Shown in pieces: positions 1 through 64,000 of a stretch of DNA of 64,000 bases. Both the position numbers and the translations under genes were made by a program. Position 1 is the first letter of the stretch; every line of letters begins with the position of its first letter. Source of the stretch: Tragulus kanchil (lineage: Eukaryota > Chordata > Mammalia > Artiodactyla > Tragulidae); contig JAIOJX010000026.1 of NCBI GenBank assembly GCA_022376925.1, positions 250,229,330-250,293,329 of the forward strand, read 5' to 3'. Below the pieces are notes generated by a model. It ran no database searches, was not told the origin of the DNA, and saw only the letters and a program-made list of their open reading frames with translations.

Positions 1-169
1 TATTTCTAAGGACAACCTGCTAATAACTTATATGCTCAAATGCCATAATCCAAAGTGGTTTAATGGTGCCATCAAAATTCCATTTTTCTGTCCAACCAAA
101 GGCTCATTTATTGTGCCAGCAATATAAAGCACGAGGATCATGATAAAACTCATGGAAATAAAGGCAGTG

Positions 170-395
170 GAATATACAGTAGCAATGAGAGGATTCTAGA
201 CTCGAACCAAAGAGTTCTGGGTTGTGTCCCACCCTGCCAATCACTGCACAAGAAGTCTTGGGCCAAGGGTCTGAGCTGCAGTCTCTCCCAGGCAAAACAG
301 ACTTCAAGACTCCCTTGCAGAGCTGCCATATGTGAAGTACATGGCATACAGTGGGATCTGGTAATAGATGATAGCTATTATCAAAACTTTAATAT
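170..395 (+). mobile_element. MIR SINE (old, mammal-wide), copy 1
   Basis: The order of segments fits the MIR consensus: a GTAGC-type start, a tRNA-like head with a degenerate box B (gactcgaacc), a 'cctgccaatcactg' segment, a 'cttgggccaag' core and a 3' end running into an AT-rich 'gatagctattat'. It is strongly diverged, as expected for MIR. It holds the frames visible on the minus strand, which are not genes. Confidence 0.65.
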
Positions 396-828
396 TTAAG
401 AAGCAGGTATAAGAAGAGGAAATATTGAGGGAGACTGAGAATCACAAGGGTTGAATTAATAGGTTGAATTATAAGAAATTGCCAAAATTTGACCACTATG
501 ACTCATTACACTAGTAATTTTAAAATAAATACTGTAAAAGAAGGTTGAAAGGAGAGAACATGGACAATGAATATCCCGTACTCATTCCCCAACTGGTGGC
601 AGCCTAGAAGAAATCCAGACACCAGATGGGAAGGCTACAGACTAAAATAGAAAACACCTTCGTCAACTCCTCACCAGATAGGAGGTGCGACTTCAGGGAA
701 GGGAAGATTCAACAGAGACAGACAGAAAGACACAGAAACACACACACACACACTCACATGTAGCCCGTATAACTCACTTGCTCGCTCTCTTCCGACTCTG
801 CTTTTCTTTCCTTATTTCTTTCCCCATG

Positions 829-882
829 ATAATCTCCAGGATGTTCTAAGGAAAAGTCAGACATGACTTAGCAACTGAACAA
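829..882 (+). mobile_element. Short Bov-tA/BovB 3' tail fragment
   Basis: The stretch around 855-880 reads 'cagacatgacttagcaactg', the typical 3' end of BovB-derived SINEs. Only about 30 bases are recognisable. Confidence 0.5.
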
Positions 883-1251
883 TGACTTGGATAAAAAACC
901 TAGATAGAAGACCAGCCAAAGTGGAGTCAGAAAGAAGGCGAGATTTCCTAATGCTTGGACCCCTGGGATGGATTTAAGTTCCAAATATCAGAGCACTTTC
1001 TCTTCCAGCAGTTAAATTAGGCTGAGAAGAGAGGCATCTACTGTAAACCACGACAGGAGGAGTACAATTCAGAACCAGAAAATATTTCTAAGGACAACCT
1101 GCTAATAACTTATATGCTCAAATGCCATAATCCAAAGTGGTTTAATGGTGCCATCAAAATTCCATTTTTCTGTCCAACCAAAGGCTCATTTATTGTGCCA
1201 GCAATATAAAGCACGAGGATCATGATAAAACTCATGGAAATAAAGGCAGTG

Positions 1252-1477
1252 GAATATACAGTAGCAATGAGAGGATTCTAGACTCGAACCAAAGAGTTCT
1301 GGGTTGTGTCCCACCCTGCCAATCACTGCACAAGAAGTCTTGGGCCAAGGGTCTGAGCTGCAGTCTCTCCCAGGCAAAACAGACTTCAAGACTCCCTTGC
1401 AGAGCTGCCATATGTGAAGTACATGGCATACAGTGGGATCTGGTAATAGATGATAGCTATTATCAAAACTTTAATAT
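1252..1477 (+). mobile_element. MIR SINE, duplicated copy
   Basis: Repeat of the MIR at 170-395, shifted by 1082 as part of duplication D1. It shows no independent divergence. Confidence 0.65.
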
Positions 1478-2043
1478 TTAAGAAGCAGGTATAAGAAGAG
1501 GAAATATTGAGGGAGACTGAGAATCACAAGGGTTGAATTAATAGGTTGAATTATAAGAAATTGCCAAAATTTGACCACTATGACTCATTACACTAGTAAT
1601 TTTAAAATAAATACTGTAAAAGAAGGTTGAAAGGAGAGAACATGGACAATGAATATCCCGTACTCATTCCCCAACTGGTGGCAGCCTAGAAGAAATCCAG
1701 ACACCAGATGGGAAGGCTACAGACTAAAATAGAAAACACCTTCGTCAACTCCTCACCAGATAGGAGGTGCGACTTCAGGGAAGGGAAGATTCAACAGAGA
1801 CAGACAGAAAGACACAGAAACACACACACACCCTCACTCACATGTAGCCCGTATAACTCACTTGCTCGCTCTCTTCCGACTCTGCTTTTCTTTCCTTATT
1901 TCTTTCCCCACGCAAGACCAAAAGGTGACTTCTGTTAACCATTTTCAGAAGAAAACGCCAGCATTTCTGGTCAGCTGATGTTACCAGTTGCATAGCAAGC
2001 CTTTCTGCAGCCTTGTGGAGCAGCTGGTAGAAAAATTAATCCT

Positions 2044-2087
2044 TTCTGGGGGGTGGGGGGGGTGTGTGGGTGTGGGTGTGGGTGTGG
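2044..2087 (+). repeat. G/T-rich simple repeat
   Basis: A run of G, GTGT and GTGGGT units sits directly before the minus-strand Bov-tA. On the minus strand it forms the CA-rich tail of that SINE. Confidence 0.85.
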
Positions 2088-2290
2088 TGTTAGTTGCTTA
2101 GTCATGTCTGATTCTCTGCAACCTCATGGACTGTAGCCCACCAGGCTCCTCTGTCCATGAGATTCTCTGGGCAAGAACACTGGAATGGGTTTCCATTTTC
2201 TTCTCCAGGGGATCTTCCTAATCCAGGAATTGAATCCAGGTCTCCCACATTGTAGGCAGACTCTTTACCATCTGAGCCACTAGGGAAGCC
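2088..2290 (-). mobile_element. Bov-tA SINE
   Basis: Near full-length element in reverse orientation. It opens with the BovB-derived module (tagttgcttagtc, catggactgtag, ccaggctcctctgtccatg) and ends with the complement of the tRNA-like head (ctctttaccatctgagccac, agggaagcc). A G/T simple tract follows its 3' end. The minus-strand frame here is only a translation of the SINE. Confidence 0.93.
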
Positions 2291-2850
2291 CATGGTTATC
2301 TGATAGTCATGTCAATTCCTGGATGAGATCTGAGTTTTCAGACCCCCAATGAGCCCAATACCAAGTGGCTCTATTCCAGCTATATTAAGTCTGCAAAAGG
2401 CTCTGAGGGAAGAATCAGCACCTTGAGCAGACAGGGATCAACAACAGAGAAGAGTAAGCAAGAAGGAACCTGTCATGTCTTCTATCCCCTCAATGCACTC
2501 TTCTCTAAACAGAAATCAGCTTCACTGGTAATCAGATCACCTCTCTCTGTTGGGTCTCACTTTCGGGGATGCAAATCCATCCTTACAGAACTTCCGCACT
2601 CCCCATTTTCAGGAGGTGTGCATGTTGTATCTGCTGTCTGGCAACGATGTGGTAATCCTTGATGATTACCCTCACATGTAACACCATGCAGGCTTTCATC
2701 AGTGGACAATCTCAAAGCACTGTTTACAAGAGTGTGCAGGATACCACCCGCGTGGGCCGGAACCAGATTTTCTAGTTTTCTAATGGTATGTTTGTTTCTC
2801 CAAAGCTTCACTCTAGGGTTCCTGGGTCTATCTACCTGATTAGACAGACC
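2291..2850. other. Unassigned sequence, no gene seen
   Basis: About 560 bases that I cannot assign to a repeat family. Overlapping frames of 79 and 84 codons on opposite strands have no recognisable domain and no supporting splice or promoter context. Confidence 0.6.
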
Positions 2851-3381
2851 TTAGCAAAACTTCAACAGCGCGCTTCTTGAAAGTAGGCCCTTTGTATATC
2901 CAGCACCCTGCTGTATCTCCAATGCCTGGTTCAGCATCCCACCAAACTTATTTGAATATCCATGGAACAAAGGAAGCTAAAATTACAGAAAAACAAGACA
3001 TATTAACAATTCCAAGCTCAGAAACTTGCCAAAGAAAACGTCTCAATCACTAAATGGCTAAGTTTCTACCTAGACTTCAATTCACAGCAGCACAAAAGGT
3101 ACCAAACTCTCATTTGACAGGGATAGGTTAACACAAGAAACATAAAGAAGCAGATAAAAATTATAGAAAAATTACTATTTCATAAAAATAGTCTTCATTT
3201 TAGAATGGCGGTAAATTTGAATAAATTTCCTAGTACATTTATTCATCAAACAACTAATCCATGGTTAAGTTTTTCAGAACTGTATCTACAGAAATTTCCA
3301 GAAACGCTGAAGGGGGTTATTACAAAAGAATGGTACAAAAATAAATGAACAGAGAACTAATGCTTTTGAAAACCATTCTTC

Positions 3382-3597
3382 TGAGACTTTTCCTGGTGGA
3401 CCAGTGGCTAAGACTTTATGTTCCTAATGAAAGGGGCCCTTCAGTCCTTGGTCATGGAACTATATCCTGCCTGACACAACTGAGTTTGCATAATGTAACT
3501 AAAGATCTTGTGTGCTGCCAAGGAAGACTGAAGATCTCATGTACTGCAACTAAGACTCAGCATAGGCAAATAAATAAAAATAAATAATAATAAAAAA
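3382..3597 (+). mobile_element. CHR-type tRNA-derived SINE, copy 1
   Basis: It begins 'gagacttttcctggtgg' (a diverged 'gacttccctggtgg') and has the middle 'ccttggtcatggaactatat' and a tail of (AAATA)n. A 7-base target-site duplication, attcttc, is seen at 3375 and 3598, so the ends are well defined. The 80-codon plus-strand frame over it is not a gene. Confidence 0.85.
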
Positions 3598-4484
3598 ATT
3601 CTTCCAATACCCTCTTCCAACTTTTTATCTCAATTATCAACCTATATAAAAATTTCACCAGATCATACTCCCTAATTAAAGTTCAACAAGAACAAACTGA
3701 ATAAAGGCCATCAACATTCTTTTTCTAATTGTTTGGTTTAATTTTTATTTGCCCAAAGGCACACAGGCATTTTCAAGGCTAGGTGGGAAACTGCTTGTCC
3801 TTGTGCAAAATTAACAAGCTAACAGACCAAAAGACTGAGCAAACTTTAAAAAAGTTAGAAGTGAACAAGATTTCATACGGCTGCATTTTCTTGTAGTTGT
3901 GTTCTGTGTGTGTGTACTACATGTGCATAATTATGTCCAACAAGCTATGCATTTTAGCAAAACTTCAACAGCGCGCTTCTTGAAAGTAGGCCCTTTGTAT
4001 ATCCAGCACCCTGCTGTATCTCCAATGCCTGGTTCAGCATCCCACCAAACTTATTTGAATATCCATGGAACAAAGGAAGCTAAAATTACAGAAAAACAAG
4101 ACATATTAACAATTCCAAGCTCAGAAACTTGCCAAAGAAAACGTCTCAATCACTAAATGGCTAAGTTTCTACCTAGACTTCAATTCACAGCAGCACAAAA
4201 GGTACCAAACTCTCATTTGACAGGGATAGGTTAACACAAGAAACATAAAGAAGCAGATAAAAATTATAGAAAAATTACTATTTCATAAAAATAGTCTTCA
4301 TTTTAGAATGGCGGTAAATTTGAATAAATTTCCTAGTACATTTATTCATCAAACAACTAATCCATGGTTAAGTTTTTCAGAACTGTATCTACAGAAATTT
4401 CCAGAAACGCTGAAGGGGGTTATTACAAAAGAATGGTACAAAAATAAATGAACAGAGAACTAATGCTTTTGAAAACCATTCTTC

Positions 4485-4700
4485 TGAGACTTTTCCTGGT
4501 GGACCAGTGGCTAAGACTTTATGTTCCTAATGAAAGGGGCCCTTCAGTCCTTGGTCATGGAACTATATCCTGCCTGACACAACTGAGTTTGCATAATGTA
4601 ACTAAAGATCTTGTGTGCTGCCAAGGAAGACTGAAGATCTCATGTACTGCAACTAAGACTCAGCATAGGCAAATAAATAAAAATAAATAATAATAAAAAA
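4485..4700 (+). mobile_element. CHR-type SINE, duplicated copy
   Basis: Same element as at 3382-3597, shifted by 1103 in duplication D2. The A-rich tail and flanking attcttc are preserved. Confidence 0.85.
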
Positions 4701-5060
4701 ATTCTTCCAATACCCTCTTCCAACTTTTTATCTCAATTATCAACCTATATAAAAATTTCACCAGATCATACTCCCTAATTAAAGTTCAACAAGAACAAAC
4801 TGAATAAAGGCCATCAACATTCTTTTTCTAATTGTTTGGTTTAATTTTTATTTGCCCAAAGGCACACAGGCATTTTCAAGGCTAGGTGGGAAACTGCTTG
4901 TCCTTGTGCAAAATTAACAAGGTAACAGACCAAAAAAGACTGAGCAAACTTTAAAAAAGTTAGAAGTGAACAAGATTTCATACGGCTGCATTTTCTTGTA
5001 GTTGTGTGCTGTGTGTGTGTACTACATGTGCATAATTATGTCCAACAAGCTATGCATTTT

Positions 5061-6179
5061 ACAAGAAATAGTTGCCAAATCTGTAATAAATGATCAGAAA
5101 AACTCACAGGCAAGCTTCTTGAAGAGAAAAACAGCTTATTTACTGTTGAGCTTTATAATAATTGGGTACCATAACATCCTTTCCCTACTAGTCAATAAAT
5201 ACTTGCTGACTGATGAACAATGAGATAAAATAAGATTAAAGTCAAGAATCCAGTGGACTCAGGATCTACCACTGACCGAGCAGCCTTGAACATTAAATTT
5301 CTTCAAGCCCTGCTCTATCATCTCAACCGGATTATTGCAGGAGGTCTCCAGGCACAGTAGAGGAAACACTGCACTAATGAGCTAGACACACCCCTGCACC
5401 ACAGCCATGTGCCACTGGGAAGAAGTCACCTGCGCACTCTGGCATTCATTTTTCCTATCTAGAAGCTGAGATCAATGGCGCAAGTTGCAAAGTTTCCTCT
5501 TACCTGGAAGATTCTCTGTTTAGATATTTCTTTTACAATCTGCAACAGAATTTCTCAAGAAGTAACAGGAGAGACTCCTCTTTAACTAAAGTTAGTTTTC
5601 TAATCTACCCCAGACTAAAATGCCAACAAATCTACTCATTAAAAATAATAACATTTTTCATTTAATTTAGCAATTTAGTTCTGAGCTCATGGAGGTTTGT
5701 GTTTAATTGGCCTACCAACTGAAGGATAATTGAGCAAGAAAATTCATGGAGGGAAGTCTCTCAAGACCAGTCTCTCAAGGGGCATGAAATACATCCAGTT
5801 CTTGGGACAAGGAATGTGGATCAACAAAACTAAGGTCAGCATGTCTATCTCATTCACCACTCCAAACCTGCTAATCTTTTGCTTATGTTCCGTGTCTCAT
5901 GCAATGGAACTACTTATGAACATCAATGACCAAACTGAGGAGTTTTGTTTACAAATCCCACCTCTGCCTCTGCCCCAGTCCTGACTGTCTCCCACCAGCT
6001 GCACTCCAACTCTTCGTCTGGGATCTCCTCTACACACCCACCAATAGCGCAGGCAATGGCTCTCCTGAGCATGTCCAGATTCCACCCAAGACACTCCAAC
6101 CTCTTCCAGTCATCACCCCACAGGTACTTAGGACTGTACCTTACAGCTCTCTGAGGACATCCTGATCCCGTTCACCTTT
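5061..6179. other. Mostly unassigned single-copy sequence
   Basis: No gene recognised. Around 5245-5350 there is a weak MIR-like pattern (plus strand), too diverged to call firmly. The two plus-strand frames near 5926-6165 run into the L2-like sequence that follows and have no domain. Confidence 0.5.
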
Positions 6180-6500
6180 TGTCTTTGCACCTGTCTGCCT
6201 GAAAGATTTTTCCCATCTGTCAATTCCTACGCTTCAGGATCAGCTCAAGAATCACTTCCTGAAGGAAAACTTCCTTGAAGCTCCCATGCCCACACTCTAA
6301 GATACATCCACTCACATCAGCTGGTTCCAAACTTGATTATCACAGCACCTAAAAAACACACTTCCATTTTTTCTTTTTAATCTCACTGCCTAGTGAGTCG
6401 GTGAACTCCTTGCAGCATTTTTTCATTTCTGAAACATCAGGGATAGTTTTATAAACAAGGGGTCCTTAATACATGTTGATGGATGGATGAATGGGTGAAC
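6180..6500 (+). mobile_element. L2 LINE 3' end
   Basis: Matches the L2 3' pattern in order: 'ggatcagctcaagaatcacttcctgaagg' (split here as key words: ctcaag, tcacttcct, cttccttgaagctccc), then 'cacagcacct', 'ggtgaactcc', and the end 'aatacatgttgatggatgg'. Old and diverged, plus orientation. Confidence 0.72.
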
Positions 6501-7034
6501 CCTCATGACAGATTCAAAGCAGAAGAGGAACTCTCTAAGGGAAATATGAACAGTAAAAATTGAGAAATAATTATGCTCACGAAAAAAAGAGGTAGGCCTA
6601 CCAGAACATGTGTTTTGTGTAGTCATGACTTTCCATTCAAAGTAAAAAAAAACTCACCCAGAGTCTATGTTAATGAGACTAAGAATTAAAGTTTTTTTTA
6701 AATGCAAAAAGACAGTGGACAAACTAAATGTATACACCAAACCATAGTTTTCTACTGACTTACATATGAAAACAAGGAAGCACTCCCTACTCCAATAGTT
6801 TAGACCATCATCTTTTTCTAAATTACACATATACAGAAAAGTATCAAGAGCTGGAGAGCAACACTCAAATATGCTAACACTGTAATATTACTGGAAACTA
6901 AAATGTCAATAGGATGTAAGAAGGGAAATGATTCATCTTATAAGAATAACGTTAATTTTTCTTTCTGAGAAAATTATTCCTGAGATGATCACATGGAGCC
7001 AGGCCTCCACACAATTCTCGAGGCTAGGCTGTCA

Positions 7035-7325
7035 CTTGAACTGCCAGGAAATCAAACCAGTCAATTCCTAAAGGAAATAAACCCTGAGTATTCGATGGAA
7101 GGTGTGACTCTCAAGCTGAAGCTCCAAACCTTTGGCCACCTGATGCGAAGAGCCAACTCACTGGAAAAGACACCGATGCTGGGAAAGACTGGTGGCAGAG
7201 GATGAATGATTGGATGGCATCCCTGAGTCAATGGACATGCATTTGAGCAAACTCTGGGTGAGAGTGAAGGCGTGCTGTAGTCCATCGGGTTGCAAAGAGG
7301 CAGACATGACTGAGTGACTAAACAA
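7035..7325 (+). mobile_element. BovB LINE 3' end, copy 1
   Basis: BovB landmarks in order: 'aaaccagtcaattcctaaagg', 'ggccacctgatgcgaagag', 'ggaaaagacaccgatgctgg', 'gattggatggcatccctgag', 'gacatgactgagtgactaaa'. It encodes only remnants of the reverse-transcriptase C-terminal tail (HLMR, SLEKTPMLGK in the 70-codon frame). 5' truncated and decayed. Confidence 0.92.
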
Positions 7326-8130
7326 CAGGCTGTCACTAGCTGGCCTTCTTCCGGATGTCTTCACTCAAGGTGCTGGGAGCCAGAGTGACAAAGAGATGAG
7401 TCCTCACCATGTTACCTTCTTAATGGTTCTCCCCACCTGACCCATTTTCTCAGCCTCTACCTTTTAACGCCACATAGTGGGAAGAAAAGAGCACATAAAT
7501 TGCTATATAATGTAAATGAACTTAATAAGCCTAAAGGAGGTAGGAGAAAGGAGCCCAGGACCAAAGTTGAATGTTAAGGAAAAGAGAAGGAAGTTCCAAG
7601 AAATAAGCTTGCAGGTTATCAGCACTAACCACTTTACATTTACACACAGAAATGCTAAATGCGTGGAGTCATTTCAAATCATGACTCTACTGATTCATTT
7701 AATGTGTTCAAGAAAAACTGTGATGAAGGTGATCTAAAAGTCTTGAGGTGTAGATGATTCCCTATCAAAATAAGGGGTGGTAGACTTAGTTTGAAAACTC
7801 AAAATCACAAATAAATGTTCAGAAAAATTTTACATAAAAGACAGTGGACTGACCCTTTATTATGAAAACAAGGAAGCACTCCCTACTCCAATAGTTTAGA
7901 CCATCATCTTTTTCTAAATTACACATATACAGAAAAGTATCAAGAGCTGGAGAGCAACACTCAAATATGCTAACACTGTAATATTACTGGAAACTAAAAT
8001 GTCAATAGGATGTAAGAAGGGAAATGATTCATCTTATAAGAATAACGTTAATTTTTCTTTCTGAGAAAATTATTCCTGAGATGATCACATGGAGCCAGGC
8101 CTCCACACAATTCTCGAGGCTAGGCTGTCA

Positions 8131-8421
8131 CTTGAACTGCCAGGAAATCAAACCAGTCAATTCCTAAAGGAAATAAACCCTGAGTATTCGATGGAAGGTG
8201 TGACTCTCAAGCTGAAGCTCCAAACCTTTGGCCACCTGATGCGAAGAGCCAACTCACTGGAAAAGACACCGATGCTGGGAAAGACTGGTGGCAGAGGATG
8301 AATGATTGGATGGCATCCCTGAGTCAATGGACATGCATTTGAGCAAACTCTGGGTGAGAGTGAAGGCGTGCTGTAGTCCATCGGGTTGCAAAGAGGCAGA
8401 CATGACTGAGTGACTAAACAA
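8131..8421 (+). mobile_element. BovB LINE 3' end, duplicated copy
   Basis: Same fragment as at 7035-7325, shifted by 1096 in duplication D3; no differences seen across the recognised part. Confidence 0.92.
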
Positions 8422-8937
8422 CAGGCTGTCACTAGCTGGCCTTCTTCCGGATGTCTTCACTCAAGGTGCTGGGAGCCAGAGTGACAAAGAGATGAGTCCT
8501 CACCATGTTACCTTCTTAATGGTTCTCCCCACCTGACCCATTTTCTCAGCCTCTACCTTTTAACGCCACATAGTGGGAAGAAAAGAGCACATAAATTGCT
8601 ATATAATGTAAATGAACTTAATAAGCCTAAAGGAGGTAGGAGAAAGGAGCCCAGGACCAAAGTTGAATGTTAAGGAAAAGAGAAGGAAGTTCCAAGAAAT
8701 AAGCTTGCAGGTTATCAGCACTAACCACTTTACATTTACACACAGAAATGCTAAATGCGTGGAGTCATTTCAAATCATGACTCTACTGATTCATTTAATG
8801 TGTTCAAGAAAAACTGTGATGAAGGTGATCTAAAAGTCTTGAGGTGTAGATGATTCCCTATCAAAATAAGGGGAGTGGTAGACTTAGTTTGAAAACTCAA
8901 AATCACAAATAAATGTTCAGAAAAATTTTACATAAAA

Positions 8938-9372
8938 TAGGAAATACTGACATTTATCGCAACAAGGATGCAACCAGGAATTATCATACTGAATCTGGAA
9001 AGAGAAAGACAAATACCATACGAGATCACTTATATGTGGAATCTAAAATATGGCACAAATGAACCTATTTACAAAACAGAAAGAGACTCATAGCCGTAGA
9101 GAATAGATTTGTGGCTGCCAAAGGGGAGGGGATGGACTAGGAGTCTAGAGTTGGTAGATACAAACTATTACTTTAAGAATGGATAAACAGTAAGGTCCTA
9201 ATGAATAGCACAGGGAACTATATTCAATATGCTCTAATAAACCATAATGGAAAAGAATGTAAAAAAAATGCATGTATGTGTATAACTGAGTCACTCTGAT
9301 GTACAGCAGAGACTGGCACAACACTGTAAATCAATTATACTTCAATAAAAAATTAAATTAAAAAAATTTTTT
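8938..9372 (+). mobile_element. L1 LINE 3' end, copy 1
   Basis: Artiodactyl L1 3' sequence: 'gcaacaaggatgcaacc', 'cttatatgtggaatctaaaa', 'gaatagcacagggaactat', 'gtatacagcagagactgg'-like segment, and the end 'tatacttcaataaaaaatt' with an A-rich tail. 5' truncated, no intact coding. Confidence 0.93.
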
Positions 9373-10052
9373 TAATCTTTAAAAATTCTAAAAAAACGTA
9401 TCTTTTTTTTTTTTTTTGGCTTTCTCCTTACATACTGAAAATCAAAACTCAAAATAGGATGAAGAATGTGAGATTTCTTAGTTTATCAAAACTGAGCACA
9501 GGTTTAACAAACGAAAAATTCAGAATTTACTGTTCTGGAAGATTCTGTCAACCAAAACTGGTGTCAACCAGTGGGTTGGTACAGGAACTTGGATTCGACT
9601 CTCATTTAGTTCAGAGGATAATAGGGAGCCCAAAGTTCTACTTCAATGATCTCAGCCTCAAAATCCATCTTATATGTCGATGGTTTCTTTTGGGGATGAT
9701 GAATACGTTCTAATATTAGATAACGTCGACAATTGCACAACTCTGTGGATTTACTAAAAGCCAAAAAAGGACCAAGGGTTGAATGTTAAGGAAAAGAGAA
9801 GGAAGTTCCAAGAAATAAGCTTGCAGGTTATCAGCACTAACCACTTTACATTTACACACAGAAATGCTAAATGCGTGGAGTCATTTCAAATCATGACTCT
9901 ACTGATTCATTTAATGTGTTCAAGAAAAACTGTGATGAAGGTGATCTAAAAGTCTTGAGGTGTAGATGATTCCCTATCAAAATAAGGGGAGTGGTAGACT
10001 TAGTTTGAAAACTCAAAATCACAAATAAATGTTCAGAAAAATTTTACATAAA

Positions 10053-10487
10053 ATAGGAAATACTGACATTTATCGCAACAAGGATGCAACCAGGAATTAT
10101 CATACTGAATCTGGAAAGAGAAAGACAAATACCATATGACATCACTTATATGTGGAATCTAAAATATGGCACAAATGAACCTATCCACAAAACAGAAACA
10201 GACTCATAGCCGTAGAGAATAGATTTGTGGCTGCCAAAGGGGAGGGGATGGACTAGGAGTCTAGAGTTGGTAGATACAAACTATTACTTTAAGAATGGAT
10301 AAACAGTAAGGTCCTAATGAATAGCACAGGGAACTATATTCAATATGCTCTAATAAACCATAATGGAAAAGAATGTAAAAAAAATGCATGTATGTGTATA
10401 ACTGAGTCACTCTGATGTACAGCAGAGACTGGCACAACACTGTAAATCAATTATACTTCAATAAAAATTAAATTAAAAAAATTTTTT
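10053..10487 (+). mobile_element. L1 LINE 3' end, duplicated copy
   Basis: Same L1 fragment shifted by about 1115. It differs from copy 1 by a cluster of substitutions around 10134-10202 (tatgacatc for tacgagatc, tatccac for tatttac, aaacagac for aaagagac). Confidence 0.93.
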
Positions 10488-10799
10488 TAATCTTAAAAAA
10501 TTCTAAAAAAACGTATCTTTTTTTTTTTTTTTGGCTTTCTCCTTACATACTGAAAATCAAAACTCAAAATAGGATGAAGAATGTGAGATTTCTTAGTTTA
10601 TCAAAACTGAGCACAGGTTTAACAAACGAAAAATTCAGAATTTACTGTTCTGGAAGATTCTGTCAACCAAAACTGGTGTCAACCAGTGGGTTGGTACAGG
10701 AACTTGGATTCGACTCTCATTTAGTTCAGAGGATAATAGGGAGCCCAAAGTTCTACTTCAATGATCTCAGCCTCAAAATCCATCTTATATGTCGATGGT

Positions 10800-10950
10800 T
10801 TCTTTTGGGGATGATGAATACGTTCTAATATTAGATAACGTCGACAATTGCACAACTCTGTGGATTTACTAAAAGCCACTGAATTACACACCACAAAAGA
10901 GTGAATGTCTTTATGAACTAAGTCAATAAAACTGTGTTTTTTAAAAAAAT
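10800..10950 (+). mobile_element. Old L1 (L1M-type) 3' end
   Basis: Pattern 'attgcacaactctgtggat', 'actaaaagccactgaatta', then 'caataaaactgtg' and A-rich sequence is the 3' terminus of old L1M subfamilies. The partial first copy lies at about 9685-9763 and is cut by the D4 junction. Confidence 0.75.
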
Positions 10951-11059
10951 CAGTCTTAAAGCTCTTGTGCCTTTTTCTATATAATTTAAACCTTGAGTGT
11001 ATGCTGTGATGTGCTTGCTAACTGTATGAGCATACTTTGTCTCCTGATTCATTTTGTGG

Positions 11060-11215
11060 AAAGAGCCAAAACACTGGGATCACATAGTTTAGGAACTGAA
11101 GTTGCATGCTGTCGCCTCCCAGGCTCTGGGATCTTGAGCACATTATTATCTGAGCCCCAGTCCCCAGCTATAAAACAAGCGATACTACCTACCTATCCGA
11201 TGAGGAGGTTGCAAA
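11060..11215 (+). mobile_element. MIR SINE, copy 1
   Basis: Core 'gatcttgagcacattatta', then 'cagctataaaacaagcgata', 'tacctacctatccgatgagg' follows the MIR consensus (ttgggcaagttact, tgtaaaatggggataa, tacctcatagggttg). The overlapping 145-codon frame at 10993-11430 is a chance reading through this MIR, not a gene. Confidence 0.8.
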
Positions 11216-11678
11216 TCATCACCAAGCTCAGACTGATGTTAAGTGGCAGAAAATTAAAGTGGAACGGGCTCTATTCAGAAGGTGAGGAGAAAATAAAAGG
11301 ACAGATACAAAAGCAGGAAGGATGTGGCAAATGCAGAGTCAGGACCACAGTCAGCCTGCCTAGAATCAGGGCAAACCCCTCTGGAATCCTCTTTTTGGTT
11401 CTAATGATGCTTTGGGGTAGGGTGAGGTGAAGTGGGATGATGGGGATACGGTTGTTCCCAGAGCAAGCGCTATTACCAACACTACTTTATCTGTAAATAT
11501 TTAAATCTCTGGATTCTTCCTCAAGCTATTTTATGAGTAACCACAGAGTAGAGACATTTTCCATACTCATAAATCCCCTCAAGTGTCATTAACCATTCAG
11601 TCCACTAAAGGAATTATAGCCTCTTGATTTGGTTTCCTATTAATTAGAACACATAGCTTTGCACCAGGATTCATTTTT

Positions 11679-12003
11679 TTTTTTAAAGATTTATTTATTC
11701 ATTTATTTATTTTAGGACGGGGGTCAGGTTGGGGAGGGAGAGGAGTGGGCAGCCACTTCTATTGGTCTTTCATTTATCTATTTTCATCCGTCTTTGTTCT
11801 TTGGCTCCTGTGGGCCTCCCATTGCGGTGGCCTCTGTCGTTGCAGAGTGCGGCTCTGGGCGCATGAGCTCCACAGCTCTGGCTCGGTAATTGGACACATC
11901 AGTCCAGCCACTCAGCGGCACATGGGATCTTTCCAGGCCAGGGATCGAACCGCGCCTTGCACTGCAAGGCGGTGTCCTTACCCACTGGACCACCAGGGAA
12001 GCC
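11679..12003 (-). mobile_element. CHR-like SINE with long 3' module, copy 1
   Basis: Reverse-orientation tRNA-derived SINE: the complement of the head (ggtgtccttacccactgg, accaccagggaagcc) is at its right end and the A-rich tail at its left. It has the long 3' module also seen at 26523, 28182, 40231 and 61003 ('tctttgttctttggctcc'). A 15-base target-site duplication, ccaggattcattttt, lies at 11664 and 12004. Several small deletions near the head are absent from the copy at 12763. Confidence 0.9.
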
Positions 12004-12143
12004 CCAGGATTCATTTTTATGGATTAATTCTATATAATAAAACATGCCTGAAGTTGACTGTATTAACAGCCTTTCACAAGCCTCAAGATTAAACCTTTTT
12101 TGGGTGGAATAGAGCATACTTTGTCTCCTGATTCATTTTGTGG

Positions 12144-12299
12144 AAAGAGCCAAAACACTGGGATCACATAGTTTAGGAACTGAAGTTGCATGCTGTCGCC
12201 TCCCAGGCTCTGGGATCTTGAGCACATTATTATCTGAGCCCCAGTCCCCAGCTATAAAACAAGCGATACTACCTACCTATCCGATGAGGAGGTTGCAAA
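12144..12299 (+). mobile_element. MIR SINE, duplicated copy
   Basis: Same element as 11060-11215, shifted by 1084 in duplication D5. Confidence 0.8.
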
Positions 12300-12762
12300 T
12301 CATCACCAAGCTCAGACTGATGTTAAGTGGCAGAAAATTAAAGTGGAACGGGCTCTATTCAGAAGGTGAGGAGAAAATAAAAGGACAGATACAAAAGCAG
12401 GAAGGATGTGGCAAATGCAGAGTCAGGACCACAGTCAGCCTGCCTAGAATCAGGGCAAACCCCTCTGGAATCCTCTTTTTGGTTCTAATGATGCTTTGGG
12501 GTAGGGTGAGGTGAAGTGGGATGATGGGGATACGGTTGTTCCCAGAGCAAGCGCTATTACCAACACTACTTTATCTGTAAATATTTAAATCTCTGGATTC
12601 TTCCTCAAGCTATTTTATGAGTAACCACAGAGTAGAGACATTTTCCATACTCATAAATCCCCTCAAGTGTCATTAACCATTCAGTCCACTAAAGGAATTA
12701 TAGCCTCTTGATTTGGTTTCCTATTAATTAGAACACATAGCTTTGCACCAGGATTCATTTTT

Positions 12763-13092
12763 TTTTTTAAAGATTTATTTATTCATTTATTTATTTTAGG
12801 ACGGGGGTCAGGTTGGGGAGGGAGAGGAGTGGGCAGCCACTTCTATTGGTCTTTCATTTATCTATTTTCATCCGTCTTTGTTCTTTGGCTCCTGTGGGCC
12901 TCCCACTGCGGTGGCCTCTGTCGTTGCAGAGTGCCGGCTCTGGGCGCATGAGCTCCACAGCTCTGGCTCGGTAATTGGACACATCAGTCCAGCCACTCAG
13001 CGGCACATGGGATCTTTCCAGGCCAGGGATCGAACCGGCGCCCCTTGCACTGCAAGGCGGTGTCCTTACCCACTGGACCACCAGGGGAAGCC
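12763..13092 (-). mobile_element. CHR-like SINE with long 3' module, duplicated copy
   Basis: Same element as 11679-12003. The head is more intact here (gaaccggcgccccttgcac), so this is the more reliable copy. Target-site duplication ccaggattcattttt at 12748 and 13093. Confidence 0.92.
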
Positions 13093-13445
13093 CCAGGATT
13101 CATTTTTTATGGATTAATTCTATATAATAAAACATGCCTGAAGTTGACTGTATTAACAGCCTTTGCATCACAAGCCTCAAGATTCCAAACCTGTGATTAA
13201 TTTACATCAGCACAAGTTGAAACTTCAGCTTTTCCATCATTTGTGATATTGCAACCCTTAAGAAGCAACTTACCTGACAATTAATATGCTTAATCTATAT
13301 TTACCATCAGTAACCCAAAATCCCAACTGGGCCAGAATTTCTACAGTGAAAGTCTTTATGGTGGTTTTAATAACATCATTCTCATGGAAAATATGAACTA
13401 TCTGCCAAGCAACGATAAAAAGAAAAAAACAAATTCTATATAAAG

Positions 13446-13534
13446 TGTGTGTGTGTGTATATATATATACACACACACACACATGTGTATGTACACAATA
13501 TGCATATATATGTGTATATATACATATGTATATA
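13446..13534 (+). repeat. (TG)n/(TA)n/(CA)n microsatellite
   Basis: Runs of GT, then TA, then AC and mixed ATATGT units. It contains near-palindromic GTGT-TATA-ACAC sequence. Repeated at 14636-14724 by D6 with no length change. Confidence 0.9.
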
Positions 13535-14096
13535 TTTTGAAAACATATAAACTCTATGCCACACGTTTCTACCCTCGAAAAACAATTTCAGAAAAGTTAA
13601 AAGGGTGAGCAAATAGTCCTGCCTTCCCCCAGGTACAGGCTACACCACACCCAAATAAATTCTCTCACTCTAAGATGCTTAAGGCATCTTAGAGGAAGAC
13701 AAATTAGTCCTCCTCAGCAGCACTTTAAAGAGATAGGAGATCAGTATGAAAAAAAAAGTTAGCAATTGTCTCTGTTTACCATTCACACTGTCAACAATTC
13801 CGAGAAACATTCCACTGAGTTTCAGGTCACTAAACCCTTGTCCATTTTATAAATATTTGTCTCCTGATGTCGTGTTTATACATTCTAAATCCCAGAGGAA
13901 AATGATAATGTTCTATAAGTGTTAGAATGGTTTAGTTTCTAAAATTGGCAGGAAGGCAAGGTTCGCTTCTGTTAGTTCTAACTTTGAAAGCATTAAGTAT
14001 TGGGGGAGGGACCTTTGAGATAGCGTTTTTTTTGTTTTTTACCTTTTAGTTGTCTCAGGTGCATTTTTGTTGGTTCTACCAACACTGCTGTGCAGT

Positions 14097-14282
14097 CCCA
14101 TTGCGGTGGCCTCTGTCCAGAGTGCGGCTCTGGGCGCATGAGCTCCACAGCTCTGGCTCGGTAATTGGACACATCAGTCCAGCCACTCAGCGGCACATGG
14201 GATCTTTCCAGGCCAGGGATCGAACCGGCGCCCCTTGCACTGCAAGGCGGTGTCCTTACCCACTGGACCACCAGGGGAAGCC
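14097..14282 (-). mobile_element. CHR-like SINE, partial copy at duplication junction
   Basis: The head half of the SINE at 12763-13092 repeated by D6. Its tail half is missing because the duplicated unit starts inside the element, not because of an insertion event. Confidence 0.9.
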
Positions 14283-14635
14283 CCAGGATTCATTTTTTAT
14301 GGATTAATTCTATATAATAAAACATGCCTGAAGTTGACTGTATTAACAGCCTTTGCATCACAAGCCTCAAGATTCCAAACCTGTGATTAATTTACATCAG
14401 CACAAGTTGAAACTTCAGCTTTTCCATCATTTGTGATATTGCAACCCTTAAGAAGCAACTTACCTGACAATTAATATGCTTAATCTATATTTACCATCAG
14501 TAACCCAAAATCCCAACTGGGCCAGAATTTCTACAGTGAAAGTCTTTATGGTGGTTTTAATAACATCATTCTCATGGAAAATATGAACTATCTGCCAAGC
14601 AACGATAAAAAGAAAAAAACAAATTCTATATAAAG

Positions 14636-14724
14636 TGTGTGTGTGTGTATATATATATACACACACACACACATGTGTATGTACACAATATGCATATATA
14701 TGTGTATATATACATATGTATATA
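14636..14724 (+). repeat. (TG)n/(TA)n/(CA)n microsatellite, duplicated copy
   Basis: Identical in length to the tract at 13446-13534. Microsatellites mutate fast, so unchanged length argues against an old duplication. Confidence 0.9.
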
Positions 14725-14893
14725 TTTTGAAAACATATAAACTCTATGCCACACGTTTCTACCCTCGAAAAACAATTTCAGAAAAGTTAAAAGGGTGAGC
14801 AAATAGTCCTGCCTTCCCCCAGGTACAGGCTACACCACACCCAAATAAATTCTCTCACTCTAAGATGCTTAAGGCATCTTAGAGGAAGACAAA

Positions 14894-17035
14894 TTAGTCC
14901 TCCTCAGCAGCACTTTAAAGAGATAGGAGATCAGTATGAAAAAAAAAGTTAGCAATTGTCTCTGTTTACCATTCACACTGTCAACAATTCCGAGAAACAT
15001 TCCACTGAGTTTCAGGTCACTAAACCCTTGTCCATTTTATAAATATTTGTCTCCTGATGTCGTGTTTATACATTCTAAATCCCAGAGGAAAATGATAATG
15101 TTCTATAAGTGTTAGAATGGTTTAGTTTCTAAAATTGGCAGGAAGGCAAGGTTCGCTTCTGTTAGTTCTAACTTTGAAAGCATTAAGTATTGGGGGAGGG
15201 ACCTTTGAGATAGCGTTTTTTTTGTTTTTTACCTTTTAGTTGTCTCAGGTGCATTTTTGTTGGTTCTACCAACACTGCTGTGCAGTCAGGTTTATTTTAA
15301 GACAACACATTCTAGCATAAATTCAACTGTCTCTCCTAGAGTTATAGCCAAATTTAGACTGGCTTAACACAACCAGAAGGTGTCCTCCCATAGTTGTGTA
15401 TGTTGGATTTATGAAGAGTGGGTTAGATGCATGTCTAGAAGGTATTTTATTTCAAACATAATTTTGTATGGTGAACTTTCCTACACACACAAACACACTC
15501 TCAGAAAATGCTTTAACTTCTACTTTAGAGTTGCAGTCAATTTTTAATGCCTTTGGCAAAGACAAGATCCAATAGATAAGATAACTTAGGGGGGGAAAGG
15601 AGAAATAAATATAAATATTCCATGGAAATGGCCTGTCAGGTGGGGAAATGCTTCCATAATCTCCGTATGTGAATATATTCTCTCTGAAGAGAGATAGATG
15701 GTTCCCAACTCTGACGTTTATTGTACCTCAAACATCAACAATGGTAAGGAAACTAAGTATACACTACACATTTACTGTCATTTCTCAAATAACTATGAAT
15801 TCATGTACACATATATATCTCCACATGTAATACATACTATATGAATATATCATCAATCCATATATAATAAAAATAGAACTACAACCTTTGGTGAAGGTTC
15901 TATTATTATTATTTTAGTAAATAACCAGCACTCCACACCTTACCCTACTCATGTACACATACTATACTTTTATCAGGAGATTAGTCCTCCTCAGCAGCAC
16001 TTTAAAGAGATAGGAGATCAGTATGAAAAGTTAGCAATTGTCTCTGTTTACCATTCACACTGTCAACAATTCCGAGAAACATTCCACTGAGTTTCAGGTC
16101 ACTAAACCCTTGTCCATTTTATAAATATTTGTCTCCTGATGTCGTGTTTATACATTCTAAATCCCAGAGGAAAATGATAATGTTCTATAAGTGTTAGAAT
16201 GGTTTAGTTTCTAAAATTGGCAGGAAGGCAAGGTTCGCTTCTGTTAGTTCTAACTTTGAAAGCATTAAGTATTGGGGGAGGGACCTTTGAGATAGCGTTT
16301 TTTTTGTTTTTTACCTTTTAGTTGTCTCAGGTGCATTTTTGTTGGTTCTACCAACACTGCTGTGCAGTCAGGTTTATTTTAAGACAACACATTCTAGCAT
16401 AAATTCAACTGTCTCTCCTAGAGTTATAGCCAAATTTAGACTGGCTTAACACAACCAGAAGGTGTCCTCCCATAGTTGTGTATGTTGGATTTATGAAGAG
16501 TGGGTTAGATGCATGTCTAGAAGGTATTTTATTTCAAACATAATTTTGTATGGTGAACTTTCCTACACACACAAACACACTCTCAGAAAATGCTTTAACT
16601 TCTACTTTAGAGTTGCAGTCAATTTTTAATGCCTTTGGCAAAGACAAGATCCAATAGATAAGATAACTTAGGGGGGGAAAGGAGAAATAAATATAAATAT
16701 TCCATGGAAATGGCCTGTCAGGTGGGGAAATGCTTCCATAATCTCCGTATGTGAATATATTCTCTCTGAAGAGAGATAGATGGTTCCCAACTCTGACGTT
16801 TATTGTACCTCAAACATCAACAATGGTAAGGAAACTAAGTATACACTACACATTTACTGTCATTTCTCAAATAACTATGAATTCATGTACACATATATAT
16901 CTCCACATGTAATACATACTATATGAATATATCATCAATCCATATATAATAAAAATAGAACTACAACCTTTGGTGAAGGTTCTAATTATTATTATTATTT
17001 TTAGTAAATAACCAGCACTCCACACCTTACCCTAC
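14894..17035 (+). repeat. Tandem direct duplication D7 (period ~1082-1087)
   Basis: Unit A starts at 14894 inside unit B of D6; unit B runs 15981-17035. About 32 bases at 15949-15980 match neither flank well. An A tract is 9 long at 14939 and 4 long at 16025. The segment 13704-14096 therefore occurs three times. Confidence 0.95.
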
Positions 17036-17080
17036 CTCCAAGTGTCCTCCATCATTAACTCTCTTCTCCTACACTGTGGT
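15288..17080. other. Unassigned sequence, no gene seen
   Basis: AT-rich sequence with no recognised element apart from the D7 duplication. It includes short TATATA and ATT runs (15810-15915 and 16892-17005). Confidence 0.55.
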
Positions 17081-17084
17081 TAAA

Positions 17085-17490
17085 ACCCAGGATGTGGGCA
17101 GAACTGCCCAAGTTAGAATTGAGGCCCTGACATTTGCAACTGTTAGTGCCTTAGGCACATAACTTAATGTGCCTCATTTACTTCATCTGCAGAACTAAGA
17201 TAAAAAGAATTGGACCTGCTTCACAGAGTAATAATCATAAGGACTGAATGAATGAATATACACAAAGCACTCAGAGCAGAACCTGATATATGAGCACCAT
17301 GAAAAGGTGTGTGCTAGTTACTCAAGTCGTATCTGACTCTTTGCAACTTCATGGACTGCAGCCTGCCAGGCTCCTCTGTCCATGGAATTCTCCAGGCAAG
17401 GACCCTACAGTGGGTTGCCCTTTCCTGCTCCACCATGAAAGGGTAAGTCATTACTATTATTGATGCTGTTGCTACTATTAGAACTAGAAT
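17085..17490 (+). mobile_element. MIR SINE split by a Bov-tA fragment
   Basis: MIR-like order: 'aacttaatgtgcctcattta', 'cttcatctgcagaactaaga', 'ggacctgcttcacagagtaa', 'aagcactcagagcagaacct', then after the insertion 'taagtcattactattattga'. The inserted piece is 17309-17430. Confidence 0.82.
17309..17430 (-). mobile_element. Bov-tA SINE fragment inserted in MIR
   Basis: Contains 'gtatctgactctttgcaact', 'catggactgcag', 'caggctcctctgtccatgg', and stops in the middle of the element, so it is 5' truncated. A target-site duplication of caccatgaaa-(a/g)ggt flanks it at 17295 and 17431, which shows a genuine insertion into the MIR. Confidence 0.93.
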
Positions 17491-18815
17491 CTTGACTTTC
17501 ATGATACTCGCTTTCTTGCTTTTCTTAATAGTTCTTACATTTATGGACTAAAAAACAGTTACTTTGATTTGTTTTTGAATTCCCTTCTCTTCTCACTATG
17601 GAAGACAGAAGAGAATGCACAGGAGAGGGTGGTGCTAAACAAGCTCTAATGGACATCCGAACTTCTTGACCTCAAGAACAAAGGAGAAATGACCTACAAT
17701 ACTCGCAACGAACTGCAATCCAGCCCTCCTTCAAGGCAGGACTGAAAACCAGTGGCCAGTCCAAGGATCCTTCAACCAGTAGAGTCTAATCCACAGACTT
17801 AAGGGAAACCTTCACACTGATGACAAGTGTGCAGACTCCACCACCAGGGCTTATCTATCCACTGAGAACAAGTCACCAACAATCAACTAGCCAACTGACA
17901 TCTTGAAATGAATACACATACTGTCCTTTATCAATACAGGTACATCTGTGAACATCTACCAAGAACACTATGGAGCCATTTATACAGTAAAATCTAAAGA
18001 TGAAAACCGAATTGTCCTATCTGGAACTCACTCAAGTCCTTCAAACACATAAAATTAACACAGTGAAGCCCCAGCATTCAGACAAAGACAAGCTGGCAGA
18101 GGAACGTAAACATGATGGAGTAAATTAAGGCCATTCAATATCTAGTAGTAATCACTGAGGAATCATATTTCCTCACAATAGCCAGCCAAATAAAAACTAT
18201 ACTAGGAAAGACCACAGACTTTTTTAAAAAATGCTTAACCTGAAGGCTTTACCTAAAAGAGCATAGTCTGCCTACGGATCTTACCCTGCTACCTTTAGTC
18301 ACAAGAGTAGCAACTATACTTGAGATACTATGGTCACAGCCACTTGGTGTGGCCTCGGAGGGAGAGTCTGCCGCCAGGAACCTCAAGACTGCTCACAGTT
18401 CACATGGCGTTTCCGAAAGGGGAACACAGGAAGCACCTAAAACCATGACCTACTGCTCTCCCCTATTCATTTTATTCACCATTTTCACTCTGCTGTCAAA
18501 GCTTTCCATTGCAGCAGAGTCGCATGGGCTAGCTTTGCACCCATGCGACAACACCCCATTGCCTCTTCTGGAGGCCCACTGTAAGGTACAATGAATCACT
18601 GGTAATTCATATTGTGTTTCATTCACACTGCACCCAAGAACAGGACCAGCCATAAGGAAGTTAATTCCTCAAGCTTTAGGCTTCTTTCACCTGTGAATGA
18701 GGCTACAGATACCAACTTCCTAATATATGTAAAGTCTGTGGCATTAAGACTTAGCATAAAAGTAAACACCCAAACACCTGTTCCTCCCATCCCGTACCAT
18801 ACATCAAAAAGTCAA
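17491..18815. other. Unassigned sequence, no gene seen
   Basis: No repeat family recognised. Frames of 81 (plus) and 67 (minus) codons overlap on opposite strands and have no domain. The part from 17838 is included in duplication D8. Confidence 0.55.
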
Positions 18816-20032
18816 AACAAGGACTTTCCTGGTGATCCCGTAGCTAAGACTCCCTGCCCTCAAGGCAGGGGCCTGGGTTCTATCCCGGCCCAGGGAGCTA
18901 GATCGTCCATGCTGCAACTAAGAGTACACATGCCACCACCAGGGCTTATCTATCCACTGAGAACAAGTCACCAACAATCAACTAGCCAACTGACATCTTG
19001 AAATGAATACACATACTGTCCTTTATCAATACAGGTACATCTGTGAACATCTACCAAGAACACTATGGAGCCATTTATACAGTAAAATCTAAAGATGAAA
19101 ACCGAATTGTCCTATCTGGAACTCACTCAAGTCCTTCAAACACATAAAATTAACACAGTGAAGCCCCAGCATTCAGACAAAGACAAGCTGGCAGAGGAAC
19201 GTAAACATGATGGAGTAAATTAAGGCCATTCAATATCTAGTAGTAATCACTGAGGAATCATATTTCCTCACAATAGCCAGCCAAATAAAAACTATACTAG
19301 GAAAGACCACAGACTTTTTTAAAAAATGCTTAACCTGAAGGCTTTACCTAAAAGAGCATAGTCTGCCTACGGATCTTACCCTGCTACCTTTAGTCACAAG
19401 AGTAGCAACTATACTTGAGATACTATGGTCACAGCCACTTGGTGTGGCCTCGGAGGGAGAGTCTGCCGCCAGGAACCTCAAGACTGCTCACAGTTCACAT
19501 GGCGTTTCCGAAAGGGGAACACAGGAAGCACCTAAAACCATGACCTACTGCTCTCCCCTATTCATTTTATTCACCATTTTCACTCTGCTGTCAAAGCTTT
19601 CCATTGCAGCAGAGTCGCATGGGCTAGCTTTGCACCCATGCGACAACACCCCATTGCCTCTTCTGGAGGCCCACTGTAAGGTACAATGAATCACTGGTAA
19701 TTCATATTGTGTTTCATTCACACTGCACCCAAGAACAGGACCAGCCATAAGGAAGTTAATTCCTCAAGCTTTAGGCTTCTTTCACCTGTGAATGAGGCTA
19801 CAGATACCAACTTCCTAATATATGTAAAGTCTGTGGCATTAAGACTTAGCATAAAAGTAAACACCCAAACACCTGTTCCCTCCCCATCCCGTACCATACA
19901 TCAAAAAGTCAAAACAAGGACTTTCCTGGTGATCCCGTAGCTAAGACTCCCTGCCCTCAAGGCAGGGGCCTGGGTTCTATCCCGGCCCAGGGAGCTAGAT
20001 CGTCCATGCTGCAACTAAGAGTACACATGCCA
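17838..20032 (+). repeat. Tandem direct duplication D8 (period 1095)
   Basis: Unit A is 17838-18932 and unit B 18933-20032, with only 'cca' shared at the breakpoint. The break falls inside a SINE, so the first SINE copy is truncated. Confidence 0.96.
18818..18935 (+). mobile_element. CHR-type SINE, copy truncated at D8 junction
   Basis: Begins 'ggactttcctggtgatcccg', then 'gctaagactccctgccctca' and 'ggttctatcccgg'. It stops abruptly where unit B of D8 begins. Confidence 0.85.
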
Positions 20033-20091
20033 CAACAACAACAAAAACCCACATGCCACAAAATAAATAATTTTTTTTTAAAAAAAAAAAA
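19912..20091 (+). mobile_element. CHR-type SINE, full copy
   Basis: Same element as at 18818, here complete, ending with 'cacaaaataaataa' and a T/A-rich tail. Compared with copy 1, the sequence just before it at 19878 has two extra bases (ttccctcccc for ttcctccc). Confidence 0.88.
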
Positions 20092-23048
20092 GGCAAAGTA
20101 GCTTCTATTTCAAACTCAAAGGAAACAGAGACAGGACTAGCTCATCGGAACCTCTTCAGAGCTGCTTTCCACACCACTCAAATAGCACTTCTTTTCTCCA
20201 CAGACCCCGGGCCTTAAATGGCTGTGGGACAGTAAGTGCCCAAAGTCAGGTGTCCTTAGTGGTCCAGGTTCTGAGGGCCTGACTCAGATAAAGGGCTTAG
20301 AAATCTCACAGAGTTTGAACAGAACTGAGCCAAGCCTTTGTCACTCTCCAGAAGGAGATTTTCTTTTTTTCCTCTAAGTTTGAGCATGGAAATTCAGAGA
20401 TACTTGGGGGCAGGGAGGTATGAGAGCTTGAGTCTGTGAGCCTTTGACTTCTCCTCGTTCTTAGGTAGAACTCTCAAACTTTAAGAATCCTAACCCTGAG
20501 ATACATTTTTTAGAACTTAACAAGTTCCCTTTGTCACAACCCCAAATCAGCCCAGACACACAGGCCTGGAAACTACCAGCCAACTTCATTCTGTGAGCAC
20601 CCATTAAGTTTTAATCAGATGTGGCTCAATTTCTGGAACAGTGAGCATTAAGAAGGGCTCCTCAAGGAAAGGGGGCAAAAGGGGAGAGGCTGGGGGAGGA
20701 GGAACCGAGCTGAAGAACCGCCCCCGAGCCCACCCTGGCACACAGCCTCTCGACTCTGCCCCTCTCTGCAGCTGTTGTCTCCCACAGTTGGCACGGAGCG
20801 CTGCCAGTCTGGGACCGGCTTCCAGCGAGGACAGCATTGTTTTATTGGCTACTTAGGCAGTGCACACACCATTAATGGAGTTTTTATCTCTCCATTTTCC
20901 TGTCCATACAGAACCAGCCAGTCTGACTCTGTTATTATCATTAAGAAAGCTTTTTTTTTTTTCCCTTCCCCACACACACTCTTTAATCCAAACAACATCT
21001 GGGAACTTCAGCCTCTATCATATAAAAGGGAAACAGATTTAGAGGGTAATGGTGGGGGGAGTGGAATACTGTTCCAGCCACACTGAACAACAACCGAATC
21101 CCAACAGCCCAACTTCTCTGGAGCCACCTAGTATCACCGAAACACGGCTCACTTCAACACGCAAGGCACTTTCCACCGTGGTGCTTTAAACCTCCTTGAG
21201 ACCTTGACTGTCTGGAAAAAAATCCTATGTGGACATGTAGCTTTTTGTAACTGTTTTCTTTGTTGTTTGTTTTCTTTAGGTCATGCAGCTAGTGAGATCT
21301 CCGTTCCCCAACCAGGAACTGAATGTCGGGCACGGCTGTTAAGAGACTTCCCAATGTGTTCCTTTTCAAAAAAGAAGAAGAAAATGTTACTGCTGCTTTC
21401 CTAGATGGCAAATTCACTTGGGAATAAAAGAATAATATTTAGAAGGTAATTTTTTAAAGGAATGCTTGTGGGGGGAGAAAGGGAATAAAAAATAAAAACC
21501 CTTTACGAGACATTACTAGGGAGGCCATCTCTAGTGTACAAATAGAAAAGATGGCGCCATTAAACCCAGAAAACAAGTCCTCCTGTAACAGACAGCCATC
21601 TCCCCTATCCTTTAAGTGTGCTTTTTGCTTAGATCATGCTCCGTGAGTCACGGAATCAATACAGGATAATGCACAGCCACCCTGCAGATTCACAGAGCAG
21701 AGCAGGTTCAAGCCCCATGGCTCCTCTGTCCCTTTCCTATCTCCACACGTGCTTCTGGGGGAAATGCTCTCCACTTCACGCTCGAAGCTGCCCTGTGGGC
21801 ACGCCAATGTTGGTCCTTTCAGCATCAATTTCTACCTGAGCAGAACCTAAAAGCTACAGACCTAAATAAGCAGATGTCATGCACCTCAACCCTACTTCTT
21901 TCTGAGTTTTCTAGAATGCATGGAGAATAGCCAAGGTTAGCTGAGATTTACTTCCCCAAAAATGCTCATCACCAAGGGGAAGACACAGTCGGAACTGAAC
22001 ATATTAGGAAAGCCAACATTCGACCGTCAGCAAAGGTTAACAGCTTAGTTTTAATTTATCTGTTTGTCCCATTCAGCAAAAAGGAGGAGGAAATCACTGA
22101 CTGTCTGAGCCACAGGCTCCCGCTCGCCTTAGAGCCCCTGAAGTCTGCGGCTAATGACAGTCTCAGTAACCTGATCCTGGCACAGTGGGACTCAGTAAGC
22201 ACAGGCCTCTCTGGTCTCGCCTTTCCATTGTCCCACCCTGCAGGGCCAGCTGTTTCTGACAGCCGAATTGCTGCGTGCTAAGCAGTGAATGCTGTCAGAG
22301 AAGGAATTTTCATTTCTATAATGCATAGGCCTCTATGGACAAATTATCCAGCTTATGGTGCTGGCTGCAGGATGCTGCTCCGGGCTTGAAGCACTGCCAA
22401 AATGCAGTCTCTCCTCCTCCCTTCTCCCCAGCCCCGAGCTGTCAAGGCCGTCACCCAAAATGAATCGGAGTGGCCAGAGAGAAACAGGACACGTGCTTTC
22501 AGGGACAAACAAAACATATGTCAAGACTGGCGATCGGGCTACAGCCTTTGATGTAATGGTACACAGAGAAAGCTAACTGTGCTAATGTCACACCACAGAG
22601 CTACCTAGTGCGGCATCCATTAAGACCTGCTGTCATTCGATTCCCTGCAGTGAGTATCTCTGAGGCATCAGCAAAATCACTGGTCCTGTGCTTCAGAGGG
22701 ATGTCAGACTCACCCAGAAAACACATTCAGCACTTAGAAGGGAGTGACCACCAAGCAACAATCCAGGACACGGAAAAACAATACTCTTCCATGATGACAA
22801 AGGCCCTCAACATGTGACGTATAGAATCATTTTGTAGGAACCATTTGCCTCCCCAGTTTCTGTCCACACCACCTTCCACCTTCAAGCAGCAACCCCTGAC
22901 TTTGGGCTGGGGCTACAGCTCCTCTATTTTGAGAGTATGGCAGGGTAGAGGACCTAGACCAACTAGCACATTACATTCTACTAAGGGTGGGATGTGGCTT
23001 ATGCTGGTCCAATCAGAGTGAGTGACCCTTGGGATTTTACAGGAACTG
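20092..23048. other. Repeat-poor, unduplicated interval
   Basis: Nearly 3 kb with no recognised young repeat except a decayed SINE at 21258-21352. G+C is locally raised at 20640-20840 and 22080-22470. No convincing exon: the frames of 103, 77 and 73 codons show no domain. A segment at 22900-23048 has a 'ggtccaatcagagtgagtga' block like that found in some old mammalian repeats, but I cannot name the family. A candidate place for regulatory sequence (see findings). Confidence 0.5.
21258..21352 (-). mobile_element. Decayed CHR-type SINE
   Basis: Reverse-orientation pattern 'gtgagatctccgttcccc', 'accaggaactgaatgtcggg', 'gttaagagacttccc' resembles the complement of a short CHR-type head. Considerably diverged. 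Confidence 0.55.
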
Positions 23049-23355
23049 CTAGAAAACAAAGTTTGATTTTTCCCATTATACTTGAACCTCGGAGAATATG
23101 TCAAGGTCATTTTGCTACCAGGAAAGGAGCAACCTGCCTGAGAAGGGAGCTGACAAAGGAAGGAGAATTAGGAGGAGATAACAGGGTCCTGGGACACTGC
23201 TGAAGTCCTGGGTCAACCCAGATCTGAAACCTGCCCCAGACTCACAGGTATGGCCATTCTCATCTCACTAAGGCTAACCTGGGTGGTGCTTCCTGCCTCT
23301 TGCAAATGCAGACTAACAGATGAACTATCATCCCATCCTAGGAACACCCGTGTCA

Positions 23356-23573
23356 TTGTTGTTGCTGTTACTCAGTCGTGTCCAAGTCTTTGTGACCCCA
23401 TGGACTGTAACAAGCCAGGCTCCTCTGTCTATGAGATTTCTCAAGCAAGAATACTGGAGTGGGTTGCCATTTCCTCCTCCAGAGGATCTTCCTGACCCAG
23501 GGATTGAGCCTATATCTCCTGTGTCACCACATTGGCAGGAGGATTCTTTTACCACTGAACCACCAAGGAAGCC
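23356..23573 (-). mobile_element. Bov-tA SINE, copy 1
   Basis: Near full-length reverse element: 'gttactcagtcgtgtccaag', 'catggactgtaacaagcc', 'aatactggagtgggttgcc', 'ggaggattcttttaccactg', 'aaggaagccc'. The minus-strand 87-codon frame (MPGEFQGFLGGSVVKE…) is a reading of this SINE. Confidence 0.95.
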
Positions 23574-23707
23574 CTGGAATTCTCCAGGCAAGAATACCGG
23601 AGTAGGTAACCAGTCCCGTCTCTAGGGATCTTCCTGACCCAGGGATCGAATCCAGGTCTCCTGCATTGCAGGCAGATTCTCCACTGTCTGAGCCACCAGG
23701 GAAGCAC
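23574..23707 (-). mobile_element. Bov-tA SINE, partial, abutting the first
   Basis: A second, 3'-incomplete reverse element starts immediately after the first: 'ttctccaggcaagaataccg', 'gatcgaatccaggtctcctg', 'cactgtctgagccaccaggg'. It lacks the catggactgtag module. Directly abutting, same orientation. Confidence 0.92.
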
Positions 23708-24496
23708 TTAAGAACATCCTTGAGTGAACACAAAAGCTCATGCTATACCTTTACCATATAAACAAGAAAAATTTTTGCATTTTGGGGCATTTCCTATGAG
23801 GATTTACTCTTTCACTTGTCCCTTCTAGTCCTTATACCCAGATGTGAGTGAACACATGCAAAGCATCACCTGATTTTGGCCTCCTCTGCTAGGCAAGTCT
23901 AAGTATGTGAGTTGAATTCAGGGAGAGATGATCCACATTTTCTTTTGGTGTCATGAATCTCCACATGACCTGGTCTACGTGGCACAGAGAAAGGGGACTC
24001 TAGTTCGCAAGTGGTCACATCAATGCCATGTCAGTGAAGTCTACTGAGGGAAAGGCTGGGAAACCATCGCAGCCCTGACCAGAAGGAGAAGGGGGGAGCC
24101 CAGCTCTGCCACTCCGGGTTCAGGTCGGCCACAGCTCCACCTGCAGGCTGACAGCTGCCCAGGTCATCGTGGAGCGCCACATCCTGGACTCTAGAAAACA
24201 AAGTTTGATTTTCCCATTATACTTGAACCTCGGAGAATATGTCAAGGTCATTTTGCTACCAGGAAAGGAGCAACCTGCCTGAGAAGGGAGCTGACAAAGG
24301 AAGGAGAATTAGGAGGAGATAACAGGGTCCTGGGACACTGCTGAAGTCCTGGGTCAACCCAGATCTGAAACCTGCCCCAGACTCACAGGTATGGCCATTC
24401 TCATCTCACTAAGGCTAACCTGGGTGGTGCTTCCTGCCTCTTGCAAATGCAGACTAACAGATGAACTATCATCCCATCCTAGGAACACCCGTGTCA

Positions 24497-24714
24497 TTGT
24501 TGTTGCTGTTACTCAGTCGTGTCCAAGTCTTTGTGACCCCATGGACTGTAACAAGCCAGGCTCCTCTGTCTATGAGATTTCTCAAGCAAGAATACTGGAG
24601 TGGGTTGCCATTTCCTCCTCCAGAGGATCTTCCTGACCCAGGGATTGAGCCTATATCTCCTGTGTCACCACATTGGCAGGAGGATTCTTTTACCACTGAA
24701 CCACCAAGGAAGCC
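24497..24714 (-). mobile_element. Bov-tA SINE, duplicated copy
   Basis: Copy of 23356-23573 shifted by 1141 in D9. Confidence 0.95.
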
Positions 24715-24848
24715 CTGGAATTCTCCAGGCAAGAATACCGGAGTAGGTAACCAGTCCCGTCTCTAGGGATCTTCCTGACCCAGGGATCGAATCCAGGTCT
24801 CCTGCATTGCAGGCAGATTCTCCACTGTCTGAGCCACCAGGGAAGCAC
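24715..24848 (-). mobile_element. Partial Bov-tA SINE, duplicated copy
   Basis: Copy of 23574-23707 shifted by 1141 in D9. Confidence 0.92.
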
Positions 24849-25326
24849 TTAAGAACATCCTTGAGTGAACACAAAAGCTCATGCTATACCTTTACCATAT
24901 AAACAAGAAAAAATTTTGCATTTTGGGGCATTTCCTATGAGGATTTACTCTTTCACTTGTCCCTTCTAGTCCTTATACCCAGATGTGAGTGAACACATGC
25001 AAAGCATCACCTGATTTTGGCCTCCTCTGCTAGGCAAGTCTAAGTATGTGAGTTGAATTCAGGGAGAGATGATCCACATTTTCTTTTGGTGTCATGAATC
25101 TCCACATGACCTGGTCTACGTGGCACAGAGAAAGGGGACTCTAGTTCGCAAGTGGTCACATCAATGCCATGTCAGTGAAGTCTACTGAGGGAAAGGCTGG
25201 GAAACCATCGCAGCCCTGACCAGAAGGAGAAGGGGGGAGCCCAGCTCTGCCACTCCGGGTTCAGGTCGGCCACAGCTCCACCTGCAGGCTGACAGCTGCC
25301 CAGGTCATCGTGAGCGCCACATCCTG

Positions 25327-26304
25327 CAGTCGTCTGTTTTATCATTAACCACTGGCTGGCTAACAGGGGCAGGGTTCAGTTCAAGAACACCAGGAACTTT
25401 AAGGCAAGAGGCATATCCAGAACCCTGGTGGGCCCACAGCCACACGCTATCACTATAAATATCCTCCTGGCTGCCCGCCTGACAGCAACCAGAATTCCTG
25501 CTCCCTCGTTGGTAACTGAACTGCAGGCCTTTGCCCCCAAGAAATGCAGCACCACCAACCAGCTATGGCAAAATGATGAGCGTGCATGTGCGCTTACTTC
25601 AGTGCCCTGGAGAGCCTTACTTCTCATCCTATGCTTCTTGTCCATACTTGGCTCCTGATCCCCAAAAGTCGAGAAAAGAGGGGACTTCAAAGCTGAAAAT
25701 CACCTAAGATCTCAGTTTGGTGCTTTGAAAAACTGTAGAACACACGGGCTCAAAATCGTGATGGAGAGAGGGAGGGAAGAAGGGAATTAAAAGACCACCT
25801 TACTCTCAGTTCCACTTTATCAGAACGGCCAAAGGAAGGCCACTAAGACAGAGAAATCATGTAAATCAGGAAATGGCCACATTTATCCATCTGCTTCTCA
25901 GGACAATAAACAGGACCAAAATTCTCAGGGCTGACTTAAGACTTAATGGTTCAAGATCCATCCAATCTCTTGAACCCAGAGATCAGCCCAGTATTTCAGG
26001 AGGAGTCATTCTAGGGAAACATCCCTTGGTACATCCACTTGAAAAACAGAAACCCAAACAAGCCAGAGGCTGAAGAAGGCCCTGGATAAGGTCTTTGCTG
26101 CCATTTCCTCCCCAGTTTCTGGCACATCTGGCCCACCATTCATGTCCGAACACACAACTGCCCCCGGGACAGAGGGATCACTCTTCCAAACAACTTTCTG
26201 ACCCCTAGGATAGGGCTGATTCAGAAACAAACTACACGGAGTCCAGAGGGCACTCTGAACCCTACAGAGTTCACAGTCTTTCCTCCCCATAGCTTTCCTC
26301 CCCA
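25327..26304. other. Unassigned single-copy sequence
   Basis: No repeat family or gene recognised. Opposed frames of 104 (minus, 25376-25690) and 76 codons have no domain. The 142-codon minus frame at 26006-26434 runs into an L2 fragment. Confidence 0.5.
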
Positions 26305-26415
26305 TGGACTCAACCATCATGCACTGAACCAGGCATGGCCTTAGGTACTGGAGGCAGGGCGGCAAATACGACCAAGTTCCTACCCTTGAGCAGTGGACAT
26401 TCAGGCAGAAAACTC
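26305..26415 (-). mobile_element. L2 LINE 3' fragment
   Basis: The phrase order 'gcactgaaccaggcatggcc', 'ttaggtactggaggcag', 'caagttcctacccttgagca' matches the complement of the L2 3' end (tgccaggcactg, ctaggtgctggggata, ccctgccctcatggag). Confidence 0.68.
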
Positions 26416-26522
26416 CACGTGGAAGTTCTTTCATTCATCCCACCATGTGTCTCCTGCTATGAGGCCTAAAATCCAAGATCCCCTCAATAAAATGAACACA
26501 TGCTCCTCCATAAGGAATACTT

Positions 26523-26851
26523 CTTTTTTTTAGGTTTATTTATTTATTTATTTTTGGGCGGGGGTCTGGTTGGGGAGGGAGGGGGATGGGCGGGCCACTT
26601 CTATTGGTCTTTCATTTCTCTATTTTCATCCATCTTTGTTCTTTGGCTCCTGTGGGCCTCCTATCGCGGTGGCATCTGTCGCTGCAGAGCGCTGGCTCTG
26701 GACGCATGCGCTCCAAAGCTCCGGCTTGGTAATTGGACACATCAGTCCAGCCGCTCCGCGGCACATGGGATCTTCCCAGGTCAGGGATCGAACCGGCGCC
26801 CCTTGCACTGCAAGGCGGTGTCCTTATCCACTGGACCACCAGGGGAAGCCC
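26523..26851 (-). mobile_element. CHR-like SINE with long 3' module
   Basis: Full-length reverse element with (ATTT)n tail at left, the module 'ccatctttgttctttggctc', 'cttggtaattggacacatca', and the head complement 'gatcgaaccggcgccccttg' at right. Perfect 10-base target-site duplication, aggaatactt, at 26513 and 26852. Low divergence from the element at 40231 indicates a recently active family. Lies outside any duplication. Confidence 0.95.
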
Positions 26852-26924
26852 AGGAATACTTTTAACTCATGAGCCAACTAACTCTTGCAAAAGTCTTCAA
26901 CATCCAGAACTTAGAGCCTATTAT

Positions 26925-27372
26925 ATAGAATGAAGTAAGTCAGAAAGAGAAAAACAAGTACCGTATACTAACACATATATATGGAATCTAGAAAGACGGT
27001 GCTGATCAACCTATCCGCAGGATACCTAGGACTAACGTACTCAACACCACACCACCTCACACACAGACACAGAGAAGAGACTGGTGAACACAAGGAGGGG
27101 AAGGAAAAGGTGGGACAAATGGGGAGAGCAGCATGGAAACATATATACTACCATATGTAAAATAAGACAGCCAGTGGGAAATCTCTATATGACACCCGGA
27201 GTCCCATACTCTGTGACAACTCAAGACGGGTGGGATAGGGTGGGAAGGAGGTTCAGGAAGGAGGGGATACACATATACCTATGGCTGATTAAGTGTTGAT
27301 GCATGTCAGAAACTAACACAATACTGTAAAGCAATTATCTTCCAATTAAAATAAATTTGAATTAAAAAAAAA
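26925..27372 (+). mobile_element. L1 LINE 3' end
   Basis: Begins 'atagaatgaagtaagtcaga', includes 'tatatatggaatctagaaag', and ends 'gtaaagcaattatcttccaa' plus 'ttaaaataaatttgaatt' and poly(A). Typical of young artiodactyl L1 3' ends. 5' truncated. Confidence 0.93.
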
Positions 27373-27740
27373 GTCTTCAACATGCAGTCACAAAACTAAT
27401 ATTCAAAGGCAGAAGATGGTCCAATTTACTCAATTGCTAACATTTGTGCCTTATCTTCCCCCTAGCCCTGAAATGATCTGATACACTGAAGAGCTTAGAG
27501 AAAGGAATTTTAATCCAAAATATTGCCTCTGGGCAGGAAACAGTTCTAAGGCTCATCTACTACAATTTCTTCAGTTTGAAAACCAGCAAGGCAGTAGATG
27601 AATCAAGGTTTCGTAATAAAAAGAACAATGTATTTAATCACATCTCTATGATAAAAGCCAAGCGATACAGAATAAACCTCTCAGACTTCAATAGTCACAA
27701 AATTATTGCTAAAAATACAAATGTAATACTAATTAAGCCA

Positions 27741-27944
27741 GGTGGCATTAGTGGTAAAGAACCTATCTGCCAATGCAAAAGACAAAGGAGACGCAGGTTT
27801 AATCCCTGGTTGGGAAGATCCCCTGGAGGAGGGCATGGCTACCCACTCCAGTATCCTTGCCTGGAGAATCCCATGGACAGAGGAGCCTGGCAGGCTACAG
27901 TCCACAGGGTCACAAAGAGTTGGACATGACTGAAGCGACTCAGC
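27741..27944 (+). mobile_element. Bov-tA SINE, copy 1
   Basis: Forward element: 'ggtggcattagtggtaaaga', 'gacgcaggtttaatccctgg', 'cccactccagtatccttgcc', 'ggacatgactgaagcgactc'. Imperfect target-site duplication a(a/t)taagcca at 27731 and 27945. Confidence 0.95.
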
Positions 27945-28181
27945 AAATAAGCCATACTCAAGTTGCTGTCCTCCCAGTTTGAAGGCAGGAACTTTGAACT
28001 AATGAGATGTGTAGCTTTACAGAAAGAGCATGATAAAAGCATGAGCTCAGGAATGTAGTCACGAGGTGTGTTTTTATTCCTATCATTTTTCAAATAAATA
28101 CAAATTGCAAGGACTGACATATTCAACACCACACTACCCCCCACACACTGGACTGTTTACGGCATCCTGAATTTGACTGTG

Positions 28182-28473
28182 GGGCTTCCCTGGTGGTCCA
28201 GTGGGTAAAGAGTCCACATTGCAGTGCAAGGGGCACTGGTTCGATCCCTGGCCCAGGAAGATCCCACGTGACTGTGGAGTGACTGGACTGGTGTGTCCAA
28301 CGCGCCAGCATGTCTGAAGCGCCGGCACCCAGAACCAGTGCTCTGCAACGAGAGAGGCCACTGTGATGGGAGGCCCACCCAGGCCAAAGAATAAAGCTGG
28401 ATGGAAACACACACACACACACACACAACACAACACACAATAAAAGAGGTCCCCCAAAAAAATTAAAAAAAAA
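28182..28473 (+). mobile_element. CHR-like SINE with long 3' module, diverged, copy 1
   Basis: Forward element: 'gggcttccctggtggtccag', 'ggttcgatccctggcccagg', 'ggaggcccacccaggccaaa', then an (AC)n tract at 28409-28440 and an A-rich tail. Differs internally from the element at 40231, so it is older or another subfamily. The long minus-strand frames here (105 and 176 codons) are readings of the SINE. Confidence 0.9.
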
Positions 28474-28856
28474 GAATCTGTGGGTGACATGGATATATTC
28501 CTCAATACCACTAGGGCTCTAACAGTAGCCACAATTTTTTGAACACCTCTCAGGTACCAGATACCGCTATGCTGGAGGTCTCTATGCAGATTACCATGTT
28601 TAATCGTCCCAGCATGTGTAACAGCACAATAGGAATTATCTCCATTTTGTGGATTGTAAAACATTTAAGGCATCTACTACAATTTCTTCAGTTTGAAAAC
28701 CAGCAAGGCAGTAGATGAATCAAGGTTTCGTAATAAAAGAACAATGTATTTAATCACATCTCTATGATAAAAGCCAAGCGATACAGAATAAACCTCTCAG
28801 ACTTCAATAGTCACAAAATTATTGCTAAAAATACAAATGTAATACTAATTAAGCCA

Positions 28857-29060
28857 GGTGGCATTAGTGGTAAAGAACCTATCTGCCAATGCAAAAGACA
28901 AAGGAGACGCAGGTTTAATCCCTGGTTGGGAAGATCCCCTGGAGGAGGGCATGGCTACCCACTCCAGTATCCTTGCCTGGAGAATCCCATGGACAGAGGA
29001 GCCTGGCAGGCTACAGTCCACAGGGTCACAAAGAGTTGGACATGACTGAAGCGACTCAGC
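28857..29060 (+). mobile_element. Bov-tA SINE, duplicated copy
   Basis: Copy of 27741-27944 shifted by 1116 in D10. Confidence 0.95.
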
Positions 29061-29296
29061 AAATAAGCCATACTCAAGTTGCTGTCCTCCCAGTTTGAAG
29101 GCAGGAACTTTGAACTAATGAGATGTGTAGCTTTACAGAAAGAGCATGATAAAAGCATGAGCTCAGGAATGTAGTCACGAGGTGTGTTTTTATTCCTATC
29201 ATTTTTCAAATAAATACAAATTGCAAGGACTGACATATTCAACACCACACTACCCCCCACACACTGGACTGTTTACGGCATCCTGAATTTGACTGT

Positions 29297-29595
29297 GGGG
29301 CTTCCCTGGTGGTCCAGTGGGTAAAGAGTCCACATTGCAGTGCAAGGGGCACTGGTTCGATCCCTGGCCCAGGAAGATCCCACGTGACTGTGGAGTGACT
29401 GGACTGGTGTGTCCAATTACGCGCCAGCATGTCTGAAGCGCCGGCACCCAGAACCAGTGCTCTGCAACGAGAGAGGCCACTGTGATGGGAGGCCCACCCA
29501 GGCCAAAGAATAAAGCTGGATGGAAACACACACACACACACACACACAACACAACACACAATAAAAGAGGTCCCCCAAAAAAATTAAAAAAAAAG
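29297..29595 (+). mobile_element. CHR-like SINE, duplicated copy
   Basis: Copy of 28182-28473 shifted by about 1116. It keeps the family-typical 'gtgtccaattac', lost in copy 1, and its (AC)n is one unit longer. Confidence 0.9.
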
Positions 29596-29631
29596 AATCT
29601 GTGGGTGACATGGATATATTCCTCAATACCA

Positions 29632-29890
29632 CTAGGGCTCTAACAGTAGCCACAATTTTTTGAACACCTCTCAGGTACCAGATACCGCTATGCTGGAGGT
29701 CTCTATGCAGATTACCATGTTTAATCGTCCCAGCATGTGTAACAGCACAATAGGAATTATCTCCATTTTGTGGATTGTAAAACTGAAGCTCTGAGAGGGT
29801 AAGTGACTTCTCTAATGTCACAAAGCTGGAAAAGTGGCAGAGTGAAATGGAAACCCTATCCCTCTGAACCATGAGCCATTCTTACCCATT
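29632..29890 (-). mobile_element. MIR SINE
   Basis: Reverse MIR in full order: 'tttttgaacacctctcaggt', 'accatgtttaatcgtcccag', 'ttatctccattttgtggatt', 'aaactgaagctctgagaggg', 'taagtgacttctctaatgtc', 'aagtggcagagtgaaatgg'. Partial copies at 28516-28662 (left part) and 30891-31018 (right part) come from D10 and D11. Confidence 0.92.
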
Positions 29891-32020
29891 ATCATGGGAG
29901 AGGATTAACTCTCACCTTAACCGAGCAGTCCTGCTCCAGACTGCGGTCACTGTAAGTAATGATTACACTTCACAGATTTCAAGCAGTTGTATTAGAATTC
30001 ACAGGTATAAAACTACAAATGAAGGTATCACCAGCTTAAAAAATACCAAAAGGGCTAAAAATTAAAAAATCAGTCACCTTCAAATGTTTAAAATGAAAAA
30101 CATCAGCGTGCCACTTAAACTTTTAATAGGGTTAGGCAGCCAACATCCATTCAAAGTAAGACTGAGGCTAAAGGAAAAAAAGAAGATATTATCAGGTAAC
30201 CTTGAAATTAAGCCAAATAAAGAAAATAGTTGGGAAAACCACCTAAGACCTGTGCTCCCTGCTAAGCTTAAAAAGCAGCTGTGCTTACAAGGCAAAGGCC
30301 AAGGATAAATGAGCCCACGGGGCAGATGACCCTGTGAAGCTACCTCCTCCAGGAAGGCAAGTTGGGGACTGCCCTTCTCTTGGCCCTGCATTGTGCTGAG
30401 GGAGATCAAACCCAGGTGCCTACAGGAACTGTCTTCTAGGTTTATAAAATCCACTGGAAAGAATTTCAGGGAGAGCAACATTCCGGGAGACCAGGCAGAC
30501 CCAACCAACAGAGACAGATCTGTCGATCAGCTTCAACGCTTTCCCTGGCCGACCTCCAGACCCACTGTCCCCACTTGGTTTGCCCTTGCATTTCTGTTCT
30601 GTTTCAGCTCTGGAACTTCACTATCAGTTCTGCTTCCTCCTGGCTATTCACTTAAGGTTCTTGACAAATAAAACACCTCGATCCCAACAAAAAAATACCA
30701 GAAATAAAGAAAAAACTTGCAGTGAGAAAGATCACTTTCAAAACAGCATCCTGATAATCATTATGCCAGGATTTTTATATGCCTTTTTTTTTTTTCACTT
30801 AAACAAACAAACAAAGCCTTCATAACCTTCTTAAGCACTCTGCCAGGAACTAAGGGTTGCAGAGTAAGAGTCTGCCTGTCCTCAAGCACGCCATTTTGTG
30901 GATTGTAAAACTGAAGCTCTGAGAGGGTAAGTGACTTCTCTAATGTCACAAAGCTGGAAAAGTGGCAGAGTGAAATGGAAACCCTATCCCTCTGAACCAT
31001 GAGCCATTCTTACCCATTATCATGGGAGAGGATTAACTCTCACCTTAACCGAGCAGTCCTGCTCCAGACTGCGGTCACTGTAAGTAATGATTACACTTCA
31101 CAGATTTCAAGCAGTTGTATTAGAATTCACAGGTATAAAACTACAAATGAAGGTATCACCAGCTTAAAAAATACCAAAAGGGCTAAAAATTAAAAAATCA
31201 GTCACCTTCAAATGTTTAAAATGAAAACATCAGCGTGCCACTTAAACTTTTAATAGGGTTAGGCAGCCAACATCCATTCAAAGTAAGACTGAGGCTAAAG
31301 GAAAAAAAGAAGATATTATCAGGTAACCTTGAAATTAAGCCAAATAAAGAAAATAGTTGGGAAAACCACCTAAGACCTGTGCTCCCTGCTAAGCTTAAAA
31401 AGCAGCTGTGCTTACAAGGCAAAGGCCAAGGATAAATGAGCCCACGGGGCAGATGACCCTGTGAAGCTACCTCCTCCAGGAAGGCAAGTTGGGGACTGCC
31501 CTTCTCTTGGCCCTGCATTGTGCTGAGGGAGATCAAACCCAGGTGCCTACAGGAACTGTCTTCTAGGTTTATAAAATCCACTGGAAAGAATTTCAGGGGA
31601 GAGCAACATTCCCGGGAGACCAGGCAGACCCAACCAACAGAGACAGATCTGTCGATCAGCTTCAACGCTTTCCCTGGCCGACCTCCAGACCCACTGTCCC
31701 CACTTGGTTTGCCCTTGCATTTCTGTTCTGTTTCAGCTCTGGAACTTCACTATCAGTTCTGCTTCCTCCTGGCTATTCACTTAAGGTTCTTGAGAAATAA
31801 AAACACCTCGATCCCAACAAAAAAATACCAGAAATAAAGAAAAAACTTGCAGTGAGAAAGATCACTTTCAAAACAGCATCCTGATAATCATTATGCCAGG
31901 ATTTTTATATGCCTTTTTTTTTTTTCACTTAAACAAACAAACAAAGCCTTCATAACCTTCTTAAGCACTCTGCCAGGAACTAAGGGTTGCAGAGTAAGAG
32001 TCTGCCTGTCCTCAAGCACG
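29762..32020 (+). repeat. Tandem direct duplication D11 (period 1128)
   Basis: Unit A is 29762-30890 and unit B 30891-32020. B starts 'ccattttgtggattgtaaaa' right after 'ctcaagcacg'. Unit A starts where unit B of D10 ends. Small run-length differences (aaaaacatc/aaaacatc, cagggagag/caggggagag). Confidence 0.96.
30092..30780. other. Unassigned sequence, no gene seen
   Basis: Repeated at about 31220-31910. The 142-codon minus-strand frame (149 in the second copy, with a different start) changes its N-terminus because of a one- or two-base run difference between the copies, so it is not a conserved coding sequence. Confidence 0.5.
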
Positions 32021-32060
32021 TAGAACCTGGCCAGGCAAAATAACATGACAAGGATGAGAG
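31960..32060 (-). mobile_element. L2 LINE fragment
   Basis: Complement of the L2 3' pattern: 'agcactctgccaggaactaa', 'gggttgcagagtaagagtct', 'gcctgtcctcaagcacgtag'. The first copy is cut at 30890 by D11. Confidence 0.55.
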
Positions 32061-32104
32061 GTACCATATCATGCCATTATGCCAGTGATGTTAAGAGATT
32101 AAAG

Positions 32105-32580
32105 AAATAAACCATGGATTGAAGGGGGCCCCCTCCCGACCCTCTAAGAGAGACACCCATATCCTAACTTCTAGAACCTGTGAATGTGACTTTATCTGGG
32201 AAAAGGGTCTTTGCAGACATAATTATACTAAAGGTCTCGAGATGAGACTGCCCTAGATTATCCACAGATGGCCTCTAAATACAATGACGAGTGTCCTTAG
32301 ACACACGAAGGAGTCAGAGAGAACAAGAAAAGACCATGTGAAGACAGAGACAGAGACTGGAGTAATGCAGACACAACTCGAGAAATGTCTGCCCCAGCAG
32401 AAGCAGGTAGCGGTAAGGAAGGCAGGGTCCCTGCCCCAGCCCTCCGAGAGTGCCAGGCCAGGCTTGACATTTTGATTTCAGATTCTCATCCTCACAACCA
32501 TGAAAGAATACATTTCTGTTGGTTTAAGCCACCAAGTCTGCGGTCATTTGCTATGGAAGCCCTAGGAACTTAATACTGAC
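32105..32580 (+). mobile_element. MaLR/MLT1-like solo LTR
   Basis: Order of motifs fits a MaLR LTR: 'catatcctaacttctagaac', 'ctgtgaatgtgactttatct', 'ggtctttgcagacataatta', 'gagatgagactgccctagat', 'gatttcagattctcatcctc', and the end 'ggtttaagccaccaagtctg', 'ggaacttaatactgac'. No internal retroviral sequence is attached. Confidence 0.88.
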
Positions 32581-32710
32581 TGACGGTGGGGAGAATGCTG
32601 CTAGGAGGGCCTTACAGGGTGAGGGGCAAGGAGCTACAGGCAGGGGACCTCAGAAGGAAAGAGTCAAACTGGAATGAACAATGAGGAAGTGCACACTGCC
32701 ACGGTAGAGG

Positions 32711-32806
32711 TGAGAGAGAGAGGGAGGGAGAGGTGGGGTGGGGGACAGAGGGAGAGAGAAAGAGCAAGAAGGGAACAGAGAGGGAGGGAGAGAGAGAGAG
32801 AGAGGA
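32711..32806 (+). repeat. (GA)n purine-rich tract, copy 1
   Basis: GA, GGGA and GAAA units with ~96 bases of almost pure purine. The second copy at 33804-33895 is shorter in G runs (gggggac versus ggggac), a typical consensus error site. Confidence 0.9.
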
Positions 32807-33004
32807 GTCCAAAGTGTATTTGGGTGAACAAGCAACTTAAATGTCTATCTAGGTCATATTAATTTTATTAGCTAAGAGGGGAGTCACCGAAGACATCTGA
32901 GCAAGGGAATAAAATGTACAATGTGGTGTTTTAGGAAAATTAATCTAATACTAAAAAGGAGACTGCACTAGAAACAAATATCCAGCAGACTTTCCTTTTG
33001 TGAA

Positions 33005-33402
33005 GGAAGATTCCTAAAGAATAGAAACCAAGTATCCATAGAATCTGAGTGTCACCTTATTTGACAAAAGAAATTTCAGAGATGTGATTAAATTAATGCT
33101 CTTGAGATGGGGAGAGCACCTGGATTATCCAGGTGGATTCTAAATATAATCACAAAGGTCCTTTAAGAAGAAGGCAGAGGGAGGTTCACCAGCACAGAGA
33201 AAAGCATGGAGAAGACATGTGACGAGGGAGACCTACAGAAGGGATATGCTCAAAATTTCGAGGAAGGAGCTACAGGCCAAAAGAAATGGACTCTCCTCTC
33301 AGCGCCTCCAGAACAAAGTAGGAGAACAAACTTATGTTGCTTCAAGGCACTAAAAGTGTGTCATGACTTGTCACAGTGGCAACAGCAAACTAAGGCTTAT
33401 GT
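33005..33402 (+). mobile_element. MaLR/MLT1-like LTR, copy 1
   Basis: Motifs: 'cagagatgtgattaaattaa', 'gctcttgagatggggagagc', 'ggattatccaggtggattct', 'aatataatcacaaaggtcct', 'gaagacatgtgacgagggag', 'ctcagcgcctccagaacaaa', 'acagcaaactaaggc'. A second solo LTR close to the one at 32105, in the same orientation. Confidence 0.88.
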
Positions 33403-33590
33403 TCCCTTTCTGAAATTCAGATAAACCTTTCTTTCCCTGAACTCGTCCAGAAATTATTCGTTCTTGCTTCTCCCCTTGGGTCACCCAAGCTGCTCCCATT
33501 TTACTCTTCCAAAGTTCACGTTCAGCATCCTCTGTTTTAACACTTCCTGAGTTGCTTTAGACGTCTATGTACTTCAAAATTTACTCTTCC

Positions 33591-33674
33591 AACCATGAAA
33601 GAATACATTTCTGTTGGTTTAAGCCACCAAGTCTGCGGTCATTTGCTATGGAAGCCCTAGGAACTTAATACTGA
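33591..33674 (+). mobile_element. MaLR LTR 3' end, partial duplicated copy
   Basis: Only the last ~84 bases of the LTR at 32105-32580 are repeated, because unit A of D12 starts inside it. It is not an independent LTR. Confidence 0.88.
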
Positions 33675-33803
33675 CTGACGGTGGGGAGAATGCTGCTAGG
33701 AGGGCCTTACAGGGTGAGGGGCAAGGAGCTACAGGCAGGGGACCTCAGAAGGAAAGAGTCAAACTGGAATGAACAATGAGGAAGTGCACACTGCCACGGT
33801 AGA

Positions 33804-33895
33804 GGTGAGAGAGAGAGGAGGGAGAGGTGGGGTGGGGACAGAGGAGAGAGAAAGAGCAAGAAGGGAACAGAGAGGGAGAGAGAGAGAGAGAGAGA
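33804..33895 (+). repeat. (GA)n purine-rich tract, duplicated copy
   Basis: Copy of 32711-32806 in D12 with several run-length changes. Confidence 0.9.
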
Positions 33896-34094
33896 TGTCC
33901 AAAGTGTATTTGGGTGAACAAGCAACTTAAATGTCTATCTAGGTCATATTAATTTTATTAGCTAAGAGGGGAGTCACCGAAGACATCTGAGCAAGGGAAT
34001 AAAATGTACAATGTGGTGTTTTAGGAAAATTAATCTAATACTAAAAAGGAGACTGCACTAGAAACAAATATCCAGCAGACTTTCCTTTTGTGAA

Positions 34095-34492
34095 GGAAGA
34101 TTCCTAAAGAATAGAAACCAAGTATCCATAGAATCTGAGTGTCACCTTATTTGACAAAAGAAATTTCAGAGATGTGATTAAATTAATGCTCTTGAGATGG
34201 GGAGAGCACCTGGATTATCCAGGTGGATTCTAAATATAATCACAAAGGTCCTTTAAGAAGAAGGCAGAGGGAGGTTCACCAGCACAGAGAAAAGCATGGA
34301 GAAGACATGTGACGAGGGAGACCTACAGAAGGGATATGCTCAAAATTTCGAGGAAGGAGCTACAGGCCAAAAGAAATGGACTCTCCTCTCAGCGCCTCCA
34401 GAACAAAGTAGGAGAACAAACTTATGTTGCTTCAAGGCACTAAAAGTGTGTCATGACTTGTCACAGTGGCAACAGCAAACTAAGGCTTATGT
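34095..34492 (+). mobile_element. MaLR/MLT1-like LTR, duplicated copy
   Basis: Copy of 33005-33402 shifted by 1090 in D12; no difference noticed. Confidence 0.88.
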
Positions 34493-34784
34493 TCCCTTTC
34501 TGAAATTCAGATAAACCTTTCTTTCCCTGAACTCGTCCAGAAATTATTCGTTCTTGCTTCTCCCCTTGGGTCACCCAAGCTGCTCCCATTTTACTCTTCC
34601 AAAGTTCACGTTCAGCATCCTCTGTTTTAACACTTCCTGAGTTGCTTTAGACGTCTATGTACTTCAAAACTCAACACTATTACCAGTATATGGCTACAGT
34701 CTGGCTGGAGAGAATCCACTGATTTCCTCATCCACCTGTCTTTTTTGACAAAGAATTTAAGAACAAGCTGTTTTCTTCTGGGTT

Positions 34785-34925
34785 GATGAAAATGCTTTCT
34801 ATCTTCATCAGTGTGATGTTGCTATGGGTGAATACAGATGAAAAAAATGCATTGAGCTGTACGTTTAGGAATCATGAATTTTACTGTATATGTGCTATAT
34901 CTCAATAAAAATGTAAAAGAGAAAA
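34785..34925 (+). mobile_element. Old L1 (L1M-type) 3' end
   Basis: 'agctgtacgtttaggaatca', 'gaattttactgtatatgtgc', 'tatatctcaataaaaatgta' and an A-rich tail match the 3' end of old L1M elements. Confidence 0.78.
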
Positions 34926-35093
34926 AAAGAATAAACTGATTCCACCTCTTCTCTTGAGAGCAGCAGAATAACCATAAAGTCTCCAAATAAGACGGAAAGC
35001 AACACTTGTCACACAAGGCCATTGAGGGTTATTTTAAAAAGAGGCTGGATGGGTGAAACAAAGGTTGAGCATAAAAGAATGTGTATACATAAA

Positions 35094-35763
35094 ACTCTAC
35101 ATTCAAAAAAAACATTATGGCATCCAGTCTAATCATTTCATGGCAAATAGATGGGGAAAAAATGGAACAGTGACAGATTTTATTTTCTTGGGCTCCAAAA
35201 TCACTGTGGATAGTGATTGCAGCCATGAAATTAAAAGATGCTAGCTCCTTGGAAGAAAAGCTATGACCAAGCTAGACAGCATATTAAAAGGCAGAGACAT
35301 CACTTTGCCGACAAAGGTTCATACGATCAAAACTATGGACTTTCCAGCAGTCACGTATGGATATGAGAACTGGACCATAAAGAAGGCTGAGTGACAAAGA
35401 ATTGATACTTTTGAACTGTGGCACTGGAGAAGACTCTTCTGAGTCCCTTGAACTGCGAGATCAACCCAGTCAATCCTTACGGAAATCAACCCTGACTATC
35501 CTTTGGAAGGACTGATGCTAAAGTTCCTATACTCTGGCCAGCTGATGGGAAGAGCTGACTCATTGGAAAAGACTCTGATGATGAGAAAGACTGAGAGCAG
35601 GAGGAGAGGGGGTGAGAGGATGAGATGGCTGGACGGCATCACCGACTCAATGGACACGAGTTTGAACAAACTCCAGGAGATGGTGAAGGGCAGGGAAGGC
35701 TGGCGTGCTGCAGTCCACCAAGTCACAGAGTTGGACATGACTGAGCGACTGAACAATAACAAT
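35094..35763 (+). mobile_element. BovB LINE, 5'-truncated, with decayed RT C-terminus
   Basis: About 670 bases of BovB (RTE clade), the longest BovB piece here. In the 35053-35244 frame the segment DFIFLGSKIT…CSHEIKR is visible, then a stop. Downstream, a shifted frame at 35503-35823 shows RMRWLDGITDSMD and REGWRAAVH, which belong to the reverse-transcriptase C-terminal region. Stops and frameshifts between these make it inactive. It ends 'tggacatgactgagcgactg'. Confidence 0.95.
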
Positions 35764-36900
35764 ATACAATCCCCAGAAGGGATCTACAGACCAGTACTTA
35801 GAAAGGACATCAAAATGGAATAAACTAAAAATATAGAAATGAGAAATGCATTAGAAATACCAAGTGTTTAGGAAGAATTTACATAGGCGTACCTTCCAAA
35901 AAATTTTTGACCCCCAAATGTAATAAAAGATATGCTACATTTCAACTCATTGCATGCATACATACATAAAACTGGGGGGGGGGGGAAATCATGAAGTACG
36001 TATCTTTGCGATATATTAGTTTTTACTTAAAACTTTTATTTGGAATGTTGTCTGACTCATTAAACTGATCCAGTAATAGATTGTAACCTAGTTTGGAAAA
36101 GCAGTAAGGCCTGGGTAGCAGGGGTTGAGCTGGATAGGAAGAAAATGATAATATCAAAAGGCAACTCTCTAATTTTATGGCTACAGGGAAGAAAAGTTTA
36201 AAAGTTTTACCTTACAACAGAAACCCAATTAAAAAAACAATAAAAAGGCTTTGAAACAGTGTATATTAAAAAGAAACAGTCTTGGGGTTCTCATAGACCA
36301 GTTCAATCAGGGTGGTAGGGCAACTGAGACTCCCAAGCTGGTGGAGCAGCCAAAAACAAATATGTAAGTAGGGTTGAGCCAGGTAAAGAAACAGGAGGTC
36401 AGTTTAAAGAAAGAAAGAAACAAGCTGTATTAAATGGAAAGCTTTTAACATTCTCAGTAAACTTTTCTTCTTAACCACTGCCAGGTCCCAGCCCACCAGA
36501 CTCCCAATTTTGAGACCCAACATAATAATGAATCTTCAATTGAAGGAACCTGTATGTTCTGAGATATGAAAAGGTAAACAAGATATAATCCTTACCTTCA
36601 AAGACTTTATAATTTACCTATAAAGGGAAAAAAAAAGGTGAAAAATACAGAGCAATTATAAACAGTAATGTTCTGGGAACACAGAGAAACTGCTTTTAGC
36701 CAGAATATGAGATATGACAAAGAGTATATGGAGAAAAAAACGGCATGTGAACAGGGGATGGGACAGAGATTAGAGAGGGAAAGCAGTTGACATACAGAGG
36801 CACTCAGACACAGAAGTGCACAGACGAAGCTGGCAAATAAAGAGCTGGCTGTGAAAGATTCAAAACACAGCTCCAGAGTTCTCTGGCTCTCTTTCCATTA
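35764..36900. other. Unassigned sequence with short simple tracts
   Basis: A 12-G run at about 35974-35985 and an (AAAG)n run at 36402-36420. At 36555-36700 there is a weak reverse L2-like pattern (aggtaaacaagatataatcc, ttaccttcaaagacttta). No gene seen. Confidence 0.5.
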
Positions 36901-36904
36901 GAGA

Positions 36905-37985
36905 TGGAATCTACACGAACCATTAGAGAAATGCAAAGCTTACATAACCGCCTTGAGGTAACACCTCAAATTGGTCTGAATAGCCATCACCAAAAAGTTT
37001 ACAAATAATCAATGCTGGAGGATGTGGAGAAAAGGAAGCCCTCCTACACGGTTGATGAGAATGTAAAGAAGCAGAGCCACTCATGGAGGACACCAGGGAG
37101 GTGCCTTAAAAAATCAAAACTAGTTACCGTATGACCCAGCGATCCTACTCTTGGGCATATAGCCAAAAAAGATGAAAAGTTTAATTCAAAAAGATATGTT
37201 CACCCTGATGTTCAAAGCAGCATTATTTACAACAGCTGAGACTAAAAGCACCCATTGACAGATGAATGGATCAAGAAGATGTGACGTATCTATAAATATA
37301 CACACTCGCACAGTGCAATAGTATTCAGCCCTAAAAAAGAATGAAACAATGGCATTTGTAGCAACATGGATGGAACTAGAGATTATCATATTAAGGGAAG
37401 TAAGTCAGACAAAGACAAGTATCATATGATATCACGTACATGTGGAATCTAAAAAATGATGCAAATCAACTTATTTACAAAACAGAAATAAACTAACAGA
37501 CATAGAAAATAAACTTACAGTTATCAAAGGGGAACGTGGGGGAAGGATAAATTAGAAGTTTGAGAGTAACAGACACACACTACTATATATAAAACAAATA
37601 AACAACAAAGACCTACTGAGTGTAGTAAGTGTGCTTGGTTGCATCCAATTCTTTGCAATCCTATGACTATAGTCCACCAAGCTCCTCTGTCCCTGGCATT
37701 CTCCAGGCAAGAATACTGGAGTGGGTTGCCACTGCCTCCTCCAGAGGATCTTCCTGACCCAGATACTGAACTCAAGTCTCCTGCATCGCCTGCCTAACAG
37801 GTGGATTCTTAACCACTGGCTACCTGGGAAGCCCACTGTATAACATAGGAAACTATATCCAATACCTTGCAATAACTTATAATGGAAAAGAATTTGAAAA
37901 AGAATATATGTAACCAAACCACTCTGCTATATACCTGAAATTGACACATCATTGTAAACCAACCATACTTCAATTAAAACAACAA
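36905..37985 (+). mobile_element. L1 LINE 3' region split by Bov-tA
   Basis: About 860 bases of L1 around an inserted SINE. It has the ORF2-end and 3' UTR pattern: 'ggatgtggagaaaaggaagc', 'gacccagcgatcctactctt', 'cagcattatttacaacagct', 'tatcatatgatatcacgtac', then after the SINE 'tataacataggaaactatat' and 'atacttcaattaaaac'. Coding capacity is lost. Confidence 0.94.
37618..37836 (-). mobile_element. Bov-tA SINE inserted in L1
   Basis: Reverse full-length element, from 'gtgtagtaagtgtgcttggt' to 'ccactggctacctgggaagc'. The L1 sequence resumes directly after it (cactgtataac), with a short imperfect duplication (c-actg) of the target. Confidence 0.93.
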
Positions 37986-37989
37986 AGGG

Positions 37990-38430
37990 GGTGCGATCTG
38001 TTTCCCCTCCCCCTGCCCTTGAATCCGGGCTCTGTGACCGCCTGACCAACAGACTACAATAAAAGCAACACCATACCAAGCCTTAAGAAACCAGTAGCTT
38101 CCATTTCCTGTTTCCCGCAACACTTGCTCTTGGAACCCAGCCGCCATGCTCTAAGGAAGCTCAAAATAGCCCACAGAGAGAGACCACGTGTAGGTGTTTC
38201 AGCTGACAGCCAGCATTACAAGCCAGGCATGTGACAGAACAAGCCTCCAGATGATTCCAGCCCCAGCCTTTAAGCACTCCCAGAGGAGGCCCTGAACACT
38301 GTGGAACAGAGACAAGGTTTCCTTGCTGTGTGCTTTCCAAATCCCTGCTTCACTAAACTGCGAGGGCAATAAGATGGCTTTTTGAGGTGATTTACCATGC
38401 AGCAACAGACTGGCTGGAACAGTACAGTCA
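37990..38430 (+). mobile_element. MLT1-like MaLR solo LTR
   Basis: Motifs in order: 'cccttgaatccgggctctgt', 'gaccgcctgaccaacagact', 'gccttaagaaaccagtagct', 'agagagaccacgtg', 'gaggtgatttaccatgcagc'. It follows the L1 tail directly. No internal sequence. Confidence 0.85.
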
Positions 38431-39158
38431 AGAGTGTAAGAGAATGAGGTTGAAGCGAACCACGGAAAAGTGTCTGAAGGAAGATGCGGTATTTCTTAAA
38501 GTCAATCTAAACAGTTTAGAAGTTCGTCTATATATCATGGTAAACAGGTGATGGGCTGAAGGTCAAGGGAATTATATGACTGGATTAGGAAGTTATATTA
38601 GCAGCAGCACACAGGAAGGCGTTCCAGCAAGCTCAGAGAAACATTGGACACATATAATAATCGCAAGTATAGATCTCACAAATGTCCACATTTTACAAGT
38701 AAAGTATTTGAGAGGTGAAAATCACCTAGAATAATCTGACATCGAATTCAGTACCAAAACCTACTGGCCATATCCTCAAAACATATCCTGATTCCAACTA
38801 GCTTCTCATAACTCCAACTCCAGTTCAAGCCATCACTATCTCTCACCTAGTGATTATCCAACTAAACTTACTAACTGTAATCAATGAATACTTCTACAAA
38901 ACACCTTGTCCAGTGACTTGGGTCTACAAATCACATGCTAAATCATGGCAATATCAAAGTTCCTCAACAGATTCTAAACACACAGGCTCAATTTCTGTAC
39001 CTATCATATAATAGATATGAATACTTCTTGGGACAAGCACAGTGATCCATTGTTTCCTAATTCCCTAAAGACATCAATCTTTGGGATGTGGGAATGAGAA
39101 AACAGAATTCCTGAGACTTCTTGAAATCACAAATCATTTTAAAAATATTATCAACATT
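38431..39158. other. Unassigned single-copy sequence
   Basis: No gene and no named repeat recognised; AT-rich. Confidence 0.5.
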
Positions 39159-39159
39159 C

Positions 39160-39282
39160 TGGGACTTCCCTGGCAGTGGTTAAGACTTCATCTCCTAGCA
39201 CAGAGGTACAGGTTTAATCCTTGGTCAGAAAATTAAGATCCCACATGCCTGAGGGTCAAAACAACCAAAAAAAAAACAGAAC
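39160..39282 (+). mobile_element. CHR-type SINE (short form)
   Basis: 'gggacttccctggcagtggt', 'gttaagacttcatctcctag', 'aatccttggtcagaaaatta', 'agatcccacatgcctgaggg', then an A-rich tail. Confidence 0.88.
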
Positions 39283-40060
39283 AGAAATAGTATCATAAGA
39301 AATTCAAGAAAGACTTTAAAAATGGCTCACATTAAAAAAAAAAAAACTTTAAAAAATTCTATTTTTATCTTTTAAAACCTGTTTTAATAATTAAGAATGC
39401 TTCCTAGTTATTTACAACAACTGAAGCATACAGAAAACATTGACACTGACATTGACACTAATGACAGAAAACATTATTGTGGAGTATTTGAGCAACCCAG
39501 CAAGGTTAGCTGTATGCAGAATCACGTGTCAAGATAGCCAACTTAAGGACTTGTTTTGCTTCCAAAACATATTATCTCTTGGCACACCACATATAGGGGT
39601 TTATTTTTTAAAGATACTCTATACGTAAATTAATGTTTATTTGCAAAATGACTCACTGCTTGCAGCAGCTGGGCCATGAACATACTATACATGTGTAACC
39701 TGGCAACAGCAACATAGAAGTCCAATTAGTTAAATGGTGACACTTCTCTCCAGCGTGCTCTTCTCTTGATTCCCAGAATAGTCAGTCTTAACCTTCTACT
39801 CCATGTGTCAGCATTCCCTGCCCTAACTTTCCACTTGAAGTCTGTAGTTTCCTTAGAGTCAGTAGCATCTCTCTGTAGATTGTGGCTAAGTGACTGCCTC
39901 CTCGACAATGGAAGTATCCAGAACCTTAAATGATGGAAACTGAAACAAGGTATCTCAGAACATTCCAAAACTAGCCAGTGAAAAGGAAAGGAAGTCAGCA
40001 AAATCCAAGCCAGAAAAGAGTAAGTGATCAATAGATGCTCTGGAAAAATTAAAATGAGGG
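39283..40060. other. Unassigned single-copy sequence
   Basis: No gene seen. The 101-codon minus-strand frame at 39726-40031 has no domain and no splice context that I can identify. Confidence 0.5.
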
Positions 40061-40230
40061 GAAAATGTCAAGGTCTACATATACAGACCAAAGTCTCAGG
40101 CAAATTTATCAATGGATTTCAAACACTTAGCAAGAGAATAATCCCTAGGACTCTCAATACTAAGAGCAAGTTATACAAGATGAACCTAACTTATTCTTTC
40201 AATAACACTCCAAAACTAGAAAAGTGCAAG

Positions 40231-40568
40231 AAGGGGCTTCCCTGGTGGTTCAGTGGGTAAGGACACCGCCTTGCAGTGCAAGGGGCGCCGGTTCGATCCC
40301 TGGCCTGGGAAGATTCCACGTGCTGTGGAGCGGCTGGACCGATGTGTCCAATTACCGAGCCGGAGCTCTGGAGCGCATGCACCCAGAGCCAGAGCTCTGC
40401 GATAGCAGAGGCCACTGCGATGGGAGGCCCACACGGGCCAAAGAACAAAAATGGATGAAACTAGACAAATGAAAGACCGATAGAAGTGGCCTGTCTGCTC
40501 CCTTCCCTCCCCACCCCACCCCCCCAATAAATAAATAAATAAATCTTTTAAAAAAAAGAAAAAAAAAA
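40231..40568 (+). mobile_element. CHR-like SINE with long 3' module, copy 1
   Basis: The best example of the family here. Head 'cttccctggtggttcagtgg' with box-B-like 'ggttcgatccc'; middle 'tggaccgatgtgtccaatta'; 3' module 'cacacgggccaaagaacaaa', 'gaaagaccgatagaagtggc', a C-rich run and (AATA)n tail. Target-site duplication aactaga(a)agtgcaag at 40214 and 40569. The 186- and 82-codon frames are readings of this SINE. Confidence 0.95.
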
Positions 40569-40657
40569 AACTAGAAGAGTGCAAGGAAACAGATTTTAGC
40601 AAAGCATCTGACAAAGTTTCGTTTGAAATATCTGTGGTCAAAAGACAGACAAAAAGA

Positions 40658-40960
40658 GGGCTTCCCTGGTAGCCTAAGTGGTTAAGAACCTGCCTGCCAA
40701 TGCACGGGACATGGGTTTGATGCCTGGTCCAGGAAGATCTCACATGCCACAGAGCAACTAAGCCTGTGCACCACAACTAGTGAGCCCGTGCTCTAGAGCC
40801 TTCAAGTCATGACTACTGAAGCCCGTACACCCGAGAGCCTACACTCAGCAACAAGAGAAGCCACCACAATGAGAAGCCTGAGTACTGCAAGTAAAAGCAG
40901 CCCCCACTCGCTGCAACTAGAGAGCCAAAAATAAATAAATCTTTAAATAAAAATGATGGG
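40658..40960 (+). mobile_element. CHR-1 SINE, copy 1
   Basis: Full-length CHR-1: 'gggcttccctggtagcctaa', 'gcctgccaatgcacgggaca', 'gcaactaagcctgtgcacca', 'caactagtgagcccgtgctc', 'agagaagccaccacaatgag', tail 'ccaaaaataaataaatc'. Perfect target-site duplication caaaaaga at 40650 and 40961. Confidence 0.96.
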
Positions 40961-41335
40961 CAAAAAGATAAGCAGATGTATCTGTGAGCTTCTGCAATCA
41001 AGGAACGCAGTAGAACTAACCTCCTCCCAGAGTGACAGAAATGCAATGCCACATATTCAAAAGGTTAGTGCTATGAATGAGACCTGCCAAAGTGGATAAT
41101 CAAGGCACATTTAAGGTTCTACATGTAGTAAAAGAAAGAAAACACAAAAGACACAGGTAGATGAGGCAAATGTCAAGGTCTACATATACAGACCAAAGTC
41201 TCAGGCAAATTTATCAATGGATTTCAAACACTTAGCAAGAGAATAATCCCTAGGACTCTCAATACTAAGAGCAAGTTATACAAGATGAACCTAACTTATT
41301 CTTTCAATAACACTCCAAAACTAGAAAAGTGCAAG

Positions 41336-41674
41336 AAGGGGCTTCCCTGGTGGTTCAGTGGGTAAGGACACCGCCTTGCAGTGCAAGGGGCGCCGGTTCG
41401 ATCCCTGGCCTGGGAAGATTCCACGTGCTGTGGAGCGGCTGGACCGATGTGTCCAATTACCGAGCCGGAGCTCTGGAGCGCATGCACCCAGAGCCAGAGC
41501 TCTGCGATAGCAGAGGCCACTGCGATGGGAGGCCCACACGGGCCAAAGAACAAAAATGGATGAAACTAGACAAATGAAAGACCGATAGAAGTGGCCTGTC
41601 TGCTCCCTTCCCTCCCCCCCCCCCCCCCCCCCACAAAAAAAAAAAAAAATCTTTTAAAAAAAAGGAAAAAAAAA
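41336..41674 (+). mobile_element. CHR-like SINE with long 3' module, duplicated copy
   Basis: Copy of 40231-40568. In the tail, 'ccccaccccacccccccaat' plus (AAAT)n of copy 1 becomes one long C run (from about 41615) followed by a plain A run, with total length almost unchanged. This looks like consensus smoothing, not mutation. Confidence 0.95.
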
Positions 41675-41763
41675 AACTAGAAGAGTGCAAGGAAACAGAT
41701 TTTAGCAAAGCATCTGACAAAGTTTCGTTTGAAATATCTGTGGTCAAAAGACAGACAAAAAGA

Positions 41764-42066
41764 GGGCTTCCCTGGTAGCCTAAGTGGTTAAGAACCTGCC
41801 TGCCAATGCACGGGACATGGGTTTGATGCCTGGTCCAGGAAGATCTCACATGCCACAGAGCAACTAAGCCTGTGCACCACAACTAGTGAGCCCGTGCTCT
41901 AGAGCCTTCAAGTCATGACTACTGAAGCCCGTACACCCGAGAGCCTACACTCAGCAACAAGAGAAGCCACCACAATGAGAAGCCTGAGTACTGCAAGTAA
42001 AAGCAGCCCCCACTCGCTGCAACTAGAGAGCCAAAAATAAATAAATCTTTAAATAAAAATGATGGG
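41764..42066 (+). mobile_element. CHR-1 SINE, duplicated copy
   Basis: Copy of 40658-40960 shifted by 1106, with caaaaaga at 41756 and 42067. Confidence 0.96.
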
Positions 42067-42279
42067 CAAAAAGATAAGCAGATGTATCTGTGAGCTTCTG
42101 CAATCAAGGAACGCAGTAGAACTAACCTCCTCCCAGAGTGACAGAAATGCAATGCCACATATTCAAAAGGTTAGTGCTATGAATGAGACCTGCCAAAGTG
42201 GATAATCAAGGCACATTTAAGGTTCTACATGTAGTAAAAGAAAGAAAACACAAAAGACACAGGTAGATGAGGCAAATGT

Positions 42280-43508
42280 GAGGAAATCAGGTCCTGGCAG
42301 CAGCATCTGCGATATGAGAAACTCTTAAATTTCTGTGGGAGGTCAATTCAGTAAGTGGGGCAGTGTGCCTCTCTGAAATACAGCCGTTTCCACCTGTACA
42401 AGCATGGCAGTCAAAAACATGAAAGGAGACAAAAATGTACTCAAGAATACTACAATCAGTTCTAAGTACCAATTTTTAAAGACTTTCAATCAAAAAGAAG
42501 CATAGGAATAAGGTGGACAGGATGGCAGTGACCACTGGGAAGATTTAGAGAGATTTTGTTCTGATAAAGAGTTATCAGGATGAACCTGATAGGTCTATTC
42601 CTATAAATATGATACTGTACTCTTCATCGTTGAAAAAAGAACAACTCTGACCAAGGATAAACAGACGCCGCACTTATTGCAGACCAATAAATCCAACATT
42701 TTGAAAATCAGCGTTGTCCAAATGTAGAAACGGCACGCCCCAAGTCTGCAGAACTTGAGTAAAGCCTGGGGGTTCACTCAGAGGAGACAATTCAGAGTAC
42801 ATTCTGGAGAGTCAGACGAAGAACTCCTCCTAATTCTGTGACTTGACCATTAAGAAGAGGCCACAGAGGGAGTGAGGAACACTGAGACACTCACATCGCT
42901 TCAGAAACAAGTAACAAATGGCAGCAACTTCTGAAGCATAAAGGGAGAGAAAGAACATTATGTTTCGGGGAAGATGACCAAGGGCTGAAGAGGGAGCAGC
43001 AGGCATGAAATGAGTAGAACGAGTAGACTCATTTCTTGAAGTGTTTCCTCAGGAAATGGCTTATGAAAGTCATAGGGTTCAAAATATTTTCTTTAATGAC
43101 AGGAAAGACGTAAGCCCATCTCTAAGCTCAGGGGAAAAAGCCAGCAAAAGAGGATAAATTGGAGGAGTCTGAGGGGAAAGAGCAGAGAAAAAAATAAAAG
43201 CAAGCCCTCAGGAAAGGAGACTAGACTCAACCTGAAAATACCTGGCACTGAGTGAAGCGGTGGATAATATGGTTAAGACACATCTTCACGTGTACAAAAG
43301 TACTTCAAATTACTCTCTTTTAAATAGTTATGCAAACATACCCGAGATCGGTACCAATTTTACAACAAATATAGTCTGCCATAGTTCCATGACCTTCTAA
43401 ATGATATTCATTCCCAGTAAATACTGCTTGCATGGAATTCCTAAAACCATACAAACATCAAGATTCTTTTAAAGTAGTCTATATGTCATAGTATCAAAAT
43501 CTAATGAA
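42280..43508. other. Unassigned single-copy sequence
   Basis: No repeat or gene recognised in about 1.2 kb; no long frame. Confidence 0.5.
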
Positions 43509-43509
43509 G

Positions 43510-43686
43510 CAGGGGAGGACTGTCCAACAGACTGAACCCTCGGGCACTGGGTACTGACAACTGACTCGAGGGACATGAGTTTGGACACACTCCAGCAGAC
43601 AGCGGAGGACAGAGGAGCCTGGTGTGCTACAGTTCACGGGGTCACGAGGAGTCGGACACGACTTAGCGACTGAATGCTAACAACAA
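43510..43686 (+). mobile_element. BovB LINE 3' terminal fragment
   Basis: 'gactcgagggacatgagttt', 'ggacacactccagcagacag', 'gaggagcctggtgtgctaca', 'gtcggacacgacttagcgac'. The extreme 3' end only. Confidence 0.9.
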
Positions 43687-43987
43687 ATTGGGTTGTACCA
43701 ATATGCAAAATCAGACAATGAAGAAAACTCAAGGCATGACTGGATTGCTGTCATAAAAGGCAGTAGGTTGAGATGTTTAAGAAAGTTCTGCCATAAGACT
43801 TAGCACAGAAATGATGGTTTAACAATATCACAGAGAACTAGATTTTTTTTTTTAAGTAAACATGAATTGTTCCACACTCAAATACTTTTCAAAACAGACT
43901 AAGCCAAATGAATGCTACTTACTTGAATTAACATTTAACATCCTTCCTGTTCCTTGTTTCACAATTACTCAAATACATACAATAGAT

Positions 43988-44592
43988 TGTATTAGTCTGC
44001 TCAGGATGTCACAACAAAATACCATATGCTGGGTGGTTTGACAGCAGAAATTTATTTTCTCACATTTCTGGAGCCTGGGAAGTCCAAGATCAAGGTGCTG
44101 GCCAGTTCAGTTCCTGAGCGAGACTCTTTCTCTGGCTTGCAGATGGTTGCCTTCTTGCTGTGTCCTCATGTAGCAAAGAGACAGCAAGCTCTCTGATGCG
44201 GCTTCTTAGGGCAGTAATTCCATCAGGAACGCACCACCCTCATAATCTTACTTGACCCTAATTATCCCCCCCACCAAGCAGGCTTGCCTGCTGCCTCACA
44301 AGGTAAAGAATCTGCCTGCAATGCAGGAGAACTGGGTCTGATCACCAGGTCAGAAAGATCACCCCGGAGGAAGAAATGGCTACCCACTCCAGTATTCTTC
44401 TCTGGAGAATTCCATGGACAGAGGAGCCTGGTGGGCTACAGTCCACGGGACACAAAGAGTTGGACATGATTAAGCAACTAAAACACACATACACATCCCC
44501 CCAAAGACTTCATCCTCAAATACCATCCCAGTGGGAGTAACAGTTTCAACACATGAATATAGGAGAATATATGCAATTTAGTCCATAACATA
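43988..44592 (-). mobile_element. MaLR LTR split by a Bov-tA, copy 1
   Basis: Complement of an MST/MLT1-type MaLR LTR: 'gtattagtctgctcaggatg', 'acaaaataccatatgctggg', 'ggaagtccaagatcaaggtg', 'ttgctgtgtcctcatgtagc', 'caccaccctcataatcttac', and after the insertion 'caaataccatcccagtggga', 'tttcaacacatgaatatagg'. Solo LTR with no internal sequence. Confidence 0.9.
44281..44484 (+). mobile_element. Bov-tA SINE inserted in MaLR LTR, copy 1
   Basis: 'gcctcacaaggtaaagaatc', 'cccactccagtattcttctc', 'gaggagcctggtgggctaca', 'gttggacatgattaagcaac'. Target-site duplication atcccccc at 44264 and 44494. Confidence 0.94.
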
Positions 44593-45059
44593 GGCAATAT
44601 TTTTGAAACTCATTCTCAGAACTTCAACCAGTGATTGTTTCAAAATCCAAATCTGATCAGATCCTTTCCTATCTAAAATTCCCTAAAAGCGTAGTTTGGT
44701 AGTAGGATCTGAATTGCTCAGAATAAGGAATCCTCACAATGTAACCTTCAACTACGTGTCTAGCATGAAGTCCTATCAGTTCCCACGTGGGCTCTAAGCC
44801 GTGGTTAAAAGGCAGTAGGTTGAGATAAAAGGCAGTAGGTTGAGATGTTTAAGAAAGTTCTGCCATAAGACTTAGCACAGAAATGATGGTTTAACAATAT
44901 CACAGAGAACTAGATTTTTTTTTTTAAGTAAACATGAATTGTTCCACACTCAAATACTTTTCAAAACAGACTAAGCCAAATGAATGCTACTTACTTGAAT
45001 TAACATTTAACATCCTTCCTGTTCCTTGTTTCACAATTACTCAAATACATACAATAGAT

Positions 45060-45664
45060 TGTATTAGTCTGCTCAGGATGTCACAACAAAATACCATATG
45101 CTGGGTGGTTTGACAGCAGAAATTTATTTTCTCACATTTCTGGAGCCTGGGAAGTCCAAGATCAAGGTGCTGGCCAGTTCAGTTCCTGAGCGAGACTCTT
45201 TCTCTGGCTTGCAGATGGTTGCCTTCTTGCTGTGTCCTCATGTAGCAAAGAGACAGCAAGCTCTCTGATGCGGCTTCTTAGGGCAGTAATTCCATCAGGA
45301 ACGCACCACCCTCATAATCTTACTTGACCCTAATTATCCCCCCCACCAAGCAGGCTTGCCTGCTGCCTCACAAGGTAAAGAATCTGCCTGCAATGCAGGA
45401 GAACTGGGTCTGATCACCAGGTCAGAAAGATCACCCCGGAGGAAGAAATGGCTACCCACTCCAGTATTCTTCTCTGGAGAATTCCATGGACAGAGGAGCC
45501 TGGTGGGCTACAGTCCACGGGACACAAAGAGTTGGACATGATTAAGCAACTAAAACACACATACACATCCCCCCAAAGACTTCATCCTCAAATACCATCC
45601 CAGTGGGAGTAACAGTTTCAACACATGAATATAGGAGAATATATGCAATTTAGTCCATAACATA
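45060..45664 (-). mobile_element. MaLR LTR split by a Bov-tA, duplicated copy
   Basis: Copy of 43988-44592 shifted by 1072 in D14. A third, damaged fragment of its end is at about 46700-46765 because of D15. Confidence 0.9.
45353..45556 (+). mobile_element. Bov-tA SINE in MaLR LTR, duplicated copy
   Basis: Copy of 44281-44484 shifted by 1072. Confidence 0.94.
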
Positions 45665-45881
45665 GGCAATATTTTTGAAACTCATTCTCAGAACTTCAAC
45701 CAGTGATTGTTTCAAAATCCAAATCTGATCAGATCCTTTCCTATCTAAAATTCCCTAAAAGCGTAGTTTGGTAGTAGGATCTGAATTGCTCAGAATAAGG
45801 AATCCTCACAATGTAACCTTCAACTACGTGTCTAGCATGAAGTCCTATCAGTTCCCACGTGGGCTCTAAGCCGTGGTTAAA

Positions 45882-46545
45882 CTAAACCACCTGATGCTCC
45901 CAGCACATACCATGCTCTCCTTATGCCTTCTACCCTCAAACGACATGCTCCCTACACTAGAATATGTTTGCCTTGTCAGGCTGAGTTCTCCGTATTCTTT
46001 TTTATTTTGGCTGTGATGGGTCTTCGTAGCTGTGCAGGCTTTTCTCTAGTTGCGGCGCTGAGTGTTTCTCACTGCACTGGCTTCTCCTGTTGAGGAGCAT
46101 GGGCTCTCGGACACATGGCCGTCAGCAGCTGTGGCTCCCGGGCTCTAGAGCACAGGTTCCAAAGCTGTGGAGCACGGGCTTCATTGCTCAGCAGGCATGT
46201 AGGATCTTCCCAAATCAGGGATCAAACCTTGTCTCCTGTATTGGCAAGGTGGGTTCTTTACCCTGAGCTAGTATGGAATCCCCTCCACTTATTCTTCAAG
46301 TGTGCATGTAATAACCTCCTTGGGTCGGAACCTGCTCTACAACACCCTTCAAGAGCTGGTTAGGTATTCCCTCTCTTGCTGCATCTTCTGCCGGCTTCTG
46401 TGACAGACAGCACCTGCCAACCTGTACTTGAAACGCTGACTTCTGTGTCTCCCTTAGTACGCTATGAACTCTCCTGAAGCCAGGAACAGCACCTTTGGTC
46501 CCTGTGTTACCAACATATATCAGTACAAGGCATATCCCACAGTTG
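45882..46545 (+). mobile_element. L2 LINE 3' end split by CHR-1, copy 1
   Basis: Before the SINE: 'accatgctctccttatgcct'. After it: 'ttctgtgtctcccttagtac', 'gctatgaactctcctgaagc', 'caggaacagcacctttggtc', which follow the L2 3' order. Diverged. Confidence 0.62.
45998..46282 (-). mobile_element. CHR-1 SINE in L2, copy 1
   Basis: Reverse, near full length: T-rich start, 'ggctgtgatgggtcttcgta', 'ttctcctgttgaggagcatg', 'cccgggctctagagcacagg', 'gtaggatcttcccaaatcag', 'gggttctttaccctgagcta'. Confidence 0.92.
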
Positions 46546-46985
46546 GTATTCCCCCCCGCCGACAAAAAAAATTACACAGATAAAAGCATGAATCAAATAG
46601 ACCATAAAAGAGTTAAAAATAAAAAGACAATGGAAAAACAGCAATTAACAGTCCACGGACACAAAGAGTTGGACATGAACAACTAAAACTACCATCCCCA
46701 CCAAAAGTGGGAGTAACAGTTTCAACACATGAATATAGGAGAATATATGCAATTTAGTCCATAACATAGGCAATATTTTTGAAACTCATTCTCAGAACTT
46801 CAACCAGTGATTGTTTCAAAATCCAAATCTGATCAGATCCTTTCCTATCTAAAATTCCCTAAAAGCGTAGTTTGGTAGTAGGATCTGAATTGCTCAGAAT
46901 AAGGAATCCTCACAATGTAACCTTCAACTACGTGTCTAGCATGAAGTCCTATCAGTTCCCACGTGGGCTCTAAGCCGTGGTTAAA

Positions 46986-47649
46986 CTAAACCACCTGATG
47001 CTCCCAGCACATACCATGCTCTCCTTATGCCTTCTACCCTCAAACGACATGCACCCTACACTAGAATATGTTTGCCTTGTCAGGCTGAGTTCTCCGTATT
47101 CTTTTTTATTTTGGCTGTGATGGGTCTTCGTAGCTGTGCAGGCTTTTCTCTAGTTGCGGCGCTGAGTGTTTCTCACTGCACTGGCTTCTCCTGTTGAGGA
47201 GCATGGGCTCTCGGACACATGGCCGTCAGCAGCTGTGGCTCCCGGGCTCTAGAGCACAGGTTCCAAAGCTGTGGAGCACGGGCTTCATTGCTCAGCAGGC
47301 ATGTAGGATCTTCCCAAATCAGGGATCAAACCTTGTCTCCTGTATTGGCAAGGTGGGTTCTTTACCCTGAGCTAGTATGGAATCCCCTCCACTTATTCTT
47401 CAAGTGTGCATGTAATAACCTCCTTGGGTCGGAACCTGCTCTACAACACCCTTCAAGAGCTGGTTAGGTATTCCCTCTCTTGCTGCATCTTCTGCCGGCT
47501 TCTGTGACAGACAGCACCTGCCAACCTGTACTTGAAACGCTGACTTCTGTGTCTCCCTTAGTACGCTATGAACTCTCCTGAAGCCAGGAACAGCACCTTT
47601 GGTCCCTGTGTTACCAACATATATCAGTACAAGGCATATCCCACAGTTG
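46986..47649 (+). mobile_element. L2 LINE 3' end split by CHR-1, duplicated copy
   Basis: Copy of 45882-46545 shifted by 1104 (one C to A change at 47051). Confidence 0.62.
47102..47386 (-). mobile_element. CHR-1 SINE, duplicated copy
   Basis: Copy of 45998-46282 shifted by 1104. Confidence 0.92.
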
Positions 47650-47738
47650 GTATTCCCCCCCGCCGACAAAAAAAATTACACAGATAAAAGCATGAATCAA
47701 ATAGACCATAAAAGAGTTAAAAATAAAAAGACAATGGA

Positions 47739-48510
47739 AGCATTTTTTACTTCCAACATTTCACACCTGTCTCCCGTGGACATATTTCTAGTTAGTTAGA
47801 AACTGGCGCAAAGCTTTGGTGATTATCTTACCAAAGTCACTGGCAGAAGGGAACATATGATAGAAATCATTCCAGGGACAAGAGCAAAGAGAGAGAAAGA
47901 GAATGAACAGAACTGGCAAACACAGAACACACGGCAGTATCTATCTGTAAAAGAAACTTTACACTCCCCCAATATCGTGGGTTAGTTTACTACCTTTTAC
48001 CATTTTTCATAAATGTCAATGAACCACTGGCGGACCCCACACCAAATAAAACGTTTCATTCAGACTCACAGATGTCACTTCCAGGTTATCAGTTGATTAA
48101 AGCATCCTCCCTAGAAAAACAACTCATCTAAGCCTCCCAATTTTTTACACAGGAATCAGAGCAGAACTGCGGATGGTCTTAGGGAGAAGGCTTTCTAAAC
48201 TGTAGAGTCCACTGGCATCACTACTATCTGAATTTCCCTGGTGGGGTGAAGATGGTCCTTCACCAGGAGGGTGGCTGAATTAAGTGGAGGAAAATGACTT
48301 TATGCTCCGTCTGACTCATTTTGCCTTTTTCTCCTTGCAAGAGAAACAAGTTGTAATGATACATTTTCTGATGACCAAACATTAACTCATCTGCTGAAAT
48401 CTCCTCAATGACTAAAAAGTTCCTTGCTTCATAATAAACCAGTAGCTTGAAATGGTAATGTAAATACAAGAAAGGGAGTTGAATTCTTATGCTTTTTCTT
48501 CAACCCATGA
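47739..48510. other. Unassigned single-copy sequence
   Basis: No repeat or gene recognised. Confidence 0.5.
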
Positions 48511-50670
48511 TACCCTAAAAAATAAATTTTCATGTAATCTTAAGTGTAGATTTTGATATGACTCTACAAAAGAGATTATCTGCTATTGCCCTTAGTAGAG
48601 GCAGGGGGGAAAAAGTGCTCTAAAATATGCTTTTGCCTTGTGTCTATTATTAAGGTTGAAAAAAAGCCTTTGGTTCTGCCCTCGAAGACATCATCTGATC
48701 TGAGTGACTCCTGTCTCATCCTCAGTTCCCCTCGGTGTGCCCTCTTAAAGGAGCCTCGACGCCTCTCCAGTTCCCTGAGTGACTCCCTGCTTTCAACTTT
48801 TCACCACTCATTCAAAGCCTCTCCTCTCCTAAAATTTGCTGGTTCCATTTCTTTGCTCTTTCATCATTCCCCTTCCCCAAATCCCAACACTAGATCTCTA
48901 ATGACTCATGGGAAAGATCATTAAAAAAAAAAAAAAACCCTGACAGTGGTCCATTGTGATAAAATCAGAGAATTCCTAACACAAAATAACATCTCCCTTG
49001 ATTCAAAATAGCAAGTATTTACTGAGTGCCCACTGTGTGACCTGGAGGAGCTACAAAACAAGATCAGCTTTCAGTAAAGCTGGGAGCTTTGTGAGAGGGC
49101 TGATTCATCTCCACATCCCTCCACTCAGCTCATCAAAGTATCTCAGACACAAAGGAGGGCCCCTCTAAGTCCAGAGAGGTTTGGGCCCCTTCCACTGTGA
49201 TGACTTCCGGTATTATATAAAGAAATGCCAAAACACAGTGATGAAAACCGTATGCTTTAAATATTTACAAAACGTGCGAGGCACTAGTATTGGGCTGGTC
49301 TCAAGATAATTACATGGTCCAGTAATGAGACTCAGGTTCAAAGCTGTAGGACCTGGAAGGCCCTCTTTTAATTCAGTTGCTGTATTTCTGGGCTCTATCA
49401 TTCAAAAGTGAGGTCAAGACCACTGTGAGGCCCTTGAAAGTGGGATGCTTGGGCCAAAGGGCACTCTTGCCCACCACCACCAGCTCCCAAGGTCCCTACA
49501 TAGCAGTGAGTGGAAGAGTCAGTCAACAACTCAACAATAAACACAAGGTTTCTGTCCTTGAGGAAGTGACAAGCTAATTTTAAAAGGGGGGACACCCTAA
49601 AAATAAATTTTCATGTAATCTTAAGTGTAGATTTTGATATGACTCTACAAAAGAGATTATCTGCTATTGCCCTTAGTAGAGGCAGGGGGGAAAAAGTGCT
49701 CTAAAATATGCTTTTGCCTTGTGTCTATTATTAAGGTTGAAAAAAAGCCTTTGGTTCTGCCCTCGAAGACATCATCTGATCTGAGTGACTCCTGTCTCAT
49801 CCTCAGTTCCCCTCGGTGTGCCCTCTTAAAGGAGCCTCGACGCCTCTCCAGTTCCCTGAGTGACTCCCTGCTTTCAACTTTTCACCACTCATTCAAAGCC
49901 TCTCCTCTCCTAAAATTTGCTGGTTCCATTTCTTTGCTCTTTCATCATTCCCCTTCCCCAAATCCCAACACTAGATCTCTAATGACTCATGGGAAAGATC
50001 ATTAAAAAAAAAAAAAAAAACCCTGACAGTGGTCCATTGTGATAAAATCAGAGAATTCCTAACACAAAATAACATCTCCCTTGATTCAAAATAGCAAGTA
50101 TTTACTGAGTGCCCACTGTGTGACCTGGAGGAGCTACAAAACAAGATCAGCTTTCAGTAAAGCTGGGAGCTTTGTGAGAGGGCTGATTCATCTCCACATC
50201 CCTCCACTCAGCTCATCAAAGTATCTCAGACACAAAGGAGGGCCCCTCTAAGTCCAGAGAGGTTTGGGCCCCTTCCACTGTGATGACTTCCGGTATTATA
50301 TAAAGAAATGCCAAAACACAGTGATGAAAACCGTATGCTTTAAATATTTACAAAACGTGCGAGGCACTAGTATTGGGCTGGTCTCAAGATAATTACATGG
50401 TCCAGTAATGAGACTCAGGTTCAAAGCTGTAGGACCTGGAAGGCCCTCTTTTAATTCAGTTGCTGTATTTCTGGGCTCTATCATTCAAAAGTGAGGTCAA
50501 GACCACTGTGAGGCCCTTGAAAGTGGGATGCTTGGGCCAAAGGGCACTCTTGCCCACCACCACCAGCTCCCAAGGTCCCTACATAGCAGTGAGTGGAAGA
50601 GTCAGTCAACAACTCAACAATAAACACAAGGTTTCTGTCCTTGAGGAAGTGACAAGCTAATTTTAAAAGG
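48511..50670 (+). repeat. Tandem direct duplication D16 (period ~1082)
   Basis: Unit A is 48511-49593 and unit B 49594-50670. A poly(A) is 14 long in A (48921) and 16 long in B. The closing G run is 6 in A and 14 in B. The unit holds no firmly named repeat; a short reverse L2-like segment may lie at 49008-49065. Confidence 0.95.
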
Positions 50671-50724
50671 GGGGGGGGGGGGCCACACTTTCCACCCCAT
50701 GCCTTCCCAAATATAACAGAAGGA

Positions 50725-50965
50725 CTATTGTACCAGAAGACCAGGATTCTGCCCTCGATCCATCACTGACTGATCCATCACTAAGTCTTTAATCATGGGC
50801 AAGTCTTTTTCAGCACATTTAAGCTACAGGATTTTCTTTTTTCCTGTAAAATGCAATATACTAATTTTGGTCCTGCCTTCTGTACAAAGATTACGTAGAG
50901 GCTCACTTAAGATGTGGTGGTATTTTTGTAAACTGCAAAGCCCTCCACAAATGAAAGCTACGTAG
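50725..50965 (+). mobile_element. Probable MIR SINE, copy 1
   Basis: 'aatcatgggcaagtcttttt', 'tttttcctgtaaaatgcaat', 'aaactgcaaagccctccaca' follow MIR order, but the match is weak. Confidence 0.5.
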
Positions 50966-51854
50966 GCACAAAGGTTGAATAGTTACTCACATGCTGCCTT
51001 ATCATCCCCATTAAAAAAAAAAAAGTTAAATACATTTATAAACATATAAATTCAAAACGTGGCATTGTTGTGTCCAGGGAACAGTAAGGGGAAAAGGGGA
51101 GAAAAGGTGTGTGGTTACAACTTGAAAGTCAAGTAGTTTTATGGGGCCCCAGAGAGCTCTGGCAATTTTTCCATGAATGTCTGAATATTCCTCATAATCA
51201 TTATTCCCTGTTGAAATAACTTCCATGAGTAACCACAGAGATGACTACTCCCCAAACAAACCCAGAGTTACTCCCGAAGGCCCCACACTATGCCAGGCTT
51301 CTTTTCAGTTAGCACTTCTATGATCACTTGCAAATCTCCTCCCTCTCAACCCCTCTAATCTGGTTTCCTCCCTCATGCTACACTAACACAGACAGGACTA
51401 ACGCCACCCTAAACTATCCAAACAAGCTGCCTTGGAGAACCCCTATTTGTTTGGGTCACAGGATTACGCAGGAGAACCTTCCCATGACTGAGCAACTGAA
51501 CAGGCTATTAGAATAAGCCTGCAACAGGTATTTAAGGGAAAAGGCTGAGACCATTTAAAGAAAATGAAGTAACTAGTCAAATGTATGGTAAACAGACAGG
51601 AAGGGTGCCCAGCTCACCCTGGTTTGTCTAAGCCTCTGGCACTGAGGATCCTGGCGTAGCTCTCCAACACGGGCACTCTTGCCCACCACCACCAGCTCCC
51701 AAGGTCCCTACATAGCAGTGAGTGGAAGAGTCAGTCAACAACTCAACAATAAACACAAGGTTTCTGTCCTTGAGGAAGTGACAAGCTAATTTTAAAAGGG
51801 GGGGGGGGGGACACACTTTCCACCCCATGCCTTCCCAAATATAACAGAAGGACT

Positions 51855-52093
51855 ATTGTACCAGAAGACCAGGATTCTGCCCTCGATCCATCACTGACTG
51901 ATCCATCACTAAGTCTTTAATCATGGGCAAGTCTTTTTCAGCACATTTAAGCTACAGGATTTTCTTTTTTCCTGTAAAATGCAATATACTAATTTTGGTC
52001 CTGCCTTCTGTACAAAGATTACGTAGAGGCTCACTTAAGATGTGGTGGTATTTTTGTAAACTGCAAAGCCCTCCACAAATGAAAGCTACGTAG
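51855..52093 (+). mobile_element. Probable MIR SINE, duplicated copy
   Basis: Copy of 50725-50965 in D17. Confidence 0.5.
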
Positions 52094-53250
52094 GCACAAA
52101 GGTTGAATAGTTACTCACATGCTGCCTTATCATCCCCATTAAAAAAAAAAAAGTTAAATACATTTATAAACATATAAATTCAAAACGTGGCATTGTTGTG
52201 TCCAGGGAACAGTAAGGGGAAAAGGGGAGAAAAGGTGTGTGGTTACAACTTGAAAGTCAAGTAGTTTTATGGGGCCCCAGAGAGCTCTGGCAATTTTTCC
52301 ATGAATGTCTGAATATTCCTCATAATCATTATTCCCTGTTGAAATAACTTCCATGAGTAACCACAGAGATGACTACTCCCCAAACAAACCCAGAGTTACT
52401 CCCGAAGGCCCCACACTATGCCAGGCTTCTTTTCAGTTAGCACTTCTATGATCACTTGCAAATCTCCTCCCTCTCAACCCCTCTAATCTGGTTTCCTCCC
52501 TCATGCTACACTAACACAGACAGGACTAACGCCACCCTAAACTATCCAAACAAGCTGCCTTGGAGAACCCCTATTTGTTTGGGTCACAGGATTACGCAGG
52601 AGAACCTTCCCATGACTGAGCAACTGAACAGGCTATTAGAATAAGCCTGCAACAGGTATTTAAGGGAAAAGGCTGAGACCATTTAAAGAAAATGAAGTAA
52701 CTAGTCAAATGTATGGTAAACAGACAGGAAGGGTGCCCAGCTCACCCTGGTTTGTCTAAGCCTCTGGCACTGAGGATCCTGGCGTAGCTCTCCAACACGG
52801 GCAAACCAGGACAGTAGACTGTCCTACTCATCAAATGAGGCAGTGCCTCAAGGTTGGGAATGGTGCTAGCCTTTCCCAGAATGTGTTCAGCAAAATCCTA
52901 TCCAGTCTCCCTGGGGTGTGAACAGCTGTGCAGTCATAAAGGGTTCCACTGTGGAATAAACTGGCAAAACTCCAGGGATATCCGGGATAGATGATTTAAT
53001 TAATGGTTTTCCCAAATGCCAGCTTCCCAGAACTTCCAAAGTACTCTGGTCATTTAGTGTCTGAGAGGAGGACATGTCCTGCATTTCTCCAGCTCATATA
53101 AGGGGCTTTGTTGTGGAGCACTGTTTGATGGAAGATTCAAGAAACTTTTTGTTAAATGTTGCCTCACCTGTACTTCCTGGTGATCTCATGATGTCACTTC
53201 TTTTGATATCAATCTTCTGTTTTTTTTTTTTTTTTTAAAAAAAAGCCAAT

Positions 53251-53357
53251 AGACTTCCTTGGTGGTCCAGTGGTTGAGACTCTGCACTTTCACTGCAGGG
53301 GGCATAGGTTCCATCCCTGGTGAGGGAACTAAATCCCCGACGCCACAAGGTTCAACC
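53251..53357 (+). mobile_element. CHR-type SINE (short form), copy 1
   Basis: 'agacttccttggtggtccag', 'tggttgagactctgcacttt', 'ggttccatccctggtgaggg', 'aactaaatccccgacgccac'. Confidence 0.88.
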
Positions 53358-54327
53358 AAAAGGGTTGTTTGGTTGGTTGTTTTTTAAAGTCTGTCTCCTT
53401 TCCAAGCTCTTCCATCTTTTATCCCTTCCTGTATTCTAATGATTTACAAATTTTTAAAAGCATCCAAATCACCCAGCGATAGGGTTGTTTGGTTGGGGTT
53501 GTTCTGCAATACTAAAGAGTCAATCCATTTTACCAGATCTGCAACTCCTCTCAACCCCTCTAATCTGGTTTCCTCCCTCATGCTACACTAACACAGACAG
53601 GACTAACGCCACCCTAAACTATCCAAACAAGCTGCCTTGGAGAACCCCTATTTGTTTGGGTCACAGGATTACGCAGGAGAACCTTCCCATGACTGAGCAA
53701 CTGAACAGGCTATTAGAATAAGCCTGCAACAGGTATTTAAGGGAAAAGGCTGAGACCATTTAAAGAAAATGAAGTAACTAGTCAAATGTATGGTAAACAG
53801 ACAGGAAGGGTGCCCAGCTCACCCTGGTTTGTCTAAGCCTCTGGCACTGAGGATCCTGGCGTAGCTCTCCAACACGGGCAAACCAGGACAGTAGACTGTC
53901 CTACTCATCAAATGAGGCAGTGCCTCAAGGTTGGGAATGGTGCTAGCCTTTCCCAGAATGTGTTCAGCAAAATCCTATCCAGTCTCCCTGGGGTGTGAAC
54001 AGCTGTGCAGTCATAAAGGGTTCCACTGTGGAATAAACTGGCAAAACTCCAGGGATATCCGGGATAGATGATTTAATTAATGGTTTTCCCAAATGCCAGC
54101 TTCCCAGAACTTCCAAAGTACTCTGGTCATTTAGTGTCTGAGAGGAGGACATGTCCTGCATTTCTCCAGCTCATATAAGGGGCTTTGTTGTGGAGCACTG
54201 TTTGATGGAAGATTCAAGAAACTTTTTGTTAAATGTTGCCTCACCTGTACTTCCTGGTGATCTCATGATGTCACTTCTTTTGATATCAATCTTCTGTTTT
54301 TTTTTTTTTTTTAAAAAAAAGCCAATA

Positions 54328-54434
54328 GACTTCCTTGGTGGTCCAGTGGTTGAGACTCTGCACTTTCACTGCAGGGGGCATAGGTTCCATCCCTGGTGAG
54401 GGAACTAAATCCCCGACGCCACAAGGTTCAACCA
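54328..54434 (+). mobile_element. CHR-type SINE (short form), duplicated copy
   Basis: Copy of 53251-53357 shifted by 1077. Confidence 0.88.
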
Positions 54435-54534
54435 AAAGGGTTGTTTGGTTGGTTGTTTTTTAAAGTCTGTCTCCTTTCCAAGCTCTTCCATCTTTTATCC
54501 CTTCCTGTATTCTAATGATTTACAAATTTTTAAA

Positions 54535-54690
54535 AGCATCCAAATCACCCAGCGATAGTGCTGCAATACTGATTCTGATTCAGTAGTACTGGGGCAGGCC
54601 TGAGACTGCATCTCTAGCAATGCGAACTCCCCAAAGATGCCATTACCCCTAATCCAAGGACTCACACTTAAGTAGCAGGACTCTGGTCAC
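54535..54690 (+). mobile_element. MER5A-like hAT DNA transposon relic
   Basis: 'ctgattctgattcagtagta', 'ctggggcaggcctgagactg', 'catctctagcaatgcgaact' matches the MER5A core (gattcagtaggtctgggg, gcatttctaacaagttccc). Non-autonomous, ancient. It starts inside the end of D18. Confidence 0.8.
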
Positions 54691-54784
54691 ACTCAGTCCT
54701 AAAGGATGCTGTCTTTCCTATAAGTCTCTTAAATAGAACTGCACAGCCCACGTGTATGTTTAACAACTCCATTCTGGAGCTTCA

Positions 54785-54897
54785 CTCTGTATTAGCTTGA
54801 CCATTTTTCTGTCTCTCCCAAGCTGGGCTCTCTGACGGCCTTTCTGTCTTTACGTGCCAAGTGCCTGGCACAGAGTAGCTGGTCAGCAAATCTATAG
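54785..54897 (+). mobile_element. L2 LINE 3' fragment
   Basis: 'ctctctgacggcctttctgt', 'gccaagtgcctggcacagag', 'tagctggtcagcaaatctat' fits the L2 3' end (gcctggcacatagtaggtgctcaataaat). Confidence 0.68.
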
Positions 54898-55960
54898 AGA
54901 CAGAAGGAGTGGCTACAATAAAGAGATGCAGGACCTTGGTCCAGGGAAGATTTTAAAGAATGAAGTTGTTAGGCAGAGTCAGACTTTTGCCTTGGAATTC
55001 TGCAGCTGAGGATCTTCAGCAAGAGGAACCAGCAGAGTGCACACTATCATCGCAGAGTCCAATCACAACAGATAATCAATGCCTATTTGTTACAGAATAC
55101 AAAACAATGAAATTTCCAATTTTCTTGAAATGAAAATGAAATCCAGATCTTCCAATTAACATTTAATAGACTAAAATCACTGGGCACTGTGGGAAATTAA
55201 ACATCACTAACCTCTACAACTGCATTCATCCACTTTAGGGAGAATCCTTTTGACAATTTAAGTTTAAACAAGCCTTTGTGAAAAAATTACTCCAGCAGGT
55301 TTAACGCAGTCACAGCTGTCAAAATCATGGACAACGTATCACACTTAAGAAAACATGTGAAAATGTGTCAATAATTATAATTTGACACTTGTACCAGATC
55401 GAATAGACTTACACTACCCTTTAACTTCAAGTGATATGAAATTAAAACCAGTTTCTTCAAAGTGCAGCTCTCAGACCGTTATTTAATTCTAAAGTAGATA
55501 TAAAACCTGTCACACAACTGAGATAGAATACATTTTACTCAAGAGGAGAAAAAGCCACAGTATTGTAATATATTATTTTCGGTAAGGTGACCAACTTTAA
55601 TGCTGGAAGGGTAAAATACATTATCGAGGTGACAGTATCTTCCAGTATTTACTCCACCCAAGATTTCCTCTTCAAAACTATCCATGACCTGCACAGCCTA
55701 GAGATAATAACTATTAACATTCCGGTTTATTTCCTACTAGCCTTTTTTTCTCTATATCCATATAGTATACAACTCCAAACCTGAACTGTACTATATTTTA
55801 TGTTTATGGAATTGTACACAATTCCTGTGTATGGAATTACACTGTTTCCCACTGTCCTGCTTTTTGTACTTGATGTGGTTTTGTATAACCTACATCGTCA
55901 ATCTATTTTTTCCAAAATTTTCTTTGTCTTACCATGGATAAGGCAGTATACTGTACTAAG
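54898..55960. other. Unassigned sequence, no gene seen
   Basis: No element named. Plus-strand frames of 65 and 74 codons are low-complexity and have no domain. The part from 55335 is in D19. Confidence 0.5.
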
Positions 55961-56234
55961 GACAGGACACACACACACACACAGGGATTACAAAACAGAC
56001 ACTATTCCTACTCTTGGTATTTAACAACCGACACAGATTACATATATGCTGTACATTATACAGGGATACACATATATGTCCATATGTATATAATAATGCA
56101 TGCAAGATACAGAAAAAAAAAGTACTGACTACATGGAATAGCCAAGAAAAGTCCCTTTGAGAGGGTAGCTTTTAAGGTGACATCTGTCCCCGGAAATTCA
56201 TTTAAAATAATATTTTGTGATTACATAATTTCCA

Positions 56235-56424
56235 TGTTATTTATATATATATGTATATATATATATATACATACATAAATACATACATAATGTATGTTTA
56301 TATATATTAAATATATAATATATATATAAATATATGCACATATATATTTTTATATATACTATATAGAGAGAGTACACTATATATATTTTCTACATATATA
56401 TATACGTAGTCTTTGTACATATAT
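56235..56424 (+). repeat. AT-rich microsatellite, copy 1
   Basis: TATATA, ATATGTATATA, ATACATAC and AAATATATA units, with self-complementary stretches. Repeated unchanged at 57377-57566. Confidence 0.92.
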
Positions 56425-57376
56425 ACTTAACCTCTAAAGGTTATTGTAGAGCATTTCGGTTACCTGTCAAATCATGCGTATCACACTTAAGAAAACATGT
56501 GAAAATGTGTCAATAATTATAATTTGACACTTGTACCAGATCGAATAGACTTACACTACCCTTTAACTTCAAGTGATATGAAATTAAAACCAGTTTCTTC
56601 AAAGTGCAGCTCTCAGACCGTTATTTAATTCTAAAGTAGATATAAAACCTGTCACACAACTGAGATAGAATACATTTTACTCAAGAGGAGAAAAAGCCAC
56701 AGTATTGTAATATATTATTTTCGGTAAGGTGACCAACTTTAATGCTGGAAGGGTAAAATACATTATCGAGGTGACAGTATCTTCCAGTATTTACTCCACC
56801 CAAGATTTCCTCTTCAAAACTATCCATGACCTGCACAGCCTAGAGATAATAACTATTAACATTCCGGTTTATTTCCTACTAGCCTTTTTTTCTCTATATC
56901 CATATAGTATACAACTCCAAACCTGAACTGTACTATATTTTATGTTTATGGAATTGTACACAATTCCTGTGTATGGAATTACACTGTTTCCCACTGTCCT
57001 GCTTTTTGTACTTGATGTGGTTTTGTATAACCTACATCGTCAATCTATTTTTTCCAAAATTTTCTTTGTCTTACCATGGATAAGGCAGTATACTGTACTA
57101 AGGACAGGACACACACACACACACAGGGATTACAAAACAGACACTATTCCTACTCTTGGTATTTAACAACCGACACAGATTACATATATGCTGTACATTA
57201 TACAGGGATACACATATATGTCCATATGTATATAATAATGCATGCAAGATACAGAAAAAAAAAGTACTGACTACATGGAATAGCCAAGAAAAGTCCCTTT
57301 GAGAGGGTAGCTTTTAAGGTGACATCTGTCCCCGGAAATTCATTTAAAATAATATTTTGTGATTACATAATTTCCA

Positions 57377-57566
57377 TGTTATTTATATATATATGTATAT
57401 ATATATATATACATACATAAATACATACATAATGTATGTTTATATATATTAAATATATAATATATATATAAATATATGCACATATATATTTTTATATATA
57501 CTATATAGAGAGAGTACACTATATATATTTTCTACATATATATATACGTAGTCTTTGTACATATAT
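57377..57566 (+). repeat. AT-rich microsatellite, duplicated copy
   Basis: Copy of 56235-56424 with no length change, unexpected for such a mutable tract unless the copy is an artefact or very recent. Confidence 0.92.
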
Positions 57567-57604
57567 ACTTAACCTCTAAAGGTTATTGTAGAGCATTTCG
57601 GTTA

Positions 57605-58634
57605 TTTTTATTTTTGCTGTTTCACAGAGATTTGAATAAATGTGTAGACCCAAAGAGCTTTAGTAAGTGATTTTTTTTTCTGATGAGTAACCAGGGCCTC
57701 AAAATCTTTTCCAGAATAACCATATTTATATTAACAACTCCAAATTCCCAAGTCTTTCAATGAAATAATCCAACCACATTGCTTAATTTTAGGGGAGCCT
57801 GGAATACAGGAAATAAACATGAATTTTATATTACATTTTATTTACTCAGTTCTGAATTTTTTTAAGTATATCTAATTTGGTAACCACCAAGAAATCCAAT
57901 CACCTTGTTAAACTATACCAGCCAAATATCTCAAAATTTTAAATAATCTCCTCTTTTACTTTCTTCATATTATAAAATATTTTGAAAGAGTTAAAGCAGC
58001 CTGCTCTGGTCTGTGCCCAAGTCATAAATAAAATTTTGCTGTTTCTTAAAAACTATCATGGGCCTATTGCTTTTTTAAAAATGCTATTACAAAAATAAAG
58101 CATTTTTCCCTAAGTCTAAAAATCCATTGACTCCATTCTTGATCAATAATAAAAAGCTGAGTATATGAGTTTCTTGGTCAGTAAATGCATACTTACCACT
58201 CAACCATATTTAAGAGAGAGAGACAACCAACCATATAAGTTCTGCTTTTAACATAAAGCACAAACCAGACACAGTACTTTAAAACAATCAAAGTTAAGCT
58301 GTGGTTAGCAAAGCTCCCAATCCCAAGATTTTTCGCAGACTCAAACTTATACAGGGGAAAAAAGTTACCAGACGCCACTTACCAGAAAAGCCAAAACAGA
58401 GGACAACTGAAAGAGGATCAAGAAATTATCAAACTTTAGAAACAGCTGATTCTATACCCCTCCTGACATATAAGAAAAGTGCCACAAAGAAAAAGGTTAG
58501 CATAATGACTTTGGGGGCCACGACACTGGTTGACAACAGAGAACAGACTAGGTTTTCAGTCTTACGGGTTACTTTCTCATTTCCACCATGCCATTTTGTT
58601 CCAACTTATACTGTAATTTCAACTGTAAAGATCC
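57605..58634. other. Unassigned AT-rich sequence
   Basis: No gene. The 112-codon plus-strand frame at 58301-58639 (repeated at 59425) has no recognised domain; it ends just before the L1/SINE region. Confidence 0.5.
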
Positions 58635-58635
58635 T

Positions 58636-59290
58636 TTAATTCAACAACTCCAACTCTAGATATTTACCCTCAGATATACAGGCAATAGGGCTTCCCAGGT
58701 GGTTAAGAACCCATCTGCCAATGCAGGAGACATAAGAGATGTGGGTTCGATCCCTGGGTCAGGAAGATTTCCTGGAGGAGGACATAGCAACCCACTCCAG
58801 TATTCTTGCCTGGAGAATCCCACGGACAGAAGAACCTGGTGGTCTATAGTCCACAGGGTTGCAAAGAATCGGACACGACTGAAGCGACTTAGCACAACAC
58901 GCACAGAACACATACAGGAGATAGACAGATGGATCTGAGTTACATGGTTTCGGATCTACATATCCATCTATATATAAATCAATATGTAGATATAGTAGTA
59001 AATGTAAAGATAGTCACTGCAACATTGTAACACATAATGTTACCTAAAATAACGAGTGAAAGACTGACTGAATACATCATGATACATTCACACAATGAAA
59101 TACCTTTCAAAAGGAGAAAACTCTGGTGGTACTGATAGCAAAACCTTTCCAAGATAAATTAAATGAGAATAAGTCAGGTGTAGAATTGAAAGGTGCACAA
59201 TGTGATACACATATGACATAAGAAAAACACTTAAGTCTGTGCCTGTAAATGTTAAGACTATCACTGGGAACATACACAGTTTTAATCATG
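58636..59290 (+). mobile_element. Old L1 (L1M-type) split by Bov-tA, copy 1
   Basis: 'caactctagatatttaccct' before the SINE; after it 'agatagtcactgcaacattg', 'catgatacattcacacaatg', 'gaaatacctttcaaaaggag', 'tccaagataaattaaatgag', 'aggtgcacaatgtgatacac' follow the 3' region of old L1M. No coding capacity. Confidence 0.75.
58689..58904 (+). mobile_element. Bov-tA SINE in L1M, copy 1
   Basis: 'gggcttcccaggtggttaag', 'gtgggttcgatccctgggtc', 'cccactccagtattcttgcc', 'ggacacgactgaagcgactt'. Full length; flanking 'atacagg' on both sides is the likely target-site duplication. Confidence 0.95.
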
Positions 59291-59759
59291 GCTTTTCTTG
59301 GTCAGCAAATGCATACTTACCACTCAACCATATTTAAGAGAGAGAGACAACCAACCATATAAGTTCTGCTTTTAACATAAAGCACAAACCAGACACAGTA
59401 CTTTAAAACAATCAAAGTTAAGCTGTGGTTAGCAAAGCTCCCAATCCCAAGATTTTTCGCAGACTCAAACTTATACAGGGGAAAAAAGTTACCAGACGCC
59501 ACTTACCAGAAAAGCCAAAACAGAGGACAACTGAAAGAGGATCAAGAAATTATCAAACTTTAGAAACAGCTGATTCTATACCCCTCCTGACATATAAGAA
59601 AAGTGCCACAAAGAAAAAGGTTAGCATAATGACTTTGGGGGCCACGACACTGGTTGACAACAGAGAACAGACTAGGTTTTCAGTCTTACGGGTTACTTTC
59701 TCATTTCCACCATGCCATTTTGTTCCAACTTATACTGTAATTTCAACTGTAAAGATCCT

Positions 59760-60490
59760 TTAATTCAACAACTCCAACTCTAGATATTTACCCTCAGATA
59801 TACAGGCAATAGGGCTTCCCAGGTGGTTAAGAACCCATCTGCCAATGCAGGAGACATAAGAGATGTGGGTTCGATCCCTGGGTCAGGAAGATTTCCTGGA
59901 GGAGGACATAGCAACCCACTCCAGTATTCTTGCCTGGAGAATCCCACGGACAGAAGAACCTGGTGGTCTATAGTCCACAGGGTTGCAAAGAATCGGACAC
60001 GACTGAAGCGACTTAGCACAACACGCACAGAACACATACAGGAGATAGACAGATGGATCTGAGTTACATGGTTTCGGATCTACATATCCATCTATATATA
60101 AATCAATATGTAGATATAGTAGTAAATGTAAAGATAGTCACTGCAACATTGTAACACATAATGTTACCTAAAATAACGAGTGAAAGACTGACTGAATACA
60201 TCATGATACATTCACACAATGAAATACCTTTCAAAAGGAGAAAACTCTGGTGGTACTGATAGCAAAACCTTTCCAAGATAAATTAAATGAGAATAAGTCA
60301 GGTGTAGAATTGAAAGGTGCACAATGTGATACACATATGACATAAGAAAAACACTTAAGTCTGTGCCTGTAAATGTTAAGACTATCACTGGGAACATACA
60401 CAGTTTTAATCATGGCTTTTCTCCAGGAAAGGAAAGCACAAAGCCAGAGGACGACTTACCTTTCACTATATGCCCTTCCTCACTTCAAGT
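59760..60490 (+). mobile_element. Old L1 (L1M-type) split by Bov-tA, duplicated and extended copy
   Basis: Copy of 58636-59290, continuing past the end of D20 to 'ctttcactatatgcccttcc'. A third partial copy lies at 61394-61587 because of D21. Confidence 0.75.
59813..60028 (+). mobile_element. Bov-tA SINE in L1M, duplicated copy
   Basis: Copy of 58689-58904 shifted by 1124. Confidence 0.95.
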
Positions 60491-60576
60491 CTTTCCTTGA
60501 GCACATGTAAGATAACACAAATTTTGTTTCTAAAACATAAAATATTATAATGAATAAAGGTGATTTTTTTGTTGTT

Positions 60577-60704
60577 GTCTTTTTTTGGTTTTTTTGGCTG
60601 CTCTACACAGCAGGTGGGATCTTGGTTCCCTGACCGAAACCCAGGATCGAACCTGTGTCGCTTTGCAGTGGAAACAGTCTTAACCATTGGACTGCCAGGG
60701 AAGA
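60577..60704 (-). mobile_element. CHR-type SINE (short form), copy 1
   Basis: Reverse element: T-rich tail, 'ggctgctctacacagcaggt', 'gggatcttggttccctgacc', 'ccaggatcgaacctgtgtcg', 'cttaaccattggactgccag'. Confidence 0.92.
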
Positions 60705-61002
60705 AAAATATATGATTTTTAAGAAAAGATTTCTAAGAACCTGCATTAACCTGCATATATAATGAAATAAAGCTGTGTGTGCATTAGAAATAAAACAGCA
60801 ATTTGAAAAAAAAATTTTTTAAAGAGTAAGATGGTCCAAAAGAGAGACTGAAATGTCCAAGACAAAGATCTTTATGAGATCAAAAGAAATGCCCTCCTGG
60901 AAAATTTCCATGTTCAATACCCACATCTAAAAAAGATTCACTCCACCAGTGCTTAGAATGTCATAGAACAATAAAACTTTCAAGGATTAAAAAGGAACCA
61001 GA

Positions 61003-61240
61003 GGGCTTCCCCTGGTGGTCCAGTGGGTAAGGACACCGCCTTGCAGTGCGAGGAGCTCCGGTTCAATCCCTGGCCTGGGAAGATCCCTCGTGTTGCTGAG
61101 AGGCTGGACCGATGTGTCCAACTACTGAGCCGGAGCTCTGGAGCGAGAGAGGCCACTGCGATGGGAGGCCTACGCAGGCCAAAGAACAAAGATGGATGAA
61201 AATGAATAAACGAAAGACCAAAGAAGTGGCCAAGAGAAAA
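61003..61240 (+). mobile_element. CHR-like SINE, internally deleted subfamily, copy 1
   Basis: Head and middle as at 40231, but the segment after 'ccggagctctggagcg' jumps directly to 'agagaggccactgcgatggg', so about 35 bases are missing. The 3' module 'gccaaagaacaaagatggat' is kept. Target-site duplication aaaaggaaccag-like at 60989 and 61241. Confidence 0.93.
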
Positions 61241-61674
61241 AAAAAGGGAACCAGGGGAGAAGGAGAGTAGTTGAGGTGCACCTAGATGATTAAGTAACAA
61301 TTGGCTGGAGGGAATCCTAAACAAGCAAGCCAAGATAAAGGAAAAAAAACTCATCTGAATTTGAAAAGGACTCATTCTCTTTTAGAATAAATTAAGTCAG
61401 GTGTAGAATTGAAAGGTGCACAATGTGATACACATATGACATAAGAAAACACTTAAGTCTGTGCCTGTAAATGTTAAGACTATCACTGGGAACATACACA
61501 GTTTTAATCATGGCTTTTCTCCAGGAAAGGAAAGCACAAAGCCAGAGGACGACTTACCTTTCACTATATGCCCTTCCTCACTTCAAGTCTTTCCTTGAGC
61601 ACATGTAAGATAACACAAATTTTGTTTCTAAAACATAAAATATTATAATGAATAAAGGTGATTTTTTTGTTGTT

Positions 61675-61802
61675 GTCTTTTTTTGGTTTTTTTGGCTGCT
61701 CTACACAGCAGGTGGGATCTTGGTTCCCTGACCGAAACCCAGGATCGAACCTGTGTCGCTTTGCAGTGGAAACAGTCTTAACCATTGGACCGCCAGGGAA
61801 GA
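61675..61802 (-). mobile_element. CHR-type SINE (short form), duplicated copy
   Basis: Copy of 60577-60704 shifted by 1098, with one T to C change (ggactgcc/ggaccgcc). Confidence 0.92.
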
Positions 61803-62100
61803 AAAATATATGATTTTTAAGAAAAGATTTCTAAGAACCTGCATTAACCTGCATATATAATGAAATAAAGCTGTGTGTGCATTAGAAATAAAACAGCAAT
61901 TTGAAAAAAAAATTTTTTAAAGAGTAAGATGGTCCAAAAGAGAGACTGAAATGTCCAAGACAAAGATCTTTATGAGATCAAAAGAAATGCCCTCCTGGAA
62001 AATTTCCATGTTCAATACCCACATCTAAAAAAGATTCACTCCACCAGTGCTTAGAATGTCATAGAACAATAAAACTTTCAAGGATTAAAAAGGAACCAGA

Positions 62101-62338
62101 GGGCTTCCCCTGGTGGTCCAGTGGGTAAGGACACCGCCTTGCAGTGCAAGGAGCTCCGGTTCAATCCCTGGCCTGGGAAGATCCCTCGTGTTGCTGAGAG
62201 GCTGGACCGATGTGTCCAACTACTGAGCCGGAGCTCTGGAGCGAGAGAGGCCACTGCGATGGGAGGCCTACGCAGGCCAAAGAACAAAGATGGATGAAAA
62301 TGAATAAACGAAAGACCAAAGAAGTGGCCAAGAGAAAA
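62101..62338 (+). mobile_element. CHR-like SINE, internally deleted subfamily, duplicated copy
   Basis: Copy of 61003-61240; one change in the head (cagtgcaagg for cagtgcgagg). Confidence 0.93.
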
Positions 62339-62469
62339 AAAAAGGGAACCAGGGGAGAAGGAGAGTAGTTGAGGTGCACCTAGATGATTAAGTAACAATT
62401 GGCTGGAGGGAATCCTAAACAAGCAAGCCAAGATAAAGGAAAAAAAACTCATCTGAATTTGAAAAGGAC

Positions 62470-63685
62470 ATTCCATTCTAAACTGGATAAAGGCAAGAAT
62501 AAATCCCAAACTATTCTCCCCAGACATTTTCCCCTGTGTCAGGACAACAGCAACATTTTCTATCACCTGGGATAAAATTTTTTAGAAAGTCATTACTTGA
62601 ATCCTTCTCCCCTAAGTCTCAGCAAAACAAACAAACACAAGTTACAGGTGTCACTAATCAAAAAGTAAATCTGCCTTTGATTGTACGAGCAGATGTTCAT
62701 CAGTTCCCATGTCCAAAAGTCGAAGATATTTATTGTACTCCTTTGTTAGGATAAACATTTGGTTTCTTTGCAAGACAAGGTACTTGATACCCCGCTCCTC
62801 AATAAAAGTCAATAGGAGACTTTAAACTGTTTGTAGTTTGCTCAGTTTATCATTCAGACCTTAGCCCATGTCTTCTCATTTCCAAAAGGCATGTCCATCC
62901 TCTCCAACAGCTTCAAGTCTGTCTCTCCAGGGTTCCAGTACCGTATTTCCAGCTCCTCATTAGACTCAAATAAGCCCTCTTCCATATCTGTGTCTCCCCA
63001 GAACCTCAATGCCAACACCCTGCCCTGTCTCAAGCCAGGTCCTTGTACCAACCTTCTGCTTTCTTTCAAGAGCAACACCATTCTCCTAGTCGTTGAGGTT
63101 CCACAAGCCACGTATGCTTGCCCACCACCCTCCCTCTCTTCACAAAAATAATTTAACCACTTTTCCAGTCCAAGGTCCAAATCCTAATTCTACTCTCCTT
63201 CCTTCCTAGGTTCTGCCACTAGACTGATCAACAATCCCCAAGAGAAGGCTTTATAAACAGGAGCTATATACCAGGGGTTTCATACTTACATGCCTATAGG
63301 GACAATGCAGTTAGCATACAGCAGCGAGGTAGGCTACGAGTCTAAAGAAATAAAGAATAAATAGCAGCTGATGCTGGGCCTCAGTATCAGGGCAAAACAG
63401 GATGAGCCCGGACGCTGATGAACACAGCACACACATCCCCTCAGACAGACACAATCACAGTTTCCTGTAGGAATACAACCCTATGGCTGCCAGAGCTTTC
63501 AATTTTGCAGGAGTAGGTGGAAATTTGGGCTTTTTTTGTGTGGGGAATTTCTCCTTATTTAGATGTTGGCAACCATTTGAAAATAATGTTTCGAATATCA
63601 AGCAGGATACAACTTCGAGGTGGATTCAGCCCAGGGACCATCAGTTTTTAAGCTCATCTCTAGAGCCTGGTGGTGTGGGGTTGTA
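62470..63685. other. Unassigned single-copy sequence
   Basis: No duplication. A pyrimidine-rich block at 62860-63220 carries overlapping frames of 108 (minus) and 86 (plus) codons. Neither has a recognised domain, and the base composition alone can keep such frames open. Unlikely to be an exon. Confidence 0.45.
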
Positions 63686-63689
63686 CAAC

Positions 63690-63880
63690 CTGGACTAAAG
63701 CTGGGACACGGGACTTCAGACACCTTCTATCACCCCTCTGAGTCTCAGCTGCTCCTTCTGTAGAATGGGGACAATAAGAAAATCTACCTCATGGAGTTGT
63801 GTGAGCCTTAAATGACAGAATGCAAATAAGGGGCCTGATCAGGGCCTCCTTCACAGGTATTATTATCTTATGGCGGCTCT
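63690..63880 (+). mobile_element. MIR SINE
   Basis: 'cctctgagtctcagctgctc', 'cttctgtagaatggggacaa', 'aaatctacctcatggagttg', 'tgtgagccttaaatgacaga', 'gtattattatctta' match the 3' two thirds of MIR in order. Confidence 0.85.
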
Positions 63881-64000
63881 TTAAAAATCAACTCTGAACC
63901 TTCTGGCCTGGCATTTCATAGTAAACCATAATTTGACTCTAAATCTCCCTTTCTAAGATTTCTTCTAAAGTGTTGACGTTAAGATACTCCAGTCACAATG

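What the first reader, a model, noticed from the sequence alone, without database searches (positions are those of the whole stretch)
1..62469. 21 direct tandem duplications of 1.07-1.19 kb chained through 62 kb
Each duplication has the form flank-U-U-flank with U near 1.1 kb, and the copies are almost identical. The units share no sequence with each other and contain any mix of SINE, LINE and unique DNA, so no single repeat family explains them. Distances between successive junctions are variable (about 1.8-7.6 kb), but the overlap length is nearly fixed. This is what results when consecutive consensus blocks that share about 1.1 kb are concatenated without merging. One possibility is the wtdbg2 design, in which graph nodes are 1,024 bp and each edge consensus includes both nodes; a failed join would leave the node twice. 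If so, about 23 kb of this window does not exist in the animal.
Basis: partly seen in the sequence, partly recalled or inferred. Interest (0 to 1): 0.88.

Follow-up and report, generated by a model that had tools for sequence, protein, structure and literature searches.

The report
Unmerged assembly blocks, not real duplications
The chain of 1.1-kb tandem duplications is real in this sequence file but almost certainly not in the animal: it looks like a genome-assembly error in which overlapping pieces were pasted end to end without merging, and it recurs on every large chromosome checked.

Summary
Observation confirmed. The window holds 21 head-to-tail direct duplications with offsets of 1,072-1,190 bp. 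Unit 1 is misplaced: its junction is near 826/827 and copy 1 starts about 250 bp left of the window.

The host assembly is 3.167 Gb in 32 contigs, 16 of them large. One stretch from each large contig at 30.0 Mb (10 of 10 kb, 6 of 4 kb) carries the same duplications: 31 units in 124 kb, offsets 1,066-1,202 bp, no other tandem offset class. The 16 small contigs were not sampled for this. At that density about 28% of the assembly is surplus and the true genome about 2.27 Gb (1.95-2.58).

Copies agree at 99.75% in their interior; within 75 bp of junctions, on the side that would be a block end, differences are about 20-fold denser and mostly deletions. That fits consensus-block ends, not a biological breakpoint.

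Unit length, the floor on spacing (737-823 bp) and weak 256-bp periodicity (p = 0.03) point to a wtdbg-type assembler. Its identity is inferred: no reads or assembly record were available.

The parts
1..1910 (+). Unit 1: copy 1 (starts about 250 bp left of window) to ~826, copy 2 827-1910
2851..5058 (+). Unit 2: copy 1 2851-3953, copy 2 3954-5058
6765..8957 (+). Unit 3: copy 1 6765-7860, copy 2 7861-8957; its last part is shared with unit 4 (3 copies)
8653..10883 (+). Unit 4: copy 1 8653-9767, copy 2 9768-10883
11010..13194 (+). Unit 5: copy 1 11010-12098, copy 2 12099-13194
12901..15285 (+). Unit 6: copy 1 12901-14095, copy 2 14096-15285
14887..17068 (+). Unit 7: copy 1 14887-15974, copy 2 15975-17068
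17838..20029 (+). Unit 8: copy 1 17838-18932, copy 2 18933-20029
23042..25325 (+). Unit 9: copy 1 23042-24185, copy 2 24186-25325
27538..29779 (+). Unit 10: copy 1 27538-28658, copy 2 28659-29779
29763..32020 (+). Unit 11: copy 1 29763-30890, copy 2 30891-32020
32482..34668 (+). Unit 12: copy 1 32482-33578, copy 2 33579-34668
40063..42273 (+). Unit 13: copy 1 40063-41167, copy 2 41168-42273
43731..45880 (+). Unit 14: copy 1 43731-44808, copy 2 44809-45880
45510..47749 (+). Unit 15: copy 1 45510-46647, copy 2 46648-47749 (start of copy 2 strongly deletion-degraded)
48509..50673 (+). Unit 16: copy 1 48509-49590, copy 2 49591-50673
50542..52798 (+). Unit 17: copy 1 50542-51670, copy 2 51671-52798
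52470..54628 (+). Unit 18: copy 1 52470-53546 (end degraded), copy 2 53547-54628; contains a tRNA-Glu-like sequence that is therefore predicted twice (53256 and 54332)
55314..57603 (+). Unit 19: copy 1 55314-56461, copy 2 56462-57603
58170..60417 (+). Unit 20: copy 1 58170-59293, copy 2 59294-60417
60283..62477 (+). Unit 21: copy 1 60283-61381, copy 2 61382-62477

Best explanation
Assembly artefact. The contig was made as a series of separately computed consensus blocks. Each block begins and ends with a graph node of about 1 kb that it shares with its neighbour, and the blocks were written out end to end without merging the shared node, so every unmerged node stands twice. The pattern fits a wtdbg/wtdbg2-type long-read assembly, in which reads are cut into 256-bp bins, nodes are 4 bins (1,024 bp) and may overlap by at most one bin (design recalled; only the 256-bp bins were seen in a paper). 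By sampling, the failure is genome-wide in this 3.17-Gb ruminant assembly. Shown: the duplications, their fixed size, their presence on all 16 large contigs, and the degraded block ends. Inferred: the concatenation step, the assembler's identity and the noisy-long-read origin.
For: Offsets of 1,066-1,202 bp (mean 1,109, SD 31) for 44 units in the window and the ten 10-kb stretches, with no other tandem length class. Duplications in 16 of 16 stretches, one per large contig. Ten same-strand pairs within 20 kb among the 38 listed hits outside the window: nine at 1,074-1,148 bp and one at 2,150 bp, the outer pair of a triple. Differences on the block-end side within 75 bp of the junction 179 per 3,000 positions (112 of them deleted bases) against 15 per 5,000 at 75-200 bp; deletions exceed insertions at 19 of the 23 edges with unequal counts (counted by hand, all distances), sign test p = 0.0026. 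18 of 22 interior gaps lie in homopolymers. No successive node starts closer than 737 bp, eight of 34 at 737-823 bp, next value 941. 25 offsets below 2.1 kb prefer multiples of 256 bp at scale 1.00 with phase 0.01 (R = 0.43, p = 0.029 allowing for the scale scan). Implied true size 2.27 Gb (1.95-2.58), near 2.44 and 2.58 Gb for two giraffe assemblies (PMC12621783, passages) and 2.6 Gb estimated for sika deer (PMC10372904, passage).
Against: No raw reads, coverage or assembly record could be examined. Mean unit length is 1,109 bp, not 1,024; staggered read ends would add a fixed excess of about 85 bp, but that is inference. The two smallest spacings, 737 and 738 bp, are slightly under 768. The 256-bp signal is weak and was sought after the data were seen. 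Several junctions are clean (units 11 and 13 have no edge differences), as a sharp biological breakpoint would be, while the edge excess leans on a few bad edges (one edge each of units 15 and 18 gives 34 of the events). Size is a soft argument: bongo assemblies of 2.84 and 2.94 Gb exist (PMC12239632, passage), so 3.17 Gb is not wildly large and 2.27 Gb is rather small. wtdbg2's own consensus program is meant to merge such overlaps (recalled), so a further failure must be assumed.
Confidence: 0.88

Rival explanations
1. Same kind of artefact (unmerged overlapping consensus blocks) but from another long-read assembler, an in-house stitching script, or a polishing step that works in overlapping chunks.
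For: Any unmerged overlap of about 1.1 kb gives the same picture; the assembler record was not seen.
Against: Chunk-wise polishers would give fixed spacing, whereas spacing runs from 737 to 6,580 bp. Unmerged de Bruijn k-1 overlaps would be of constant length, whereas SD is 31 bp. The spacing floor near 3 x 256 bp and the 256-bp preference point to a binned graph.
Confidence: 0.1
2. Two haplotypes of the same region placed in tandem by the assembler (false haplotypic duplication).
For: Copies differ by about 0.25% in the interior, within the range of heterozygosity.
Against: Haplotypic duplications have no fixed length. Here all are 1.07-1.20 kb, 18 of 22 interior gaps are homopolymer gaps, and 6 of 20 pairs have no interior difference at all.
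Confidence: 0.01
3. Real tandem duplications in the animal's genome, recent and size-limited.
For: The sequence itself; some junctions are sharp.
Against: Would need about one fixed 1.1-kb duplication every 4 kb on every large chromosome sampled, no older or other-sized ones, and junction-side copies that tend to lose bases. Recent duplications of 1 kb or more are reported as 3.1% of the cattle genome (PMC2796684, start of abstract in search listing) against about 28% surplus here.
Confidence: 0.005

Closest known systems
wtdbg / wtdbg2 fuzzy de Bruijn graph assembly (Ruan and Li 2020; paper not held)
   Same: 256-bp bins (passage in PMC9902641); nodes of 1,024 bp and one-bin maximum node overlap (recalled) match the overlap length, the spacing floor and the triple overlaps
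   Different: Its consensus step (wtpoa-cns) should merge neighbouring blocks (recalled); here the merge failed or was skipped. Units are about 85 bp longer than a node.
False duplications in long-read assemblies in general (haplotypic retention, unmerged overlaps; recalled)
   Same: Sequence present once per haplotype appears twice in the assembly and inflates its size
   Different: Here every extra copy has one size, is in direct tandem, and makes up about a quarter of the sampled assembly

Membership tests
Unmerged overlapping consensus blocks | Direct tandem copies of near-fixed length at irregular spacing | tested here: met
   44 units, mean 1,109 bp, SD 31; spacing 737-6,580 bp
Unmerged overlapping consensus blocks | Copies degraded at block ends, i.e. 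end of copy 1 and start of copy 2 | tested here: met
   179 of 3,000 against 15 of 5,000 positions; 112 of the 179 are deleted bases; some junctions clean
Unmerged overlapping consensus blocks | Genome-wide occurrence | tested here: met
   16 of 16 large contigs, one stretch each; the 16 small contigs not sampled for this
Unmerged overlapping consensus blocks | Raw reads do not cross U-U junctions and collapsed coverage is normal | not testable with these tools
   no reads available
wtdbg/wtdbg2 origin | Overlap of one 1,024-bp node | tested here: inconclusive
   mean 1,109 bp, 8% longer; excess explained only by inference
wtdbg/wtdbg2 origin | Neighbouring nodes at least 3 bins (768 bp) apart | tested here: met
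   eight of 34 spacings at 737-823 bp, none lower, next 941; two are about 30 bp under 768
wtdbg/wtdbg2 origin | Node spacing in multiples of 256 bp | tested here: inconclusive
   R = 0.43 at scale 1.00, p = 0.029, n = 25
wtdbg/wtdbg2 origin | Assembly record names wtdbg | not testable with these tools
Biological tandem duplication | Both copies intact up to a sharp breakpoint, variable lengths and ages | tested here: not met
   fixed length and degraded edges at most, not all, junctions

The most novel reading that the evidence does not exclude
The duplications exist in the animal: some process in this ruminant lineage or cell sample copies fixed blocks of about 1.1 kb in tandem throughout the genome.
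Probability: 0.005. Interest if true: 0.95.

Novelty: not a real feature. Interest (0 to 1): 0.15.

Why it matters
If the sampled density holds, about 0.9 Gb (0.6-1.2) of this 3.17-Gb chromosome-scale assembly is not in the animal. Tandem-repeat, segmental-duplication and gene-family analyses, exon counts and coordinates taken from it would be wrong, and a scan for tandem duplications in it would return mainly the artefact. The signature (fixed overlap, errors at block ends, spacing floor) allows such assemblies to be screened from sequence alone.

Tried and rejected
Species naming: 16 contigs over 50 Mb, the next 10.7 Mb, suggest 2n of roughly 30-34, and the SINEs look like ruminant Bov-tA (name recalled; the tRNA-Glu-like hits are). 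The Rothschild's giraffe assembly is 2.44 Gb, so it is not this one. Listings of searches on muntjac, giraffe, mouse-deer, kudu/eland and Tragelaphus with wtdbg and passages of the muntjac, giraffe, sika deer and bongo papers showed no assembly that fits.

Paper evidence for this particular wtdbg failure was sought and not seen in the listings; passages of PMC12037172 and PMC9848057 did not help. The wtdbg2 paper is not held.

A test of whether coding exons are doubled (PF00870) and a mitochondrial search (PF00033) did not complete because the genome-search machine was busy. Ten of the 24 listed ORFs of the window, each trimmed by one codon, gave no Pfam match up to E = 0.1, so I have no coding exon to show.

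The idea that the units exceed 1,024 bp because raw reads are deletion-biased by 8% was dropped: spacings fit 256 bp best at scale 1.00. A fixed excess at block ends fits better.
Full report
Observation. Two scans of the window find the tandem duplications: one search lists 21, one search shows the 20 largest of 23 repeat families. Local alignment and a junction-fitting alignment give the coordinates listed under parts. For the 20 units complete in the window, copy 1 averages 1,113 bp (SD 29) and copy 2 1,111 bp (SD 27). In L001, which includes 1.4 kb of upstream sequence, the unit begins about 250 bp before window base 1, and window 827-1082 matches the 256 bases just upstream of the window at 251 of 256 positions. 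The surplus in the window is 23,077 bases.

What the copies look like. In unit interiors, at least 100 bp from either end, there are 24 mismatches and 22 gaps in 18,242 aligned positions; 18 of the 22 gaps lie in homopolymers, and 6 of 20 units have no interior difference. Near junctions it is different. Taking the end of copy 1 and the start of copy 2 as block ends, and their partners as block interiors, there are 179 differences (112 deleted bases, 46 mismatches, 21 inserted bases) in 3,000 positions within 75 bp of the junctions and 15 in 5,000 positions at 75-200 bp (20 junctions). At 19 of the 23 edges with unequal counts the block-end copy has lost bases relative to the interior copy (counted by hand; sign test p = 0.0026). 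Cautions: the junction position was chosen to maximise alignment score, neighbouring differences are not independent, and one edge each of units 15 and 18 gives 34 events; units 11 and 13 have no edge differences at all. A true tandem duplication gives no reason for one side of each copy to decay; a consensus that runs out of reads at its ends does.

Triple copies. Seven of the 20 adjacent unit pairs in the window share a stretch of at least 100 bp that is present three times, seen as repeats at offsets of 2,176-2,275 bp. This is what results when two nodes overlap: the shared piece lies in the block before, the short block between, and the block after.

Genome-wide. I sampled all 16 at 30.0 Mb, ten with 10 kb and six with 4 kb. 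Each of the 16 stretches carries the duplications: 23 units in the ten and 8 in the six, some clipped by stretch ends. The 16 small contigs were not sampled, apart from the first 100 bases of some. Scanning tandem offsets of 100-9,000 bp found only offsets of 1,066-1,202 bp and their doubles. Independently, the 38 listed hits outside the window to a window query include ten same-strand pairs within 20 kb: nine at 1,074-1,148 bp, and one at 2,150 bp that is the outer pair of a triple. Of the five loci fetched around such hits outside the window, four show a unit and one, L006, shows none in its 3 kb. The sampled density is 0.26 junctions per kb, or about 28% surplus, implying a true size of 2.27 Gb (normal approximation to Poisson, 1.95-2.58). 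The window itself is denser (21 in 64 kb). For comparison, giraffe assemblies are 2.44 and 2.58 Gb (PMC12621783, passages), the sika deer genome is estimated at 2.6 Gb (PMC10372904, passage), and three bongo assemblies are 2.42, 2.84 and 2.94 Gb (PMC12239632, passage); the size argument is therefore only supporting.

Which assembler. wtdbg2 simplifies reads into 256-bp bins (PMC9902641, passage). That nodes are four bins and that neighbouring nodes may overlap by at most one bin is recalled, not read. This predicts overlaps near 1,024 bp and node starts at least 768 bp apart in steps of 256. Pooled node-start spacings (34 values, with unit 1 corrected and one pair clipped by a stretch end left out) have eight values at 737-823 bp, none lower, and the next at 941. 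The 25 spacings below 2.1 kb prefer 256 bp with best scale 1.00 and phase 0.01 (R = 0.43; p = 0.029 after allowing for the scale scan). This is suggestive only. The mean overlap of 1,109 bp exceeds 1,024 by about 85 bp; since spacings fit scale 1.00, a fixed excess from staggered read ends is more likely than a length bias of the reads. Chunked polishing is disfavoured by the variable spacing, and unmerged de Bruijn overlaps by the variable overlap length.

Verdict. The finding is correctly observed and correctly read: an assembly artefact, here shown by sampling to reach every large contig. I put artefact of some kind at about 0.99 and the wtdbg-type block explanation at 0.88. It is not a biological feature and scores low on interest, but anyone using this assembly should know of it. 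The wtdbg2 paper was not available, and three searches, judged by their listings, showed no paper describing this particular failure.

Noticed in passing
window 53256-53328 and 54332-54404: A tRNA-Glu-like sequence (probably the head of a Bov-tA-type SINE, name recalled) is called as a tRNA gene twice, 1,076 bp apart: one example of the artefact doubling an annotation.
   Followed up: yes
window 11752-11980, 12836-13093 and about 26594-26851: Matching dispersed repeats far apart in the window, looking like a ruminant SINE family; the first two are the two copies within unit 5.
   Followed up: no
G000 contigs C14, C16, C25: Some small contigs have round lengths (200,000, 242,000, 225,000 bases), as if cut at fixed places during scaffolding.
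   Followed up: no
L027 (G000:C29:1-100) and L019 (G000:C21:1-100): The first 100 bases of two small contigs look like low-quality, homopolymer-rich consensus.
   Followed up: no
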